Assembly: GCF_014202975.1 (NCBI RefSeq)
Contig: NZ_JACHHZ010000002.1
Coordinates: forward strand, 930,001-994,000
Direction: 5' to 3'
Length of the DNA stretch: 64,000 nucleotides
Source: Povalibacter uvarum
GTDB lineage: Bacteria; Pseudomonadota; Gammaproteobacteria; Steroidobacterales; Steroidobacteraceae
Part shown: positions 1-64,000 of the stretch, piece by piece
Layout of the letters: the number at the start of each line of letters is the position of its first letter
Position numbering within the stretch: position 1 is the stretch's first letter
Program-made: the position numbers and the translations under genes
Notes under the pieces: generated by a model
Database searches by the model: none
The model's input: only the letters and a program-made list of their open reading frames with translations
Told to the model about the DNA's origin: nothing

Positions 1-238
1 GGTCGGCGATTTCGATCTCTTTGCGCGTGCCGGCATTCAGCGATGGGAAGCGGATGCGGAGATCGGCGACGCCGTAACGGTGATCGCTCGCGCCAGGGAA
101 GACGACACGGACCTCGTCTATGGTGTAGGTGCGCAGTATCGATACAAGCGTGTCGCCGTGCGGCTCGAGTTCGAACATCTCGAGCTGGAGGAGTCTGAAG
201 CGGAGGCGGTGTCGATGGGAGTGATGTACAGCTTCTGA
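1..238 (+). CDS. Outer membrane beta-barrel protein, C-terminal fragment
   Basis: Open from the window edge to TGA at 236-238, read in the frame starting at base 2; about 78 residues remain. The segment alternates hydrophobic and polar residues as amphipathic beta strands do (for example LVYGVGAQYRYKRVAVRLEF) and ends with MYSF, the terminal Phe typical of proteins folded by the BAM complex. It resembles the last strands of an OmpA-like or porin-family 8-stranded barrel. The N-terminus lies outside the window, so the exact family and any signal peptide cannot be seen. Confidence 0.75.
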   Translation, partial: VGDFDLFARAGIQRWEADAEIGDAVTVIARAREDDTDLVYGVGAQYRYKRVAVRLEFEHLELEESEAEAVSMGVMYSF

Positions 239-242
239 AGAA

Positions 243-429
243 GCCAGCTAGCCGCTAGCTGTTAGCCGGCTAGCCAGAGTGTTGTCTTTCTGTGGGTCCG
301 ACTTCAGCCGGACGTCATGCGAAGCATCCCTTCGGCTTACGTCCGGCCAAAGCCGGGCCCACAACAAGACGCGAGCGTCCGATCTCGTCTGGCTAACGGC
401 TAGCTGGCTAGCCGGCTAGCCGGCTAGCC
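243..429. repeat. Composite nested inverted repeat (GCTAGCCG arms around a REP-like core)
   Basis: The outer arms (about 243-277 and 390-429) consist of degenerate tandem GGCTAGCC/GGCTAGCT octamers and are inverted relative to each other. Between them, 291-363 is an independent REP-like palindrome starting TGTGGGTCCG and ending GGGCCCACA. The same core recurs at 7333-7433 and 43937-44009, and the same outer arms recur at 13366-13433 and 63807-64000. The element fills most of the gap between the barrel gene and the FrnE-like gene. Confidence 0.85.
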
Positions 430-495
430 CGAGCTTGAATCAGCCCCATCCCGCCCGCATCTCCCAGGTCTCAACTCTCCGCCGAGGCCTCCCCC

Positions 496-1161
496 ATGCC
501 TGCTCCCCTCAAGATCGACTTCGTCTCCGACGTTTCCTGCCCCTGGTGTGTCATCGGGTTGCGGGGGCTCGAGCAGGCGCTCGAGCGCATCGGCGGCGAG
601 GTTGCCGCGGACATTCATTTCCAGCCGTTCGAGCTGAATCCGCAGATGGCGGTCGAAGGCGAGGACATCGCTGAGCACATCGCACGGAAATACGGTTCGT
701 CGCCGGACCAGCTGGCGCGCAATCAGGAAGCGATTCGCGCTCGTGGGGCGGCGCTGGGCTTTACGTTCAACATGGAGAAGCGTGCGCGCATCTACAACAC
801 GTTCGACGCACATCGGCTGCTGCACTGGGCCGAAGCCGAAGATCGTCAGCATGAGCTGAAGCGTGCGCTGTTCGCGACGTACTTCACCGAGGGGCGCAAT
901 CCCAGTGATCGCGAAGTACTCATCGACGCCGCGAAGGAAGCGGGTCTCGATCCGGCGAAGGCGCGCGAAGTCCTCGAGTCAGATCGCTACGCGAAGGAAG
1001 TTCGCGATCGTGAGCAGTTCTATCAGCGTAGCGGCATTCACGCCGTGCCTTCGGTGATCATCAACGATCAGTACCTGATCCAGGGCGGTCAGCCCGTCGA
1101 GGTTTTCGAGCAGGCGTTGCGGAAGATTGCCGCGGAGAGCCAGAGCGCTGCGGCGACCTGA
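496..1161 (+). CDS. FrnE-like DsbA-family oxidoreductase
   Basis: 221 residues with a thioredoxin-fold DsbA layout. The redox motif CPWC is at residues 15-18, immediately after the first beta strand (KIDFVSDVSCPWC), and a cis-Pro loop follows later (GIHAVPSVIIN). This matches the FrnE/2-hydroxychromene-2-carboxylate isomerase-like branch, whose members are usually 210-220 residues and cytoplasmic. No signal peptide is visible, so a role in periplasmic disulfide formation is unlikely; a cytoplasmic thiol-disulfide or glutathione-linked function is more plausible. The gene stands alone and is convergent with the next gene across a REP-like element. Confidence 0.9.
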   Translation: MPAPLKIDFVSDVSCPWCVIGLRGLEQALERIGGEVAADIHFQPFELNPQMAVEGEDIAEHIARKYGSSPDQLARNQEAIRARGAALGFTFNMEKRARIYNTFDAHRLLHWAEAEDRQHELKRALFATYFTEGRNPSDREVLIDAAKEAGLDPAKAREVLESDRYAKEVRDREQFYQRSGIHAVPSVIINDQYLIQGGQPVEVFEQALRKIAAESQSAAAT

Positions 1162-1169
1162 GCGAGGAT

Positions 1170-1254
1170 CGTCATTCCCGCGCAGGCGGGAATCCATCTG
1201 GGGTTTGGCGCGCTCGGTCAGCAAGGATGGATCCCCGCTTTCGCGGGGATGACG
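1170..1254. repeat. REP-like inverted repeat, ATTCCCGCG family
   Basis: Two hairpin-forming arms: GTCATTCCCGCGCAGGCGGG near 1171 and GATCCCCGCTTTCGCGGGGA near 1229, each ending in GTCAT/ATGAC. It fills the gap between convergent genes. Other copies are at 15399-15446, 21113-21181, 42697-42765, 63104-63171 and 63868-63934, with a half copy at 7448-7472. Confidence 0.9.
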
Positions 1255-1264
1255 TCCGGCGGTG

Positions 1265-2473
1265 TCAGCCGATCAATTCCCCCGCACGCGTCAGCGACAG
1301 CCACTCTTCTTCGCTCGGAAACCCGTCCACCGCGAATCGTGCCGGGAATTCGCTCGTCGCTCTCATGCGATGACCGCAGGTCGCAATCAGCGCGGACCAC
1401 GGCACGAGCAGAAGGTTGTGTGAGCCGTCCGGCTTCGGTCGGCCCAACGCGACCAGATCCGTTTCGGGCAGCAGCGTCGCGACACCTTCGGTCCAGGTCG
1501 ACCAGCTCCAGAGCCCTCCGTCGCCTTCCCGTTTGCTCATCAGCGAGTACGTCGCTACGAACACATCCTCACCGAGATGTTCCTGCAGCGCGGTCTGCTG
1601 GTCGCTGTAGGTCACGGCCATGCTGATGCGCTGAACCGACTGGTGAAGGTCCTGCGTATCGCCCTGGGGAACGAACTCGATCCACTCACCATTCCTTCGT
1701 TGCAGGAGCGTCCCCGACAACGGCCACGGCGCTTCGCGCAACGATCGGTCAGCGTGCGCCAGCAGGCTGCGAATAGCGGCATCGTCTGATCCGTCGCAAC
1801 TCAGCAGCACGCCGCGATTCGCAGGCATCACTACCGCGGTAGCTGCGAAGGGCAGTGCATCGATGACCGCGTCGACGAGCAGGAAGCTTTCTTCGTATGA
1901 GACCGCGGAGACGATCTGGTAGACACCATCGCCGAGCAGCTGCCAGTGCGGACGCTCCAGGGCGCGAAGGTTCTGCAGTGCCTTCATCCTGATCGAATCC
2001 GCTGTCTGGCCCCATGTGTCGAGAAGCGTCTCGTCGACGTGAGCGAGCGCGTGGCCGTGATCGAAGACCAGTCGCAAATGAATGTCCGCGCACAGGGGCC
2101 AGCTGACGGTCCGCTGCAGCGGCATCTTCCCGCTTCGCGATGAAATCTCGAGGGAGACCCGGTCATAGACCGACCGAACCACCGGATAGATGTGCTGCGA
2201 CGCCATGCCCCAGAGCTTGGGGATCTCTTTCGCGCCGGCTTCCAGCATGGATTCGTACTTGAGGAGCAGGTGCTTCCGGTCCGCGCGCCGCGCGTTCAGG
2301 TACTCGAGAAACATGTTCGTGAGATTGATCGTCGCTCCACGCGGATGATGGAGTGCCGCCTTCTCGACGTCGTATCGCCATTGATCGTCGAGCGACCTCG
2401 CCCGGTTCAGCAGGACACGGGCGAAGTCCTCGAGCCTGGGCTTCATGCCCAGGAGTTCGCGCCAGCTCAGCAT
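1265..2473 (-). CDS. DUF1444-like protein of unknown function
   Basis: 402 residues, no signal peptide or membrane segment. The stretch around residues 110-175 (HVDETLLDTWGQTADSIRMK followed by ALQNLRAL) resembles the DUF1444/YtpQ pattern of a conserved Trp followed by an Ala-x-x-Asn-Leu helix, but I rate this family match as only moderate. The C-terminal part includes GRPKPDGSHNLLLVPWSAL. The start is the first ATG of the frame; an internal ATG eight codons later is possible. It lies 98 bases downstream of the beta-propeller gene on the same strand. Confidence 0.6.
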   Translation of the reverse strand: MLSWRELLGMKPRLEDFARVLLNRARSLDDQWRYDVEKAALHHPRGATINLTNMFLEYLNARRADRKHLLLKYESMLEAGAKEIPKLWGMASQHIYPVVRSVYDRVSLEISSRSGKMPLQRTVSWPLCADIHLRLVFDHGHALAHVDETLLDTWGQTADSIRMKALQNLRALERPHWQLLGDGVYQIVSAVSYEESFLLVDAVIDALPFAATAVVMPANRGVLLSCDGSDDAAIRSLLAHADRSLREAPWPLSGTLLQRRNGEWIEFVPQGDTQDLHQSVQRISMAVTYSDQQTALQEHLGEDVFVATYSLMSKREGDGGLWSWSTWTEGVATLLPETDLVALGRPKPDGSHNLLLVPWSALIATCGHRMRATSEFPARFAVDGFPSEEEWLSLTRAGELIG

Positions 2474-2571
2474 TAGAGAGGCCTCCAGATCCCGCAGATG
2501 ATGCGGGTGTCCGGATCATAGCGCCTGGAGCATGACGACGAGCCCGCGGCAATGCCGATCTGAGGCTTCGA

Positions 2572-3477
2572 TCACCGTCCCGCGGAGGAGGCACAGGCCG
2601 GAGGCCAGGTCCGGTCCGGTTCGGGGACAAGGTCGATCAGAAACAGCTCGCCGGATCGTTCGCCGTCCGCTTGCGCGAACAGCAATCGATCGGCATTCGG
2701 CGACAGCAGCGGTCCGACCTGGAAAACATTCTCGCGGGCCGGGATCTGGCCGCGATCGATCCATGAGCCCCGATCGAACGTGTAGCGATACAGATGCGAT
2801 CGCTTGTCCCGGTTCGCGACCACGATGAGCGTCTTCTGGTCGCGGGAGATGTCGGCTTCGTACTCGCTCGCCGCGCTGTTCACCGCAGGGCCGAGGTTCT
2901 CGACTTTCCACTTGCCTGTCGCATCGTCGCTCGCGACGTAGATGTCCATCAATCCGTGACCGCCTGGACGATCCGAGCCGAAGTACAGTCGTCCATCGGT
3001 CGTCATCCGGGGAAGCAGCTCGACGTCGAGCGAATTGACGGGTTCAGGCAGTCGCCTCGCCGTCACGAAGCTGCCATCGGCTTCGCGATCGACGGACCAG
3101 ATATCGAAGTCGTCCTCCTTGTCGCCCTGGCGCGCCGAGATGAAGTACAGGCGCTCGCCGTCCGCGGTGACGAATGGGTCGGCCTCCAGGATGTTGTCGT
3201 CCGCGGCGAACAGCGGCTTTCGCGGAGCACTCCATCGGCCGTCGCGGCAGGACGACCAGAGCAGCCGATAGCGACTGAAAGCCGCGTCGCTCGACATGAA
3301 GAACATTTCGCGCCCGTCGGGCGTGAATGTCGCCGACGACTCGTACCGATCCGTGGCGATCGCTTCCGGCGTCCAGCGTACGGGTAGCGATTCGCCCGCA
3401 TGCGCAATCAGCGCGACACAGCAGCTGGCGGTGGCGACACCAGGAGGAAGCCGAAAAGTGCCTCTGCGCATGCCCAT
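2572..3477 (-). CDS. PD40/TolB-like beta-propeller protein
   Basis: About 301 residues. Repeated blades carry the PD40/WD40-like signature: FTPDGREMFFMSS, VTADGERLYFIS, MTTDGRLYFGSDR, ISRDQKTLIVVAN and LSPNADRLLFAQ. Such proteins are typically periplasmic or lipoproteins that bind partners or peptidoglycan. The start at 3477 was chosen because GAGGACG precedes it at a suitable distance; ATGs at 3486 and 3471 remain possible. The N-terminus is weakly hydrophobic (ASCCVALIAHAGES), consistent with an export signal. Divergent from the Lrp-type regulator, with a shared inverted repeat between them. Confidence 0.8.
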   Translation of the reverse strand: MGMRRGTFRLPPGVATASCCVALIAHAGESLPVRWTPEAIATDRYESSATFTPDGREMFFMSSDAAFSRYRLLWSSCRDGRWSAPRKPLFAADDNILEADPFVTADGERLYFISARQGDKEDDFDIWSVDREADGSFVTARRLPEPVNSLDVELLPRMTTDGRLYFGSDRPGGHGLMDIYVASDDATGKWKVENLGPAVNSAASEYEADISRDQKTLIVVANRDKRSHLYRYTFDRGSWIDRGQIPARENVFQVGPLLSPNADRLLFAQADGERSGELFLIDLVPEPDRTWPPACASSAGR

Positions 3478-3534
3478 CGTCCTCATGAGGAACGGCGCGC
3501 AGTGTGCCGGCTTGGAAGTGGCGGATGCACTGCT

Positions 3535-3561
3535 CACAATGCCGGTGTTGCCGTCATTGTG
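3535..3561. promoter_or_regulatory. Candidate operator, inverted repeat CACAATG-N13-CATTGTG
   Basis: A perfect 7-bp inverted repeat with a 13-bp spacer in the short divergent region, 18 bases upstream of the Lrp-type ATG and 58 bases upstream of the propeller gene start. Its placement fits autoregulation by the Lrp/AsnC protein; this is inference. Confidence 0.4.
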
Positions 3562-3578
3562 GCGGTGCCGGAGTTTCG

Positions 3579-4004
3579 ATGGACGCCACGAATCGCCAGA
3601 TCCTCGACCTGTTGCAGAACGACGCGCGAGCGCCCATCAAGACGATTGCCGCGAAAGTCGGGCTCGCTCGCAGTTCCGTGCGGGAGCGCATAGCGCGAAT
3701 GGAAGCTGCGGGCATCATTCGCGGCTACCGCGTCGAGCTCGGCAGTGAAGCGACTGCGCAGACGGCGGTGCAAGCCATCATGCTGCTGCGCTTCGACAAG
3801 ACCCCGGTGCCGCGCACGATTGCGAAGATCACCGCAAATCCCGAGGTCGTACGATGTGTCTCCGTGGGAGGCGACATCGATGTCGCCGTGGAAGCGCACA
3901 TCGCCAGCGTCGAGGCGCTCAATCGGCTGCGCGACGAGGTCGCCGGCTACCCGCACGTCATCGATGTCACGACGATGCTCATCCTCAAACGCGAGAAGGG
4001 CTGA
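3579..4004 (+). CDS. Lrp/AsnC-family transcriptional regulator
   Basis: 141 residues starting MDATNRQILDLLQ, the usual beginning of Lrp/AsnC proteins. An N-terminal winged helix-turn-helix (KTIAAKVGLARSSVRERI, about residues 22-40) is followed by the alpha/beta RAM domain that binds amino acids and forms dimers (YRVELG, then VVRCVSVGGDIDVAVEAH). An in-frame upstream extension exists, but the ATG at 3579 has CGGAG five bases ahead and matches the family length. The gene ends 12 bases before the convergent exported-protein gene. Its target is unknown; the divergent propeller gene and itself are the obvious candidates. Confidence 0.92.
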   Translation: MDATNRQILDLLQNDARAPIKTIAAKVGLARSSVRERIARMEAAGIIRGYRVELGSEATAQTAVQAIMLLRFDKTPVPRTIAKITANPEVVRCVSVGGDIDVAVEAHIASVEALNRLRDEVAGYPHVIDVTTMLILKREKG

Positions 4005-4016
4005 ATCGCGTCCGGA

Positions 4017-4763
4017 TCACTCCTCGGCATGAATGGCGATGGACTGAATGCTCGACGGCACCACCTGGTAGCTGTAAGGCACGAAGAGACCCAGCTCCAG
4101 CAATCCGACACGCACCCATCGCACCGGTCGATCGATACCGGTGGTGACGATCCTGTAGTCCTCGCCCAGCGCGGCCGCCACTTTCTTCGCGTCGGCGGCG
4201 AAGAGCGCGATGATTTCGTCGCGGTAGCGGTTCGGCGAGACGATGCTGATGTCCACACTGCCGTCGGGGTCGAGCGTCGTTCGCCCCACGATCTTGATGC
4301 CCGCCGTGAAATCCTTGAGCTTGCTGATCAGCGCCTGACCATTGGCGCCGGTCGCCGGAATGCGCGTCTTGACGCTGATGAGCGTCGTGTTCGTATCCGG
4401 ACGATCACCCGGCCTCAGAACGACTGTCGCCGAATCAACCTTGAGCGGAATGACGAGATCGTTCTCGTCGATCACGCTCAGCTCGATACTGCCGTCACGG
4501 CTGGCGTTCGCGAGCGCATTACGCAAGGTCGCGTATATCTCTTCCTTTCTTGCGGGCGCTTCGCGCGTGTCGTTGCGGATGTTGACCTGCAGCAGCAGGA
4601 AGTCCCCGGTCTTGCGCAGGAATGTGCCTGGCATCGATCCGCCTTCGCTCAGGCTGCCGGTGACGACGACTTCTTCCAGCCCCTGACCCAGCGATGGCGC
4701 CGAAGCACCGAGCAGGCAAAGCGTAAGCAGAAAGCTCCTGAGCAAGAGGACGCGAGGGCTCAT
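4017..4763 (-). CDS. Exported protein with EEVVVTG segment, possibly SIMPL-like
   Basis: 248 residues from ATG 4763, preceded by AAGGAG at good spacing. A signal peptide is clear (SFLLTLCLLGASAPSLGQ). The mature protein begins GLEEVVVTGS, a segment usually seen at the N-terminus of TonB-dependent receptors, but no barrel follows. The C-terminal third (NRYRDEIIALFAADAKKVAA then IVTTGIDRPVRWVRV) loosely resembles the SIMPL/DUF541 fold of periplasmic proteins. No firm function. It is convergent with and only 12 bases from the Lrp-type gene. Confidence 0.65.
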   Translation of the reverse strand: MSPRVLLLRSFLLTLCLLGASAPSLGQGLEEVVVTGSLSEGGSMPGTFLRKTGDFLLLQVNIRNDTREAPARKEEIYATLRNALANASRDGSIELSVIDENDLVIPLKVDSATVVLRPGDRPDTNTTLISVKTRIPATGANGQALISKLKDFTAGIKIVGRTTLDPDGSVDISIVSPNRYRDEIIALFAADAKKVAAALGEDYRIVTTGIDRPVRWVRVGLLELGLFVPYSYQVVPSSIQSIAIHAEE

Positions 4764-4883
4764 GACGACTCCTTGTTCTGGTTGTTCGTAGCTGATCGTT
4801 CGTCGACGCACGAGATGTACTCCCACGATCGGGAGTTCGTCAACGCGTTGTCCGAAGTTCCGCTTTTGAGTCCGACACTCTGA

Positions 4884-4905
4884 CTAGCCGGCTAGCTGGC
4901 TGGCC
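4884..4905. repeat. GCTAGCCG-family repeat fragment
   Basis: CTAGCCGGCTAGCTGG-type tandem octamers abutting the stop codon of the CsaA-like gene. It matches the outer arms of the composite elements at 243-429 and 63807-64000. Confidence 0.7.
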
Positions 4906-5244
4906 TCACAACAGCTTCGTCCCATTCGGCACTGCCCGCTCCGGCATCGCGAGCACCACTCGCCCCTCTTCATCGTGGAAGCCGGTCACGAGCACTTCGG
5001 AACGGAACGGCCCGATCTGCTTCGGCGGAAAATTCACGACCGCGACGACCTGGCGGCCGACGAGACTCTCCTTCGAGTACAGCGCGGTAATCTGCGCGCT
5101 CGACATCTTGATGCCGATCCGCGGCCCGAAATCGACACGAAGCTTCCACGCGGGCTTGCGCGCTTCGGGAAAGTCGAAGACTTCCAGGATGGTGCCGATG
5201 CGCAGTTCGACTTTGAGGAAGTCGGGCCATTCGATGGGAAGCAT
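4906..5244 (-). CDS. csaA: CsaA-like tRNA-binding domain protein
   Basis: 112 residues from ATG 5244 ([20 protein letters not shown]). It is a single EMAP/Trbp111-type OB fold, with the family signatures KMSSAQIT and [17 protein letters not shown]. CsaA homologues are homodimers that bind tRNA and were described as export-linked chaperones in Bacillus. The open frame extends 26 codons further, but that part is encoded by a heptamer repeat element and is not homologous to the family, so the internal ATG is preferred. It lies downstream of ilvB on the same strand, separated by the repeat; a functional link is not evident. Confidence 0.9.
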
Positions 5245-5247
5245 GAT

Positions 5248-5338
5248 GGGTGACGGGTGACACGTGACGATACAGATCATGCCAGAGCTCTCTGGCGCTG
5301 ACTCCATGCATCGTTCTGTCACCCGTCGCTAGTCACCC
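5248..5338. repeat. Inverted repeat with GTGACGG heptamer arms
   Basis: The left arm is GGGTGACGGGTGACACGTGA and the right arm GTCACCCGTCGCTAGTCACC, both made of about three 7-nt units and inverted to each other, with a loop of about 45 nt. The element provides the TGA stop of ilvB and begins three bases upstream of the CsaA-like start codon. A second copy is at 33702-33786. Confidence 0.8.
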
Positions 5339-7024
5339 TTCCTGGTGATCCAGCGCCTCCACATTCGCCTTCCCCGGCGCAACCATCGGCAGGACGTGCT
5401 CGTCAGCCGCGATCGGCACTCTGATGAGCATGGGGCCTTCGCCATGCAGAGCACGGGCAAGCGTGCCGTGAGGAGCAGGGCAGGACTCGAGATCGATCGC
5501 GGGGATACCGAAGGCGCGCGCGATAGCGACGAAATCGCCGGGCTGGTTGAACTGCGAAGCGACCAGCCGTTTGCCGTAGAAGAGCGTCTGCTGCTGACGC
5601 ACGAGCCCGAGGGCCGCATTGTCGAGGAGCACGATCTTCACTTTGAGGCCGAGCTCGCTCAGGGTGGCGAGCTCCTGGATGTTCATGAGCAGACTGCCGT
5701 CGCCCGTGAAGCAGATGACGGTTGCATCGGGCCGGACGAGTGCGGCGCCGATGGCGGCGGGCAGGCCGAATCCCATCGTGCCCAGACCCCCTGAAGTGAG
5801 CCAGCGATCAGGGCGCTGGAAGGGATAGGCCTGCGCCACCCACATCTGGTGCTGGCCCACATCGGTCGTGACGATGGCATCCACCGGAGCGACTGCACCC
5901 ACGGCGCGAATGATGCCGTACGGCGAGCACACCTTCTCGATGCCGGGAGTCCGCAGCGGATGGCTTTGTCTCAAGGCGCGGATGCGGGCGAGCCACTGGG
6001 GACGATGCTGGTAGTGCGCCCGTGCGATGAGTTCGTTCAGCGCGCCGCCCGCATCGGATTCGATCGCCAGCGTGGGTTTGCGGATCTTGCCGAACTCGCG
6101 GGGATCGATGTCGATGTGAATGACCTGTGCCTGGGATGCGAAGCGGTCGGTTCGTCCGGTAGCTCGATCGTCGAAGCGGGCACCGATGCTGATCAGCAAA
6201 TCGCACTCATCGATGACGTGATTCGTAAAGCGCGCGCCGTGCATGCCGAGCATGCCCATGCTCAGGGGGTGGTCCGTCGGCAGCGCGCCGAGCGCCATCA
6301 GCGTGGTCGTGACGGGTGCCTGGATCAGTTCCGCGAGCTCGCGAAGGAGATGGTGAGCGCGTGCTTTGACGACACCGCCGCCGATGTAGAGCACCGGTCG
6401 CTGGGCGGCTTCGATCATTTGCCACGCAGTGTCGAAGTGGGAAGTGTTCGTGGAGGGCGTTGCGGTGGCGGGGATCTGTTCTCGGGTTTCCGGCGCTGCA
6501 TGGAGTGCGGGAGCAGTGCATCTCTGGAACTGCACGTCTTTGGGAACATCGATGAGCACGGGTCCGGGACGCCCGCTCTCGGCAATTCGAAATGCCTCGG
6601 GAATCAGGTCCCACAGTTCATTCGCATCCCGGACGAGGAAGCACGCCTTGGTGACCGGACTCACCATCGCCGTCGTCGGCACTTCCTGGAATGCGTCGGT
6701 GCCGATCAGCTGTTGTGGCACCTGGCCTGCGATGCACACGAGCGGAATCGAGTCGAGTTTCGCGTCGGCAATCGCGGTGATGATGTTGGTGACGCCTGGC
6801 CCTGACGTCGCAAAGCACACGCCAGCACGCTGCGTAATTCGCGCCATGCCCTGCGCGATGAATCCCGCGGCCTGCTCATGTCGCGCGAGGATGTGCAGCA
6901 GCTTTGTCGAGCGACCGAGCGCTTCGTAGAGCGGCAGCAGCGCACCGCCGGGAATTCCCGCGACGATACGAACGCCCTGCTGTTCGAGCAGATGGATGAT
7001 GAGATCGGCACCGGTGAAGGTCAT
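5333..7024 (-). CDS. ilvB: Acetolactate synthase large subunit, IlvB type
   Basis: 563 residues from ATG 7024 (MTFTGADLIIHLLEQQGVRI). This thiamine diphosphate enzyme condenses two pyruvates, or pyruvate and 2-oxobutyrate, in branched-chain amino acid synthesis. Visible are the catalytic Glu of ARHEQAAGF, the N-terminal GIPGG motif, the central FAD-binding domain and the C-terminal ThDP motif GDGSLLMNIQ. It is strikingly E. coli IlvB-like (GQHQMWVAQAYPFQRP, TSGGLGTMGFGLPAAIGAAL). It is preceded by a Val/Ile-rich leader and attenuator. No ilvN-type regulatory subunit follows; the next gene is CsaA-like. The last codon and TGA overlap a repeat element. Confidence 0.96.
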   Translation of the reverse strand: MTFTGADLIIHLLEQQGVRIVAGIPGGALLPLYEALGRSTKLLHILARHEQAAGFIAQGMARITQRAGVCFATSGPGVTNIITAIADAKLDSIPLVCIAGQVPQQLIGTDAFQEVPTTAMVSPVTKACFLVRDANELWDLIPEAFRIAESGRPGPVLIDVPKDVQFQRCTAPALHAAPETREQIPATATPSTNTSHFDTAWQMIEAAQRPVLYIGGGVVKARAHHLLRELAELIQAPVTTTLMALGALPTDHPLSMGMLGMHGARFTNHVIDECDLLISIGARFDDRATGRTDRFASQAQVIHIDIDPREFGKIRKPTLAIESDAGGALNELIARAHYQHRPQWLARIRALRQSHPLRTPGIEKVCSPYGIIRAVGAVAPVDAIVTTDVGQHQMWVAQAYPFQRPDRWLTSGGLGTMGFGLPAAIGAALVRPDATVICFTGDGSLLMNIQELATLSELGLKVKIVLLDNAALGLVRQQQTLFYGKRLVASQFNQPGDFVAIARAFGIPAIDLESCPAPHGTLARALHGEGPMLIRVPIAADEHVLPMVAPGKANVEALDHQEG

Positions 7025-7069
7025 GACAGGTTCCAGGTGAGGAACCCCGTGAAGACGTCGCCGGTGGAG

Positions 7070-7109
7070 AAAAGAAAAACCCCCTGCCGGCTTGCACCTG
7101 CAGGGGGTT
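7070..7109 (-). terminator. Attenuator terminator upstream of ilvB
   Basis: Read on the minus strand, a 10-bp stem AACCCCCTGC / GCAGGGGGTT encloses a 12-nt loop and is followed by TTTCTTTT. It lies between the stop of the leader peptide and the ilvB start codon, exactly where a transcription attenuator is expected. Confidence 0.85.
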
Positions 7110-7129
7110 CGTTTGTGATTCAAAGGCCC

Positions 7130-7246
7130 CTAAGGCGCAGCGGTGACTACTCCGTTAATGACTACTACTACGACGTTTACGACCACAGCCGCGCCTGCGA
7201 TACGAATCGCACTGGCGGCGGGCAGTCGGGAAAGCGTAGAGGTCAA
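7130..7246 (-). CDS. ivbL: ilvB leader peptide (IvbL-like)
   Basis: A short frame on the minus strand ending in TAG at 7130-7132. Its C-terminal half reads AAVVVNVVVVVINGVVTAAP: ten Val and one Ile codons in 14, mirroring E. coli IvbL, whose tail is AAVVVVRVVVVVGNAP. The start is uncertain; TTG at 7244-7246 gives 38 residues beginning MTSTLSRLPAAS, also reminiscent of IvbL. Ribosome stalling at scarce valyl- or isoleucyl-tRNA would prevent the terminator at 7070-7109 from forming and let transcription reach ilvB. The mechanism is inferred from the architecture and the known E. coli case. Confidence 0.85.
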   Translation of the reverse strand: MTSTLSRLPAASAIRIAGAAVVVNVVVVVINGVVTAAP

Positions 7247-7275
7247 AGGGTCAGGCCACGTTGGGGGACGGCTGG

Positions 7276-7305
7276 AATATAGCCAGCGGCGGGTAGCCAG
7301 GGCAA
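7276..7305 (-). promoter_or_regulatory. Candidate sigma-70 promoter of the ivbL-ilvB operon
   Basis: On the minus strand TTGCCC (7300-7305) and TATATT (7276-7281) are separated by 18 bases. Transcription would start about 20 bases before the proposed TTG of the leader peptide. Confidence 0.5.
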
Positions 7306-7332
7306 GCGGGGCGACGGAGCGGAGCCTCTTCT

Positions 7333-7433
7333 TGTGGGTCCGGCTTTAGCCGGACGTCATCGCGAAGCGATCCCGGAATGCCGCGCACAGCGCGGTGCCT
7401 GCGGCATGACGTCCGGCTGAAGCCGGACCCACA
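7333..7433. repeat. REP-like inverted repeat, GGGTCCGGCTT family
   Basis: It begins TGTGGGTCCGGCTTTAGCCG and ends with the complementary GGCTGAAGCCGGACCCACA. Each arm is itself a hairpin, and an internal GCCGCGCACAGCGCGG-type hairpin sits in the loop. Other copies are at 291-363 and 43937-44009. Confidence 0.88.
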
Positions 7434-7447
7434 AAGGGAAAAAGATC

Positions 7448-7472
7448 GACTCCCGCGTTCGCGGGAGTGACG
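7448..7472. repeat. Half copy of the ATTCCCGCG REP family
   Basis: A single hairpin arm, GACTCCCGCGTTCGCGGGAG followed by TGACG, located just beyond the GGGTCCGGCTT element and seven bases before the stop of the citrate synthase homologue. Confidence 0.75.
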
Positions 7473-7478
7473 GATGCG

Positions 7479-8624
7479 TCACCCCACCTTCTGGCGGGCC
7501 CCCGGTTCCCTCGGCGCCGGCCCCACATAGAGCGCCGCCGGCCGAATGATCCTGTTGTCCTGCCGCTGCTCGACAATGTGAGCCAGCCAGCCGAATGCGC
7601 GGGAGGCGGCGAAGGTGGCGGTGAAGTATTCCTTCGCGATGCCGAGCGAGAGACACAGCACGCCTTTGTAGAACTCCATGTTGGCGCGCAGGGCACGACG
7701 CTTGGCGCTCGTCTGTTCGACGAACGCGGCTTCGACGGCGCTCAATGTGTTGAGCAGTCGGCGATTCGTGAACTCGGTCGCGCTGCGCTCCGCCATCGCC
7801 TTGAGGATTTTCGCGCGAGGGTCGACGACGCGATACTCGCGATGACCCATGCCGAGCACTTTGCGACCAGTCGCCAGGCACTGTGTGACGAAAGCTCGGG
7901 CGTGCTGCGGTTCGCCGACTTCCATCGCCATTTCAAGCGCGCCCTGATCGGCGGCGCCGTGAAGCGGCCCATACAACGCACCCATCGCTGCAGCGAGTGC
8001 CGAAGCCGGTGGTGCAAGCGTCGACGTGACGACGCGCGCCGTGAACGTACTCGCGTTGAAGCCATGGTCGAGCTGCAGCACCTGCATCACTTCGAATGCT
8101 TCGACAGCTTCCGCCGACGGCAGCTTGCCGGTGAGCAACTGCAGGTAGCGTTCACCATAGCGACGCGACACTGGGTAAGCAGGCTCCGGGTGATCTTCGA
8201 GCGCGGCATTGATCAGCGCGAGTGCGGCAGGAATGCGGGCAGCGACGAGGAGGCCTTCTTCTTCTTCGTCGGTGCGGCCGAGTCGCTGCGCCGGGGGTTC
8301 GAGCGCGAGGATCGGTGCGATGGCCTGGAGTGTGACCATCGGGTGAGCGCCGTTGCGTGCCAGCACACGCAGTGTTGCCGCGACTTCGGCAGGCAGGCGA
8401 CCCGCGTGCCAAAGATAGTCTTCGACTTCGTTGAGGCGGCGCGGATCGGGCAGATCGCCGAACACGACCAGGTGCATGACTTCGGCGAAGCGGTAGTTGA
8501 CCAGCGACTCGATCGGGTAGCCGCGGTAGTACAGCGCCCCGGCTTCGCCATCGACCAGTGACGTCGACGTCGTATCGGCAATGACGCCTTCGAGACCCTT
8601 ATGAACTTCTGCGGACGCTGTCAT
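7479..8624 (-). CDS. Citrate synthase family protein
   Basis: 381 residues from ATG 8624, with CTGGAG upstream. Short (type II-like) citrate or 2-methylcitrate synthase layout: SLVDGEAGALYYRGYPIESL near residue 22, DHGFNAST at 186-193, GPLHGAAD at 219-226, GHREYRVVDPR at 260-270. The two active-site histidines are expected at 222 and 261. At the position of the catalytic Asp of GltA (NVDFYSG) this protein has NMEFYKG, so Glu317 replaces Asp. Some family branches carry Glu here, so activity is not excluded, but substrate and role (citrate, methylcitrate or other) are open. Monocistronic between two REP-like repeats and a divergent chemoreceptor. Confidence 0.88.
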   Translation of the reverse strand: MTASAEVHKGLEGVIADTTSTSLVDGEAGALYYRGYPIESLVNYRFAEVMHLVVFGDLPDPRRLNEVEDYLWHAGRLPAEVAATLRVLARNGAHPMVTLQAIAPILALEPPAQRLGRTDEEEEGLLVAARIPAALALINAALEDHPEPAYPVSRRYGERYLQLLTGKLPSAEAVEAFEVMQVLQLDHGFNASTFTARVVTSTLAPPASALAAAMGALYGPLHGAADQGALEMAMEVGEPQHARAFVTQCLATGRKVLGMGHREYRVVDPRAKILKAMAERSATEFTNRRLLNTLSAVEAAFVEQTSAKRRALRANMEFYKGVLCLSLGIAKEYFTATFAASRAFGWLAHIVEQRQDNRIIRPAALYVGPAPREPGARQKVG

Positions 8625-8872
8625 GACACGCTCCAGGCACCGGTTGGCATGGGCGAAAGTAGCGCTGCTGGCGGCGCGCGGGGATGCCCTGGGATCGATC
8701 CCGCTATCAGGCCAGCCGATGTGATCGGAATGGCTGATGCGGCTATCAGGTGGAGCGATGCCGGGGAGAAGGGCGGGAGGCCCTGCAGCGAATCCCCTAG
8801 GCAGACGTACCTGTTCAACTTCAGGCCATCCCCGCCGATACCCCTGAATATCCCTGCGTGCAGCGCCCCTCC

Positions 8873-10351
8873 ATGCCATCCACCGATCCTCTCCATCTCA
8901 CCCATGTCCAGGCCGATCGGCTGATGACCGGCATCCTTTGGGCACTGCTGGCCTTCTCGTTCTGTCTCGCCCCCTGGCATCAGACCTGGGGCGCGGCACT
9001 CCTGGTCGCGATTCCGGCTGCGGTGGTGCCGACGTTCCTTGCCTATGCGATGCCCGGATCCCTGCTGACCCGGCTCTGCGTCGCCGCGTCGCTGATGGTG
9101 TTCTGCGCGCTGAACATCCATCAGGCGTACGGCATGATCGAGCTGCACTTCGGCATCTTCGTGCTGCTGGCGTTCCTGCTGTGCTATCGCGACTGGCGTC
9201 CCATCGTCATGGCCGCCGGCGTGGCCGCTGTTCATCATCTCTCGTTCAACTACATGCAGCAGGCCGGTTTCGGCGTGAACTGCTTTACGACGCCCGGACT
9301 CGGCATCGTTCTCGCTCACGCGGCCTACGTCGTCGTCGAGACCGCGGTGCTTTCGTATCTCGCCGTCGTGCTGCGCCGCGAAGGCCTGCAGTCCTCGGAG
9401 TTGCAGCACATGATCGAGCGCATGACGGCGCAGAACGGCAAAGTCGACCTGCTGTCGCAGAACGATGCGAGCCACAGCGATGCAGGTCGTGCGTTCGGGG
9501 GAATCGTGGCGCGCGTGCGCAATGTCGTGTCGTCGATCGCCTCCGGCACCGATACGGTTGCCGATGCCGCGAATGCAATGGCCACCGGTTCCGAAGAGCT
9601 TGCGCAGCGCACACAAGTGCAGGCGACTGCGCTTTCACGCACGACTCAGGCACTCGGGCAGCTCACGACCATCGTTCGCGGCAACGCCGATCAGGTGAAG
9701 CAGGCGAACTCGCTGGTGGAATCGGCTGTCGATGTTGCGGCCCGCGGCGGCAAGGTCGTCTCGCAGGTCGTGAACACGATGGGCGAGATCAGCCGTTCTT
9801 CCGCGCGCATCTCTGACATCACGAGCGTGATCGACGAGATCGCGTTCCAGACGAACCTGCTCGCGTTGAATGCGGCGGTCGAAGCCGCGCGCGCAGGCGA
9901 TCAAGGCCGAGGCTTCGCTGTCGTTGCGGCGGAAGTTCGCAGCCTTGCCCAGCGCAGCGCGACTGCGGCGAAGGAGATCAAGACACTGATCGAAACCTCG
10001 GTCGAGAGCGTCAGCAAAGGCAATGCGCTCGTCGACGAAGCCGGCGTGACGATCGCCGAAGTCGTGAAGAGCGTCGAGCGTGTCACTCAGATCGTTCAGG
10101 GCTTCCATCGCGCCGCCCGCGACCAGAGCTCGGGCCTCGATGAGGTCAACAATGCCGTTTCGCAGATGGAAGAGGTCGCGCAGCAGAACGAGTCTCTGGT
10201 CTCCTCGATGGCGCAGTCGGCGGAACGCCTGCGCGAACAGGGCAGCGAGCTGATGCATGCCGTCTCGATGTTCGAGCTCGGGCAGGGGTCGGGTCCCGTC
10301 GTGGCCAGCCGTCCGTTCGATCCGCCGGCGGTGCTGGCGAGGGTTGCCTGA
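8873..10351 (+). CDS. Methyl-accepting chemotaxis protein with multi-helix membrane sensor
   Basis: 492 residues from ATG 8873; an in-frame GTG at 8858 would add five. The N-terminal third holds about five or six hydrophobic helices with very short loops, so sensing is probably within the membrane rather than in a large periplasmic domain. A His-rich loop ([12 protein letters not shown]) lies between helices. The C-terminal half is a cytoplasmic coiled-coil signalling domain with the conserved hairpin tip [20 protein letters not shown], which binds CheA/CheW. I see no clear HAMP domain and no C-terminal CheR-binding pentapeptide. No che genes lie nearby. Confidence 0.92.
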
Positions 10352-10422
10352 ACTGAAGGATTTCCTTCGGCCTGCGCCGGACGCCCCTTGCATCGATCCC
10401 GATCCGAGCGACAATCCCCGGG

Positions 10423-11304
10423 ATGCAGATCGAGCGCAACGAAATCCGCTGTTTTCACGCCGTCGTCGAAGCCGGCGGCTTCAGCCGCGCGGCGGAGCGC
10501 CTCGACCTCTCGCAATCGGCTGTCAGCCAGGCCATTGCCAATCTCGAACATCGCCTCGGAGCCGTGCTGCTTCGCCGCGGCAGTCCGCCGCAGCTGACGG
10601 AGGCCGGCATCCGGATGCTCCGGTTCGCCGAGGCAATGATGAACGAGGAGCGCGAGACGCTTGCCGATATTGCCCAGATCAAGTCCGGTGCCCGCTCGAC
10701 GCTGTCGCTTGCGTTGTCTCCCGCGGCGAACGCTCGCTTCGGCGTGTCGCTGTTGAAGGAATTCTCCGAGCGTAATCCGCTGACGCGCTTCAAGATCGCC
10801 GTCACGCCGAGTCGCGAGATCGTCTACGGCGTTTCAGACGGACGCTGGGAGCTGGGCTTCGGTCCGCTGCAGCATTCGATGCCGGACTACTTCGCGTTCC
10901 ACGCGTGCTTCTCGGAGACCCGCCGGCTCATGATTGCCGCCGATCATCCGAGCCGGGATGCTTTGCGCCGCGATCCGCAGGAAACGCTGCGCACCTTGCC
11001 GCTGATCACATCCTTCCTCGACGACATCGCCCGTCGCCCGAGCGGCGATCGCCTGCGCAACGCATTCGCTTCCGTCTGGGAAGTGAGCCACATGGACCTG
11101 CGGCTCGCGCTCGTTGCCGAAGGCAAAGGGCTGACGTACCTCTCCGATCTGGTCACGAACACCCCTGCAAATCTCGTCCCGATCGAAGGCTTGCCCTTCT
11201 CGAGCATCGACCGCCAGGTCGGCGTCTACTACCTCAAGCACCAGCCGATGTCACAGGCCGGCGCCCGGTTCGTGGCGCTGTGTCGCGAGCGGTGGGGGTT
11301 TTAG
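10423..11304 (+). CDS. LysR-family transcriptional regulator
   Basis: 293 residues. The N-terminal winged HTH (AVVEAGGFSRAAERLDLSQS then AVSQAIANLEHRLGAVLL) is followed by a periplasmic-binding-protein-like effector domain (SLALSPAANARFGVSLLKEF). It lies 71 bases after the chemoreceptor on the same strand, but no divergent partner identifies its target. The C-terminus is followed directly by a long inverted repeat. Confidence 0.93.
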   Translation: MQIERNEIRCFHAVVEAGGFSRAAERLDLSQSAVSQAIANLEHRLGAVLLRRGSPPQLTEAGIRMLRFAEAMMNEERETLADIAQIKSGARSTLSLALSPAANARFGVSLLKEFSERNPLTRFKIAVTPSREIVYGVSDGRWELGFGPLQHSMPDYFAFHACFSETRRLMIAADHPSRDALRRDPQETLRTLPLITSFLDDIARRPSGDRLRNAFASVWEVSHMDLRLALVAEGKGLTYLSDLVTNTPANLVPIEGLPFSSIDRQVGVYYLKHQPMSQAGARFVALCRERWGF

Positions 11305-11319
11305 AGGAAGAGTTGAGAG

Positions 11320-11467
11320 TTTCACACGGAGATCACGGAGATATTCAGAGCAGGACACAGAATCCGCGGGTCGGAGCCTTTAGGACCGTGGCCGAGACAG
11401 GCGAGGAACCTCTCTCTACATTGTCTTCCTCCGTGATCTCCGTGATCTCCGTGAACTCCGTGTGAAA
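11320..11467. repeat. Inverted repeat with CACGGAGAT nonamer arms
   Basis: The left arm begins TTTCACACGGAGATCACGGA. The right arm is four tandem CTCCGTGAT-type 9-mers ending CTCCGTGTGAAA. The arms are inverted and separated by about 75 nt of unrelated sequence. The element fills the gap between convergent genes. Related elements are at 40891-40978 and 35980-36128, with a half copy at 16573-16597. Confidence 0.88.
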
Positions 11468-11494
11468 TCCGATTCCGTTTCCGTTTCCGACGCC

Positions 11495-12712
11495 CTACGC
11501 GACTGCGTGCACCGGATCAAAGATCACATAGCGGTTCTTCCCGCCGGACTTCGCGCGATAGAGCGCCTGGTCGGCGTGCCGGTACATCGTCTCGAAGCTG
11601 ACGTGGGGCGGTGAGGTGACGCAGATGCCGATCGAGACGCCGAACGTGGCGCGATCGAGGGATTCGCTGCTCTCGCGCACCCGAGCGAGAATGCGGCGAG
11701 CGATTTCGGTCGCCGCGTCGAGATCGCAGCCTGTTGCGAACACGAGGAACTCGTCTCCACCCAGGCGTGCGCAGACATCGGCGTCGCGAACGCTCGCGCG
11801 CATCGCATTCGCTACTTTGATGAGGAAGCTGTCGCCGGCTGCGTGACCGTGGTTGTCGTTGATGCCCTTGAGATCGTCGACATCCACCAGGATGGCTGCA
11901 TAGCTCGAAGCACCGGTCGCGAGTGCGCGATGGATCGATGTCATCGCGCCGCGGCGATTCAGCAGTTGCGTGAGCTCATCGTGCATCGAGATCTGGTACT
12001 GCTCGTCGATGCGGTGATTCACGTGGTGGTCGTAGCGCGCCGCAAGGTAGCCGATCAGCACCGCCATCAGCAGGGCGGCGATGAGCGTGCCGATCGAGAT
12101 GCTGCGGAATCGGGCTTCCTGGGCCAGGTAGTACTGCAGATCGAAGTCGACACCGACGAAACCGCTGTAGCGACCCTGGCTGTCGTAGATCGGCGCGTGA
12201 CCCGAGAGAAAGTAACCGTACTCGTCGCGCAGGAAGCGGGGGTAGACATAGGTGTGGCCCGATGCGATCTGCTGCAGCCAGTCGGGGTCGGGTTCCTTGT
12301 CGAGCGTTTCGAACGCTTCCATGTAAGCCGACGCGCGCAGGTTGTGCGGGGTCTTCAGATCGTCCGAAGCGGCCGTATCCACGACGAAGAACGTTTTTCC
12401 TTCACGCTCGACCATCGTGTAGACGTAGAACATCTCGGGATTCGCCGAGTGGAACCGCACGAGCGGAGCGAGAGTGCGTGCGTACAACTCCGGCGTGTAG
12501 TTCGCCGGGTCGAGCAACTGGCGATGGAGATCGCCATCGACGACGCTCGCGGCCAGCTGCGCGACCTGCGCCACGTGCGAACGCAGCACTTCGAGCCGCG
12601 CCTGCTTCGACAGCCACTGCGGGATCGCGACGATGGCCACCAGCACGAGTGCGGCGGCAACGGTCACGAGCCAGAAAGTGCGCGGCGTGAATTGGCGGAA
12701 ATCGGGCTTCAT
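11495..12712 (-). CDS. Membrane-bound diguanylate cyclase with extracytoplasmic sensor
   Basis: 405 residues. TM1 is at about 12-30, a periplasmic sensor of about 150 residues follows (Cache-like: PEMFYVYTMVEREGKTFFVV, later GYFLSGHAPIYDSQGRYSGF), TM2 at about 200-222, then a GGDEF domain. The active-site motif GGDEF is intact, and the inhibitory I-site RxxD is present as RDAD five residues upstream, so it should make cyclic di-GMP with product inhibition. No EAL domain. Convergent with the LysR gene across the nonamer inverted repeat. Confidence 0.93.
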   Translation of the reverse strand: MKPDFRQFTPRTFWLVTVAAALVLVAIVAIPQWLSKQARLEVLRSHVAQVAQLAASVVDGDLHRQLLDPANYTPELYARTLAPLVRFHSANPEMFYVYTMVEREGKTFFVVDTAASDDLKTPHNLRASAYMEAFETLDKEPDPDWLQQIASGHTYVYPRFLRDEYGYFLSGHAPIYDSQGRYSGFVGVDFDLQYYLAQEARFRSISIGTLIAALLMAVLIGYLAARYDHHVNHRIDEQYQISMHDELTQLLNRRGAMTSIHRALATGASSYAAILVDVDDLKGINDNHGHAAGDSFLIKVANAMRASVRDADVCARLGGDEFLVFATGCDLDAATEIARRILARVRESSESLDRATFGVSIGICVTSPPHVSFETMYRHADQALYRAKSGGKNRYVIFDPVHAVA

Positions 12713-12988
12713 TCGGTCAAGTCATTGGCGCGATCGGGATCCACGCATGCGGCAGGCATTGTTGCACAAGTTGTTGCGACCGCAGAGCGAAACAGATTGC
12801 AGGTGCCGGGCGGAGAGGCCGCAGTTTGCTGCATAACGCCGCTGCCCGCTGCATGAACTTTCTTCAGCGCCTCTTCCGCGCCGGCCCGGCGACCCTCATC
12901 ATGCACCGACCGGCTGTTCCTGATCGGCTTCCAGCACCAGGCCAGCTTCCAAGACCAATATCAGATAACCGAAGTTCCGGAGAGACTC

Positions 12989-13363
12989 ATGAATCCTGTA
13001 CGCAGATTGTTCGCCGCTTCCCTCGCGACGCTCGCTCTGGCCGCCACGGGCGCATTCGCCGCCGACGCGAACGTCACCGGCGAGTGGACGATGACCGTGG
13101 AGACGCAGGCAGGCACGGGCAGTCCGCATTTCAGCCTCAAGCAGGAAGGCACGAACGTGACCGGCCACTACAAGGGCCAGCTCGGCGAAGCACCCGTCAC
13201 CGGCACGGTCAAGGGCAACGAAGTCACGCTCAAGTATTCGGTCAACGCACAGGGCGCCGACCTCACCGTGACCTACACCGGAACGGTCGAAGGCGACACG
13301 ATGAAGGGCAAAGTGTCGCTGGGAGAATTTGGTGACGGGACGTTCACGGGGAAGAAGGGCTGA
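12989..13363 (+). CDS. Small exported beta-rich protein
   Basis: 124 residues with a clean signal peptide (RRLFAASLATLALAATGAFA, cleavage near Ala-Asp-Ala). The mature part of about 100 residues is made of short alternating strands rich in Thr, Gly and Val (GEWTMTVETQAGTGSPHFSL, GTVKGNEVTLKYSV), like small periplasmic lipocalin-type or barrel domains that recur in proteobacteria as hypothetical proteins. CGGAG precedes the ATG at seven bases. No function can be assigned. Confidence 0.8.
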   Translation: MNPVRRLFAASLATLALAATGAFAADANVTGEWTMTVETQAGTGSPHFSLKQEGTNVTGHYKGQLGEAPVTGTVKGNEVTLKYSVNAQGADLTVTYTGTVEGDTMKGKVSLGEFGDGTFTGKKG

Positions 13364-13365
13364 GA

Positions 13366-13433
13366 GCCAGCTGGCCGGCTAGCCAGACTAAGAAGAGCTA
13401 CTGTCTCTTCCTCTCGTTCTGGCTAGCCGGCTT
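13366..13433. repeat. Inverted repeat with GCTAGCCG octamer arms
   Basis: GCCAGCTGGCCGGCTAGCCA on the left and TCTGGCTAGCCGGCTT on the right, with a loop of about 31 nt. It fills the gap between convergent genes. Same family as the outer arms at 243-429 and 63807-64000. Confidence 0.82.
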
Positions 13434-13435
13434 CC

Positions 13436-15298
13436 TTACTCCGCCCCTCTCCATCTGTGCTTCAACGCCAGCTCCAGCGTACTGCCGCGGCGGAGTCGCA
13501 ACGACCGTTCGCGCTGCTCTCGTTCCTTGCGTAGTTCGGGCCAGCGCTCCAGGTAAGCAGCGAGGACGTTGCGGTCCGGCGAGTAGCGGCTGAATGCATC
13601 TGCATTCGCGCCGCGCAATGCAATAGCGCCGTTGTAGCCGCCGAATCCCTGGGTCGCGCAGATGGCGCCGCCATCGCGATTGCCGATGACGGGCGCGGCG
13701 TCGAGCACGAAGTTCTCCGCGACATCGCTCAGGTCAGGATCGCGATGGCGGAGCGTCGGCACACCGACAGCTCGTTGGCCGAGCAGGTACTGGATAGCCT
13801 GCGCCGTTCCCTTGAGGCCCGTTTCGCCCATCGTGTGACCGTCGCCCACCGCTTTTGGTGTGCCGACAGTGATCTTCGGCAGCGGCGCCTTGCGGCCTTG
13901 TCGTTCCGCGGCTGCCGCGAGTGCGTTGGCGGCAGTCGTGAGATCGGTCTTCGAGTTCGTGCGCGTGCCGGTGGCGTGAGCGACGAGATACTGGAAATCG
14001 GCGACGCCGTAGCCATGGGCGCGCCACGCGATGTCGAGTGCATGGAGAAGCGCGTTCTCGCCTCCGAAGCCCACGCCCGCGAAATGTGCCTTGCCGCCGG
14101 CTTCACCGCTCTGGCCCCAGCCGACGATGATCGATGAGATGTCGAGGAAATTGCGCAAGGCGAAGTCGAGCGTAGTGACGAGCACGCCCGAGCCGCCTTC
14201 GCCGACGACGGTTCCGTTCGCATCGACATCGAACGGGGCGAGACAGTCCGACACAGCGCGATGCTCGCCGGCGGCGCGCGATGCATTCAATGCATCGAGC
14301 TTGCCTCGCGTCATCAACGCACCCGAGCCGAAGGCGTCGAGGATCTGCCAGTGCGGACGAGTCGCTGCATCCGCGGCGGTCCACAGCACGATCTGCGGAC
14401 GACGATAGCCCGGGTAGTCGAGCACCATCTGCGGTGCGACTTCCGAGAACGCGATGGAGCTCGACGCGCACGCACCGACGACATTCAGCGGCGTCTGCGG
14501 GACGCGCGTGAATCCGCTGGGCGTGCGCAGCGAATCGAGCAGCGCCGGATTCTTGAGCGACTTGCTGAGCGGGTATGACGGCGCAAGCATCGTAGAGATC
14601 AGCGCCGGGCCGTGCGAGGCGAGCGAGTTGGCCAGTCGCATCGCGAATTTGTCGCGCAGCTTGTCGGACTGCGCGTCGATCGCGCCGGCTGCACGCAGTT
14701 CGCCGAGCGCGTCCATGCCCTGGAACGCGGTCGCAGCGGCGACACGGAATCCGTAAGGGTCCGTCAGCAGCTCCGAGAGCGACACGGGAAGCGCGGCGAG
14801 TGCGCCGAGGCCGGCGTACAGGAACAACTGCGACTGCAACGACGGACCGAGTCGCGGATCGTCGTCGAACAGCCCATACATGTCCTTGAGCGCCGAATCC
14901 CGGACTTCCCGATAACTGAGTCCGGCCTGCCGTCGCAGTCCGCCGCTCTCGAGATCGTGAGGCAGGCTGGCCGCGATGTCAGTGACCACCGTGGAACCGA
15001 GCGCAGTGAGCTCGTCGATGTGGCGAATGCCCAGGTTCGCTCGCAGCTGCTGCCCGTGCCGCGTCTCAATGTCTTTGAGAGAGGCCGCCTGGCCAGCTTC
15101 TTCGCCCTGCGTCCAGCGGAAGGAGGCGCGGTCGCCCGTCGGATCGACATCGACCAGGCCGGCATCGAAGGCTGCGTACCCGATGAACTCGGGAGAACCG
15201 CACACGCGCGCGCTGTAAGTCTCGGTGCTGCCGACGGCAGACATCGAGCAGGGGGTTCCGATCGTGACGAGAACTTTATCGGCCGTGAGCACTGGCAT
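13436..15298 (-). CDS. Large stand-alone beta-ketoacyl synthase-like protein
   Basis: 620 residues, against about 410 for FabB/FabF. A Cys-His-His set typical of condensing enzymes is visible: Cys277 in NVVGACASSSIAF, His441 in VAHATGTRTNSKTD, and Lys482/His488 in TPKAVGDGHTMGETG. A glycine-rich DANGTVVGEGGSGVLV stretch also matches the ketosynthase fold. The extra length is mainly an N-terminal region with its own helices (about residues 75-240). No acyl carrier protein, acyltransferase or reductase is adjacent, so the partner and product are unknown. It could be an unusual condensing enzyme for a special lipid or polyketide. Confidence 0.85.
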   Translation of the reverse strand: MPVLTADKVLVTIGTPCSMSAVGSTETYSARVCGSPEFIGYAAFDAGLVDVDPTGDRASFRWTQGEEAGQAASLKDIETRHGQQLRANLGIRHIDELTALGSTVVTDIAASLPHDLESGGLRRQAGLSYREVRDSALKDMYGLFDDDPRLGPSLQSQLFLYAGLGALAALPVSLSELLTDPYGFRVAAATAFQGMDALGELRAAGAIDAQSDKLRDKFAMRLANSLASHGPALISTMLAPSYPLSKSLKNPALLDSLRTPSGFTRVPQTPLNVVGACASSSIAFSEVAPQMVLDYPGYRRPQIVLWTAADAATRPHWQILDAFGSGALMTRGKLDALNASRAAGEHRAVSDCLAPFDVDANGTVVGEGGSGVLVTTLDFALRNFLDISSIIVGWGQSGEAGGKAHFAGVGFGGENALLHALDIAWRAHGYGVADFQYLVAHATGTRTNSKTDLTTAANALAAAAERQGRKAPLPKITVGTPKAVGDGHTMGETGLKGTAQAIQYLLGQRAVGVPTLRHRDPDLSDVAENFVLDAAPVIGNRDGGAICATQGFGGYNGAIALRGANADAFSRYSPDRNVLAAYLERWPELRKEREQRERSLRLRRGSTLELALKHRWRGAE

Positions 15299-15398
15299 TC
15301 CGCAGTTGAATTCGCAGGCCCGAAGGATACAACGGAAGGGAGGTTTTCACTCCTGTGGGTTCCGCGGGCGGGCTCTCGCTGGTGAGCCGGACTCCCGG

Positions 15399-15446
15399 CG
15401 TCATTCCCGCGCAAAAGACATGGATTCCCGCTTGCGCGGGAATGAC
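15399..15446. repeat. Shortened REP-like repeat, ATTCCCGCG family
   Basis: CGTCATTCCCGCGCA is followed directly by a full arm ATTCCCGCTTGCGCGGGAAT; the first arm is truncated. Immediately upstream (from about 15354) is a degraded GGGTTCCGCGG/GAGCCGGACTCCC stretch that may be a decayed copy of the GGGTCCGGCTT family. Confidence 0.75.
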
Positions 15447-15483
15447 AGCCGCCGCCCCAAGTCCGCGAAACGACTTGGCGGCC

Positions 15484-16500
15484 TCAGCCGCTGAGCTTCT
15501 CCATCAGGCGATCGACCTCGCTAGCGCTGCCGAGCACGACCGGCACCCGCTGGTGAATGTCCGTGGGCTGCACGTCGAGGATGCGCTGGCCGGGCCCGGA
15601 CATGGCCTTGCCGCCGGCCTGCTCGACGAGGAACGCCATCGGATTGGCTTCGTACATGAGGCGCAGCTTTCCCTTCGGCGCCTTCTTCGTCGGCGGGTAC
15701 ATGAATACGCCGCCCTGGAGCAAGATCCGGTGAACGTCGGCCACCATCGCGCCCACGTAGCGGCTCGAGTAGCCCTGCTCCTGTGCCCAGGTCAGATAGT
15801 GCTGATAGCCCTCCGGGAAACTGAGCCGGTTGCCTTCGTTCACGGAGTAGCACTTGTTGGTCGCCGGCATCTTCAGTCCCTGCGCTACACGGATGAAAGC
15901 GCCGTAAGCAGGATCGAGCACGAACATGTCGACGCCGAGACCGATCGTGAGCACGAACACCGTCGATGAGCCGTACAGCACGTAGCCCGCCGCAACTTGT
16001 TCCGCGCCGGCCTGCAACAGCGAGCCACGTGCATCGCGCTGGCGTCGATCCTTGCGCAGGATGCTGAAGATCGTGCCCACCGAGCCGCAGACATCGAGAT
16101 TGGAAGAGCCGTCGAGCGGATCGAAGAGCACGCAGTATTTGCGTTCCGCCGAGTCGTCCTCGCGCAGGATCACGGGTTCTTCGTTCTCTTCCGAAGCGAC
16201 GATCGCGACGCCTTCGCGTCCGCCGAGCGTGCGCAGCAGAATCTCATTCGCGATCACATCCAGCTTCTGCTGCTGCTCGCCTTGCACGTTCTGATTGCCG
16301 ACGGTGCCGAGCACATCGTCGAGCCGTGCGCGCCGCACGTGAGCGGAGATCATCTTCGCGGAAATTGCCAGCGCGGAAAGAATCCACGAGAACTGCCCGG
16401 TCGCTTCAGGATGGCGCGCCTGCTGCTGAAGGATGTGTGCCTGCAGCGTGACGATGTCGGCGGATTGAGTCGGAACGGGAGACAGGGGCGCAGCAGTCAT
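15484..16500 (-). CDS. fbp: Class I fructose-1,6-bisphosphatase
   Basis: 338 residues, the usual length. It hydrolyses fructose-1,6-bisphosphate in gluconeogenesis. Metal-binding and phosphate-binding motifs are clear: ASEENEEPV, FDPLDGSSNLDVCGSVGTIF, YVLYGSSTVFVLTIG, the RYVGAMVADVHRILLQGGVF loop and the C-terminal LVEQAGGKAMSGPGQRILD. Cytoplasmic. It appears monocistronic; the neighbouring ketosynthase and diguanylate cyclase are unrelated. Confidence 0.97.
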   Translation of the reverse strand: MTAAPLSPVPTQSADIVTLQAHILQQQARHPEATGQFSWILSALAISAKMISAHVRRARLDDVLGTVGNQNVQGEQQQKLDVIANEILLRTLGGREGVAIVASEENEEPVILREDDSAERKYCVLFDPLDGSSNLDVCGSVGTIFSILRKDRRQRDARGSLLQAGAEQVAAGYVLYGSSTVFVLTIGLGVDMFVLDPAYGAFIRVAQGLKMPATNKCYSVNEGNRLSFPEGYQHYLTWAQEQGYSSRYVGAMVADVHRILLQGGVFMYPPTKKAPKGKLRLMYEANPMAFLVEQAGGKAMSGPGQRILDVQPTDIHQRVPVVLGSASEVDRLMEKLSG

Positions 16501-16572
16501 TCGATCTATCCATGGACGGGGAGACGGTCAGGATAGCAGGGTGACGGGTCCGGATGTCCGGACAAGAACCGA

Positions 16573-16597
16573 GATTTTCCACGGGGCACACGGGGAG
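16573..16597. repeat. Half copy of the CACGGGG inverted-repeat family
   Basis: GATTTTCCACGGGGCACACG followed by GGGAG. It matches the left arm of the element at 35980-36128, but no complementary right arm is present between fbp and the downstream diguanylate cyclase gene. Confidence 0.7.
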
Positions 16598-16616
16598 ATT
16601 CCGGTGCTTGTGATAT

Positions 16617-17906
16617 TTACGCCGCTGCAGTTTCCCGGCTGCGTCGCTGCACGCGGAAGGTTCCGGTGCGCAGCGTTTCGTACTCGCGATCCATGACGAC
16701 TGTGCGATTGCGGCCGCGTTCCTTCGCGGTGTAGAGCGCTTCGTCAGCGAGCTGGATGAGGCCTTCGACGCGACGTTCCGGTTGCGGCTCGACACAGGCT
16801 GCGCCGATGCTGAACGTCACGAGCTGATTGTCCGTGAATGCCGGGTGCGCGATCGCGAGATTCGCGAGGCTGGCATGCAGTTCGCGGCACAGTTCCTCGA
16901 CGCGATCGCGTCGTGTGTCGTAGAGCAGAATTGCAAACTCTTCGCCGCCGTAGCGCGCGGTGAGATCGAGCGGCCGGCGCGATGCGCGGTTGAGCACACC
17001 CGCGACCTTGACGAGACACGCATCGCCCGCCTGGTGGCCGCCGTAGTCGTTGAAAGCTTTGAAGTGATCGATGTCGATCATCAGCAGTGCGATCGGTGCG
17101 TTCGCGCGAGCAGCCTGCTGCCACATGCGGGCTGCATGCTCGTCGAACATGCGGCGGTTGTGGATGCCGGTGAGCGCATCGCGATTGAGCGACTCGCTCA
17201 TGATCTGCGTCGACAGGTAACTGTGACGCACGGACTTCTGCAGCGAGTAGTGCACGGCAGCGCCGAGCGCAGCCGCGAACAACAGGATCACGAGATCGAA
17301 CGTACGCTGGCCGCTGTCGAGCCCACCCAGATAGCCGCCCAGGGCGTACATCACGACCACCAGGGCCACAGTACGCACCGCCTGCGCCTGCACCATGCCG
17401 AACACGAAATAGGGGGCAAGCGTGAGCAGCGGCATCATCGCGTTCAGCGAGTAGCCCTGCCGATGCATGAATGCGTCCATCACTACGAAGCACAGTGCGT
17501 GCACCGGCAGCACCACTTGCGCGACAGGCGTGAACCAGCGCGTATATAGATGAGTATAGGTAGCGATCAGCAGCGCGATGCAGCTCGGCAACAGGACGCC
17601 GAAACGCATGAGATCGAACAGCGACTGATCCCGAGGGGCGACGAGCGCTGCACGCAGATCGCTGAACGGGCCGCCCGCCAGCATCGCGATGAGCAGGGCC
17701 GCAACGGGAATCCAGATGACGCTGCGGATGCGCGACCGCACGTTCTCGCTGTACCAGCGACGGAATTGTCCTTCGAGCGAGCCTTCGAAACGCAGCGAAG
17801 GGAAGATCCGCGAGAAGAATCGCCCGAACGCAGTGCGACGCTGCCGGACCGGTTTCGAACCGGAACGGGCGGCGGCTTTGTCGGCGTTGGGGAGGGAATC
17901 AGGCAT
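16617..17906 (-). CDS. Diguanylate cyclase with integral membrane sensor
   Basis: 429 residues. A basic cytoplasmic N-terminus of about 60 residues is followed by about six hydrophobic helices (MASE-like, about 65-235) and a C-terminal GGDEF domain. The active-site motif is GGEEF and the I-site is present as RPLD. No periplasmic domain of size is evident, so the signal is probably sensed in the membrane. It is the second cyclase in 6 kb, but is not an operon partner of the first. Confidence 0.92.
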   Translation of the reverse strand: MPDSLPNADKAAARSGSKPVRQRRTAFGRFFSRIFPSLRFEGSLEGQFRRWYSENVRSRIRSVIWIPVAALLIAMLAGGPFSDLRAALVAPRDQSLFDLMRFGVLLPSCIALLIATYTHLYTRWFTPVAQVVLPVHALCFVVMDAFMHRQGYSLNAMMPLLTLAPYFVFGMVQAQAVRTVALVVVMYALGGYLGGLDSGQRTFDLVILLFAAALGAAVHYSLQKSVRHSYLSTQIMSESLNRDALTGIHNRRMFDEHAARMWQQAARANAPIALLMIDIDHFKAFNDYGGHQAGDACLVKVAGVLNRASRRPLDLTARYGGEEFAILLYDTRRDRVEELCRELHASLANLAIAHPAFTDNQLVTFSIGAACVEPQPERRVEGLIQLADEALYTAKERGRNRTVVMDREYETLRTGTFRVQRRSRETAAA

Positions 17907-18083
17907 CTTGTACGACTGCGATGCGGATCGGCAGTCATACGTTACCTTGCCCGATCATCCGGAATCCTGATTACCGTCACAGGACCGTGCGAACTGCGTC
18001 ACAAAACCGACGAAGATCCGCCGATGCCACGGGCGTGTTACGTGCGGGAGCCGCAGGTTTTCCCGGACCTGGCGCAGGGGTTC

Positions 18084-19496
18084 CTACGGGGCTCTCAGTC
18101 GGGCGTACCCGGCCAGCAACCCGGCTGCGCTCGCCATCTCTTCGACGTCATCGAACATTGGCACGCCCGCACGCTCGATCGCGGTGAACCACGTCTGCTT
18201 CTGCTGCAAGGTTCCCATCATCGAGTGCAGCACCGGGATCGGCGCCGCATGCACCGTTCTCGCCAGCGCCTCGATCACCGGAGCGGCGTCGACCATGAAC
18301 GGCACGACATGAGTCATCAGGATTGCATCGAACGCGGAGCCGGCATGCTGCAGGCTTTGCGCCAACGTCAGGCCGAATCGATCCTCGCGCGCGTCGGCAA
18401 GAAGATCGATCGGATTCGCGATCGCGGCTTCGGGTGGGAGCAGTACGCGAAGACTCTCCGCAAGCGAGTCAGGCAACGCTGCCAGTCGCAGCCCTTCGCG
18501 CTCGCATCGATCGGCGGCCAGCACGCCGGGTCCACCGCTGTTGGAAAGAATCAGCACCCGCGAACCGATCCCCTGCGGGTAGTACGCGAGCGCTTTCGCA
18601 GCGATGAGCATCTGTCGCAAGCTCTTGACGCGCACGATGCCGGCGCGTCGACAGAGCTCTTCGGCTGCGTCGTCGCTGAGCGCAGTCGAACCTGTGTGAC
18701 GTTTCGCGGCTGCCGCGCCTGCGGAAGTCGTGCCGCCGATCAATCCGACGACAGGCTTGCGAGCCGTGATCGGTTGCAATGCTTCGACGAACTCGTGCGG
18801 ATCGCCGACGGATTCGGCGTAGAACGCGGCGACGCTGCAATGCGAGTGACTGGCGAGCCCTGAGATGAAATCGATCAATCCCAGGTGCATGCCGTTGCCG
18901 ATCGACACGACGCTGCCGACCGGGATCTGCATCGAGTGACTGCTCGCAATGACTTCCTCGGCGATGGCACCCGATTGCGATACGAACGCAACTCCAGGTC
19001 GTGTCGCATCGATGCCGCGAAACGGCAGGTCCTTGAAGAACGTGCCGGCAAAGCGCCGCCGCGGATCGAGGATGTTGATGAGGCCGGCGCAGTTCGGCCC
19101 CATGATCAGCACGTCATGCGAGGCGGCGAAAGCCCGCAGCTCAGCATCGCGCGCCTTTCCTTCCGCACCCGCCTCCTGAAAGCCGCCGGGCAGCACGAGG
19201 AAGTTGCGGTGCCCGGAAGCGACGCCTTCGCGAATCACGCCTAGGATCAGATCGGGCCTCACCGCGACGACGGCGAGATCGCACGCCGGCGCCACTTCCG
19301 CCAGCGACCGCATCGCGACCAGAGTCAGAACCTGGCCGCCTTTCGGATTGACCGGCACGACGCGTCCGTCGAATCCGCTGGCGATGAGATTCCTGAGCAC
19401 GGCTCCGCCGGCACTCGTTTCGCGCTCCGCCGCGCCAGCAATGGCGACGCTGCAAGGTTGCAGGATCTGCTGCAGGCGTCCGGCATCAGGTCGCAT
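18084..19496 (-). CDS. ADP-forming acyl-CoA synthetase alpha-like protein
   Basis: 470 residues. A CoA-binding Rossmann domain (CSVAIAGAAERETSAGGAVL, VVPVNPKGGQV) is followed by a succinyl-CoA ligase-like domain (PGVAFVSQSGAIAEEVI, SVVSIGNG) and a C-terminal flavodoxin-like half. The phosphorylatable His of this family is likely in AKRHTGSTAL. There is no ATP-grasp beta domain in this protein and no separate beta-subunit gene next to it, so it either pairs with a distant subunit or has another CoA-ligase role. Divergent from the small exported protein gene. Confidence 0.82.
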   Translation of the reverse strand: MRPDAGRLQQILQPCSVAIAGAAERETSAGGAVLRNLIASGFDGRVVPVNPKGGQVLTLVAMRSLAEVAPACDLAVVAVRPDLILGVIREGVASGHRNFLVLPGGFQEAGAEGKARDAELRAFAASHDVLIMGPNCAGLINILDPRRRFAGTFFKDLPFRGIDATRPGVAFVSQSGAIAEEVIASSHSMQIPVGSVVSIGNGMHLGLIDFISGLASHSHCSVAAFYAESVGDPHEFVEALQPITARKPVVGLIGGTTSAGAAAAKRHTGSTALSDDAAEELCRRAGIVRVKSLRQMLIAAKALAYYPQGIGSRVLILSNSGGPGVLAADRCEREGLRLAALPDSLAESLRVLLPPEAAIANPIDLLADAREDRFGLTLAQSLQHAGSAFDAILMTHVVPFMVDAAPVIEALARTVHAAPIPVLHSMMGTLQQKQTWFTAIERAGVPMFDDVEEMASAAGLLAGYARLRAP

Positions 19497-19661
19497 GGGA
19501 GCGTCTCGGATTCATGTCGATACAGACTCCCCGCTCGCATCGCCCCGGTCAAATCAGATTCCGTGATGACGGGCATCGCCGCCGCCGATGGCGGTTTTCC
19601 CCGCTGTGGCAGCCTCGGGTGTGGGCTATCCTGCGCGGCGGCTCAGGCAAGGAGATCTCCC

Positions 19662-20168
19662 ATGCGTCGACTGGCTCGATGGCTGCTGATCGGATGCGCG
19701 CTGTTCGGCTTCAATGCCTTCGCGCAGGACCCGGTGCAGGGTGTTTTCGTCAATGCGAATACCAGCCAGGAGGTCATCGACAAGGCCATCGATGCCGGCA
19801 TCGAGAAGATGAACTTCATCAAGCGGCCGATTGCGCGCAGCCGTCTGAAGAAGACGAATCCGCTGTATGAGCGGATCGAGGTCGGCAACGATGGATCGCA
19901 GATCAGCGTGCGCTTCGATGCGGGCAAGCCGGTCGTGATGCCCGCGAACGGCAGCACCGTGAAATGGACTCGCGACGACGGTGAAGTGTTCGATGTCAGC
20001 GCGCTTGCGACTGGCTCGAAGCTGCAGCAGACGTTCAAAGCAGAGGACGGCCAGCGCGTGAACGAGTTCGACGTTGCAGCGGATGGCACGCTGACGCTCC
20101 GTGTCACGCTCACGAGCCCACAACTGCCGGCCCCGGTAAGGTATGTGCTGACATACAAGCGCGGCTGA
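19662..20168 (+). CDS. Small exported protein of unknown function
   Basis: 168 residues from ATG 19662, preceded by AAGGAG. The signal peptide (RRLARWLLIGCALFGFNAFA) is followed by a mature domain with a helical start (TSQEVIDKAIDAGIEKMNFI) and then beta-rich sequence ending in VRYVLTYKRG. I do not recognise the family. It is followed 160 bases later by the GIN-domain lipoprotein gene on the same strand. Confidence 0.8.
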   Translation: MRRLARWLLIGCALFGFNAFAQDPVQGVFVNANTSQEVIDKAIDAGIEKMNFIKRPIARSRLKKTNPLYERIEVGNDGSQISVRFDAGKPVVMPANGSTVKWTRDDGEVFDVSALATGSKLQQTFKAEDGQRVNEFDVAADGTLTLRVTLTSPQLPAPVRYVLTYKRG

Positions 20169-20327
20169 GGCGACCAGTGAATGGTTCTGTCCTGACCAGT
20201 CACTATCCGCTATCCGCCATCTACTTCTCCTTCACCGGTTCGGCGCCGCGATTCACCGGTATTCATCTATCAAGACGAGACGGCCGCGAGCATGATCGGG
20301 CCAAGCAGGTCCCGTTCCGGGGGTTCC

Positions 20328-21104
20328 ATGAGTTCTCGTTTTGTCGCCGCCGCGGCCGGGTTGTCCGCCATCGCGCTGCTGGCCGGGTGCGATCACAAGT
20401 CCGAGTTCAGTACCGGTCCCGTCCGTACCGAAACCCGCAATGTCGGTGAGTTCGATTCCATCGAGGTGAATGGTGCGACGCGACTCGAAATCACCGTCGG
20501 TGCGCCGGCGTCAGTGGTGGTCGAAGGGCGCGAACGGTTTCTCGAACGCCTGGACACCGAGGTGCACGGCGACACGCTGCGCATCAAGACACGCAAGAAG
20601 GACTGGGTGTCGATCGGCACGAGTCCGCGGCTGATCGTGAGAGTCACCCTGCCCACGCTCAAGGAACTCGAGGTCGAAGGCGGTAACGACATCGAGCTCA
20701 CCGGCTTCAACGGAGGCACCACGAAGATTCGTCTGGAAGGCGCCGCCAACCTCAAGGGCTCGGGCCGCCTCGATGAGCTCAGCATTTTCATGGCCGGTGC
20801 GGGCCACGCGGATCTCGACAACATCATCGCAGGCACCGCCAACGTGACTGTCGCAGGCGTCGGCAGCGTCACGGTCCATCCGGTCGATACGCTCGACGCC
20901 CGCATGAACGGCGTAGGTGCCATCTTCTACAGCGGCAGCCCCCGCAACGTGAACACTCGAGTGAACGGCCTCGGCACCATCGGCCAGCGCGATGCCAAGC
21001 GTGCCGCGCCGGACCATGGACCGCAGGCACCTGTCGACCCCGATTCGCTCCAGCCGGAATACGACGATCGCGCGGCGGATGAGGGAAAGACGGAAGTGAT
21101 CTGA
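20328..21104 (+). CDS. GIN-domain (DUF2807) lipoprotein
   Basis: 258 residues from ATG 20328. A type II signal peptide with lipobox LLAGC (AAGLSAIALLAGCDHKS) predicts a lipid-anchored envelope protein. The body is a DUF2807 putative auto-transporter-like beta-solenoid: FDSIEVNGATRLEITVG near the start, repeated LEVEGGNDIELTGF, IRLEGAANLKGSG and MNGVGAIFYSG turns, and VNGLGTIGQ near the end. Function in the family is unknown. An upstream ATG at 20292 would add 12 residues but disrupts the lipoprotein signal. Confidence 0.85.
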   Translation: MSSRFVAAAAGLSAIALLAGCDHKSEFSTGPVRTETRNVGEFDSIEVNGATRLEITVGAPASVVVEGRERFLERLDTEVHGDTLRIKTRKKDWVSIGTSPRLIVRVTLPTLKELEVEGGNDIELTGFNGGTTKIRLEGAANLKGSGRLDELSIFMAGAGHADLDNIIAGTANVTVAGVGSVTVHPVDTLDARMNGVGAIFYSGSPRNVNTRVNGLGTIGQRDAKRAAPDHGPQAPVDPDSLQPEYDDRAADEGKTEVI

Positions 21105-21112
21105 GGGCTAAC

Positions 21113-21181
21113 CGTCATTCCCGCGAAAGCGGGAATCCATCTGGACCCAAGACATGGATTCCCGCTTTCGCGGGAATGACG
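21113..21181. repeat. REP-like inverted repeat, ATTCCCGCG family
   Basis: Two near-identical arms, ATTCCCGCGAAAGCGGGAAT and ATTCCCGCTTTCGCGGGAAT, separated by CCATCTGGACCCAAGACATGG. It fills the gap between the convergent GIN lipoprotein and lhr genes and ends 10 bases from the lhr stop. Confidence 0.92.
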
Positions 21182-21190
21182 ACCCCTCAC

Positions 21191-24100
21191 TCATGCCAAC
21201 TGCGTCAGTGTCACCGGCACTTGCCTTCGCAGCAGCACGCTCTGTGCCTGCCACTGCTCAGCAGGCTCCAGCTGCTCCAGGAAGGTCACATCGCCGCTGG
21301 CGAATACAGCGACAGGGACGCCGTCGCGGTACACCAGCCGATTCCCCGTCAGCGAGGGCAACCGCGCACCCGGCGTGAGGATGCCGATCAGATTCAGTGG
21401 ATCGGCGGCCGAGAGCGAAATCAGTTCGCTGTTGCCCGGCTTGCGACGCGCTTCGCGCAGCAACCCGATCGCTTCAGGCAACGCGAACTGTTCGCCCGAG
21501 AAACCCGCAACGAATCGGCCGCCGCGGATCTCACCGCGCGCTTCCAATCGCCGCAGGCACAACAGGATCTGGCGCCACGGCGGCAGCCAGCCCGATTCGC
21601 GCTCGAGCAGTTTCCAGAACACGACGCCCCAGCGGCGCAACAGCGAGCGGCAAACGTGTTCGATCGCATCCGCTTCCAAGGCCTGAGGCGTGAGGCTCGA
21701 GGATTGAGCGGAGGCTCCGGGCTCGTGCCTCGTGCCTCGCGCCTCGTGCCGTCTCTTGACCAACGTCCATCGACCCGCATCCTGCATCCCAAAGATCGCG
21801 ATCCGGCGCTTGCGTCGTGCATCGCGAGCATTCGGGCGCCGTCGGTCCGAGGGGACAAGCAACGCGCGCAGGCCGCCGAAGCTGTCGGAGTTCACGAGGC
21901 CGAGCGCAACCAGTTCACCGAGCGCATCCTCGACCTGGTTCGGCAGAAGTCCCGCACTCTCGACGATCTCGTCGAAGAACGAAGCGCCGTGCGCCTGGAT
22001 GAAATCGGCGACCTGCTGGGCCTTCGGAGTGAGCTGTACGCGGTCGCTGGGTTCGACGAAGCTCGACCAGATCCGGACGTTGCGGCGAGCGAGCAGTGCG
22101 ATGGGTGTCGAGCGCACTGGCGCCGCGCCGCGCTCGGAATCACCGCTGCGAGTTGCGAGCCGCGTCCACACGATTCGGCCCGCGAGGCATTGCTCGTCGA
22201 GCCATGCCGGCTCGTACTCCGCGATGCGTGCCGGCAGCACTTCGGTTTCCCATGCGCTTGCGGGAGCTTCGAAGCCCTCGAGTTGCGCGAGCACTGCGGG
22301 AACTGCGTCAGGTCCCTGCATCCGCGTTGCTGGCGTGACGCGTTGCCAATCGAACAGGAAGCGCAGGAAATCACGAGCGAGCACCGGCTCGATCTCCGCG
22401 CGCAGACGTTTGACCGTGTAGCGATGGATGCGGGCGAGAAGACGGCGATCGCACCACTGTTGCGACGCGTGACCAGTCACAGGTGACTGGTCGAACTGTC
22501 CGCGCATGGCGGTGCCCTCCGCTTCGAGGGCGAGCAGCGCGGCATCGATATCCTTCATCGACGCGCCGAGGCAATCAGCGATTTCGCGAGCCGTCGTGGG
22601 GCCGAGGCCCTCGAGCCGCCCGCGGACCACTTCGACGAACGCGTCTTCCTTCGGCCAGGATTTCGCGTATGCCGCGGGAATCGCAGCGCGTTGCGCGTCA
22701 TCGAGAGAGCCCAGTGCTGCATCGAACAGCGGCAAGCGTTCGACCGCGACGAAAATGCCCGCGGCTCCGCTCGACAACCGCTCGACCCTGCGCTTCGTGA
22801 TCAGCTCCTGCATCAACCCCGGCCACACCGGATTGCGCTGAGCTTCATCCGAGGTGATGAAAGTCAGCCACAACAACGCATCGTGGAGCTCGTCGACAGA
22901 GCCCGCATCGGGCCAAGCTTCCGCGCGCACGCGGGCGATGGCGTCCGGATCGAGCTTGCCGATGTCCGAAGCGGACTGAGGATCGAGCCAGCGACGACTC
23001 GCGACCGCCTGGGTGCGGCGTTCTTCCAGTGGCGCATCGTCGAGATACGCATAGGGCCGCGCGGACAGGACTTCGAGCGCGAGCGGCGATGGCTCCGTCA
23101 GATCGCGAGCTTCGACGGCGATCTCTCCGCTCAGCAACCCACGCAGCAAACGTTCGAAGCCGTCGATGTCCATGGCGTCTTCGAGGCAATCGCGCACGGT
23201 CTGCTGAACCAGCGGATGATCGGGAACTTCGATGTCACCGACGATGTTCTCGCCGCAGGCAACCTGGTCGGGGAAAACAGATGCGAGCAGATCTTCGGCA
23301 TTCATGCGCGCGAGCGCGGGTGGTACTTTCTTGCCACCACGGAATCGCGGCAACGCGAGCGCGATCGAAGCATCCCACCGCCAGCGCGTCGTAAACATCG
23401 GCGCGTCGAGCAGCGCCTGGATGAGCAGTTCGCGCGCAGTGTTCGGATGCAGATAACGAGCGACATCGATGAGCTCGAAACTGTGAGCCGTCGTGAGCGA
23501 CAGGATGATCGTGTCTTCCGTTGCCGCCGCCTGCAGCTCGAAGTTGAAGCTGCGGCAGAACCGCTTGCGCAGCGTCAGGCCCCATGCACGGTTGATACGA
23601 TTGCCGAACGGCGAATGAATGACGAGCTGCATGCCGCCCGCTTCGTCGAAGAAGCGTTCGAAGACGATTCGCTCCTGCGTCGGCAAGCAGCCCAGGGCTG
23701 CGTGACCGGCGGCGAGATAGTCGAAGATCTGTGTGGCCGCCGGTTCTGGCAGGCCCAGCGTGTCTTCGAGCCAGGTACGGGCGGAGGCCTCGAGCCTCCG
23801 CTCAAACTCCTTCCGCAACCGCGACACTGCAACGGACAGCTCGTTCGTCCTGCCCGGTGCCTCGCCGAGCCAGAACGGAATCGACGGTGGTTCGCCGTGT
23901 GCATCCTCGACGCGCACCATGCTGCGTTCGACGCGAAGAATCCGGTAGGACTGGTTGCCGAGCTGGAAGATGTCGCCCTGCAGGCTCTCGACAGCGAAGT
24001 CCTCGTTGACCGTGCCGACGAGCGTGCCTTCCGGTTCGAGCATGACCTGGTAGTCCGCTGTGTCCGGAATCGCACCGCCGGAGGTGATCGCAGTCAGTCG

Positions 24101-25555
24101 CGCTCCCTTGCGGCCGCGCACGAGATGATTCACCGCATCGTGATAGATCAGCGCGCCGTGACGACCACGACGTGTCGTGTAGCCCTCGGCAAGCATCTGC
24201 AGCACGCGATCGAATACCCCGCGATCGAGATCGCGATAGGGATATGCGCGGCGGATGAGGGCGAACAATTCGTTCTCGCTGCACTCACGGGCCGCCGCTT
24301 CGGCGACGATCTGCTGCGAGAGCACGTCGATCGGACCTTCGGGAATCTTCAGGCGATCGAGCTCGCCGCGCTGGACCGCTTCGAGCAGCGCCGTGCACTC
24401 GACGAGATCGTCGCGCGACAGGGGGAACAAGCGACCTTTAGGCGTGCCGCCCACCGCGTGGCCTGATCGACCGACGCGCTGGAGGAATGCGTTGATCGAG
24501 CGGGGCGAGCTCAACTGACATACCAGGTCGACATCCCCGATATCGATACCGAGCTCGAGCGAAGCAGTGGCTACGAGCGCCTGCAGTTCGCCGCGCTTGA
24601 GCCGCTGCTCCGCATTCAGCCGCCGTTCCTTCGCGAGGCTCCCGTGATGAGCTGTGACGTTTTCTTCGCCGAGTCGTTCCGAAAGATGTCGCGCGAGTCG
24701 CTCAGCCAGCCGCCGAGTATTCACGAACACGAGCGTGCTTCGATGCTGACGAATCAGAGCCGCCAGCCGATCGTAGATCTGCGTCCACACTTCGCCCGAC
24801 ATCACCGCTTCGAGCGGTGCGTCGGGCAGTTCGATCGCGAGATCGCGCTGGCGGATGTGGCCGCTGTCGACGAGAGCGCAGGCAGAGGAGGCCTCGTGCC
24901 CTCCCGTAAGAAATTTCGCCACCTCCTCGATCGGCCTCTGCGTCGCCGACAACCCGATGCGCCGCAGACTGCGTCCGGTCAACGCTTCGAGCCGCTCCAG
25001 CGATACCGCAAGGTGGCTGCCGCGCTTGCTGTTCGCGACCGCGTGGATTTCGTCGACGATCACCGTGCCGACCGTCGAGAGCATCTCGCGACCCGAGGCC
25101 GAGCCGAGCAGGATGTAGAGCGACTCCGGTGTCGTGACGACGATGTGCGGCGGCTTGCGGCGCACCTGGGCGCGCTCGCTCTGCGGCGTATCGCCGGTGC
25201 GGACCCAAGAACGGATCTCGACATCGCGGATCGTGTGTTCGCCGAGGTGCGCACGAATTCCCGCGAGCGGTGCTTCGAGATTCTTGTGGATGTCGTTCGA
25301 GAGCGCCTTGAGCGGCGATACGTACACGACTCGTGTTTCGTCGGGCAATCCCCACTGGCTTCCTTCGCGCACCAGTTCGTCGATCACCGCGAGGAATGCA
25401 GCGAGCGTTTTGCCCGAGCCCGTCGGCGCGGCGATGAGTACGTGCTTTCCTGACTGAATCGCGGGCCATGCGTCGGCCTGCGCCGGCGTCGGTCCGGAGA
25501 ACGTCCGATCGAACCAGGCAGCGACGGCGGGATGAAAAAGATGCGAAGTGCTCAT
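21191..25555 (-). CDS. lhr: Large helicase-related protein Lhr
   Basis: 1454 residues. Superfamily 2 ATP-dependent helicase: Walker A APTGSGKT at 43-50, DEIH box in [15 protein letters not shown], motif [14 protein letters not shown], motif [14 protein letters not shown]. Beyond the RecA-like core it has the winged-helix and large C-terminal domain of long Lhr proteins ([38 protein letters not shown]). Lhr is a 3'-5' DNA/RNA-DNA helicase linked to repair. Two palindromic elements lie in frame: 21681-21750, encoding about [20 protein letters not shown], and a 22-bp perfect palindrome at 22471-22492. The reading frame is intact. It is convergent with the lipoprotein gene. Confidence 0.95.
21681..21750. 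repeat. In-frame inverted repeat with CGAGGCA heptamer arms inside lhr
   Basis: The right arm GCTCGTGCCTCGTGCCTCGC plus GCCTCGTGCC is four tandem heptamers. Its reverse complement aligns with the left arm (21681-21708) at about 21 of 26 bases. The element encodes about 23 low-complexity residues between DAGRWTLVK and [10 protein letters not shown], positions that are normally close together in Lhr proteins. Confidence 0.78.
22471..22492. repeat. Perfect 22-bp palindrome inside lhr
   Basis: GACCAGTCAC-AG-GTGACTGGTC has ten-base arms without mismatch. The units resemble the GTGAC heptamer family at 5248-5338 and 33702-33786. It encodes DQSPVTG in a loop before the conserved [11 protein letters not shown] segment. 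Confidence 0.75.
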
Positions 25556-25626
25556 AGGGGAAAGGCCAGCATACTCCTGCCGTCAAGCACCCAACCAGCA
25601 TCGTGGCCGCGCGCGCGATTTCGCAA

Positions 25627-25733
25627 GAAACTGTCATGTTTCCTTTGTGCGCCGGCCCTCTCGGTGAGAGTGCTTCGGCAGCGGTAAGACACTCCCTGCA
25701 ACGCGTTCGGTACCGGAAAAATCTGACAGTTTC
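25627..25733. repeat. Widely spaced inverted repeat GAAACTGTCA / TGACAGTTTC
   Basis: Perfect 10-bp arms at 25627-25636 and 25724-25733 in the divergent region between lhr and the DUF1800 gene, with 87 bases between them. GCG flanks both outer sides. This could be a pair of regulator sites; no further match is evident. Confidence 0.5.
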
Positions 25734-25819
25734 GCGTGAAGCGCATTCGCGCACCGCTACCGATGCATGCCTATGGTGGGCTCATGTACTAGAGCCGCCG
25801 TCGCGGCCGATGCGTCACC

Positions 25820-27682
25820 GTGGTGCTGATCTCTTTTCATTCATCGCTCAGGTCGTGGCGAAGCGCGTTCCTGCTCGCATGCGTTCTCTGTGTGAGCGCC
25901 TGCGGCGGCGGAAGCGGTGGCCAGGATTCACCAGCAGGTGGAGAAGCATCGCAACCCACCGTACCTGCGCCATCGGGCGAAGGCGCCGGCAGTAATCCGC
26001 AGGACCCGGAGATGCCGGAGGAAGGGGGCGGCACGATTCCTCCGCCGCAACCTCCGGATGAGCCCGCGCCAGTCGATCCCGCGCCAGCCGACCCTGATGA
26101 CGCCTGGCAGCCGCCGACGGATGCAGCATCGCGTGCGCGCGATGCAATGCGGTTTCTGAACCAGGCCACGTTCGGCGCAACGAAAGCCGACCTGGCGGAA
26201 GTGCAGACCATCGGATATGCGGCGTTCCTCGACAAGCAGTTCGCCCTGCCGCGCACGGGCTACAGAGGCTTCACGCATCTGCGCACGAGCGCCCCGGCCG
26301 ATTGCCGTGCCGACGCGAGCGCGAAAGGAAGTCCCCAGAACATTTGCGCCCGCGATCACTACACGCTGTTCGAAGTGCAGCGGCAGTTCTTCGCGAATGC
26401 ACTGACGGGCAGTGATCAGCTCCGCCAGCGCGTGGCGTTCGCGCTTTCACAGATCTTTGTCGTGTCGGGTACCGAGATCACTCACGCGGCCGCGATGGCG
26501 ACATACCAGAACCTGCTGCTCGATCACGCTTTCGGCAACTACCGCGATCTGTTCGAGGCCGTCACGTTGAATCCGGCGATGGGTGCGTATCTCGACATGG
26601 TCAACAACCCGAAGGGTACGGCGTCGCGACAGGCGAATGAAAACTACGCCCGCGAATGCCTGCAGCTCTTCTCCATTGGCACTCAGATGCTCGATCGCGA
26701 CGGCAGCGTGCGCATCGGTTCGAACGGTCTGCCGATCGCGGCATATGACCAGGGCGACGTCAGTGCACTCGCTCAGGTGTTCACGGGCTGGACGTTCGGG
26801 CCGATCGACGGCGCAGCGTCGCAGTGGAACAATCCCTCGAACTACATCGATCCGATGGTGGCCGTCGAGGCGCAGCACGATGTCGAGCGCAAAGTTCTGC
26901 TCAACGATGTCGTGCTGCCGGCGGGCCAGAGTGCGCAGCAGGATCTCGAGGCGGCGCTCGACGCGATCTTCGAGCATCCGAACGTGGGGCCCTTCATCGC
27001 GCAGCGACTCATTCAGCACCTGGTGACGAGCAATCCGACGCCCGGGTATGTCGCACGCGTAACGGCGACATTCGATGACAACGGCAGCGGTGTGCGAGGC
27101 GACCTGAGAGCAGTCGTCCGGGCGATCCTGCTCGATCCAGAAGCCAGAGGCAGCCGGGAAGACGAGTACGACTTCGGACGACTGAAGGATCCGGCGCTGT
27201 TCATGACGGGATTCCTGCGCGGCTTGGGAGGAACATCGGACGGCGTCTATCTGCGCGCACAGGCCTCGCTGATGGGGCAGAACATCTTCACGCCGCCCTC
27301 CGTGTTCAACTACTACTCACCGTCGAATGTCGTCCGAGGCACTCACTTGCTGGGGCCGGAGTTCGGCATCTACGACAGCAATCGCGCGCTGCTGCGCGCT
27401 GAGTTCGCCTATCAGCTGCTCTTCGCTGGCGGCGAAGAACCGCTGGATACGGTGGCGAACAGTACCGGCACGCATCTCGAGCTTACGGCAATGGCAGGGC
27501 TCGCGAACGATGCGCCGCGATTGCTCGATGAGCTCGATCAGAGATTGATGGGTCGACGCCTTTCCGCGACAGCCCGCCAGATCGTCACCAGTGCGCTCGA
27601 CGCGTCCGGCGATGCTGAGAATCGTACGCGAACCGCCGCCTATTTGATCGCCGTTTCTCCGCAATTCCAGGTACAGCGATGA
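25820..27682 (+). CDS. DUF1800 lipoprotein
   Basis: 620 residues starting at GTG 25820. A lipobox-like signal (FLLACVLCVSACGGG) is followed by about 70 residues of Gly/Pro/Glu-rich linker, then the DUF1800 domain, beginning ARDAMRFLNQATFGATKADL and containing NENYARECLQLFSIGT, VFTGWTF and PFIAQRLIQHLVTSNPTPGY. DUF1800 proteins are nearly always encoded beside a DUF1501 protein, as here. The function is unproven; they are extracytoplasmic and common in environmental bacteria. The downstream gene overlaps by four bases, implying translational coupling. Confidence 0.9.
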   Translation: MVLISFHSSLRSWRSAFLLACVLCVSACGGGSGGQDSPAGGEASQPTVPAPSGEGAGSNPQDPEMPEEGGGTIPPPQPPDEPAPVDPAPADPDDAWQPPTDAASRARDAMRFLNQATFGATKADLAEVQTIGYAAFLDKQFALPRTGYRGFTHLRTSAPADCRADASAKGSPQNICARDHYTLFEVQRQFFANALTGSDQLRQRVAFALSQIFVVSGTEITHAAAMATYQNLLLDHAFGNYRDLFEAVTLNPAMGAYLDMVNNPKGTASRQANENYARECLQLFSIGTQMLDRDGSVRIGSNGLPIAAYDQGDVSALAQVFTGWTFGPIDGAASQWNNPSNYIDPMVAVEAQHDVERKVLLNDVVLPAGQSAQQDLEAALDAIFEHPNVGPFIAQRLIQHLVTSNPTPGYVARVTATFDDNGSGVRGDLRAVVRAILLDPEARGSREDEYDFGRLKDPALFMTGFLRGLGGTSDGVYLRAQASLMGQNIFTPPSVFNYYSPSNVVRGTHLLGPEFGIYDSNRALLRAEFAYQLLFAGGEEPLDTVANSTGTHLELTAMAGLANDAPRLLDELDQRLMGRRLSATARQIVTSALDASGDAENRTRTAAYLIAVSPQFQVQR

Positions 27683-29028
27683 AGCGACGTGATTTCCTGC
27701 ACGGGATCGGCATGGCGGGCGGCGCTTGTCTGTTGTCGCAACTCGGTGCGCTGCGGGCGTTTGCGGCCGGTGGCGACGGTTACAAGGCACTCGTCTGCAT
27801 CTTTCTCAATGGGGGCAACGACTCGAACAATACGATCGTGCCTCTCGACGCCACGAACTACTCGCGCTACGCACAGGCTCGCGGTGTGCTCGCACTGCCG
27901 AAAGAGAATCTCGCGGGCATGGCGCTGCCGGACGGCTCGATTCCGTATGGCCTTCACCCATCGCTCGACGGACTCGTCCCAGTCTGGGAAGCAGGCCAGC
28001 TCGCCGTGCTGTTCAATGTTGGAATGCTGCAGAGGCCGCTGACCGTCGCGGAGTACAAGGCCGGAACGGACAGCAGCGTGCAGATTCCCGGACTGTTTTC
28101 GCACGCTGATCAGGTCCGGCAGTGGCAAAGCTCGAGCGCAGGCGCGTCGGGCACCACGGGTTGGGGTGGTCGTCTCATGGATGCGATTGGAAGCAGCAGC
28201 GGCGGCATGCCGGGGCTGATCTCGGTCGCCGGAGCGAGCCGCTTCGGCATGGGCGTGAAGTCGGAAGCGATCGTCGTGCCGACCTCGGGGCTGCTCGCGC
28301 TGAGCGGGGACGACGGTAGTGCTGCGTCACGGGCCCGGCTCGCCGCATGGGCGCAGTTGCACGCGATCGACAAAGACTCGCAGCTCGTTACGGCTGCGCA
28401 GGACGTCAGCGGTTTCACGCTCGAGAAGCGGGGCGTCATCAACGAAGCCCTCTCGACACCGGCGCCAGTCACGAAGGCGGCCTTCGCGGGTCTCGGCACC
28501 AGCATCGCAAAGCAGCTCGCGGTCGCTTCCAAGCTCATCGAGCATCGCTACTCGCACGGCACCCGACGTCAGGTCTTCTATGCTTCGCTCGGAGGCTTCG
28601 ACACGCATGCTTCCCAGCTGGGAAAGCAAAGCTCGTTGCTGCGCGAGCTGGGGGCCGCACTGTCCGCGTTCAATACTGCGATCAACGGGATGGGCGCCGG
28701 AGCCGAAGTCACGACGTTCACGCACTCGGAGTTTTCGCGAACACTGCGCGCCAATACATCAGGCGGGACGGATCACGCGTGGGGCGGGCATCACTTCATC
28801 ATGGGAGGCGCCGTGCAGGGCCGGGCCTTTCACGGAACGTTCCCGGATCTGCGATTGAAAGGACCGGACGATGCCGATTGGCTCGGCCGTTGGGTGCCGA
28901 CGACTTCCGTCGATCAGTACGCCGCGACGCTTGCTCGCTGGTTTGGCGTAGCAGCACCGCAGTTGTCCGCGGTGCTGCCCAACCTGACCAACTTCACTCA
29001 GCCCACGCTAGCGATGATGCGCGACTGA
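27679..29028 (+). CDS. DUF1501 protein, Tat-exported
   Basis: 449 residues. The twin-arginine signal MKRRDFLHGIGMAGGACLL predicts folded export. The body is a DUF1501 (sulfatase/alkaline phosphatase-like) domain: ALVCIFLNGGNDSNNTIVP near residue 38, QLAVLFNVGML, GGFDTHASQ and DHAWGGHHFIMGG, which contain the conserved Asn, Asp and His residues seen in the family. It overlaps the DUF1800 gene by ATGA and ends seven bases before the convergent efflux channel gene. Confidence 0.92.
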   Translation: MKRRDFLHGIGMAGGACLLSQLGALRAFAAGGDGYKALVCIFLNGGNDSNNTIVPLDATNYSRYAQARGVLALPKENLAGMALPDGSIPYGLHPSLDGLVPVWEAGQLAVLFNVGMLQRPLTVAEYKAGTDSSVQIPGLFSHADQVRQWQSSSAGASGTTGWGGRLMDAIGSSSGGMPGLISVAGASRFGMGVKSEAIVVPTSGLLALSGDDGSAASRARLAAWAQLHAIDKDSQLVTAAQDVSGFTLEKRGVINEALSTPAPVTKAAFAGLGTSIAKQLAVASKLIEHRYSHGTRRQVFYASLGGFDTHASQLGKQSSLLRELGAALSAFNTAINGMGAGAEVTTFTHSEFSRTLRANTSGGTDHAWGGHHFIMGGAVQGRAFHGTFPDLRLKGPDDADWLGRWVPTTSVDQYAATLARWFGVAAPQLSAVLPNLTNFTQPTLAMMRD

Positions 29029-29035
29029 CCTTGTC

Positions 29036-30451
29036 TCAGCGCGTCGATGCTTCGCGCGGCAGCGGACGGAATCCACCGCCCAGTGCCTTGTACATCGCAA
29101 GCAGGGCCGTCGCCGTCTGGGTTTCGCTCTGCGCGAGACGATCTTCCGCTTCGAGCATCGTGCGTTCTGCATCGAGCACCGTCAGGAAGTCAGCGACGCC
29201 GCTGTCAAACCGGGCTCGCGCAAGTCGCGCTGCATCGGCGGAAGCCGTCGCGCTCGATTCGAGGTGCTGCTGTTTCACTCGCGACTTCGCGTAGTCGGTC
29301 AGGCTCGCATCCGTTTCCTCGAGTGCGCGCAGCACAGTCTGCTCATAGCGAGCGAGTGCGCCATCAGCCGCAGCTTCCTTCTGCTTGATGCGCTGGTGAA
29401 CGCGGCCGAGATCGAACGCTGCCCATTGAATGCTGGGCCCGAACGCGAACGACTCGCTTGCCGCATTTCCCAGATCGCCCGAAGAGATCGCATCGAAGCC
29501 CCAGCGGCCTACGAAAGAGATGCGCGGGAACAGATCGCCGACAGCGACCCCGATCTGTGCAGTCGCACTCGCCAGTTCACGCTCCGCGAGTCGAATGTCC
29601 GGCCGCCGGCGCAGCAACGCTTCCGGAGTGCCGATGCTGTATGTCTGCGGCAATGCGGGCAGCGGCGCAGTCGTGCTCAACGAACCAAGCAAACTCTCCG
29701 GTGATTTGCCGGTGAGCACTCCGAGACGCAGGATCGAGCGAGTCACACCGGCTTCAAGATCGGGAATCGTGGCGAGCGTCGCGCTGAGCTGCGCCTGCGC
29801 CCGCGAGACGTCGAGTTGCGTTCCCCGGCCAGCATCCAGGCGGGCCTGCGTGATGCGCAGCGACTCTTCCTGGTTGGTCGAGTTGCGACGCGCGACTTCG
29901 AGACGCTGCTGTGAGCCGCGCAGGTCAAAATAGCTGCGAGCCACTTCCGCCGTCACGCTGACCTGCGTGTTGTAGAAGCCGGCCTCAGCCGCCTGAACCA
30001 ATGCCGACTGGGCTTCGTAATTGCGACGGACGCGACCGAAGAAGTCGAGCTCCCAGAACGCATCGAACGAAGCCTGGTAGTAGTCCTGATCCCGATCCGC
30101 ACCCGCGAACGCCTGGCGCTCGCTGACGCGTGTGTCGACGCGGCCCGCGTCGGCAGTCACCGTCGGCGCGAAGTCGAGTCTTGCTTCACCGCGAATCGCC
30201 CGCGCTTCACGAAGGTGGGTCATCGCGATCCGGATGTCGTGATTGGCGCGCAGCGCATCCTCGATGAGCCCGTTCAGCGTTTCATCGTTGAACGTCTTCC
30301 AGAAGTCCTGTTCCACGTCCGCCGCGGAGGTCCGCACATCCGAAACGCTCACGAACTGATCCGACGCCGCCACCTTCGGCTCACGATAGTCCGGCCCGAC
30401 CGCGCACGCGGCGAGAATCGCCGCCGAAATCAGCACAAACGCCGTCTTCAT
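29036..30451 (-). CDS. RND efflux outer membrane channel, OprM/NodT family
   Basis: 471 residues from ATG 30451. Lipobox LISAAILAACAVGPDY gives a lipid-anchored N-terminus, as in OprM/OprN. Two TolC-type repeats follow (ANHDIRIAMTHLREARAIRG, RPDIRLAERELASATAQIGV), with GDLFPRISFVGRWG and a final helical YALGGGF-like segment (MYKALGGGFRPL). It is the third gene of the efflux operon and forms the trimeric outer membrane duct. The open frame extends 48 codons upstream, but this part is unrelated and partly encoded by a repeat arm. Confidence 0.93.
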   Translation of the reverse strand: MKTAFVLISAAILAACAVGPDYREPKVAASDQFVSVSDVRTSAADVEQDFWKTFNDETLNGLIEDALRANHDIRIAMTHLREARAIRGEARLDFAPTVTADAGRVDTRVSERQAFAGADRDQDYYQASFDAFWELDFFGRVRRNYEAQSALVQAAEAGFYNTQVSVTAEVARSYFDLRGSQQRLEVARRNSTNQEESLRITQARLDAGRGTQLDVSRAQAQLSATLATIPDLEAGVTRSILRLGVLTGKSPESLLGSLSTTAPLPALPQTYSIGTPEALLRRRPDIRLAERELASATAQIGVAVGDLFPRISFVGRWGFDAISSGDLGNAASESFAFGPSIQWAAFDLGRVHQRIKQKEAAADGALARYEQTVLRALEETDASLTDYAKSRVKQQHLESSATASADAARLARARFDSGVADFLTVLDAERTMLEAEDRLAQSETQTATALLAMYKALGGGFRPLPREASTR

Positions 30452-30469
30452 GACTCTCTTCCCTCTCTT

Positions 30470-30506
30470 CTGCGGCTCGCTGCCCACAGCTCGCGGCTCA
30501 TTGCTC
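30470..30506. repeat. Half copy of the TGCGAGC heptamer family
   Basis: A single arm reading CTGCGGCTCGCTGCCCACAG followed by CTCGCGGCTCATTGCTC. It sits between the RND pump stop codon and the channel gene start. No inverted partner is present. Confidence 0.65.
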
Positions 30507-30509
30507 TCT

Positions 30510-33500
30510 TCACGCATGTGAAACTCCCTCGACAACCGCTGCGGGCGTATGCGACTTGAGCTTCTTCTCTTTCGCCAGGGCACGCAGCAACACATAGAAG
30601 ACTGGTGTCAGGAACAGGCCGAAGAACGTTACGCCCAGCATGCCGCTGAACACAGCGACACCGATTGCGTGACGCATCTCCGCGCCTGCACCCGACGAGA
30701 CGACCAGCGGCACGACACCCATGATGAAAGCGATGGATGTCATGAGGATCGGACGCAGTCGCAGCCGCGCCGCCTCGAGTGCCGCAGCGACCGGCGCGAC
30801 GCCGGCCAGCTCGCGATCTTTCGCGAATTCGACGATCAGGATGGCGTTCTTGCTCGCCAGCCCCACCAGCACGAAGAACGCGATCTGGGTGAAGATGTTG
30901 TTGTCGCCGCCCGAGATCCACACGCCGGCGATCGCGGACAGCAGCGCCATCGGCACGATCAGCACGATCGCGAGCGGCAGCGTCCAGCTCTCATAGAGCG
31001 CGGCGAGCACGAGGACGACCAGCAACACGCACAGCGGGAAGACGAACACGGAGCTGTTACCCGCGATCACCTCCTGGTACGTGAGATCGGTCCACTCGTA
31101 CTTCACGCCGTTCGGCAGGTTCTCATCGAGGATCTTCTCCATCACGGCTTTCGCCTGGCCCGTCGAATAGCCCGGTGCCGGTCCGCCGTTGATGTCCGCC
31201 GTGAGGTAACCGTTGTAGCGGAACACACGATCCGGCCCGTAGGTCTCGGACACGCGGATGATCGAACCGAGCGGCAGCATTTCGCCGTTCTCGTTGCGCG
31301 TCTGCAGCCGCAGGATGTCTTCGGCCTTCGAGCGATACGGCGAATCCGCCTGCGCGATGACCTGGTACGTGCGGCCGAACCGATTGAAGTCGTTCACGTA
31401 GACCGAGCCGAGGTACGCCTGCAGTGTTTCGAAGACGTCGTTCAACGCTACGCCATGCTCTTTCGCCTTGACGCGATTCACGTCGGCCTGAACCTGCGGC
31501 ACGCTGACCTCGTAGGTCGAGAACACGCCGGCCAGCTCAGGCGCCTGACGGGCCTTTGCCACGACAGCCTGGGTCGCGCGATAGAGCTCGTCGTAGCCGA
31601 CGTCGTTGCGATCCTCGACCTGCAGCTTGAAGCCGCCGATCGTGCCGAGGCCCTGCACGGCCGGCGGCGGGAACACGACGATCTGCGCTTCCTGGATCGA
31701 GCTGAACGCGCCGTTGAGCTGGTTCGCGATGTTGAGTCCGTACTGTTCCTTCGATTCGCGCTTGTCGAAATCGTCGAGCGCGACGAACACGATCGCGGAG
31801 TTCGGGCTGTTCGTGAAGCCGGCGATGGACAGGCCCGGGAACTGCACGGTGTTCACGACACCCGGTGTCTTGAGCGCGATGTCGCTCACCTGGCGCACGA
31901 CCTGCTCGGTGCGATCGAGCGACGCCGCGTTCGGCAGCTGGATCATCGTGACGAGGTACTGCTTGTCCTGAACGGGGATGAAGCCCTTCGGCACGATCTG
32001 GAACATTGCGTACGTCAGTACCAGCAGGCCCGCGAAGATGCTCATCGCGATCGACTTGTGGGCGAGCACGCCACGGACGCCGCCGACGTAGCGTTCGCCT
32101 GAGCGATCGAAGAGCCGGTTGAACCCGCGGAAGAATCCGCCGAATACGCGATTCATGCCGCGGGTCAGCGCATCGGGCTGGGCGCCATGGGGCTTGAGCA
32201 GCAGCGCCGCGAGGGCCGGGCTCAGCGTGAGCGAGTTGATCGCGGAAATGACGGTCGAGATCGCAATCGTCAGCGCGAACTGCTTGTAGAACTGCCCCGT
32301 GAGTCCCGTGATGAACGCGATCGGCGCGAACACAGCGACGAGGACCAGCGCGATCGCGATGATCGGGCCGCTCACTTCCTGCATCGCTTTGTAAGTCGCT
32401 TCGCGCGGCGACAAGCCCGCCTCGATGTTGCGCTCGACGTTCTCGACGACGACGATCGCATCGTCGACGACGATACCGATGGCCAGGACCAGGCCGAACA
32501 GCGACAGCGCGTTGATCGAGAAGCCGAACGCCAGCATCAGCGCGAACGTGCCGATGATGGAAACAGGGACAGCGAGCAACGGGATGATCGATGCGCGCCA
32601 CGTCTGCAGGAACACGATCACCACGATGACGACCAGGATCAGCGCTTCCACCAGCGTTTCGATCACGGCCTTGATGGAGTCGCGCACGAAGATCGTCGGG
32701 TCGTAGACGATTTCGTACTTCACGCCCTCCGGGAAGTTCTGGCTAAGTTCCGCCATCGTCTTGCGGACGGCGTCGGAGAGCTCGAGTGCGTTCGCACCGG
32801 GCGCCTGTGAAATCGGAATCGCAACGGCCGGCTGATTGCTGAGCAGGGCGCGCAGCGAATACTGGCCGACACCGAGCTCGATGCGGGCAATGTCCTTGAG
32901 CGTCGTGACGGAGCCGTCGGGCAGCGTCTTGACGATGATGTCGCCGAATTCCTGCTCGGTGATCAGGCGGCCCGAGGTCGTGACGTTGAGCTGATAGTCG
33001 GAGTTGCCGGGATTCGGCTGCGCGCCGATCTGACCGGCCGCAACCTGCACGTTCTGTTCGCGGATCGCTTTGACGACGTCGCTCGGAATCAGTCCCCGGC
33101 TGGCGAGACGATCCGGATCGAGCCAGACGCGCATCGAGTAATCGCCCGAGCCGAAGAGACGCACGTCACCCGTGCCGGGCAGGCGCGCGAGCACATCGCG
33201 AACCTGCAGCGTTGCGTAATTGCGCAGATAGGCGGTGTCGTAGCGATTGTCCGGCGAGGTCAGGTGCACGACCATCAGCAGGTCGGGCGAGCTCTTGAGC
33301 GTCGTCACACCGAGGCGACGAACATCTTCCGGCAATCGCGGCAATGCCTGCGCAACGCGATTCTGTACCTGCACCTGCGCGCTATCGACGTTCGTGCCGA
33401 GGCGGAAGGTCACCGTGAGGATCATCGAGCCGTCGCTGGTGGCGAGCGAGGACATGTAGAGCATGTTCTCGACGCCGTTGATTTCCTGCTCGAGCGGCGC

Positions 33501-33692
33501 CGCGACCGTTTCGGCGATGACCTTCGGATTCGCGCCCGGATACTGGGCGCGCACCACGACCGACGGGGGCACGACTTCCGGATACTGGCTGATCGGCAGC
33601 TGCCACATGGCGATTGCGCCGACCAGGAAGATGATGATCGACAGGACCGCCGCGAAGATCGGGCGGTCGATGAAGAAGCGGGAGAGGTTCAT
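30510..33692 (-). CDS. RND efflux pump inner membrane transporter, HAE-1/MexF type
   Basis: 1060 residues beginning MNLSRFFIDRPIFAAVLSII. Twelve membrane helices and two large periplasmic loops are arranged as in AcrB/MexF. Proton-relay residues are present: the Asp pair in AIGIVVDDAIVVVENVER (TM4) and Lys in GLASKNAILIVEFAKD (TM10). Residue details (LPISQYPEVVPPSVVVRAQY) resemble the MexF/BpeF branch that exports chloramphenicol, quinolones or trimethoprim. The substrate cannot be read from sequence. It is the middle gene of the operon; a heptamer repeat separates it from the fusion-protein gene. Confidence 0.95.
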   Translation of the reverse strand: MNLSRFFIDRPIFAAVLSIIIFLVGAIAMWQLPISQYPEVVPPSVVVRAQYPGANPKVIAETVAAPLEQEINGVENMLYMSSLATSDGSMILTVTFRLGTNVDSAQVQVQNRVAQALPRLPEDVRRLGVTTLKSSPDLLMVVHLTSPDNRYDTAYLRNYATLQVRDVLARLPGTGDVRLFGSGDYSMRVWLDPDRLASRGLIPSDVVKAIREQNVQVAAGQIGAQPNPGNSDYQLNVTTSGRLITEQEFGDIIVKTLPDGSVTTLKDIARIELGVGQYSLRALLSNQPAVAIPISQAPGANALELSDAVRKTMAELSQNFPEGVKYEIVYDPTIFVRDSIKAVIETLVEALILVVIVVIVFLQTWRASIIPLLAVPVSIIGTFALMLAFGFSINALSLFGLVLAIGIVVDDAIVVVENVERNIEAGLSPREATYKAMQEVSGPIIAIALVLVAVFAPIAFITGLTGQFYKQFALTIAISTVISAINSLTLSPALAALLLKPHGAQPDALTRGMNRVFGGFFRGFNRLFDRSGERYVGGVRGVLAHKSIAMSIFAGLLVLTYAMFQIVPKGFIPVQDKQYLVTMIQLPNAASLDRTEQVVRQVSDIALKTPGVVNTVQFPGLSIAGFTNSPNSAIVFVALDDFDKRESKEQYGLNIANQLNGAFSSIQEAQIVVFPPPAVQGLGTIGGFKLQVEDRNDVGYDELYRATQAVVAKARQAPELAGVFSTYEVSVPQVQADVNRVKAKEHGVALNDVFETLQAYLGSVYVNDFNRFGRTYQVIAQADSPYRSKAEDILRLQTRNENGEMLPLGSIIRVSETYGPDRVFRYNGYLTADINGGPAPGYSTGQAKAVMEKILDENLPNGVKYEWTDLTYQEVIAGNSSVFVFPLCVLLVVLVLAALYESWTLPLAIVLIVPMALLSAIAGVWISGGDNNIFTQIAFFVLVGLASKNAILIVEFAKDRELAGVAPVAAALEAARLRLRPILMTSIAFIMGVVPLVVSSGAGAEMRHAIGVAVFSGMLGVTFFGLFLTPVFYVLLRALAKEKKLKSHTPAAVVEGVSHA

Positions 33693-33701
33693 GGGGGAAG
33701 A

Positions 33702-33786
33702 CCAGTGACGTGTGACGGGTAACCAGTGACGAGAAGCGGCTGACGGGGACTGCCGAGGTCGTTACCCGTCACCCATCACTCGTCAC
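33702..33786. repeat. Inverted repeat with GTGACGG heptamer arms
   Basis: The left arm CCAGTGACGTGTGACGGGTA followed by ACCAGTGACG is complementary to the right arm GTTACCCGTCACCCATCACT followed by CGTCAC. It lies inside the efflux operon and provides the TGA stop of the membrane fusion protein gene. Same family as 5248-5338. Confidence 0.8.
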
Positions 33787-34991
33787 GTACCGCGGTTGCT
33801 TGCATATTTCGCTTCGGTAGCAATCTGTCGCGCATCCATCGCTACCAGTTCCGGCTTCACCACAACGCCCGGATGCACGCGCTGCAGGCCGTTGACGACG
33901 ACGTTCTCGCCGGGCGCGAGGCCCTGCTGGACGATGCGCAGGCCATCGTTCAAGCGGCCGATCTTCACGGCGCGATAGGTGACCTTGTTGTCCGCGTCGA
34001 CGACGTAGACGAACTTCTGGCTCTGGTCGGTGCCGACCGCACGGTCGTCGACGAGAACGGCCGGATATGAGTTGTGGCCGAGCAGCTTCACGCGGGCGAA
34101 GAGGCCCGGTGTGAAATAGCCATCCTTGTTCGAGAACGAAGCGCGGGCGCGGATCGTGCCGGTGCGCGGATCGATGCGGTTGTCGACGAAGACCATCGTG
34201 CCCGTGTGCGGATAGCCGTCCTCGTTCGCGAGGCCCATCTGCACCGGGTTCGCGGCGTCGCGCGAGCTGGCACGCTCACCCCGGCGCGCGAGTTCGGTGT
34301 ACTTCAGGTAAACCTGTTCGTCGCCTTCGAACGAGACGTAGATCGGATCGATCGACACGACCGTCGTGAGCAGCGGAGCAGTTCCGGCGCCGGCCGTGAC
34401 GAGATTGCCTGCCGTCACTTCGGCTTTGCTGACACGGCCCGAGATCGGTGCGGTGACGCGAGTGAATTCGAGGTCGAGACGGGCCGATTCGACGGCAGCT
34501 TGTGCAGCCGCGACCGTGGCGTCTGCCTCACGAGCGCCGTTGACACGCTGGTCATACTCTTCCTGTGACACGGCCTTGATCGCGAGCAGCTTTTCGCTGC
34601 GCGCGATGTCGTTGCGAGCGAGCTCGGCGCGAGCCTTCGCCCGCGTGAGTTCCGCTGCGGCTTTGTCGAGCGCGGCGCGATACGGACGCGGATCGATGAC
34701 GAACAGCAGGTCACCCTGGCGGACCGTGCTGCCTTCGGTGAAGTTGACGCTTTCGATGTAGCCCGTGACGCGGGGGCGGATTTCCACCGATTCCACCGCT
34801 TCGACGCGACCGGTGAACTCATCCCACTCGGTCACGTCGCGCTGCAGAGCCGCGGCGACGGTGACAGGGGTTCCCTGAGCGGGGCCTGAGGGAGTTGCCT
34901 CGCTGCTGCAGCCTGACAGCACGAACGTGCTGGCAACGGCCAGAGGCAGAGCGACGGCGATCGTCGGAAACAGACGCAGCGACTTGAACAT
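33783..34991 (-). CDS. RND efflux membrane fusion protein, MexE/AcrA type
   Basis: 402 residues from ATG 34991, with GGGAG five bases upstream. A lipobox (STFVLSGCSSE) anchors it to the inner membrane. The order is lipoyl domain first half (EIRPRVTGYIESVNFTEGST), alpha-helical hairpin (about 105-175), second lipoyl half (LEFTRVTAPISGRVSKAEVT), beta-barrel and membrane-proximal domains. It is the first gene of the MFP-RND-OMF operon. No regulator is adjacent; a GST gene is divergent, 296 bases away. Confidence 0.94.
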   Translation of the reverse strand: MFKSLRLFPTIAVALPLAVASTFVLSGCSSEATPSGPAQGTPVTVAAALQRDVTEWDEFTGRVEAVESVEIRPRVTGYIESVNFTEGSTVRQGDLLFVIDPRPYRAALDKAAAELTRAKARAELARNDIARSEKLLAIKAVSQEEYDQRVNGAREADATVAAAQAAVESARLDLEFTRVTAPISGRVSKAEVTAGNLVTAGAGTAPLLTTVVSIDPIYVSFEGDEQVYLKYTELARRGERASSRDAANPVQMGLANEDGYPHTGTMVFVDNRIDPRTGTIRARASFSNKDGYFTPGLFARVKLLGHNSYPAVLVDDRAVGTDQSQKFVYVVDADNKVTYRAVKIGRLNDGLRIVQQGLAPGENVVVNGLQRVHPGVVVKPELVAMDARQIATEAKYASNRGT

Positions 34992-35287
34992 GTGAACTCC
35001 CAAACCCATCAGGCGGCCAGATTCTTCGTAGGGAGCCACTGTAGGGACGCGGGCGGTCCGGACAAATCCGGCTGGGCGCACGACATTCATGAAGAGCCGT
35101 CAGGAATACTTTTTCTCATGTCGTCATGAAGTAAGGCGATGAGCCAGGGACTTGCCGGAATTGCCGGCGATTTGCCTGTGCAACCAGGCACTTCCGCCTT
35201 TACGTGACGCGCGTCGTGTAGTGCAATCCGTGACGCATTCGTAACAATAGCCACAACGAAACCGTCACATAGACGTCAGGGGATTCC

Positions 35288-35959
35288 ATGATCGTCGTCC
35301 ATCACCTGAACAACTCGCGGTCGCAGCGCGTGCTGTGGATGCTCGAAGAACTGGGGCTCGACTATGAGATCCGCCGGTACGAGCGCAATGCGAAGACGAT
35401 GCTGGCGCCGCCAGAACTGAAGCAGGTCCATCCCCTGGGCAAATCCCCGGTGATTACGGATGGACCGCTGACGCTCGCGGAGTCGGGGGCGATCATCGAG
35501 TACCTCGTGGGCCGATACGGTGCGGGAAGACTTGCTCCCGCGGCCGGAACGCTCGAACACGTGCGCTACCTGTACTGGTTGCACTACGCCGAGGGTTCGA
35601 TGATGCCGCCGCTGCTCATGCGGCTCGTCTTCAATCGTCTCGCGAACGGACCGATGCCGTTCTTCATCAAGCTGATCGCACGCAAGATCGCGCAGACGGC
35701 CAACGACACCTTCGTCGAGCCGAATCTGAAACTGCATCTCGACTATCTCGAAGGCGAGCTCGGCAACAACGAGTGGTTCGCGGGCAAGGAATTCTCAGCG
35801 GCGGATATCCAGATGAGCTTCCCGCTCGAAGCAGCACGCCAGCGCGCAGGACTCAACGAGAGCCGGCCCCGGCTGATGAATTTCCTGCAGCGGATACATG
35901 GGAGGCCCGCTTACCTGAAGGCGCTGGAGCGGGGAGGGAAGTACGATTTGCTGAAGTGA
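35288..35959 (+). CDS. Glutathione S-transferase
   Basis: 223 residues. The N-terminal thioredoxin-like domain (MIVVHHLNNSRSQRVLWMLE) has a Ser/Asn-rich N-terminus of the beta-like GST type, HPLGKSPVI with the cis-Pro, and LAESGAIIEYLVGRYG, which binds the glutathione gamma-glutamyl group. An all-helical C-terminal domain follows (ADIQMSFPLEAARQR). Cytoplasmic detoxification or redox role. Divergent from the efflux operon; co-regulation is possible but unproven. Confidence 0.93.
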   Translation: MIVVHHLNNSRSQRVLWMLEELGLDYEIRRYERNAKTMLAPPELKQVHPLGKSPVITDGPLTLAESGAIIEYLVGRYGAGRLAPAAGTLEHVRYLYWLHYAEGSMMPPLLMRLVFNRLANGPMPFFIKLIARKIAQTANDTFVEPNLKLHLDYLEGELGNNEWFAGKEFSAADIQMSFPLEAARQRAGLNESRPRLMNFLQRIHGRPAYLKALERGGKYDLLK

Positions 35960-35979
35960 GCCAGGAGGAGACCGGAGAA

Positions 35980-36128
35980 GATTTTCCACGGGGAGCACGG
36001 GGTTTCACGGGGGCCGGGCATATATATACGGAAGGGCTCAGCGATCGTTGTCGCGCTGGTCGTCATTTCAAGCTCGCGCTTTCAGACTCTTTTCTGCCCC
36101 GTGCTCCCCGTGTCCCCCGTGGAAAATC
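35980..36128. repeat. Inverted repeat with CACGGGG arms
   Basis: The left arm GATTTTCCACGGGGAGCACG continuing GGGTTTCACGGGGG is complementary to the right arm CCCCGTGCTCCCCGTGTCCC continuing CCGTGGAAAATC. The loop is about 80 nt and includes CATATATATACG. It fills the gap between convergent GST and Rieske genes. It is a variant of the CACGGAGAT family. Confidence 0.86.
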
Positions 36129-36155
36129 CTTCCGTTCTTTTCCTGCCGCGCTCCC

Positions 36156-37181
36156 TCAGTCCCAGGCTCGCATCAGATTGTGGAACAGCTTGACCCCGCC
36201 TTCTCGCTTCGGCGAGTAAGGGCCGGAGCGATACGCCCTCGATCCGATGTTCCTCTGCACGATCTCGCAGATGCCGGCGTCTTCCGCCTGCACTTCCTCG
36301 CTGAACTGGATGAGCTTGTCCCAGTGGATCTTCGCTTCGGGACTCAGGGCTGAATCGAGGGCGAACCAGTCGAAGCGGACGACGGTGTTGTCGGCGTCGA
36401 TGGGGATCACGACGTTCGTCTGCATCTGGCCTTCGTAGATGTTCAGCATGATGTTCGGGAAGAGCCAGTAATAGACGGCTTCTCGATTGCTGTTGCTGCC
36501 GCTGCCGTAGAGCGTCGCGGTACCTTCGCGAACCGGGGCGTACTGGAGCACGAAGCGTTCGCCGAGCTCGGTGATGTACTGGCGATAGTCGATCTCCCGA
36601 TTCAGCGACGGGTGCACCAGCGGGATGTGGTAACCCTCGAGATAGTTGTCGACGTAGACCTTCCAGTTGGCTTTCACCGGATACTCGCGCGTCATGACGT
36701 ACTGCATCTGATCGATGTCGAGTCGTGCGCAGCGCTCGGCGACGCCGGGGAACAACGTGTCGAAGGGCGGCGTGTCCCGATCGAGTGCCGCGAAGATCAC
36801 GGGTCCGAAAACGTGCACCGCTACCGGCTCCAACCGGATGCGCGAGATATCGAGATCCGCGCCGTCCATTTCCGTCGTGCGCAGCAACTGACCTGAAAGA
36901 TCGTAGGTCCAGCCGTGATAGCGGCAGACGAGGCGCTGGGCGTGGCCGCAGCCGAGTGCAACCGGGCCCGCGCGATGGCGGCAGACATTGAAGAAGCCGC
37001 GGATCGTGCCGTTGTCGTTCACGAACACCAGCGGCTCGCGACCGACGTGAGAGGTGAAGTAGTCGCCGTGCTTCGGTAGTTGCGCGACGTGTCCGACGAT
37101 CTGCCACGAACGGCCGAGGACATCCTGTTCGGAGCGCAGACGACCAGGGTCGGTATAGAAGGCGGCGGCAGGGGTTTGCAT
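36156..37181 (-). CDS. Rieske non-heme iron oxygenase, alpha subunit
   Basis: 341 residues. The Rieske [2Fe-2S] site is CRHRAGPVALGCGHAQRLVC followed by RYHGW, giving the Cys-x-His and Cys-x2-His pairs. The mononuclear iron site is DNYLEGYHIPLVH, with its two His and bridging acidic residue. Such enzymes hydroxylate or demethylate aromatic or quaternary ammonium compounds using electrons from a separate reductase. No reductase or beta subunit is adjacent. Among characterised relatives, the layout resembles carnitine/choline monooxygenase-type alpha subunits, but the substrate is not predictable. Confidence 0.92.
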   Translation of the reverse strand: MQTPAAAFYTDPGRLRSEQDVLGRSWQIVGHVAQLPKHGDYFTSHVGREPLVFVNDNGTIRGFFNVCRHRAGPVALGCGHAQRLVCRYHGWTYDLSGQLLRTTEMDGADLDISRIRLEPVAVHVFGPVIFAALDRDTPPFDTLFPGVAERCARLDIDQMQYVMTREYPVKANWKVYVDNYLEGYHIPLVHPSLNREIDYRQYITELGERFVLQYAPVREGTATLYGSGSNSNREAVYYWLFPNIMLNIYEGQMQTNVVIPIDADNTVVRFDWFALDSALSPEAKIHWDKLIQFSEEVQAEDAGICEIVQRNIGSRAYRSGPYSPKREGGVKLFHNLMRAWD

Positions 37182-37262
37182 GCGCCGATTGTAATTCAGG
37201 AAACGGCACCGCCGTGATCGAGCGATCCCGCGATCCGGCCCCGGGGTGTATCCCGCGGCGGG

Positions 37263-38216
37263 CTATTTGACCCGGATCTGCAGCTCTTTCAGCCGATAGT
37301 CCACGATCAGCGTATGCAGGGTGCCGAGGATATCCATGCCGACCAGCAGGGCAGGCTCCTCTTCGAGGCCCCACAGCTTGAAGACGTGGATGTCGCCGTA
37401 GATCACGTCGACGTCGGTGATGACGAGATCGCCGAGGCTGATCCGCCGTGTGTAGATCGCGTCCCCTTCCTGAACCACGTCGGTCATGCCGATCACGGCA
37501 GTCTTCGATGGCGCGGCGTGCAGGCGCTTGCGGCGAAGCAACTCTGCCCGCAGTGCGTTGTTGCCGAGCGTGCGCTGCGCGCCGGTGTCGATCACGGCGT
37601 GAATCTTCACGCCATCGACGCGGCCAGTGGCGAGCAGCAGGCGCTTGAACCGGACCTTGACCGGTAGCCGCACGAACGCATTCGAGGGACGCTGGCCGCG
37701 AGAGTCCGAGATCTGGAAGCGGTCATTCGCGAAGTCGACCGTGATGCGCTTGTCCTCGAATCCTTCCATGCCGAGGATCCCGTCCGCGCCGCCCATGACG
37801 CTCGGCATCATCGGCAGGTCGACGTCTTCCTGGATCAGGTCGCCTGTTTCGAAGCGGTCGATCTCAACGGTCGGCACGATGAGCGAGCCTGTCACACCGG
37901 TCAGCTTGACGTGACGTTCGTTCACCTGGAGACCCAGCAGCTGAGCGACTCGCGTGGTGATCACGGACTGATTGGCTCCCGTATCGACAGTCATGCGGAA
38001 GGGACCCTGGCCATTGATCATGACGGGCGCCATGACCCGGCCGATGCGATCAGGTCGCGTCGGTGTGGCGTAAAGATGATCGGACTCGGGGGAGAGCGAA
38101 GGAAAGGGGAGCACAATCGGATCGGGCGCACGCGCGATGTTCGACGCATGCGCGGCGGTCCATGTCATGGCCGCGGCCAAACATGCTGCGATGCTGATCG
38201 GTGCTCGATGCGTCAT
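37263..38216 (-). CDS. Exported double retropepsin-like aspartic protease
   Basis: 317 residues from ATG 38216. The signal peptide (ISIAACLAAAMTWTAAHA) directs export. Two retropepsin-like domains each carry an active-site DTG: RMTVDTGANQS at about 78-80 and AVIDTGAQRT at about 210-212. Each is followed by a hydrophobic-Gly flap partner (GADGILGMEGF and ALLVGMDIL). Retroviral proteases need two subunits to form a site; here one chain carries both halves. Clan AA members in bacteria process periplasmic or membrane proteins. The target is unknown. Confidence 0.85.
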   Translation of the reverse strand: MTHRAPISIAACLAAAMTWTAAHASNIARAPDPIVLPFPSLSPESDHLYATPTRPDRIGRVMAPVMINGQGPFRMTVDTGANQSVITTRVAQLLGLQVNERHVKLTGVTGSLIVPTVEIDRFETGDLIQEDVDLPMMPSVMGGADGILGMEGFEDKRITVDFANDRFQISDSRGQRPSNAFVRLPVKVRFKRLLLATGRVDGVKIHAVIDTGAQRTLGNNALRAELLRRKRLHAAPSKTAVIGMTDVVQEGDAIYTRRISLGDLVITDVDVIYGDIHVFKLWGLEEEPALLVGMDILGTLHTLIVDYRLKELQIRVK

Positions 38217-38326
38217 GGCCTTGCCGCAACGCCTCCAACGGTTCCTTTGCCGACGTTGCGATGAAGTGTCGCACAACGGCAGCGCGCCGGATGCAGTCAG
38301 TGCAAGAACAGCGACTTAATGCACAT

Positions 38327-39433
38327 TCAGCGCTCCAGTTGTCGTGTCAACAGGTCGGCCGACGTCCTCGCCGGATCCTGGGGATAGAGCCGATCGAAAT
38401 CGCGCAGCAGCGCCCGCGCTGTAGGCCGATCGCCCGCATCGCGAGCCAGGCCGGCCAGTTGCAACAGGTCGCTGCTGGTGGGCGGGCGGAAGTCCGGATC
38501 GGTTTTCAGTCGCGCGCGAACGAGGTCGAGTGCTTCGCCGTTGCGGCGTGCAGCCAGCAGTTTCGGCACGAGCTCGCGGGCCAGTCGATTCGCGAGCCTC
38601 GGGTCGGGCCAGCGTGCGGTGCTTTCGTAGAGCCATTGCGTCTGCGTGAGTGGATCGCCGCTCGCGATCTCCGTCATGACCGTCTGCCACGCATTGTGAT
38701 GTGAGCCGCCGCGCCATTGCGCATAGATCCGGTCGACGAGCTGTTTACGTTCACTCTCCCGATGTGCTGCATCGTCGAGCTCGACGGTATCGGGTTCCCA
38801 CGCGTCTTCTACGCCCAGCGCATCGCCGTTCTCACGCACCAGTCCGCCGATCAGGCTGAAGGCGGCGAGCCACAGATACATCAGGATGGCCAGCCGCAAA
38901 CCGAGCAGCAGCGAAGTCGAGGCGACGAACGATCCCACCAGCACCATTGCAACGATGCCCGTGACCGTCAGCCAGTAGTCGCCGCCGATGCGAGCGATCA
39001 GGCGGACGGCGATCCCCGGATGCAGGGCCTGGAGCGTGCTCCCCGTGATCGACTGGATGGCCAGCATGGCCGGCAGCACGGTCGCCGCGGCCAGTCCGAG
39101 GACGGCAGCCAGCCATGGGCCGAACCAGTAGTCGCCCGCCTGCGAGGTGAAAAAGATCACCAGCACGAAAGCCAGCAGCACCAGGGACCGCTGGCCGCTG
39201 ACCGGGTTCATCATTTCGATCGACAGCACCGGGGGCTCGGCATTACCGACAACGCTGTCGAGAAGGACGAAGGCGTAGTTGAAGAAGCCCGCCAGCAGGA
39301 TGAAGCCGAGCCAGAGCCCGAGCAGGCTGGCCTTGGCTGCCAGCCAGAGCAGGAGGCTGAAGATGATGATGACGAGGAGCGGCGCGGTGCTGAGCGGCAC
39401 CGAGAGGAACCGGAGAGCGACACGAGGCTGCAT
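38327..39433 (-). CDS. Membrane protein with C-terminal TPR-like region
   Basis: 368 residues. About five or six membrane helices in the first 210 residues (PLLVIIIFSLLLWLAAKASL, LVLLAFVLVIFFTSQAG, LTVTGIVAMVLVGSFVA) are followed by a cytoplasmic acidic linker and a helical C-terminus with TPR-like repeats (NRLARELVPKLLAARRNGEA, LQLAGLARDAGDRPTARALL). I do not recognise a named family. It is divergent from the TetR gene and upstream of the retropepsin gene on the same strand, 110 bases apart. Confidence 0.75.
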   Translation of the reverse strand: MQPRVALRFLSVPLSTAPLLVIIIFSLLLWLAAKASLLGLWLGFILLAGFFNYAFVLLDSVVGNAEPPVLSIEMMNPVSGQRSLVLLAFVLVIFFTSQAGDYWFGPWLAAVLGLAAATVLPAMLAIQSITGSTLQALHPGIAVRLIARIGGDYWLTVTGIVAMVLVGSFVASTSLLLGLRLAILMYLWLAAFSLIGGLVRENGDALGVEDAWEPDTVELDDAAHRESERKQLVDRIYAQWRGGSHHNAWQTVMTEIASGDPLTQTQWLYESTARWPDPRLANRLARELVPKLLAARRNGEALDLVRARLKTDPDFRPPTSSDLLQLAGLARDAGDRPTARALLRDFDRLYPQDPARTSADLLTRQLER

Positions 39434-39611
39434 TGCCTGTCCTTATCCCGGGCGGATTGGACTCAATATAGCCGCTGGATGGCCCCGGGCGCAGGATTGA
39501 CACACCGCGGGAACGCCGTTTTCGCTGTCGCCCTGCTGCGATGCGCGATTCGTCCGGGTATCCTGTGCCGGCCCGCACAGAAGCGTTTTTCGGATTCGAT
39601 CCCACCGGTTT

Positions 39612-40877
39612 ATGAAGAAGCGTCGCGAAGCACTGGCCAGGCAGAATTTTCCCGGCGCCGCTGCTGTTCGTCATGAGCAGATGCTCGATGCGGCCGCCCG
39701 GCACCTGAATGCCAGCGGCGTATCGCTCACTTCCCTGAGCGATATCGCCGAAAGCCTCGGCGTCTCGCGCGCAACGCTCTACCAGTACATCGAGGATCGC
39801 GAGGACCTGGTCTTCCAGTGCTACCGGCGCTCCTGCGAAGTCATGGCCCGGCATCTCGGCGAAGCCATCCGCCTCGGCTCCGACGCCACGCAGGTCGTCT
39901 CGATCTTCGTCGATCGCATGCTCGATCCGACGCGCCCCGAAACGGCGACGCGCGCGGAGATCGCGGTGCTGAATCAGGAACGGCACGAAATCATTCAGGG
40001 CCTCTACGACGCGATCATCACGCGTCTTGCAAGCGTGCTCGAAGCGGGAGCGCAGGCCGGCGTGATGCGCCGCTGCGACGCGCACATCAACGCGAACACG
40101 ATCATCAGTCTCGTCACCTGGGTGCCGCTGATGCACTACTGGGCGCCGGCATCGCGCAGCTATCCCGCCGAGCGTTTTTCCGAAGCACTCAAGAGTGCGA
40201 TTCTCGACGGCATTGCCATCGAGAAGCAGGTGATGCCGCCGTACCAGGCGATCGACCTGTCGCCGCTCATCGCGCGTGTCGTCGGCGTGTTCGATCGCGA
40301 TGCCGTGGTCGATGCGAAGCGCGAGACGCTGCTGGCGATCGCGTCGCGCCTGTTCAACAGCAAGGGCATCGATTCGACCTCGCTGGAGGAGATCGCGGGC
40401 CACGTCGGTGCGACCAAGCGCACGCTGTATCACCATCTCGGTGACAAGCAGACGCTGCTCGCTCGCTGTTATGCACGGGCGTTCCGCATCTTCCTGTTCA
40501 TCATGGAACGCATGACGGACTACTCGGGCACGCGCGCGCAGGCACTGGCCGCGGCGTTCCATGCGTTGTCGAAAGCCTACCTGCGCGATGACCTGTCGCC
40601 GCTCGCACCGCTCGTCGGTCACGAGGCGCTGAAGGGCGAAACTCAGGCGCAGATGGAACCGCAGGCGGCAGCCCTGACCGAGGGCTATCTGAATGCGCTC
40701 AACATCGGCTGCACGGAAGGCACGCTGAAGGTCGACGACGTAACCGCGCAACTCATGCTACTGCCGGGCTTCGTGAGCTGGCTCGTGAAGGACACGGGAA
40801 CGCACGCGGAGGATCGTGTCGAGCACATCGCTCGCGAGATCAGCGCGCTTTTGTGCCTTGGTCTTCGCAGGACCTGA
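39612..40877 (+). CDS. Tandem TetR-family regulator (two DNA-binding domains)
   Basis: 421 residues, about twice the normal TetR length. Two complete TetR HTH domains are visible: one at about residues 20-66 (LSDIAESLGVSRATLYQYIE) and one at about 219-265 (LEEIAGHVGATKRTLYHHLG). Each is followed by a helical ligand-binding-type region. The gene reads through with no stop, so this is a fused or duplicated regulator, which could act as an intramolecular dimer. The divergent membrane protein gene is a possible target. An upstream promoter is not obvious. Confidence 0.88.
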   Translation: MKKRREALARQNFPGAAAVRHEQMLDAAARHLNASGVSLTSLSDIAESLGVSRATLYQYIEDREDLVFQCYRRSCEVMARHLGEAIRLGSDATQVVSIFVDRMLDPTRPETATRAEIAVLNQERHEIIQGLYDAIITRLASVLEAGAQAGVMRRCDAHINANTIISLVTWVPLMHYWAPASRSYPAERFSEALKSAILDGIAIEKQVMPPYQAIDLSPLIARVVGVFDRDAVVDAKRETLLAIASRLFNSKGIDSTSLEEIAGHVGATKRTLYHHLGDKQTLLARCYARAFRIFLFIMERMTDYSGTRAQALAAAFHALSKAYLRDDLSPLAPLVGHEALKGETQAQMEPQAAALTEGYLNALNIGCTEGTLKVDDVTAQLMLLPGFVSWLVKDTGTHAEDRVEHIAREISALLCLGLRRT

Positions 40878-40890
40878 AGCCGGACCGGAG

Positions 40891-40978
40891 TTTCACACGG
40901 AGTTCACGGAGTGCACGGAGGGCAAGAAAAGCAAACAAAGTTTCTGATCTCCGTGCTCTCCGTGAACTCCGTGTGAAA
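40891..40978. repeat. Inverted repeat with CACGGAGTT nonamer arms
   Basis: TTTCACACGGAGTTCACGGA on the left and CTCCGTGAACTCCGTGTGAA on the right, with a loop of about 35 nt. It fits between the convergent TetR and M20 genes, 13 bases from one stop and eight from the other. Confidence 0.9.
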
Positions 40979-40986
40979 TCTCGCTC

Positions 40987-42294
40987 CTACTTCCCCTGCA
41001 GATAGTCCGTCGCCACCGCGAGCATCGCGCGCATGCCGGTCTGCATTCCGGCTTCATCCACATAGAACAGCGGTGAATGATTGAACGCGACGGTTGCCGG
41101 GTCCTTGTCCGGCGGCGTGATGCCGACCCAGAAGAAGAACGCGGGGACCTGCAGCCCGTAGAACGAGAAGTCTTCGGCAGTAGTCTGCAAGGTGATGAGA
41201 CGAACGCCGTCCTTGCCCGCCACGCGTTCCAGCGATGGCAGCGAACGCTGCGTCAGCGCTGCGTGATTGATCACCGGCGGGATTGCGCTGTCGCGAACGG
41301 TGAGGGTCGCGGTGGCGCCATTCGCCGCGGCGATGCTCTGCACGGTGCGATCCATGCGTTTGATGATGTCCGTGCGCATGGCGGGATCAAACGTGCGCAG
41401 CGTGCCGATCATCTCGACGTTGTCGGGAATGATGTTGAAGCGGATGCCGCCCTTGATCGCACCGATGCTGATGACGGCAGGCACTTCGGTGATGTCGATC
41501 TGGCGGCTGACGATCGTCTGCAGGCCTGACACGATCTGTGAAGCAGTGACGACGGGATCGACCCCGCCCCAGGGGCGCGAGCCGTGCGTCTGCCGTCCCT
41601 GCACGTTGATCGTGAAGGCGTCGGAGCCCGCCATCATCGGGCCGGGTCGATAGCCGATCACGCCGGTGGGCAAAGATGCGATCACGTGAAGGCCGAACAC
41701 GGCTTCGGGCTTTGCGATATCGAACAGGCCTTCCGCGAGCATGCGTCGCGCGCCGCCCGTCTCGCCTTCAGGTGCGCCTTCTTCCGCCGGCTGGAAAATG
41801 AAAAGGATCTGACCCCGCAGCTGCTGACGTCGGCTGCTCAGGATCTCCGCGACGCCGAGCAGCATCGCTGTGTGCGAATCGTGTCCGCACGCGTGCATCA
41901 CGCCAACAGTTTCGCCGCGAAACTGCGTCGTGACTTTCGACTTGAAGGGCAGGTCGACCTGCTCGGTGACGGGCAGCGCATCCATGTCGGCGCGCAGCGC
42001 GATCGTCGGACCAGGCTGACCACCGCGCAGCAGCGCTGCAACGCCGGTGAGTCCGATGCCCGTCTTGGTTTCGAGTCCCATCGCGCGCAGCCGCTTCGCA
42101 ACGACTTCGGCCGTGCGCACTTCGCGATTGCTCAGTTCGGGATGCTGGTGAAAATCGCGGCGCCATTCGATGACTTTCGGTTCGATCGCCCTGACCGCTG
42201 CGTCGAGTTCCGTTGCTGTCAGGTCGGCATGAGTTGTGGCGGAGAGACTGGCGAGGGCGAGGAGCAGGGCACAACGAAAGCGGCGCGAAATCAT
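40987..42294 (-). CDS. Exported M20-family amidohydrolase
   Basis: 435 residues from ATG 42294, with GGAG six bases upstream. A signal peptide (CALLLALASLSATTHA) is unusual for this mainly cytosolic family. M20D amidohydrolase motifs: DFHQHPELSNRE, ALRADMDALPVTEQ, MHACGHDSHTAMLLG and PAEEGAPEGETGG, which supply the metal-binding His, Asp, Glu and Cys residues, plus the dimerisation domain. Relatives hydrolyse N-acyl amino acids, hippurate or indole-acetyl conjugates. A periplasmic scavenging role is likely. Convergent with the TetR gene. Confidence 0.93.
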   Translation of the reverse strand: MISRRFRCALLLALASLSATTHADLTATELDAAVRAIEPKVIEWRRDFHQHPELSNREVRTAEVVAKRLRAMGLETKTGIGLTGVAALLRGGQPGPTIALRADMDALPVTEQVDLPFKSKVTTQFRGETVGVMHACGHDSHTAMLLGVAEILSSRRQQLRGQILFIFQPAEEGAPEGETGGARRMLAEGLFDIAKPEAVFGLHVIASLPTGVIGYRPGPMMAGSDAFTINVQGRQTHGSRPWGGVDPVVTASQIVSGLQTIVSRQIDITEVPAVISIGAIKGGIRFNIIPDNVEMIGTLRTFDPAMRTDIIKRMDRTVQSIAAANGATATLTVRDSAIPPVINHAALTQRSLPSLERVAGKDGVRLITLQTTAEDFSFYGLQVPAFFFWVGITPPDKDPATVAFNHSPLFYVDEAGMQTGMRAMLAVATDYLQGK

Positions 42295-42381
42295 GCAGGA
42301 CTCCGGAAAGGTCGACGAGCCAGTGTAACCGATGCCCACCGATCAAGGGGTTACGCGACGGTCTTGCCAGCAGGTCCGAGG

Positions 42382-42397
42382 CTGTATAACCATACAG
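42382..42397. promoter_or_regulatory. Candidate LexA (SOS) box
   Basis: CTGTATAACCATACAG matches the E. coli-type SOS consensus CTGT-N8-ACAG with perfect outer halves. A second CTGTATATGG half site follows at 42399. It lies 53 bases upstream of the small ORF at 42450 and 88 bases upstream of the divergent M20 start. TATAAC within the box could serve as a -10 element, so repressor binding would block transcription. Confidence 0.6.
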
Positions 42398-42449
42398 GCT
42401 GTATATGGAGCCAGACATGATTTCCCTGACGATTTCGAGGAGCCGTGCC

Positions 42450-42686
42450 ATGTTCACCGATCCGCTGAACCTGATCGACCAGACGATCGACAATCTCGAG
42501 ACGCTGACGGTGCTGTTCGAAGACGAATCCGACGAACGCACCCATCGCGCGTCCGACTATTCCCTCAACATGCAGCGCTGCCGCGACGCCCAGCGCGCCA
42601 TCGCCATGCTGCTGCCGAAGCTGCGCGCCGCGCGACTGACGCAGTTGCCGCAGGTGCATGGGCAGATTTGTTTCAACTGCGATTGA
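42450..42686 (+). CDS. Small protein behind a LexA box, unknown function
   Basis: 78 residues from ATG 42450, preceded by AGGAG seven bases upstream. An upstream ATG at 42405 is in frame but lacks a good ribosome site and overlaps the LexA half site. The sequence MFTDPLNLIDQTIDNLETLT begins an acidic helical region, then RRARD-like basic helices (CRDAQRAIAMLLPKLRAARL), and ends GQICFNCD with two Cys. No signal peptide. It is not recognisably SulA, UmuD, DinI or a TisB-like toxin. The context suggests DNA-damage induction; the role is unknown. Confidence 0.65.
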   Translation: MFTDPLNLIDQTIDNLETLTVLFEDESDERTHRASDYSLNMQRCRDAQRAIAMLLPKLRAARLTQLPQVHGQICFNCD

Positions 42687-42696
42687 AACGCGCCAA

Positions 42697-42765
42697 CGTC
42701 ATTCCCGCGCCCGCGGGAATCCATTCCGGTCGAGCAGATGGACACCCGCTTTCGCGGGTGTGACG
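42697..42765. repeat. REP-like inverted repeat, ATTCCCGCG family
   Basis: ATTCCCGCGCCCGCGGGAAT and ACACCCGCTTTCGCGGGTGT arms. It begins 10 bases after the stop of the small LexA-box gene and may serve as its 3' end. Confidence 0.88.
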
Positions 42766-42839
42766 GCCGGCTCCGTGATATGCCTTCATCCCCCGAAGGC
42801 ACTAAACTCCGGCGCTGATCACCTCACCGGATCAGTCGC

Positions 42840-43913
42840 ATGCTCCGAATCGCCGCCCTTCTTTTCGCCTCGTGCCTGTCGCTCGCTCACGCCGCCGACT
42901 ATCCCGCAGCCCGCGAGGCCGACTACGTCCTTCGCGACTTCAAGTTCGCATCGGGTGAGAAACTCCCCGAGCTGCGCCTGCACTATCGAACGATCGGGAC
43001 ACTTCAGCGCGACGCCAACGGCCGCGCGCTGAACGCAGTGCTGATCCTTCACGGCACGGGCGGCAGCGGCGCGCAGTTCCTGCGCCCGGATTTTGCGGAT
43101 GAGTTGTTCGTGCCTGGCGGTGTCCTCGATGCGACCCGATACTTCATTGTGCTCCCCGACAATGTCGGCCACGGCGGGTCAAGCAAGCCCAGCGACGGAT
43201 TGCGTGCGAAGTTCCCACGCTACGGCTATCGCGACATGATCGTGTCGCAGCAGCGACTGCTGGCCGAGGGGCTGGGCATCGACCATCTGCGGCTCGTGAT
43301 GGGAACGTCGATGGGCGGCATGCACAGCTGGTTGTGGGGCGAGATGTATCCCCAGTTCGTGGATGCGCTGTTGCCGCTCGCGAGTCTTCCCACGCAGATC
43401 TCGGGCCGCAATCGGGTCTGGCGTCGCGTGATCATCGACGCGATCCGCGATGATCCGCAGTGGCACAATGGCAACTACACCGCGCAGCCACAGAGTCTGC
43501 GCACGGCACAGCAGATGTTGTTCCTGATGGGGAGCAATCCCATAGTGCGCCAGCAGTCGATGCCGACGCTGTCGGCCAGCGACCAGGTGCTCGATGCTTC
43601 GGTCAGAACTTCGATGCAGACCACGGATGCGAACGATGTGCTCTATCAGCTCGAAGCATCGTGGGACTACGACCCGGGTCCTGCACTGGAGAAGATCGCT
43701 GCACCGCTGCTCGCGATCAACTTTGCGGACGACCTCATCAATCCGCCCGAGCTTGGAATTCTCGAGCGCGAGATCAAGCGCGTACCGCGCGGTCGCGCAA
43801 TCACGATCCCGCTGAGCGACGAGACACGCGGACATGGAACGCATACCATCGCGAAGGTGTGGCAGGGTGAACTGCGGGAGCTGCTGCGGAGCAGTGAACC
43901 GAAGACTCCATGA
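42840..43913 (+). CDS. Exported alpha/beta-hydrolase, homoserine acetyltransferase-like
   Basis: 357 residues. Signal peptide (LRIAALLFASCLSLAHA). The alpha/beta-hydrolase fold has the nucleophile elbow GTSMGGMHSW, the acid in INFADDLINPPEL and the His in RGHGTH. The order and motifs (LHYRTIGTL, VLILHGTGGSG, FIVLPDNVGHGGSSKP) follow the MetX/homoserine O-acetyltransferase-like group, but export argues against methionine synthesis. It is more likely a periplasmic esterase or acyltransferase with an unknown substrate. Confidence 0.88.
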   Translation: MLRIAALLFASCLSLAHAADYPAAREADYVLRDFKFASGEKLPELRLHYRTIGTLQRDANGRALNAVLILHGTGGSGAQFLRPDFADELFVPGGVLDATRYFIVLPDNVGHGGSSKPSDGLRAKFPRYGYRDMIVSQQRLLAEGLGIDHLRLVMGTSMGGMHSWLWGEMYPQFVDALLPLASLPTQISGRNRVWRRVIIDAIRDDPQWHNGNYTAQPQSLRTAQQMLFLMGSNPIVRQQSMPTLSASDQVLDASVRTSMQTTDANDVLYQLEASWDYDPGPALEKIAAPLLAINFADDLINPPELGILEREIKRVPRGRAITIPLSDETRGHGTHTIAKVWQGELRELLRSSEPKTP

Positions 43914-43936
43914 CCACGCGCGGCTGCAATTCTTGC

Positions 43937-44009
43937 TGTGGGTCCGGCTTTAGCCGGACGTCATCCGACTGGATGCTTCGCATAGCGTCCGGCTAAAGCC
44001 GGACCCACA
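43937..44009. repeat. REP-like inverted repeat, GGGTCCGGCTT family
   Basis: TGTGGGTCCGGCTTTAGCCG and CGGCTAAAGCCGGACCCACA are near-perfect inverted arms, with CATCCGACTGGATGCTTCGC between them. Copies are at 291-363 and 7333-7433. Confidence 0.92.
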
Positions 44010-44071
44010 GGAAGAGCGAGCGCTTCAAGCGCAGACCAAGAACAACACACGCCTTCCATGAGACCGGGCCT

Positions 44072-45364
44072 TTGACCTCACAAGCCTCCTCCCCCGACAG
44101 CACCCTCATCCGCGGCATCGGACGCTGGGACTTTGTCGCCCTCTTCATCAATTCCATCGTCGGTGCAGGCATCTTCGGGTTGCCGTCGCGCGTTGATGCG
44201 CTCATCGGTCCTTACAGCATCCTTGCCTATCTTCTTTGCGCGGTGCTGGTGCTGCTGATCATCTGGTGCTTCGCGGAGGCGGGCAGCCGCTTCACCGGGA
44301 CGGGTGGGCCGTATCTGTACGCGACCGAAGCATTCGGTCCGACGGTCGGTTTCCAGATCGGGTGGCTGATGTGGCTTTCGCGCGTGGCTTCATTCGCTGC
44401 GCTGTCGAACCTGTTCATCAACTATCTCGGGCACTTCTGGCCCGATGCGGTGATGCCGGTACCGAGGGCCGTGCTGCTGACGTCGATCACGATGCTGTTC
44501 GCGGTCATCAACGTCACGGGTGTGCGCAATGGCGCGCTGCTCGCGGACCTGTTCACGATCGGCAAGATCGTTCCGCTCATCCTGTTCGTCGCGGCGGGGT
44601 TGTTCTTCGTGCAGCCGGCGAACTTCGAAGTCACCGACGTGCATGTCGACTACACGTCGTTCTCCGCCGCGGTGTTCCTGCTGGTTTTCGCGTTCACTGG
44701 CTTCGAAGCGGCGGTGATTCCGGGAGGCGAGATCAAGGATCCGCAACGCACGCTGCCGTTCGGAGCGATGGTCGCTTTCGCCATCATTGCGCCGCTCTAC
44801 ATTCTGATTCAGATCGTGTGCACGGGAACGCTGCCGGGGCTCGACCAGTCGGAGCGTCCGCTGGCCGATTCGGCCTCGAGCTTCCTGGGGAATGCGGGTG
44901 GAGCGCTCATGGCGGCGACGGCGCTCGTGTCGATTGCAGGCACACTCAACGGACTCATGCTCGCGGCGCCGCGCATCCTGTTCGCGATGGCGGAGCGCGG
45001 TCAGTTGCCGTCAGCGCTCAGCCAGCCGCAGCCGCGCTTTCGTACGCCGCACATCGCCATCGTGGCGACCGCTGCAGTCATGCTGGCGTTTACTCTGGCA
45101 GGAACCTTCGTCGGACTCGTCGCGATTGCGACACTTGCGCGGCTCACAACTTTCGCCGCGACCTGCGCGGCGGTGCCGAAGCTGCGCCGAATGCATCCCG
45201 ATCAACCCGCAGCCTTCGTCGTGCCGGGCGGCATGATCTCCGTCGTGCTCGCGTTGCTGCTGATCGCCTGGCTGCTGACGAGCAGCTCGCTTCAGGAAAC
45301 GATCACGGTATCGGTTGTGCTGCTGGTTGGCCTCGCGATTCAGTTCGCGATGCAGCGCCGTTAG
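44072..45364 (+). CDS. APC-family amino acid permease
   Basis: 430 residues from TTG 44072. About twelve membrane helices. The first carries the APC substrate-binding signature (FINSIVGAGIFGLPSRVDAL), and TM6-type FTGFEAAVIPGGEIKDPQRT is present. The C-terminal AALARLTTFAAT-like helices follow. Likely proton-coupled amino acid uptake at the inner membrane. The gene's last 62 bases overlap the convergent LysR gene. Upstream is a REP-like element that separates it from the hydrolase gene. Confidence 0.92.
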   Translation: MTSQASSPDSTLIRGIGRWDFVALFINSIVGAGIFGLPSRVDALIGPYSILAYLLCAVLVLLIIWCFAEAGSRFTGTGGPYLYATEAFGPTVGFQIGWLMWLSRVASFAALSNLFINYLGHFWPDAVMPVPRAVLLTSITMLFAVINVTGVRNGALLADLFTIGKIVPLILFVAAGLFFVQPANFEVTDVHVDYTSFSAAVFLLVFAFTGFEAAVIPGGEIKDPQRTLPFGAMVAFAIIAPLYILIQIVCTGTLPGLDQSERPLADSASSFLGNAGGALMAATALVSIAGTLNGLMLAAPRILFAMAERGQLPSALSQPQPRFRTPHIAIVATAAVMLAFTLAGTFVGLVAIATLARLTTFAATCAAVPKLRRMHPDQPAAFVVPGGMISVVLALLLIAWLLTSSSLQETITVSVVLLVGLAIQFAMQRR

Positions 45365-46298
45365 CACTCGGCGCGCGCGAAGCGGCAGCCAGCCCCGGCG
45401 CATCGGTCTGCGGGAACAGGCCGCTCACGAAATCGATGAATGCGCGGATCTTCGCCGTCGGCTGTCGATGCTGCGGATAGACAACGGACACGGGCCAGTA
45501 CGCGCCGTCATTCCAGTCCTCGAGCACAGGCTGCAACAGCCCGGCAGCGATCTGCGCTTCGACCGTGAAATCGAGGCTGCGAACAAAGCCTGCGCCGCTG
45601 ACGGCTGCTGCAACAGCAGACTCAGGGTCGCTGAACGACAGGCGTCCTGCCGGCGTCAGCGTCAGCTCCACATCGCCTTTCTTGTACATCCATTCCCGGA
45701 CCTGGTTGTTGCCCGGCTTGAACATCTGCAGGCAGTGTTCCGGCTTCAATTCGGTCGGATCGCGAGGAAGGCCGTGGCGCTCGATGAATTCAGGCGATGC
45801 GCAGGTCACGCCACGCAGCTGGCCGATGCGGCGGGCGATGAGGCTCGAATCGCTCAGGTGACCCACACGCAGGGCAGCATCGATGCCCTCCTGCACGAGA
45901 TCGATCACCCGGTCGTTCATGCTCATCTGCACGCTGATTTCAGGGTACTGCGCAATGAAACGCGGCAGCGCAGGGACGATGATGCGCCTGCCCAGAGACA
46001 CCGGGACGTCGACCCGCAGGCGACCGCGCGGAATACCCCGCGATTCGGAAACCTCGCTTTCGGCATGATCGAGCTGGCTCAGGGCTTCGCGACAGCGTTC
46101 GTAGAAAGCCGCGCCGACATCGGTCAGGCTCAGGGAACGGGTCGTGCGATTCAGCAAGCGCGCGCCAAGACGCTCTTCGAGCCGGCTGACCGCCTTGCTG
46201 ATCGCCGAGGGGGACATTCCCAGGGTCTGGGCGGCGGCCACGAAGCTGTGGGCTTCGACCACACGAACATAAGCAACAATGTCGCTGAAGTTATTCAA
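45303..46298 (-). CDS. LysR-family transcriptional regulator
   Basis: 331 residues. An N-terminal winged HTH (AYVRVVEAHSFVAAAQTLGM then SPSAISKAVSRLEERLGARL) is followed by the effector domain (LRVDVPVSLGRRIIVPALP). The extended C-terminal tail is Ala/Ser/Pro-rich. It is divergent from the NmrA-type gene, whose promoter region carries a near-palindrome, so control of that gene and itself is likely. It overlaps the permease gene at the 3' ends by 62 bases. Confidence 0.93.
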   Translation of the reverse strand: MNNFSDIVAYVRVVEAHSFVAAAQTLGMSPSAISKAVSRLEERLGARLLNRTTRSLSLTDVGAAFYERCREALSQLDHAESEVSESRGIPRGRLRVDVPVSLGRRIIVPALPRFIAQYPEISVQMSMNDRVIDLVQEGIDAALRVGHLSDSSLIARRIGQLRGVTCASPEFIERHGLPRDPTELKPEHCLQMFKPGNNQVREWMYKKGDVELTLTPAGRLSFSDPESAVAAAVSGAGFVRSLDFTVEAQIAAGLLQPVLEDWNDGAYWPVSVVYPQHRQPTAKIRAFIDFVSGLFPQTDAPGLAAASRAPSANGAASRTESRGQPAAQPIP

Positions 46299-46384
46299 TC
46301 AGCCGATTCCCCAACTTAGCAGGCGTCCTTTAATGGTCTGCATTGTAGGCCGGGGATTCATGAAGTCAGCGCACCATACTATTC

Positions 46385-46412
46385 GCCTGTCCCGGCGTTT
46401 ACCCGGACAGGC
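46385..46412. promoter_or_regulatory. Candidate operator between LysR and NmrA-type genes
   Basis: GCCTGTCC-N12-GGACAGGC is a perfect 8-bp inverted repeat (28 bp in all) in the 189-base divergent region. It could be bound by the LysR protein, although it does not follow the T-N11-A pattern closely. Confidence 0.4.
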
Positions 46413-46487
46413 CGCGCCCTTAATGTATCCGCCAGATCGAGAATTCGGACCACAATCTTTGCCCTTCGTGCGTTTTTCGGAGATCAG

Positions 46488-47345
46488 ATGCTGCTCGTAA
46501 CTGGAGCCACGGGGAATGTAGGCCAGGCGGTCCTCGCCGGACTGGCCGGTAAACCCGTCGCCGTACGCGCCCTGGTGCGCGATCCCGCCAAGTTGCGTGT
46601 CTCCGCCGACAATATCGAGGTCGTGCGCGGCGATTTCTCCGACGATAGCAGCCTGCAAAGGGCTCTTGAAGGCGTCGACGCGGCGTTCCTCGCGTCAGGT
46701 TTCTCGCCCCGGATGGCCGAATTGCACGGTCGTTTCGTGGCCGCGGCCAAGAAGGCCGGCGTTCCCCGGCTGGTTCAACTCTCAGGGGTCGGTGCCAACG
46801 CAGGCCTGTGCTGCGCTCGCGCCCTGCGGTGGCTGGGCCAGGTCGAAGGCAGTTCCCAGGCCAGCGGCATCCAGGTGACGCACCTGCGTCCCACCTTCTT
46901 CATGCAGAACCTGCTTCAGTTCGCGCCCGCGGTTGCAGCCCAGAATGTGATCGCCGGACCTTTCCGCACGAGTAAGTGGACGTTCGTCGATGCGCGCGAC
47001 GTGGGCGCGGTAGGCGCCATCGCTCTGCTCGATCCGACCCACTCAGGCCGGACCTATACGGTCACCGGCAGCGAATCCATCACGTACGACGAAGTGGCCA
47101 GCCGCATGAGCCATGTGCTCGGCAAGCCGATCCGCTACGTCGATATCACCGCGAACGAGGCCCGGGGCCGACTGCAGGCCGCTGGCGCGGCGCCGGTGAT
47201 GATCGAAGCAACTCTCGAGCTCTGGGATGCCTGCGCGTCCAACCTGATCAATGTCGCCCCGACGGATGTGGTGAAAGATGTGACGGGGCAGGAACCGCGA
47301 TCATTCGATGATTTCCTGCGGGATCACAGGCACGCGTTTACTTGA
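46488..47345 (+). CDS. NmrA/atypical SDR NAD(P)-binding protein
   Basis: 285 residues. An N-terminal Rossmann fold with TGATGNVGQAVL (GxxGxxG type), then VRALVRDPAKL, and RLVQLSGVGANAG. The catalytic Tyr-x3-Lys of classical SDRs is not evident, as is usual for NmrA/quinone oxidoreductase 2-like proteins. HLRPTFFMQNLLQF and VDARDVGAVGAIALLD are typical of the group. Probably a redox sensor or quinone/NAD(P)H-dependent reductase. It ends two bases before the convergent spoVR gene. Confidence 0.9.
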   Translation: MLLVTGATGNVGQAVLAGLAGKPVAVRALVRDPAKLRVSADNIEVVRGDFSDDSSLQRALEGVDAAFLASGFSPRMAELHGRFVAAAKKAGVPRLVQLSGVGANAGLCCARALRWLGQVEGSSQASGIQVTHLRPTFFMQNLLQFAPAVAAQNVIAGPFRTSKWTFVDARDVGAVGAIALLDPTHSGRTYTVTGSESITYDEVASRMSHVLGKPIRYVDITANEARGRLQAAGAAPVMIEATLELWDACASNLINVAPTDVVKDVTGQEPRSFDDFLRDHRHAFT

Positions 47346-47347
47346 CC

Positions 47348-48727
47348 TCATCCCTGCACCGGCGCTGACACCGCGAGCTCCACCGTCCTCTTGTCATTGT
47401 CCACTGTCGTCAGCGTGACTGGCCGACGCCACACGCGGGCAATGTATTCGAGAACCTTGCGGCCGCGTTCCGGGTCGAGGCCTCGTCCGTCAGTGGCGTG
47501 GTCGTGAATCAATTCGAGTTTGCCGTCGACGTGGATGCGCGCTGCGCTCACCGTAGGCGCTCCGAATCCGTATTTGGGCGCGAGCAGTGCGTCGTGCAGC
47601 AGGGGCAGGTCGGTCTCCTGCACAGTCATCGTTCCATTCGCCGGCCCCTTGAAATGGAAGAGCTTCAGCTCTTTCGCAAGATCGAAAGTCAGGTGATTGC
47701 GCACGAATGCGAAGTCGTCGTCCTCGCACATGATCTTGCGTGCGCCCTCGAGGCCACGTTCCTCCACGATGTTTTCCCAGATCGAGAAACCGAGGTGATA
47801 CGGATTGGTCTGCAGGGCGACGTTCTCGCCGCTCGCTGTCGGTCTCACAACGTCGGAGTGACACTTGATCGCGTCGACATAAGCGGACTGCGGCAGGAAA
47901 TCCGCTTCACGTAGCAGCCGTGCATGCCAGAAGGAGGCCCATCCTTCATTCATGATCTGGCACGCGAACACCGGATAGAAATAGAACGACTCTTCGCGCA
48001 CGGCGAGGAAGATGTCGCGCTCCCATGGCTCGAGATCGGGTGCGTAGTTCGCGATGAACCACAGCAGGTCCTTCTCAGGATGCGGTGGGACTGGCGCACG
48101 CTTCGGCGCGCCGGTCGGCTTCGGTCGCGCAGTATCTGGTCCGAGCGACGCATAGCGCCGAGCGAAGTCGTTGTCAGGAATCTGCGAGGGCTCCGGCATG
48201 AGGTCCGCGTACCGCGACCGCCGCACACCCGCGTCGATATCGATGTGCTGCTCGAGCGACAGTGCAGCATCGAGCACGAGTTCGACGCGCTCGAGCCCAT
48301 GTTCCTGGATCGCTACGCCGATCTGCCGCGCATGCGCGGCGGCCTGCTCGACGATGTGTTCGCCCACCTGCGCCTGGCTGCGGCGAAAGAGCATGTTGTT
48401 GCTCGAGAAGTCCGCGTGCCCGAGAACGTGCGCCGTCACGAGCACGTTCTCCGCATAGCTGTTGCTTTTCGCGAGGTAGGCGCGCCCCGGATTGCCCGGG
48501 AACACGACTTCGAAGAGTCGCGACAATCCCATGCGATGCTGGATCAGCTGGTAGATGTACCGGACACCGAACGACCAGTGCGGCATTCGCACCGGCAGAC
48601 CGTAGATCGCAATCTCGGTCATGAAGCTTTCCGGCACGACTTCGAACTCGACCGGGTCGTACCGCATGCCCTGACTGCGGGCCAGCTGCTCGATGCGGGT
48701 GATGTGGGATTGCCAGTCTTCGGGCAT
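47348..48727 (-). CDS. ycgB: SpoVR family protein (YcgB)
   Basis: 459 residues, SpoVR/YcgB family. Conserved landmarks: YDPVEFEVVPESFMTEIAIY, GMPHWSFGVRY-like segment (RMPHWSFGVRYIYQLIQH), VFACQIMNEGWASFWH and NPYHLGFSIWENI. In enterobacteria YcgB belongs to the stress/stationary-phase set with YeaG and YeaH. The same three genes lie together here in the order yeaG, yeaH, spoVR on one strand, which supports a joint role. A heptamer inverted repeat separates spoVR from yeaH. Confidence 0.95.
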   Translation of the reverse strand: MPEDWQSHITRIEQLARSQGMRYDPVEFEVVPESFMTEIAIYGLPVRMPHWSFGVRYIYQLIQHRMGLSRLFEVVFPGNPGRAYLAKSNSYAENVLVTAHVLGHADFSSNNMLFRRSQAQVGEHIVEQAAAHARQIGVAIQEHGLERVELVLDAALSLEQHIDIDAGVRRSRYADLMPEPSQIPDNDFARRYASLGPDTARPKPTGAPKRAPVPPHPEKDLLWFIANYAPDLEPWERDIFLAVREESFYFYPVFACQIMNEGWASFWHARLLREADFLPQSAYVDAIKCHSDVVRPTASGENVALQTNPYHLGFSIWENIVEERGLEGARKIMCEDDDFAFVRNHLTFDLAKELKLFHFKGPANGTMTVQETDLPLLHDALLAPKYGFGAPTVSAARIHVDGKLELIHDHATDGRGLDPERGRKVLEYIARVWRRPVTLTTVDNDKRTVELAVSAPVQG

Positions 48728-48740
48728 GGGAGATTACCTT

Positions 48741-48847
48741 GGCTGCGAGCTGCGAGCGGCGAGCAATGAGCCAGAAAGGGAAACGTTCGGTCGCCGCGGA
48801 AAGCTCCGGTGTTCTGGCTCGCGGCTCACAGCTAGTCGCTCGCCGCT
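48741..48847. repeat. Inverted repeat with TGCGAGC heptamer arms
   Basis: The left arm GGCTGCGAGCTGCGAGCGGC followed by GAGCAATGAGCCAGA is complementary to the right arm TTCTGGCTCGCGGCTCACAG followed by CTAGTCGCTCGCCGC. The right arm runs into yeaH and supplies its last codons and TAG stop. Related copies are at 55588-55712, 56319-56431 and 60281-60360. Confidence 0.85.
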
Positions 48848-50019
48848 GCCTTGCCGAAGAAATGTCTCACCGCTCCCCAGATATCGTCCGTGCTGTTCGC
48901 GCGGTAGGCGCCGATGTTGCTTTCTTCGCGCGACAGTTCGTTGAAGAGCTTGCCGATCTCGCTGTCGGGCACGGTGCCTGCGAGCGGAGCGACTTCGAGA
49001 AAGCCCGCGTAGTTGCAGAGGTCGGTCAGTTCCCCGAGGGCTTGCTGTGCCTGCGGCTGATCGGACGGGAAGTTCTCGCCGTCGGATGCGTAGAACAAGT
49101 AGACGTTGTACTGCGCCGGGCTGAAGCGTTCCTCGATGACTTCGCGAACCTTCTTCAGACCCGCGGAGGCGACGGTGCCGCCAGTGCCGCTCACGCGGAA
49201 GAATTCCTCTTCCTGGAACTCCCACGCGTCGGAGGTGTGAGCAACGAACACGAGATCGAGATGCCGGTACTGGCGGCGCAGGCCCTGGATCGCCCAGAAG
49301 AAGAAGGTCTTTGCAATCTGCCGCTCGCGCTCGCCCATGCTGCCCGAGACATCGAGCAGCAGGATCACGACCGCTTGAGTGGCGGGCTGCTCGCGTTTCG
49401 CGAGCTGGCGGAAACGCAGATCGTCATCGGTGAAGGAGGGCGAATCGGCGCCTTGTGCCGATTGAACTCCGCGACGCTTGATCGATTCCTTCATCGAGCG
49501 CCGGCGATCGAGGCGTGAACGCGCGCCGCGTCGATCCCAGCCCTCGCGGGTCCAGTCGTCCTCGCGCGACTTGCCGGCTCTCGCTTCGAGATTGGGAAGC
49601 TGCATTTCTTCCCACAACCAGTCGACGATGTCGTCGATGCGGAATTCCAGCGTGTACTGGATGCCGCCTTCTTCGTTGCCGCCCTGGCCACGCTGATCGC
49701 TGTCCTGCTGCTGCGGCCGGCCGATGCGATCGCCGGGCTTCGCCTGTCCCTGGCCGACACCTTCCTGCTCGTTCGGAGGACGCAGTTTGAATCGATAGTG
49801 CTCGAGCATTCGCACCGGCACACGCACGGTGCTCGCGCCGCCCGTCAGGACATCGGCGCCTGCGACGATCTGCGGCAGATGCTGGCGCACGGCGTCGCGC
49901 ACTTTTTCGTTGTGCCGCAGCCAGTCGCGCGCGCCGCGCGAGAACAAGTCATACCATCCGGCGTCGCCCGGATTCGATCCCGGCTTGCCGCCAGGATCCG
50001 TCGAAGTGGGGTCGCTCAT
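48832..50019 (-). CDS. yeaH: YeaH/DUF444 von Willebrand-like protein
   Basis: 395 residues, DUF444. The C-terminal half is a VWA-like domain with the metal-ion site VVILLLDVSGSMGERERQIA (DxSxS). The N-terminal half is highly charged with an RQHLPQIV segment and DWLWEEMQLPNLE. In E. coli YeaH is co-expressed with the kinase YeaG under nitrogen or stationary stress. It lies 31 bases downstream of yeaG here. The C-terminal AAASD is encoded by the neighbouring repeat arm, so the natural end may have been altered. Confidence 0.94.
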   Translation of the reverse strand: MSDPTSTDPGGKPGSNPGDAGWYDLFSRGARDWLRHNEKVRDAVRQHLPQIVAGADVLTGGASTVRVPVRMLEHYRFKLRPPNEQEGVGQGQAKPGDRIGRPQQQDSDQRGQGGNEEGGIQYTLEFRIDDIVDWLWEEMQLPNLEARAGKSREDDWTREGWDRRGARSRLDRRRSMKESIKRRGVQSAQGADSPSFTDDDLRFRQLAKREQPATQAVVILLLDVSGSMGERERQIAKTFFFWAIQGLRRQYRHLDLVFVAHTSDAWEFQEEEFFRVSGTGGTVASAGLKKVREVIEERFSPAQYNVYLFYASDGENFPSDQPQAQQALGELTDLCNYAGFLEVAPLAGTVPDSEIGKLFNELSREESNIGAYRANSTDDIWGAVRHFFGKAAASD

Positions 50020-50050
50020 GTCGGTCTCGAAACCCCCAAAGTGATCTGTG

Positions 50051-52030
50051 CTACTCCTGCGCCAGCAACGTCGTCACGTAGCTGAGGGCCTCCTTGGCAC
50101 TATGCTCGTCATAACCGTATTCGCCGGTCAGTCGTTCCTGGACGGCGGAAATCTTCTTGCGGGCCTCATCGTCAGGCCGTGCGGCGGAAGTCACCAGTCG
50201 CAGCACGTCGCGGCGCTCTTCGAACAGGTACTGCTCGATTGCTTCGCGCATGCGTGAGTGACTGTTGAGCGTGAACTTCTCGTGCGCCTTGTAGGCAACC
50301 ATCGCCTTGCGCACGACTTCCTGGCGGAACGTGAGCTTGCCGGAGTCCGATACCTTGATCTTGTCCTCGACCGAACGCAGGAAACGCTCGTCAGCGGGAC
50401 GCGACTCGCCTGTGATCGGATCGGTGACCTCGCGGTGATCGAGGGAAGCCTCGACTTCGTCGAGGTACTTGTCGAGCAGCTGCTGCGCTTCGTCTTCGAA
50501 CGAAGCGAACAGGGCACGGTGCACGTCTTCCTTCACCCAGCGGTTGTAGAAGTCCTTGCGCGCGAGCACGAGATAGTCGATCCACAGTTTCTTCGCCTTT
50601 GCGTCCATGCGCGCGTCGTTCTCGATCGAGTCCTTGAGCGCCAGCAGTACTTCCATGCTGGTGAGGCTCTTCTTGTCGCTGCGCGTGATGGCGTTGGAAA
50701 TCGAGTTCACGATGAAGCGCGGGCTGACACCCGTCAGTCCTTCCTCGGGTGCTTCCGACCGCAGGCGCGTCACTTCGCTTTCGGCGAAGCCTTCGACTGC
50801 TTCGCCCGCGTACAGGCGAACCTTCTTCGACAGGTCGAGTCCTTCGCGTTCCGGTTTTATGAGCCGTGTAAGAACTGCAAAAACCGATGCGAGTCGCAGG
50901 GCATGCGGATCGAGGTGCACATCGCGGAAGGCAGGCGCAGCCGAGACGAGCTTGGTGTAGATGCGTGCCTCCTCGTTGTAAGAGAGCGTGTAGGGCACCC
51001 GCACGATGACCATGCGGTCGAGCAGCGCCTCGTTCTCTTTTTCCTGCAGGAACTTGTGGAATTCCGCGAGGTTGGTGTGCGCGAGAATCGTTTCGTCGAG
51101 ATAGATGAGCGGGAAGCGCGAGACTTTGACGTTCTTCTCCTGCGTCAGCGTGAGCAGGAGGTAAAGGAACTCGCGCTTCACCTTCAGGATTTCGATCATC
51201 TCCAGCACGCCGCGGCTCGCGGCGTAGACGGCGCCCGACCACGACCACGCACGCGGATCGCCTTCGTCGCCGAACTGCGCGACCTTCGAGAGATCGACCG
51301 AACCGACGAGATCAGCAAGATCGGCCGTCGTCGGGTCGTGCGGCGCGTAGGTGCCCACGCCGACGCGTGAAGCTTCGGATAGGAAGACGCGTTCGACCGG
51401 CATGCGAAGGAAGTCGCCTTCGAATTCGCGTTCGAGTCGATCGCGTGCCCAGGGGCTCAGTTCCCCACGGATTTCCACGCCATACGTATCGCGGAACTCC
51501 GCGCGCAGGCTGGCAGGAATCAGGTTGAGCGGCGACTCGTGCATGGGCGAGCCCTGCAACGCGTACATCGCTCCTTCATCGGTCAGGCTGTATTCCTCGA
51601 GGCCCCGCTTGAGCAGGATCGCCATCGTCGATTTGCCGCCGGACGGGGGTCCCAGCAGCAGCAGCAGGCGACGGCCAACGTCCGAACCTGCCGCGGAAGC
51701 TTTGAAGTAGTCGACGACGCGGCCGAGCGGTTCGTCTATGCCATAGAGCTCGCGCTTGAAGAGCTCCTTCGCGCCCGCGGTTTCTCCGGGGCCGTTGCCG
51801 TTCGCATCGGGCCGTCCATACCAGTTGAGCATGTCCCACAGATACTCGTGACTGGTGCGTGCGAGTTGTCGCGAGTTGTTGGGGATGACGGTGCGAAGAA
51901 ATTCGCCGAAGGTGCCGGACCAGTGCTGCGCACGGTGGAACCGGCTGTAGGCGCTCAAGGATTCAACGAAGCTCTCGCCGCGTTGCGAGGCGGACCCGCG
52001 CTGCGGGTTGGCCATCGGGCTGTCTGACAT
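50051..52030 (-). CDS. yeaG: PrkA/YeaG serine protein kinase
   Basis: 659 residues from ATG 52030, with GGAGGG upstream. PrkA AAA+ domain first: FLRTVIPNNSRQLARTSHEY, Walker A in LLLLLGPPSGGKSTMAILLK, then LYLLLTLTQEKNVKVSRFP and YLDETILAHTNLAEFHKF (Walker B-like DE). The C-terminal PrkA domain includes YTKLVSAAPAFRDVHLDPHA and ALKDSIENDARMDAKAKKLW. It is the first gene of yeaG-yeaH-spoVR. In E. coli it belongs to the general stress response and affects persistence and nitrogen starvation. It is a cytoplasmic ATPase/kinase. Confidence 0.96.
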   Translation of the reverse strand: MSDSPMANPQRGSASQRGESFVESLSAYSRFHRAQHWSGTFGEFLRTVIPNNSRQLARTSHEYLWDMLNWYGRPDANGNGPGETAGAKELFKRELYGIDEPLGRVVDYFKASAAGSDVGRRLLLLLGPPSGGKSTMAILLKRGLEEYSLTDEGAMYALQGSPMHESPLNLIPASLRAEFRDTYGVEIRGELSPWARDRLEREFEGDFLRMPVERVFLSEASRVGVGTYAPHDPTTADLADLVGSVDLSKVAQFGDEGDPRAWSWSGAVYAASRGVLEMIEILKVKREFLYLLLTLTQEKNVKVSRFPLIYLDETILAHTNLAEFHKFLQEKENEALLDRMVIVRVPYTLSYNEEARIYTKLVSAAPAFRDVHLDPHALRLASVFAVLTRLIKPEREGLDLSKKVRLYAGEAVEGFAESEVTRLRSEAPEEGLTGVSPRFIVNSISNAITRSDKKSLTSMEVLLALKDSIENDARMDAKAKKLWIDYLVLARKDFYNRWVKEDVHRALFASFEDEAQQLLDKYLDEVEASLDHREVTDPITGESRPADERFLRSVEDKIKVSDSGKLTFRQEVVRKAMVAYKAHEKFTLNSHSRMREAIEQYLFEERRDVLRLVTSAARPDDEARKKISAVQERLTGEYGYDEHSAKEALSYVTTLLAQE

Positions 52031-52052
52031 CGAACCGCCCTCCACTGAAAAT

Positions 52053-52082
52053 GTATCAATGCACTGAACGAAGTGAACTCAA
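52053..52082 (-). promoter_or_regulatory. Candidate promoter of the yeaG operon
   Basis: On the minus strand TTGAGT (52077-52082) and TGATAC (52053-52058) are 18 bases apart, placing the start about 15 bases before the ribosome site of yeaG. A sigma-70 or sigma-S reading is possible. Confidence 0.4.
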
Positions 52083-52691
52083 CGTGTCGACGCTGCTAAG
52101 CGTTGGACCGCGGTCGCCGCCACATGTCACATCGTTCGACCATCCTCATCGAGTACCGAAGGTCGTTCGCAAAACCTCGTAAGCAGCATACGCCCGGAGT
52201 CATCGTGGGCCGCCACTGTGCGAACCCGCAATGGTCTATAGGACCAAGACTGATCCATGGGGGAACATGTTCCCTTGGCGTGTGCGCCAAGGCAGTGCGC
52301 CGCATCGGGCGCGAGAATCCAGGAGAGATCGACAGCGGGAGTGTCAGAGCACGACCACGACTCGCTGCAACAGGAGCCGGATCGCGCAACGTTGCGCATG
52401 CCACGAGTGTGCGTGCGAAACATGAGTGCCTGATTACTCCCTTCCTGACGATCTTGCAATGCGATTCATTGCTGAGTGTGTTGCACGGCACATGCCAGCA
52501 CGTTCGAACCGAACGCTTGGCTTGCGTCGGTGTCACATTCAGATTCGATTCAGAGAAGTTCAGTGTGTGATTTCGGTCACACGGTGCGGCGCGAATGCGC
52601 GGCTGGCAGGAAATCCGACGCGTGACTGCGTCGGACGTGGAGTCATCGACAGATTGAAGATGTCCCGACAGGCGTCAGGAGAGAGACGTGG

Positions 52692-52715
52692 GCGCCCTCT
52701 CAAAAGAGAGGGCGC
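52692..52715 (-). terminator. Hairpin at the 3' end of lon
   Basis: GCGCCCTCTC-N4-GAGAGGGCGC, a perfect 10-bp stem with a four-base loop, 11 bases past the lon stop. No U-tract follows on the lon strand, so it may protect the transcript end or act with Rho rather than terminate intrinsically. Confidence 0.7.
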
Positions 52716-52726
52716 TTGCCTTGGGG

Positions 52727-55108
52727 TCAGGCCGCTGCGTTGATTGGCGTGGCCGACAGCGTGATTTCAAGCGCTTCTTTGACCACGTCTTCGACATGTT
52801 CGCAGAAGACGAACTTGAGATCGTCGCGAACGCTCTGTGGCACGTCTTCGAGATCCTTCCGGTTTCTCGCCGGCAACAGGACTCGCCGGATGCCAGCGCG
52901 ATGCGCCGCGACTGTCTTCTCCTTCACGCCGCCGATCGGCAACACCAGCCCTCGCAGGCTGATCTCGCCGGTCATCGCCAGATCGTTGGCCACAGTCCTG
53001 CCTGTCAGCAGCGAAACCAGCGCCGTGTACATCGCTGTCCCGGCACTCGGGCCGTCCTTCGGGATCGCACCGGCGGGTACGTGGATATGCACATCGCTCT
53101 TGCGCAGAAGCGCAGGATCGATGCCCAGACGTTCGGCCTGCGACTTCACCAGCGACAGTGCAGCCTGTGCACTCTCCTTCATCACGTCGCCGAGCTGACC
53201 CGTGAGGATCAGGTGGCCGCTGCCCGGCACGCGCGTCGCCTCGATGAAGAGGATGTCGCCACCGACCGGCGTCCACGCGAGCCCCGTCGCCACACCCGGC
53301 ACACTCGTCCGCATCGCCACTTCGCTTTCGAAGCGCGGTGCACCGAGGATCGAACGAACCTTCTCGACATCGACTGTCTGCTGGGTCGCACTGCCGTCCG
53401 CAATCTTCACCGCGACGTTTCGCAGTACGGCGCCGATCTGGCGTTCGAGGTTGCGGCAACCCGCTTCTCGCGTGTAGTCGCGCGCAATCTGCAGCAATGC
53501 TTCGTCCGTCACGCCCGCCTGTTCCGGCTTGAGGCCGTTCGCTTCGAGCTGACGCTTCACGAGATAGCGTCTCGCGATCTGGACCTTCTCGTCCTCCGTG
53601 TAGCCCGTGAGCTCGATGATCTCCATGCGATCCCGCAGCGGGCCAGGGATCGTGTCGAGCATGTTGGCCGTCGCGATGAACATGACCTTCGACAGATCGA
53701 AGGGCAGGCCCAGGTAGTTGTCGCGGAACGTGTTGTTCTGTTCCGGATCCAGCACCTCGAGCAGCGCCGACGACGGATCGCCATGGATGCCGGCACCGAG
53801 CTTGTCGATCTCGTCGAGCATGATCACCGGGTTGCGCGTGCCGGCCTTCTTCACCGCCTGCACGATGTTGCCCGGCAGCGCTCCTATATATGTGCGCCGG
53901 TGGCCACGGATCTCGGCCTCGTCATGCACGCCGCCCAGGCTCACGCGGGCGAACTTCGTGCCGACTGCGCGCGCGATGCTCTGGCCGAGCGAGGTCTTGC
54001 CCACGCCCGGCGGTCCGACGAAGCACAGGATCGGACTGCGACCCTGCGGATTCAGCTTGCGCACCGCGAGGTACTCGATGATGCGGCGCTTGATCTTCTC
54101 GAGGCCGTAGTGATCCTCATCGAGCACGCGACGCGCGTGTTGGATGTCGATCGACTCGTTGTCGAGCTTCGACCACGGCAGCTGGATCATCAGGTCGATC
54201 CACGTGCGCAGCATCGAGTACTCGGCGCTCGCATCCGACATGCGTTCCAGACGCTTCAGTTCCTTGCGGGCCTGCTCGAGGGCTTCCTCGGGCATGCCGG
54301 CCTTGTCGATGGCTTCGCGCAACTCCGCGATCTCGTTGCCCGACTCGCCGTCTTCGCCCAGCTCCTTGCGGATCTGGCGCAGCTGCTCGCGGAGCAACAC
54401 TTCCTTCTGCCGCTCGTCGATGGCGTCGCGCGTCTGTTCTTCGAGCTGACGCTGCAGGCGCAGTACTTCGATCCGCTTCTGCAGCAGCTCGCTTACGCGA
54501 TCGAGGCGTGTGCGCAGATCGAGCGTCTCGAGGAGCTGCTGCTTCTCCGGTGCTTTCACATCCATGAAGCTTGCAACCAGATCGACCAGCGTCGCAGGCG
54601 ATTCGACGGCCTGGATCGCATTCGCGAGCTCAGCCGGCGCCTGCGGCAGCAGCGAGACTGCTTCCGAGGCCTGGCGCTTCAGGTTGAGCGCGCGCGCTTC
54701 CACTTCGTTCGAGTGCGTCGGCGCGTCGGGCAGGTATTCCACCCGCGCCATCATGAAGGGCATGCCTTCCTGGAAATCGAGCACACGGAAACGCTTCTCG
54801 CCCTGGACGACGAGGTGATGCGTGCTGTCGGCCGACGTCACATAGCGGACAATGCTCGCGACGGTGCCGTAGCGATAGAGGTCCGAAGCCCCTGGATTCT
54901 GGGTCTCGGGATCTTTCTGCAGCAGGAAGCCGATCTTGCGATTCGCACGCACGGCTTCCTGCGCCGCGGCGAGCGAGCGTTCGCGGTTGATGGCCACCGG
55001 CAGCACGGTGCCGGGGAACAGCACCATGTTGCGCACGGGCAGGATGAGCAGCATGTCATCCGTCACCGTGGCGGTTTTGAGGTTCTGGTCTTGCGCGGAA
55101 TCGGTCAT
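52727..55108 (-). CDS. lon: ATP-dependent protease Lon
   Basis: 793 residues from ATG 55108, with GGGAG six bases upstream. LonA layout: N-terminal substrate-binding domain (LLILPVRNMVLFPGTVLPVA), AAA+ module with Walker A GPPGVGKTSLGQ and Walker B VIMLDEIDKLGAG, and a C-terminal protease domain with the Ser-Lys dyad (catalytic Ser in PKDGPSAGTAM, Lys in GGVKEKTVAAHRAG). It degrades misfolded and regulatory proteins in the cytoplasm. It lies 12 bases downstream of hsp20, forming a heat-shock operon. Confidence 0.98.
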   Translation of the reverse strand: MTDSAQDQNLKTATVTDDMLLILPVRNMVLFPGTVLPVAINRERSLAAAQEAVRANRKIGFLLQKDPETQNPGASDLYRYGTVASIVRYVTSADSTHHLVVQGEKRFRVLDFQEGMPFMMARVEYLPDAPTHSNEVEARALNLKRQASEAVSLLPQAPAELANAIQAVESPATLVDLVASFMDVKAPEKQQLLETLDLRTRLDRVSELLQKRIEVLRLQRQLEEQTRDAIDERQKEVLLREQLRQIRKELGEDGESGNEIAELREAIDKAGMPEEALEQARKELKRLERMSDASAEYSMLRTWIDLMIQLPWSKLDNESIDIQHARRVLDEDHYGLEKIKRRIIEYLAVRKLNPQGRSPILCFVGPPGVGKTSLGQSIARAVGTKFARVSLGGVHDEAEIRGHRRTYIGALPGNIVQAVKKAGTRNPVIMLDEIDKLGAGIHGDPSSALLEVLDPEQNNTFRDNYLGLPFDLSKVMFIATANMLDTIPGPLRDRMEIIELTGYTEDEKVQIARRYLVKRQLEANGLKPEQAGVTDEALLQIARDYTREAGCRNLERQIGAVLRNVAVKIADGSATQQTVDVEKVRSILGAPRFESEVAMRTSVPGVATGLAWTPVGGDILFIEATRVPGSGHLILTGQLGDVMKESAQAALSLVKSQAERLGIDPALLRKSDVHIHVPAGAIPKDGPSAGTAMYTALVSLLTGRTVANDLAMTGEISLRGLVLPIGGVKEKTVAAHRAGIRRVLLPARNRKDLEDVPQSVRDDLKFVFCEHVEDVVKEALEITLSATPINAAA

Positions 55109-55120
55109 GTCAGCTCCCAC

Positions 55121-55525
55121 TCAATAACGTGTGAGGCGAAGAATCAGGCAGCCGTCCACGCAGGCCTGCTCCCTCAACTCGTAGTGTCCCTGCGGCAATG
55201 CGATACGCCGCTCGAACCGCCCGTAAGGAATCTCCAGCTGATGAACCGCCGTCGTGCGCTCATTCACCGGTAACGCGCGAATCGCCGCAACGTGCAGCGA
55301 GCCGTTGTCGATGCGTACGCGCACGTTCTCCGGCGCGACGCCGGGCAACGCGATGGTGATCTCGACTTCGTGACCGCTCGCCACGAGATCGACCGGCGGC
55401 TCCCACCGCGGCTGGGATTCGGCGATGTGCCCGAAGCGGAAGAACTGCCGTTGCAGGCGCTGCGCCTGTTCCAGCATTTCGCAGGCTTCGGCCCACATCC
55501 ACGACTGGGGTTTACGGATGGCCAT
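55121..55525 (-). CDS. Hsp20/alpha-crystallin small heat-shock protein
   Basis: 134 residues from ATG 55525. The alpha-crystallin domain runs from about residue 43 to the end (PPVDLVASGHEVEITIALPG, then VRVRIDNGSLHVAA and FERRIALP). The N-terminal arm is rich in aromatic and Gln residues. The C-terminal I-x-I motif is not clear, so the protein may be short at its tail. Small heat-shock proteins hold unfolded proteins in the cytoplasm. Directly upstream of lon, with a sigma-32-like promoter. The frame continues upstream into a repeat, but AAGG and the domain limits support this start. Confidence 0.9.
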   Translation of the reverse strand: MAIRKPQSWMWAEACEMLEQAQRLQRQFFRFGHIAESQPRWEPPVDLVASGHEVEITIALPGVAPENVRVRIDNGSLHVAAIRALPVNERTTAVHQLEIPYGRFERRIALPQGHYELREQACVDGCLILRLTRY

Positions 55526-55554
55526 GTCTCGAACCTTGCAGGGACATGGAGCGG

Positions 55555-55582
55555 ACTTGGGGGCGGGGGGGAGGCAATCAAG
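55555..55582 (-). promoter_or_regulatory. Candidate sigma-32 heat-shock promoter for hsp20-lon
   Basis: On the minus strand CTTGAT (55577-55582) and CCCCAAGT (55555-55562) are separated by 14 bases, close to the heat-shock consensus CTTGAA / CCCCATNT. The expected start is about 23 bases upstream of the hsp20 ATG. The -35 element sits five bases from the heptamer repeat. Confidence 0.55.
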
Positions 55583-55587
55583 AGGAA

Positions 55588-55712
55588 GCTGCGGGCGACG
55601 AGCGGTGAGCTGCGAGCGATGAGCCAGAGGGCGTGCCGCGAAGTAAAACCGCTGACGCAAGAGGGTAAGATCTTCCCTTCCTACTTCTGGCTCATCGCTC
55701 GCCGCTCATAGC
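55588..55712. repeat. Inverted repeat with TGCGAGC heptamer arms
   Basis: The left arm GCTGCGGGCGACGAGCGGTG followed by AGCTGCGAGCGATGAGCCAG is complementary to TTCTGGCTCATCGCTCGCCG followed by CTCATAGC. It lies between the divergent hsp20 and methyltransferase genes, unlike most members, which sit at 3' ends. Confidence 0.85.
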
Positions 55713-55720
55713 CCTTCCTC

Positions 55721-56320
55721 ATGTCCACCCGCTTCGACCCATCCTTCTACCGCCGCTTCTACAAGAATCCCCGCACTCGCGTGACAACTCGCGAAGAGAT
55801 GTCGAGGCGAGCGAACGCCATCGCGGGCCTCATGCGGTATCTGGAGCTGCCCGTGAAATCCATCCTGGATGCGGGCTGCGGGCTCGGGCTGATGAGGGCG
55901 AGTCTGCTGCGGTCATTTCCCGGTGCGACCTACACAGGTATTGAGGTGAGCGAGCATCTTTGCAAGCAGTACGGCTGGACGCAGGCATCGCTTGCAGCCT
56001 ATCGACCAGCGCGGCGTTTCGATCTCATCGTCTGCTACGACGTGCTCCAGTACCTGACCGACCGCGAATCCGTCCGTGCACTCGCGAATCTGGGACGGCT
56101 ATGTCGTCGCGGTCTGTATTTCCACGCTCCTACACACGAGGACTGGGCAGACAACGCCGACCTCTCGTGCAGCGACAGTGACATTCAGCTGCGGGAGGCC
56201 AATTGGTACCGTGAGAGGCTCGATCGCAACTTCAGCCACGTGGGCTTTGGGCTGCACGTGAGGCGAGGGGTGGCGTTCGCGCAGTGGGAGATGGAGAAGC
56301 CGGCAGAGAAGAGGCTGTGA
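55721..56320 (+). CDS. Class I SAM-dependent methyltransferase
   Basis: 199 residues. Rossmann motif I is LDAGCGLGLMRASLL, followed by YTGIEVSEHLC and the FDLIVCYDVLQYLTDRES motif of the class I fold. No signal peptide. The substrate is unknown; the small size suggests a small molecule or a lipid head group rather than rRNA. The start is 9 bases after a heptamer repeat and the TGA stop is formed at the edge of the next one. Convergent with a LysR gene. Confidence 0.88.
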   Translation: MSTRFDPSFYRRFYKNPRTRVTTREEMSRRANAIAGLMRYLELPVKSILDAGCGLGLMRASLLRSFPGATYTGIEVSEHLCKQYGWTQASLAAYRPARRFDLIVCYDVLQYLTDRESVRALANLGRLCRRGLYFHAPTHEDWADNADLSCSDSDIQLREANWYRERLDRNFSHVGFGLHVRRGVAFAQWEMEKPAEKRL

Positions 56321-56431
56321 GCGGCGAGCGCTGAGCTGCGAGCCAGAGACGAGGCCGCGAGCTACGAGTGGTGAGAGGAGGCTATGAGCCAAACCCCTCT
56401 GGCTCACCGCTCACAGCTCGCAGCTCATTGC
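56319..56431. repeat. Inverted repeat with TGCGAGC heptamer arms
   Basis: The left arm GAGCGGCGAGCGCTGAGCTG followed by CGAGCCAGA is complementary to CTCTGGCTCACCGCTCACAG followed by CTCGCAGCTCATTGC. It lies between convergent genes and supplies the stop codon of the LysR gene (TGA within GCAATGAGC) and overlaps that of the methyltransferase gene. Confidence 0.87.
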
Positions 56432-57342
56432 TTCTTCCAGAACGGATCCTCATCCGAATTCTCCCCCCACCTCCCGACCAGCGTATCGATGAAGCTGCGC
56501 ACCTTCGCGGTCTGGTGTTTGCGGTGGGGATAGACGATGAAGATGCCCAGGGCGCCGGCGTCGTAGTCGGTCAGCAAAGGAACGAGGCGGCCGGTGCGCA
56601 GTTCGTCGCTGACATTGAAGGTGGGTTGAAGGACGACGCCCTGGCCCTGCAGGGCTGCGAGTTTCAGGAGCTCGTTGCTGCTCGCGCGCAGGCTGCCCGC
56701 CGCCTTTACGACGGAGACGCGTCCTTCCTTCGACAGTCGCCATTCTCCGGCCAGAGTCGGGTCGCTGAAGGCCAGGCAGTTGTGGTGGACCAGGTTCTCC
56801 GGGATCTGCGGCGTACCGTGCGCCTCCAGATACGCAGGCGCTGCACAGACGACGAGGTTCGAAGTCGCGAGCTTGCGGGCGACGAGATTCGTGCGCAGCT
56901 GGTTCGTGATGCGCACGGCAAGATCGAATCCTTCCTCGATCAGGTCGACGAGGTGATTGCTCACCGACACATCGATGCGCACATCCGGATACTCGCGCGA
57001 GTATTCGAGCAGCACCGGTCCCAGATGATTCACGCCGAAATCTGTCGAGACGCTCATGCGCAGCGATCCGCGCGGCGTAGAGCTCTGCGCGCCTGCGATC
57101 GCTTCGGCTTCATCGAGATCCTCGAGCAGCTGGACGCAGCGCTGGTAGTAGGCGTGGCCGGAATCCGTGAGGCTCAGCGAGTGTGTCGAACGGTTTAACA
57201 GTCGCGATCCGAGCGATTGCTCGAGGTGACTGATGTACTTGGTCACCATCGGTGCCGACACGCCCATGCGTCGCGCCGCTTCCGCGAAACTGCCGGATTC
57301 GACGACGCGCACCAGCGCCTGCATACACGTGAACTTGTCCAT
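56425..57342 (-). CDS. LysR-family transcriptional regulator
   Basis: 305 residues from ATG 57342 (MDKFTCMQALVRVVESGSFA). Winged HTH AARRMGVSAPMVTKYISHLE, then the effector-binding domain (LRMSVSTDFGVNHLGPVLLE). The in-frame extension upstream is Gly/Arg-rich and not LysR-like. It is divergent from lpxR across about 390 bases that contain a CACTATCGATAGTG palindrome, so control of lpxR is possible but not shown. Confidence 0.92.
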   Translation of the reverse strand: MDKFTCMQALVRVVESGSFAEAARRMGVSAPMVTKYISHLEQSLGSRLLNRSTHSLSLTDSGHAYYQRCVQLLEDLDEAEAIAGAQSSTPRGSLRMSVSTDFGVNHLGPVLLEYSREYPDVRIDVSVSNHLVDLIEEGFDLAVRITNQLRTNLVARKLATSNLVVCAAPAYLEAHGTPQIPENLVHHNCLAFSDPTLAGEWRLSKEGRVSVVKAAGSLRASSNELLKLAALQGQGVVLQPTFNVSDELRTGRLVPLLTDYDAGALGIFIVYPHRKHQTAKVRSFIDTLVGRWGENSDEDPFWKKQ

Positions 57343-57734
57343 TCTTGCTTTCCCGCCACCGCGTCGGCTGTCGAAATCGTACCCCAATCACCGCCTGGAC
57401 TTCAGTTGGCCACGCTGCCCCTGGTGGCCACAGGCACTCCCGATCGAAAAAAACGGCGAAAAACAGGGCTTTTCTTCCCTCACTATCGATAGTGCCTGGG
57501 CCAGACCTTCCTCGGTAGGCGCCGATTCATACGGACGCGATGCTATCGATCGTGCGGATAGCGCGTTCATCGCTGCGCACCGGATTCATGTGCCGACGTT
57601 CATCAATGTCATTCCGCTGCCCGCGTTTATCCGCGCGCCGCAGTCGGAGACAGTAGTACCCGGCAAGACAAATGAATCCGACGAAGGCGACGTCACGTAA
57701 TGACTGACGTTGGTGCTTGGCACAGGCAGATTGC
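57343..57734. other. Divergent noncoding region between LysR and lpxR
   Basis: 392 bases without a supported gene. It contains a perfect 14-bp palindrome, CACTATCGATAGTG at 57481-57494, and a related TATCGATCGTGCGGATA stretch near 57543. Either could be operator sites for the LysR protein. No intrinsic terminator is seen. Confidence 0.5.
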
Positions 57735-58796
57735 ATGGGAACTCGAATCAAAGAGGTTATTACGACGGTGATCCTGGTGACAGCAACGTGGCTGTCAGCA
57801 GCGATTCCTGCACGCGCGCAGTCGGCGAGCGAACAGAACGTTGACCAGGGTGTCAGCGGCGTTCGCGTACAAATCGATAACGATTTGTTCGCCGGTGGCG
57901 AGAACGACCGCGACTACACTGGCGGCTTCGCCGTCACGATTTCAGGTGATGCGGCGCGCGACGGTCTGCTGTCGCTGGATCCGCTGCTGGGCCGCATCGA
58001 TGGCTTGTTTACGCGGCCGCACTCCGTGCACTACGCGCGGCAGTTCGGACTGATTGCGTTCACGCCGGCCGACATCACGTCGTCGCAGCCGCTGCACGAC
58101 GATCGTCCGTACGCGAGCCTGTTGTTCATGTCGAACGGTCGCGTGAACGTCGATACAGATGGCCGCGGTGCGTGGTCGAGCAGCATGACGGTGGGTGTGC
58201 TGGGCCTGTCGATGACGAGCGATCTGCATTCCGCGGTTCATGAACTCGTCGGCTCGGAGCCGCCCGCGGGTTACGACAACCAGATTTCCGCTGGCGGTGA
58301 GCCCACGGCGCGCTACACGCTCGCTCGTCACCATCTGTGGATCGCGAATCCGTCGGCCACGATGGATGTGAAGACGACCGTGCAGGGCAGCGTCGGCTAC
58401 CTGACGGAAACGAGCGCCGCGATCTCGATGCGCATCGGACGCTTCAATACGCCGTGGTGGAGCTTTGCGCCGGAACTGACGGATTACATCGGTGCGCCGG
58501 TCCCCGTGGCCGAACGGACGAATCCAGCACCGGAGTTCTATCTCTTCACGGGTGCCCGGGTGAAAGCTCGCGCTTACAACGCCTTCCTGCAGGGCCAGTT
58601 TCGCGACAGCGCGGTGGAGTACTCGTACTCGCAGATCGAACCGATCGTCGCCGAAGTCTGGATCGGCGTCGTGACGCAGCTCTTCGAGCAGACCCAGATC
58701 AGTTACACGCTCAACTACCAGACCGCTGAATTGCGCGAGGGCAAGGGTGCTCGCGACGCGTTCTGGGGAGGAGTGCAGGTGAGTCACAACTTTTAG
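57735..58796 (+). CDS. lpxR: LpxR-family lipid A deacylase (DUF2219)
   Basis: 353 residues from ATG 57735; TTG at 57717 is a less likely start. A signal peptide (LVTATWLSAAIPARA) is followed by the DUF2219 barrel: QIDNDLFAGGENDRDYTGGF carries the calcium and catalytic Asp/Asn residues, and PLHDDRPYASLLF the catalytic His region. The protein ends VQVSHNF, with the outer membrane terminal Phe. LpxR removes the 3'-acyloxyacyl chain of lipid A in Salmonella and Helicobacter and alters immune recognition; here the effect on lipid A is inferred. A U-tract terminator follows. Confidence 0.88.
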   Translation: MGTRIKEVITTVILVTATWLSAAIPARAQSASEQNVDQGVSGVRVQIDNDLFAGGENDRDYTGGFAVTISGDAARDGLLSLDPLLGRIDGLFTRPHSVHYARQFGLIAFTPADITSSQPLHDDRPYASLLFMSNGRVNVDTDGRGAWSSSMTVGVLGLSMTSDLHSAVHELVGSEPPAGYDNQISAGGEPTARYTLARHHLWIANPSATMDVKTTVQGSVGYLTETSAAISMRIGRFNTPWWSFAPELTDYIGAPVPVAERTNPAPEFYLFTGARVKARAYNAFLQGQFRDSAVEYSYSQIEPIVAEVWIGVVTQLFEQTQISYTLNYQTAELREGKGARDAFWGGVQVSHNF

Positions 58797-58855
58797 GTGA
58801 TCACCCCGGATCGCAGTTTCTTGTTTGTTCGTGTTGTTCCTCGATCCCCAACCTG

Positions 58856-58882
58856 GCCCGCCTCATGGCGGGCTTTTTTTTT
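58856..58882 (+). terminator. Intrinsic terminator of lpxR
   Basis: GCCCGCC-TCAT-GGCGGGC followed by nine T. It is the clearest U-tract terminator in the window and separates lpxR from the convergent ygiQ gene. Confidence 0.93.
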
Positions 58883-58883
58883 G

Positions 58884-61121
<2,238 letters not shown>

Positions 61122-61455
61122 GGAAGTGGCTGATGTGCCGGTAATTTGCTGGCAACTGGCCAGCGGGGAGGGGGCGAATGATAGCCCAGGCCGTGGGTCC
61201 CGTGCCTGCGGCGATCCCGCACACGGACGAAGCTGGATTTCCTGAACGGGCGGCGTCTGACAGACCAACCACCCCTCCGGGTGGGCAGGCATTTGCTGAA
61301 GGCCGGGTCAGCTCCAACCCTGACGAGAGGGCATCTGGGAGACACGGGTCCCGGACTGAGAACTGTGCACCTTCAGGCCCCGGCCGGGGTGCCGCTAAGG
61401 GATTGCGTCGCCACAAAGGGGTGGACCGCCGTCATTGTCCCGGAAGAGCCCAACC
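61122..61455. other. Divergent leader region between ygiQ and a chemoreceptor
   Basis: 334 bases without a gene. It contains a perfect CCCCGGCCGGGG palindrome at 61378-61389 and GC-rich hairpin-capable segments. The chemoreceptor leader was checked against the cyclic di-GMP-I riboswitch pattern and does not carry its conserved core. No FliA (sigma-28) promoter match was seen. Confidence 0.5.
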
Positions 61456-63093
61456 ATGAAGTTCAAACAACGCATCTGGATGCTGCCCATCATGACGGCC
61501 GTCATCGTGGCCGTCGGTCTGTTCGTCAGCTCCCAGATGACCTCGCGTACCTCGGCCGCTCTCGTGCGGGTCGAGAAAGTCCAGTATCCGACTGTGGAAG
61601 CGCTGCGCACGCTGCGTTCGCACGTCACCAGCATCGAAGAGTCCCTGCAGCGCGCCGTCGCGGAAGGCGATCAGGAAGCGTTGACCGGTGCCGAGCAGCA
61701 AGCGCAGGGAGCGCGCCAGGCACTGAAGGATCTCGCTGCGGTGGACACCGAGAGCCGGCGCGACGAACAGTTGCAGCAGGCGTTCGACGACTACTACAGC
61801 GCGGCGACTGCGGCGACGCACATCATGCTCGGCACAGGGACCGGCGATGCCGGCACCGCGATCGGCAAGATGCAGCAGAATTCCGAAGTGCTGAAGACTG
61901 CGCTCACGAAGGCGCAGGAAGACGCGATCGGCGAATTCCGTTCGCTGCTCACCAGTGGTACCGAAAACATTCAGCGCAGCCTGATCGTCAGCCTGGTCAT
62001 GGCTGTCGTGATGATCCTCGCGCTCGGCATCGGTTCGTGGATCCTGATCGGCAGCGTCTTCCGCAGCCTCGGCGGTGAGCCGGAACTGGCGGCCGACACC
62101 GTTCGCTCGATCGCCGGCGGCGATTTCACGACGTCCGTGCGTCTGCAGCCGGGCGACGATTCGAGCTTGCTGCATGGCATTGAAACGCTGCGGCAGAAGC
62201 TCGGCACGCTGATTCGCGACGTGCGCACGACGTCGGGTACTGTCGACAACGCGGCTGCCGACATCAATTCGAGCATCGATCGTCTCAACGTGCGCACCTC
62301 CGAGCAGGCCGCGAGCCTGGAAGAGACGGCATCGAGCATGGAAGAGATGACGGTGTCCGTGAAGCGCAATGCCGAGAACGCGCGCCATGCAAGCCAGCTA
62401 GCCGCCGAAGCGCGCGATCGCGCCGAGCGCGGCGGCTCCGTTGCAACGCGTGCTGTCTCCGCGATGAGCGAGATCAACGAGTCGAGCCGTCGCATCGCCG
62501 ACATCATCGGCGTGATCGACGAGATCGCGTTCCAGACGAACTTGCTGGCGCTGAACGCTGCTGTCGAAGCCGCGCGTGCCGGCGAGCAGGGCCGCGGCTT
62601 CGCGGTCGTCGCATCGGAAGTCCGCAATCTCGCGCAGCGCAGTGCGACTGCGGCGCGTGAGATCAAGGAGCTCATTCAGGACAGCGTCACGAAGGTCCAG
62701 GACGGATCGAAGCTCGTCGACGAATCCGGCAAGCACCTGCACGACATCGTCGCCGCCGCGAAGAAGGTCGCCGACATCATCGGCGAGATTTCCGAAGCGA
62801 GCTCGCAGCAGGCGAACGGCCTCGGCCAGGTCAACAACGCCATCATGCAGATGGACGAGATGACCCAACAGAACGCCGCGATGGCGGAAGAGACTTCCTC
62901 GGTGTCGCAGTCGATGAAGGGCCAGGCCAGGTCGCTCACGGATCTGATCGCCGTGTTCCGCGTCGAAGGCGGCGCTTCGGCGCCGCGCCCCGTAGTCGCT
63001 GCCGCGCCGGTGCAAAAGGCGCCGGTTGCTGCCGCGGCCCCGTCGGCTCCTGCTGCGAAGAAGGTGGCGGGGGCGGATTGGCAGGAGTTCTGA
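61456..63093 (+). CDS. Methyl-accepting chemotaxis protein with CheR-tethering tail
   Basis: 545 residues from ATG 61456 with GGAAGAG upstream; an in-frame TTG at 61435 is less likely. TM1 at about 8-28, a periplasmic four-helix-type ligand domain (about 30-180), TM2 at about 180-200, HAMP, then the signalling coiled coil with tip [20 protein letters not shown]. After an Ala/Pro linker the protein ends DWQEF, which fits the xWxxF pentapeptide that tethers CheR/CheB (NWETF in E. coli Tsr/Tar). The ligand is unknown. Convergent with the glycosylase gene. Confidence 0.94.
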
Positions 63094-63103
63094 GGGAACT
63101 GGA

Positions 63104-63171
63104 TGTCATTCCCGCGTAAGCGGGAATCCATGCCTTTCATCGGATGGATCCCCGCTTGCGCGGGGATGACG
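63104..63171. repeat. REP-like inverted repeat, ATTCCCGCG family
   Basis: ATTCCCGCGTAAGCGGGAAT and ATCCCCGCTTGCGCGGGGAT arms separated by CCATGCCTTTCATCGGATGG. It fills the convergent gap and ends eight bases before the glycosylase stop. Confidence 0.9.
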
Positions 63172-63179
63172 GGCACCTC

Positions 63180-63788
63180 TCAAGTGCTGGTCGGAGCAGG
63201 GAGCATCTTCTTCCTTCTCGCCGCGCTCACCGTCGATACGTACGGTGACTTCGTGTCGAAGAATCGCCAGGGCTTCTTTGCCCATTCGCCGGCGTAGTCC
63301 ACGCCGATGCGCGTGCTCCGTGCAATCGAAGGCTTTCGATAGACATCTCGCGTGGGACGCTCGATCCAGAGCGTGCCGCCCGTCAAGTCGGTGCCCGTGA
63401 GGGCTCGATCGATCTGCAACGCGCGGCAAAGCAGGCCAGGACCATGCGTCGTGTCGGTGATTCCGGCGACGGGCTCGAGTCCACGAATGAGGACGGCGTG
63501 CGGAACGCCGTCCGCGGCCGTTACCACGTTCATGCAGTTCCAGAATCCATAGATGAGGTAGACGTACGCATGTCCCGGCGGACCGAACATCACTTCGGTT
63601 CGTTTCGTGCGACCGCGTGAGGAGTGCGCTGCGAGGTCGTGCGGACCCTTGTAGGCCTCGGTCTCGACGATGCGGCCCACCTGGCGCCCGTGCACACCGA
63701 CGCGTACGAGATGCAGCCCGATCAGTTCACGAGCGACTGTGAGCGTCTCGCGCGCGTAAAAAGAGCGGGGGAGCTTGCGGGAAGACAT
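63180..63788 (-). CDS. DNA-3-methyladenine glycosylase, AAG/MPG family
   Basis: 202 residues. AAG family, unrelated in fold to AlkA/Tag: catalytic Glu in VGRIVETEAYKGPHDLAAHS, VMFGPPGHAYVYLIYGFWNC, and VLIRGLEPVAG, with GPGLLCRALQID near the C-terminus. It removes alkylated bases such as 3-methyladenine and hypoxanthine, starting base excision repair. Monocistronic. The last residues PAPTST lie next to a REP-like repeat. Confidence 0.94.
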   Translation of the reverse strand: MSSRKLPRSFYARETLTVARELIGLHLVRVGVHGRQVGRIVETEAYKGPHDLAAHSSRGRTKRTEVMFGPPGHAYVYLIYGFWNCMNVVTAADGVPHAVLIRGLEPVAGITDTTHGPGLLCRALQIDRALTGTDLTGGTLWIERPTRDVYRKPSIARSTRIGVDYAGEWAKKPWRFFDTKSPYVSTVSAARRKKMLPAPTST

Positions 63789-63806
63789 GGGGGAGTATGA
63801 GGAGAA

Positions 63807-64000
63807 AGCTGGTTAGCCTGCTAGCCGTTAGCCAGCTAGCCAGAGACACGCATGCGTGGTGGCGCTACGTCATTCCCGCGCACGCGGAATCCGTCCGGAG
63901 CAAGGCATGGACTCCCGCTTTCGCGGGAGTGACGAAGCACCCACAACCAGATGCTCGCCCTTCCGGGTCGGGCTACCGGCCAGCTGGCTAGTGGCTAGCC
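63807..64000. repeat. Second composite nested element (GCTAGCCG arms around an ATTCCCGCG core)
   Basis: The outer left arm at about 63807-63844 (GCTGGTTAGCCTGCTAGCCG followed by TTAGCCAGCTAGCCAG) and the outer right arm at 63971-64000 (GGCTACCGGCCAGCTGGCTA followed by GTGGCTAGCC) are GCTAGCC octamer runs. Between them, 63868-63934 is a full ATTCCCGCG-family REP. The layout mirrors 243-429 but with a different inner family. The element may continue past the window. Confidence 0.82.

What the first reader, a model, noticed from the sequence alone, without database searches (positions are those of the whole stretch)
243..64000. Five unrelated inverted-repeat families share one architecture: arms built from degenerate 7-9 nt tandem units
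Seen directly: families with unit types GCTAGCCG (8 nt), CACGGAGAT (9 nt), TGCGAGC, CGAGGCA and GTGACGG (7 nt each) all form long inverted repeats whose arms are three or four imperfect copies of a short unit, with unrelated loops of 10-80 nt. The unit sequences differ, yet the design is the same, which suggests one generating process (for example slippage plus template switching, or an unknown replicating element) rather than descent from one element. I do not recall a named class defined by this architecture, although heptamer repeats and REP sequences are known separately.
Basis: partly seen in the sequence, partly recalled or inferred. Interest (0 to 1): 0.7.

Follow-up and report, generated by a model that had tools for sequence, protein, structure and literature searches.

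The report
Facing arrays of short degenerate repeats
Short repeated DNA words, arranged as two facing arrays with an unrelated piece of DNA between them, sit just beyond gene ends in this bacterium and some of its relatives; related species often carry a different word at the same spot, which points to a little-understood way of making or spreading such elements.

Summary
In 972 kb of this 6.3 Mb genome (kin of Steroidobacter), 74 of 100 intergenic inverted repeats that are not REP-like have arms with a period of 7-9 nt (one of 10); 0 of 16 in genes and 1 of 54 REP-like do. Units are cores of 4-7 nt plus 1-3 free positions. Arms are G-rich inward (69 of 74), start a median 10 nt after stop codons, and often hold a typical number of units (CACGGAG 3+3 in 13 of 16). 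The two arms of an element are no more alike than arms of different elements, and 32 of 32 loops searched are unique in the genome, so whole-element transposition and palindrome copying both fit badly. Relatives show empty sites, and 7 of 9 doubly occupied orthologous junctions carry different units. The nonamer CACRGAGNN (three in a row) occurs in 33 of 369 gammaproteobacterial genomes sampled. One such family (GGGNATC, Xanthomonas, PMC4692102) is in print; several families in one genome with these properties I did not find in nine paper searches. 'One process' is supported; slippage plus template switching as sole cause is not. The mechanism stays inferred.

The parts
243..429 (.). GCTAGCC (8 nt) facing arrays, left arm about 243-278, right arm about 389-429, enclosing a REP-like hairpin (284-370)
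5237..5342 (.). GTGACGG (7 nt) facing arrays, arms 5237-5262 and 5317-5342; overlaps the called start of 4906-5244 and the end of the TPP-enzyme gene 5333-7024 (both minus strand)
11320..11467 (.). CACGGAG-NN (9 nt) facing arrays, 2 units left and 4 right, between convergent LysR and GGDEF genes
   Evidence: the G013 ortholog has CACAGAG outer arms with CACGGGG arms nested inside
13364..13431 (.). GCTAGCC facing arrays ending in CCAGA/TCTGG, between convergent called genes
   Evidence: G013 has a REP-like hairpin at the same junction
21679..21754 (.). CGAGGC (7 nt) facing arrays inside the long Lhr-helicase ORF 21191-25555 (minus strand), at about residues 1267-1292, between two winged-helix matches
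33700..33784 (.). GTGACGG facing arrays filling the 90-nt gap between the HlyD-type and AcrB-type genes of one gene pair
35980..36128 (.). CACGGGG-NN (9 nt) facing arrays with TTTTCC outer end, 2 units left and 3 right, between convergent genes
40891..40978 (.). CACGGAG-NN facing arrays, 3 units per arm, TTTCA outer ends, between convergent genes
   Evidence: RNA fold z -12.0 (40876-40993); G013 has a REP-like hairpin here
48742..48846 (.). NRYGAGC (7 nt) facing arrays between the DUF444 and SpoVR genes; overlaps the DUF444 stop codon
   Evidence: gap of -4 to 58 nt in 35 of 38 mapped places in relatives, 114 nt in one, another heptamer array in G011 (2 places)
55597..55717 (.). NRYGAGC facing arrays ending in GAGCCAGA/TCTGGCTC
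   Evidence: decayed GAGC array in G013 and GTCCGCA array in G011 at the same junction (G013 read by eye)
56308..56437 (.). NRYGAGC facing arrays between convergent methyltransferase and LysR genes
   Evidence: GGCGCAAA nonamer element in G013 at the same junction
60281..60367 (.). NRYGAGC facing arrays inside the called radical-SAM ORF 58884-61121 (minus strand), at about residues 251-280 of 745
63808..64000 (.). GCTAGCC facing arrays around a CCCGCG REP-like hairpin; cut by the window end
7332..7434 (.). REP-like hairpin GTGGGTCCGGCTTTAGCCGGAC (fixed consensus; comparison class, not a unit array)
   Evidence: also 284-370 and 43931-44015
21113..21181 (.). REP-like hairpin CGTCATTCCCGCGAAAGCGGGAATCCAT (fixed consensus; comparison class)

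Best explanation
These are one class of dispersed, DNA-level intergenic elements whose spreading part is the arm (typically three nonamers or three to five heptamers), not the whole hairpin. Shown: arms recur across the genome while loops do not; arms come in facing pairs with the G-rich strand pointing inward, mostly just after stop codons; cores are kept while other positions are free; related genomes lack the element or carry another unit at the same junction. Inferred: each unit core is recognised by a trans-acting factor, and a new element arises when both ends of a break or gap beside a gene end are extended with sequence copied from existing arms elsewhere (or from another template), the loop being whatever lies or is filled in between. 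Families then expand and vanish lineage by lineage, in genomes that, like 13 of the 14 searched, give no match to the hairpin nuclease SbcD.
For: 74 of 100 intergenic non-REP inverted repeats periodic; 69 of 75 facing stop codons within 30 nt; more G than C inward in 69 of 74. Core positions 1.1-2.0 bits, free positions 0.1-1.1 bits (cores partly fixed by the search itself). Arms of an element no more alike than arms of other elements of the family, five families tested. 32 of 32 loops searched match only themselves in 6.3 Mb. Short gaps without element in relatives, also at gene pairs likely to be operons; a clean insertion behind a shared terminator in G013 (window 58796). At L038:9660 part of the loop aligns with the element-free G013 interval (score 68, above the 99% null of 50), so there the arms seem to flank old intergenic DNA. 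Of 9 doubly occupied orthologous junctions 7 have clearly different units. Typical unit number: CACGGAG 3+3 in 13 of 16. SbcD: no match in 13 of 14 genomes.
Against: No enzyme or template was identified; RVT_1 has no match in G000, which speaks against ordinary reverse transcription there. The ancestral-loop pattern was seen in 1 of 43 comparisons, about what a 1% threshold allows. In-register identity of free positions is slightly above random for GAGC (0.552 v 0.472, p 0.03), so some copying between arms is not excluded (that register was chosen for complementarity, which biases upward). Unit number varies (GAGC 2 to 8, CACGGGG 3+3 in only 4 of 10) and left-right counts do not correlate within GAGC (rho 0.20, p 0.22, 39 elements) although they did in the filtered set (0.42, p 0.03, 27 elements). 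28 of 105 intergenic arrays have no partner, some of them unrelated repeats. Co-occupation of orthologous junctions by unit arrays alone is marginal (odds ratio 2.7, p 0.055). Old elements could have lost loop similarity by drift.
Confidence: 0.36

Rival explanations
1. Non-autonomous transposable elements (REP/BIME moved by RAYT, or MITEs moved by another transposase), copied as whole units and then decaying.
For: Scattered copies, presence/absence at orthologous sites; a Y1 transposase over the cut-off in G000 and one below it, five in G013, one in G011; two fixed-consensus REP-like families in the same genome.
Against: 32 of 32 loops searched are unique and 3 weak pairs among 51 loops; no excess of direct words at the ends (mean 2.99 v null 2.95); more unit families than RAYT genes in G000; G003, G006 and G012 have RAYT but no unit-array element in 60, 23 and 86 kb sampled.
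Confidence: 0.2
2. Selected binding sites: each unit binds a DNA or RNA protein (chromosome architecture, gyrase, or an OB-fold protein), and facing arrays are kept by selection.
For: Core positions stay fixed while others are free; typical number of units; position after stops; binding of heptamer repeats by a cold-shock protein, one protein per heptamer, is reported (PMC4679880 passages).
Against: Several unrelated cores per genome; at the same junction relatives have other cores or nothing; samples of nine genus members show none.
Confidence: 0.2
3. Slippage plus template switching at pre-existing palindromes.
For: Some arms are homogeneous runs that look slipped separately (L014:9716); long perfect runs in other genomes (G140, G236, G262); unit number varies in several families; adjacent GAGC units slightly alike in a loose set.
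Against: Same units at many unlinked loci; arms not copies of one another; adjacent units not more alike than random in the element set; whole elements at near-zero gaps.
Confidence: 0.14
4. Functional RNA hairpins: transcription terminators or mRNA stabilisers.
For: Strong predicted folds (z -2.8 to -12 for 6 window elements); position after stops.
Against: No U-tract (5 or more T in 8 nt in 9 of 148 ends); no excess of G.U over A.C on the transcribed strand (49 v 55); elements between genes of likely operons; terminator-like hairpins lie inside 3 of 74 loops; no Rfam match in the window.
Confidence: 0.1

Closest known systems
GGGNATC heptamer repeats of Xanthomonas and GGGGA(C/T)T of Nostoc (Rehm et al. 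2015, PMC4692102)
   Same: Heptamers with fixed and free positions, preference for four units, intergenic, facing pairs in 70 (Xcc) and 75 (Xac) cases, close to gene ends.
   Different: [quoted passage not shown] here many families per genome, different units at the same site in relatives, most cores without runs of three G.
TAACTGA direct repeats of Beggiatoaceae (PMC4679880)
   Same: Intergenic heptamer arrays of 2-6 units with patchy distribution.
   Different: Direct, mostly upstream of starts, one inverted case; here facing pairs after stops.
REP/BIME with RAYT transposases (PMC2817692, seen in search listing only)
   Same: Intergenic palindromes, many copies; empty sites in relatives (recalled for REPs).
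   Different: REPs have a fixed consensus; unit arrays have free positions, varied cores and unique loops.
Cyanobacterial STRR heptamers (recalled; PMC4692102 mentions tandem heptanucleotides in Calothrix)
   Same: Short tandem heptamers.
   Different: Facing-pair architecture is not part of what I recall of the definition.

Membership tests
Rehm-type heptamer repeats (PMC4692102) | Intergenic tandem heptamers, mostly about four units, fixed and free positions | tested here: met
   period 7 in 50 of 74 elements; 3-5 units usual in heptamer families; profiles
Rehm-type heptamer repeats (PMC4692102) | Facing (inverted) pairs | tested here: met
   77 of 105 intergenic arrays paired
Rehm-type heptamer repeats (PMC4692102) | G-tracts able to form quadruplexes (GGGNATC) | tested here: not met
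   cores GAGC, GCGGWT, CACGGAG, TAGCC lack runs of three G; CACGGGG and GGGGATA have them; by reading only, no quadruplex program
REP/BIME | Fixed palindromic consensus of 20-40 nt | tested here: not met
   free positions and varied cores; met only by the two REP-like families
REP/BIME | RAYT gene in the genome | tested here: met
   one match over the cut-off and one below it in G000
REP/BIME | Cognate hairpins flanking the RAYT gene | tested here: inconclusive
   the one G000 locus fetched (L191, about 3 kb) holds another hairpin and no unit array; the weaker G000 match was not fetched
MITE | Shared internal sequence between copies | tested here: not met
   32 of 32 loops unique; the 41 other elements have shorter loops or, one, an array in the loop, and were not searched genome-wide
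MITE | Target-site duplication | tested here: not met
   2.99 v 2.95 shuffled mean, 69 of 200 shuffles as high
Intrinsic terminator | U-tract after the stem | tested here: not met
   9 of 148 ends with 5 or more T in 8 nt
Simple sequence repeat by slippage | Variable unit number | tested here: inconclusive
   CACGGAG 3+3 in 13 of 16, but GAGC 2 to 8 units and CACGGGG 2 to 4
Simple sequence repeat by slippage | Neighbouring units more alike than distant ones | tested here: inconclusive
   not so in four families of the element set (GAGC 0.414 v 0.472); slightly so in a loose GAGC set (0.376 v 0.312)

The most novel reading that the evidence does not exclude
A template-directed capping process: after a break beside a gene end, both 3' ends are extended with the same short unit (core copied, some positions free), some 20-40 nt each, and then joined, leaving two facing arrays around a unique loop. 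It would be formally like telomere addition at both ends of a break, with the template changing between lineages, which would explain facing orientation, independent arms, unique loops and different units at one site.
Probability: 0.11. Interest if true: 0.92.

Novelty: new variant of a known kind. Interest (0 to 1): 0.67.

Why it matters
Short tandem arrays are usually put down to polymerase slippage. Here kept cores with free positions, unique loops, independent arms and different units at orthologous sites ask for a further origin. If the nonamer and heptamer families found in scattered Gammaproteobacteria are one class, a common piece of bacterial intergenic DNA lacks an explanation that is directly testable with close strains.

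Tried and rejected
Whole-element transposition: loops and direct words at the ends tested, no sign. Terminator and RNA-hairpin selection: no U-tract, no G.U excess. Quadruplex explanation: most cores lack G-runs. RAYT as general driver: presence does not track the elements. Reverse transcriptase: none found in G000. SbcCD loss as the distinguishing cause: no SbcD match in 13 of 14 genomes, with and without elements, so at most permissive. Ku: in 13 of 14, not distinguishing. Single origin in the genus: on a SpoVR tree the five element-bearing genomes need 4 changes, no better than shuffles (232 of 500). Intrastrand-triplex BoxC motif (PMC4666352): not the same in kind as far as abstract and passages show.

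Weak points of my own work. The gene finder is home-made; starts are approximate. Stretches are a biased sample (32 of 40 near TGCGAGC hits). Relatives were sampled lightly (23-86 kb for most). The null was contaminated by same-junction pairs; one search repeats it cleanly. In one search the family labels are by pattern: at least one CACGGGG element (L036:1468) was labelled REP, and a decayed GGCTACA array (L036:6171 ortholog) and a decayed GAGC array (55525 ortholog) were missed, so the counts there are approximate; they are not corrected for gap length or gene orientation.
Full report
What is there. The window lies at C2:930001-994000 of a 6.32 Mb genome in 11 contigs. The five families of the finding are present as facing arrays. 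Beyond the window I read 40 sample stretches and six neighbouring ones, 972 kb with the window.

Is it more than chance. Ungapped inverted repeats of score 15 or more: 94 in 852 kb, 2 in a Markov-1 control. In the 972 kb set at score 13 or more there are 171: 54 REP-like, 100 other intergenic, 16 in genes, one at a stretch edge. Arms are periodic in 1 of 54, 74 of 100 and 0 of 16; the 74 have period 7, 9, 8, 10 in 50, 19, 4, 1 cases. Looking for arrays first, not inverted repeats, gives the same: 105 intergenic arrays, 73 of period 7, 13 of period 9, 9 of period 8 and 10 of the other periods tried (6, 10-12); 77 of 105 have an inverted partner within 260 nt, against 9 of 105 with shuffled arrays. 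Only about 12% of the sequence is intergenic by my gene calls; 36 further arrays lay in called genes, some of them these families at or in ORFs.

Anatomy. Units are a core with free positions: CACGGAG-NN, CACGGGG-NN, GCGGTT-R (A and G 50:50, no C or T), GCGGAT-R, TAGCC-N-GC, GAGC-NRY in this genome (the GAGC profile, with core 1.1-1.6 bits, includes chance coding chains); CACGGGG-RR, GGCGAC-W, CTGGC-KR in G013 and others in G011 (some from very few units). The core is fixed partly by the way I searched; the A/G-only variation of some free positions is not. Unit number is typical rather than fixed: without filter, CACGGAG 3+3 in 13 of 16 elements, CACGGGG 3+3 in 4 of 10 (range 2-4), GCGGTT 3-4 in 9 of 9, GAGC mostly 4-5 with a range of 2-8 in 39; left and right counts correlate over all 80 (rho 0.54) but that is mostly family differences, within GAGC rho is 0.20, p 0.22 (the filtered set gave 0.69 and 0.42). 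The left arm has more G than C in 69 of 74; the outer 12 nt are 68% purine; heptamer arms end in CAGA in 56 of 100 arms, background 5%, nonamer arms in 6 of 38. Loops: quartiles 26, 45, 64 nt. Elements lie 10 nt (median) after a stop codon, 69 of 75 facing stops within 30 nt; starts median 42 nt, 31 of 73 within 30. Per junction they are about equally frequent between co-oriented (53 of 509), convergent (11 of 129) and divergent (10 of 132) genes. Some fill junctions of likely operons: DUF444-SpoVR and HlyD-AcrB.

Are the arms copies of each other. Comparing each arm with its partner and with arms of other elements of the family, with the best register in both cases, gives no difference in five families (GAGC 20.0 v 19.7 of 24, p 0.16; others p 0.23-0.66). 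In the register of the inverted repeat, free positions are a little more alike than random for GAGC (0.552 v 0.472, p 0.03) and not significantly for three others; that register was picked for complementarity. On the transcribed strand mismatches are 49 G.U and 55 A.C, so nothing suggests selection for an RNA stem.

Are the loops copied. Among 51 trimmed loops, 3 pairs have weak similarity. 32 of the 33 loops with 28 nt or more after trimming, searched against the whole genome, gave 33 matches: 32 themselves and one antisense match within one of those same loops. Arms of the same families occur by the hundred (GCGGWT triple: 335 hits v 18 control). No target duplication was seen.

Relatives. 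At DUF444-SpoVR, 35 of 38 mapped places in relatives (some genomes twice) have a gap of -4 to 58 nt, one 114 nt, and the two places of G011 138 nt with a facing array of GGGGATA-type heptamers; this genome has the GAGC element. Of 112 orthologous junctions mapped to G013, unit arrays are in both 9, here only 16, there only 15, neither 72 (odds ratio 2.7, p 0.055); unit arrays or REP-like: 22, 14, 18, 58 (odds ratio 5.1, p 0.00025). Of the 9, seven have clearly different units (for example GAGC v GGCGCAAA, GAGC v GGCGACA, GCGGTT v CACGGAG); 11304 shares CACRGAG outer arms and L036:15800 has CACGGAG v CACGGGG. One further site (55525) keeps a decayed GAGC element in G013, seen by eye. Alignments show a clean insertion in G013 behind a terminator that both species share (58796), and one site (L038:9660) whose loop aligns in part with the element-free G013 interval; in 43 comparisons this is the only one above the 99% null, and the mean does not differ from the null (14.6 v 14.1).

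Who has them. Sampled stretches: several families in G013 and G011, four elements of different units in 43 kb of G007, one in 41 kb of G010, none in G001 (60 kb), G002 (40), G003 (60), G004 (40), G005 (80), G006 (23), G008 (65), G009 (40), G012 (86). Outside the genus, 5 in 1.17 Mb of 79 loci, L044-L122 (a few of these loci are again genus members), with yet other units (among them CACAAAGGA, GGTGAACG, TTTTCAG). The pattern CACRGAGNNCACRGAGNNCACRGAG occurs in 33 of 369 gammaproteobacterial genomes (28 of 271 genera) and its reversed control in none listed; of 12 loci fetched, my finder shows a CACRGAG facing pair in seven and a pair of another unit in two (L258 AAGTTCC, L267 ACGCAGATT). GCGGWT triples: 5 of 369.

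Candidate machinery. Y1 transposases: G000 1 (+1 below cut-off), G013 5, G011 1, also G003 2, G006 1, G012 1. RVT_1: none in G000. SbcD: no match in 13 of 14, partial in G003, with E. coli among the positive controls. Ku in 13 of 14. None of these separates genomes with from those without elements.

Reading. The class is real, is one design with many units, and is not explained by slippage alone, palindrome copying, whole-element transposition or terminator function. The view that fits most facts is that arms, not hairpins, are what spreads, two at a time and facing, beside gene ends. How is not shown. The closest printed case is the GGGNATC repeat of Xanthomonas (PMC4692102; I read abstract, introduction, discussion and two result sections), whose authors also noted facing pairs and left the function open. 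PMC4666352 I saw as abstract and passages, PMC4679880 as passages. Searches listed no paper on several such families in one genome; the library lacks most subscription journals.

Noticed in passing
genus-wide (G000-G013): No SbcD match (TIGR00619) in 13 of 14 genomes, a partial one in G003: much of the genus may lack the SbcCD hairpin nuclease.
   Followed up: partly
window 60281-60367: The GAGC array pair lies at about residues 251-280 of the radical-SAM ORF; the N-terminal Pfam profile (301 positions) is spread over residues 23-398, so the array may sit in an insertion within the protein.
   Followed up: no
window 21679-21754: CGAGGC array pair inside the called Lhr-helicase ORF, between the WH3 and WH4 matches.
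   Followed up: partly
window 33692, 55721; L019, L022: Some called starts next to an element are preceded by pyrimidine-rich CTTCCCC- or CTTCCTC-ATG without an obvious Shine-Dalgarno; starts are approximate.
   Followed up: no
window 48832-48846: The element overlaps the DUF444 stop: the last codons and stop are themselves units, so the C-terminus differs from G013.
   Followed up: partly
L014:9716, L042:8381, L042:14145: Terminator-like hairpins lie inside 3 of 74 loops, all between convergent genes.
   Followed up: partly
L168:10153-10358, L153:2376, L151:9737 (G013): Nested elements: CACRGAG arms outside, GAAGAAGAA, then CACGGGG arms inside; in the window GCTAGCC arms enclose REP-like hairpins.
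   Followed up: partly
G140:C11:17208, G236:C1:102100, G262:C1:2965526: Long homogeneous runs of the same units (CACAGAGGG, CACGGAGTA, GCGGTTA), so slippage does seem to occur in some arrays.
   Followed up: no
L021:18532-18563: A solo array CCCGAATCCCGAGTCCCGAG resembles the Xanthomonas GGGNATC unit.
   Followed up: no
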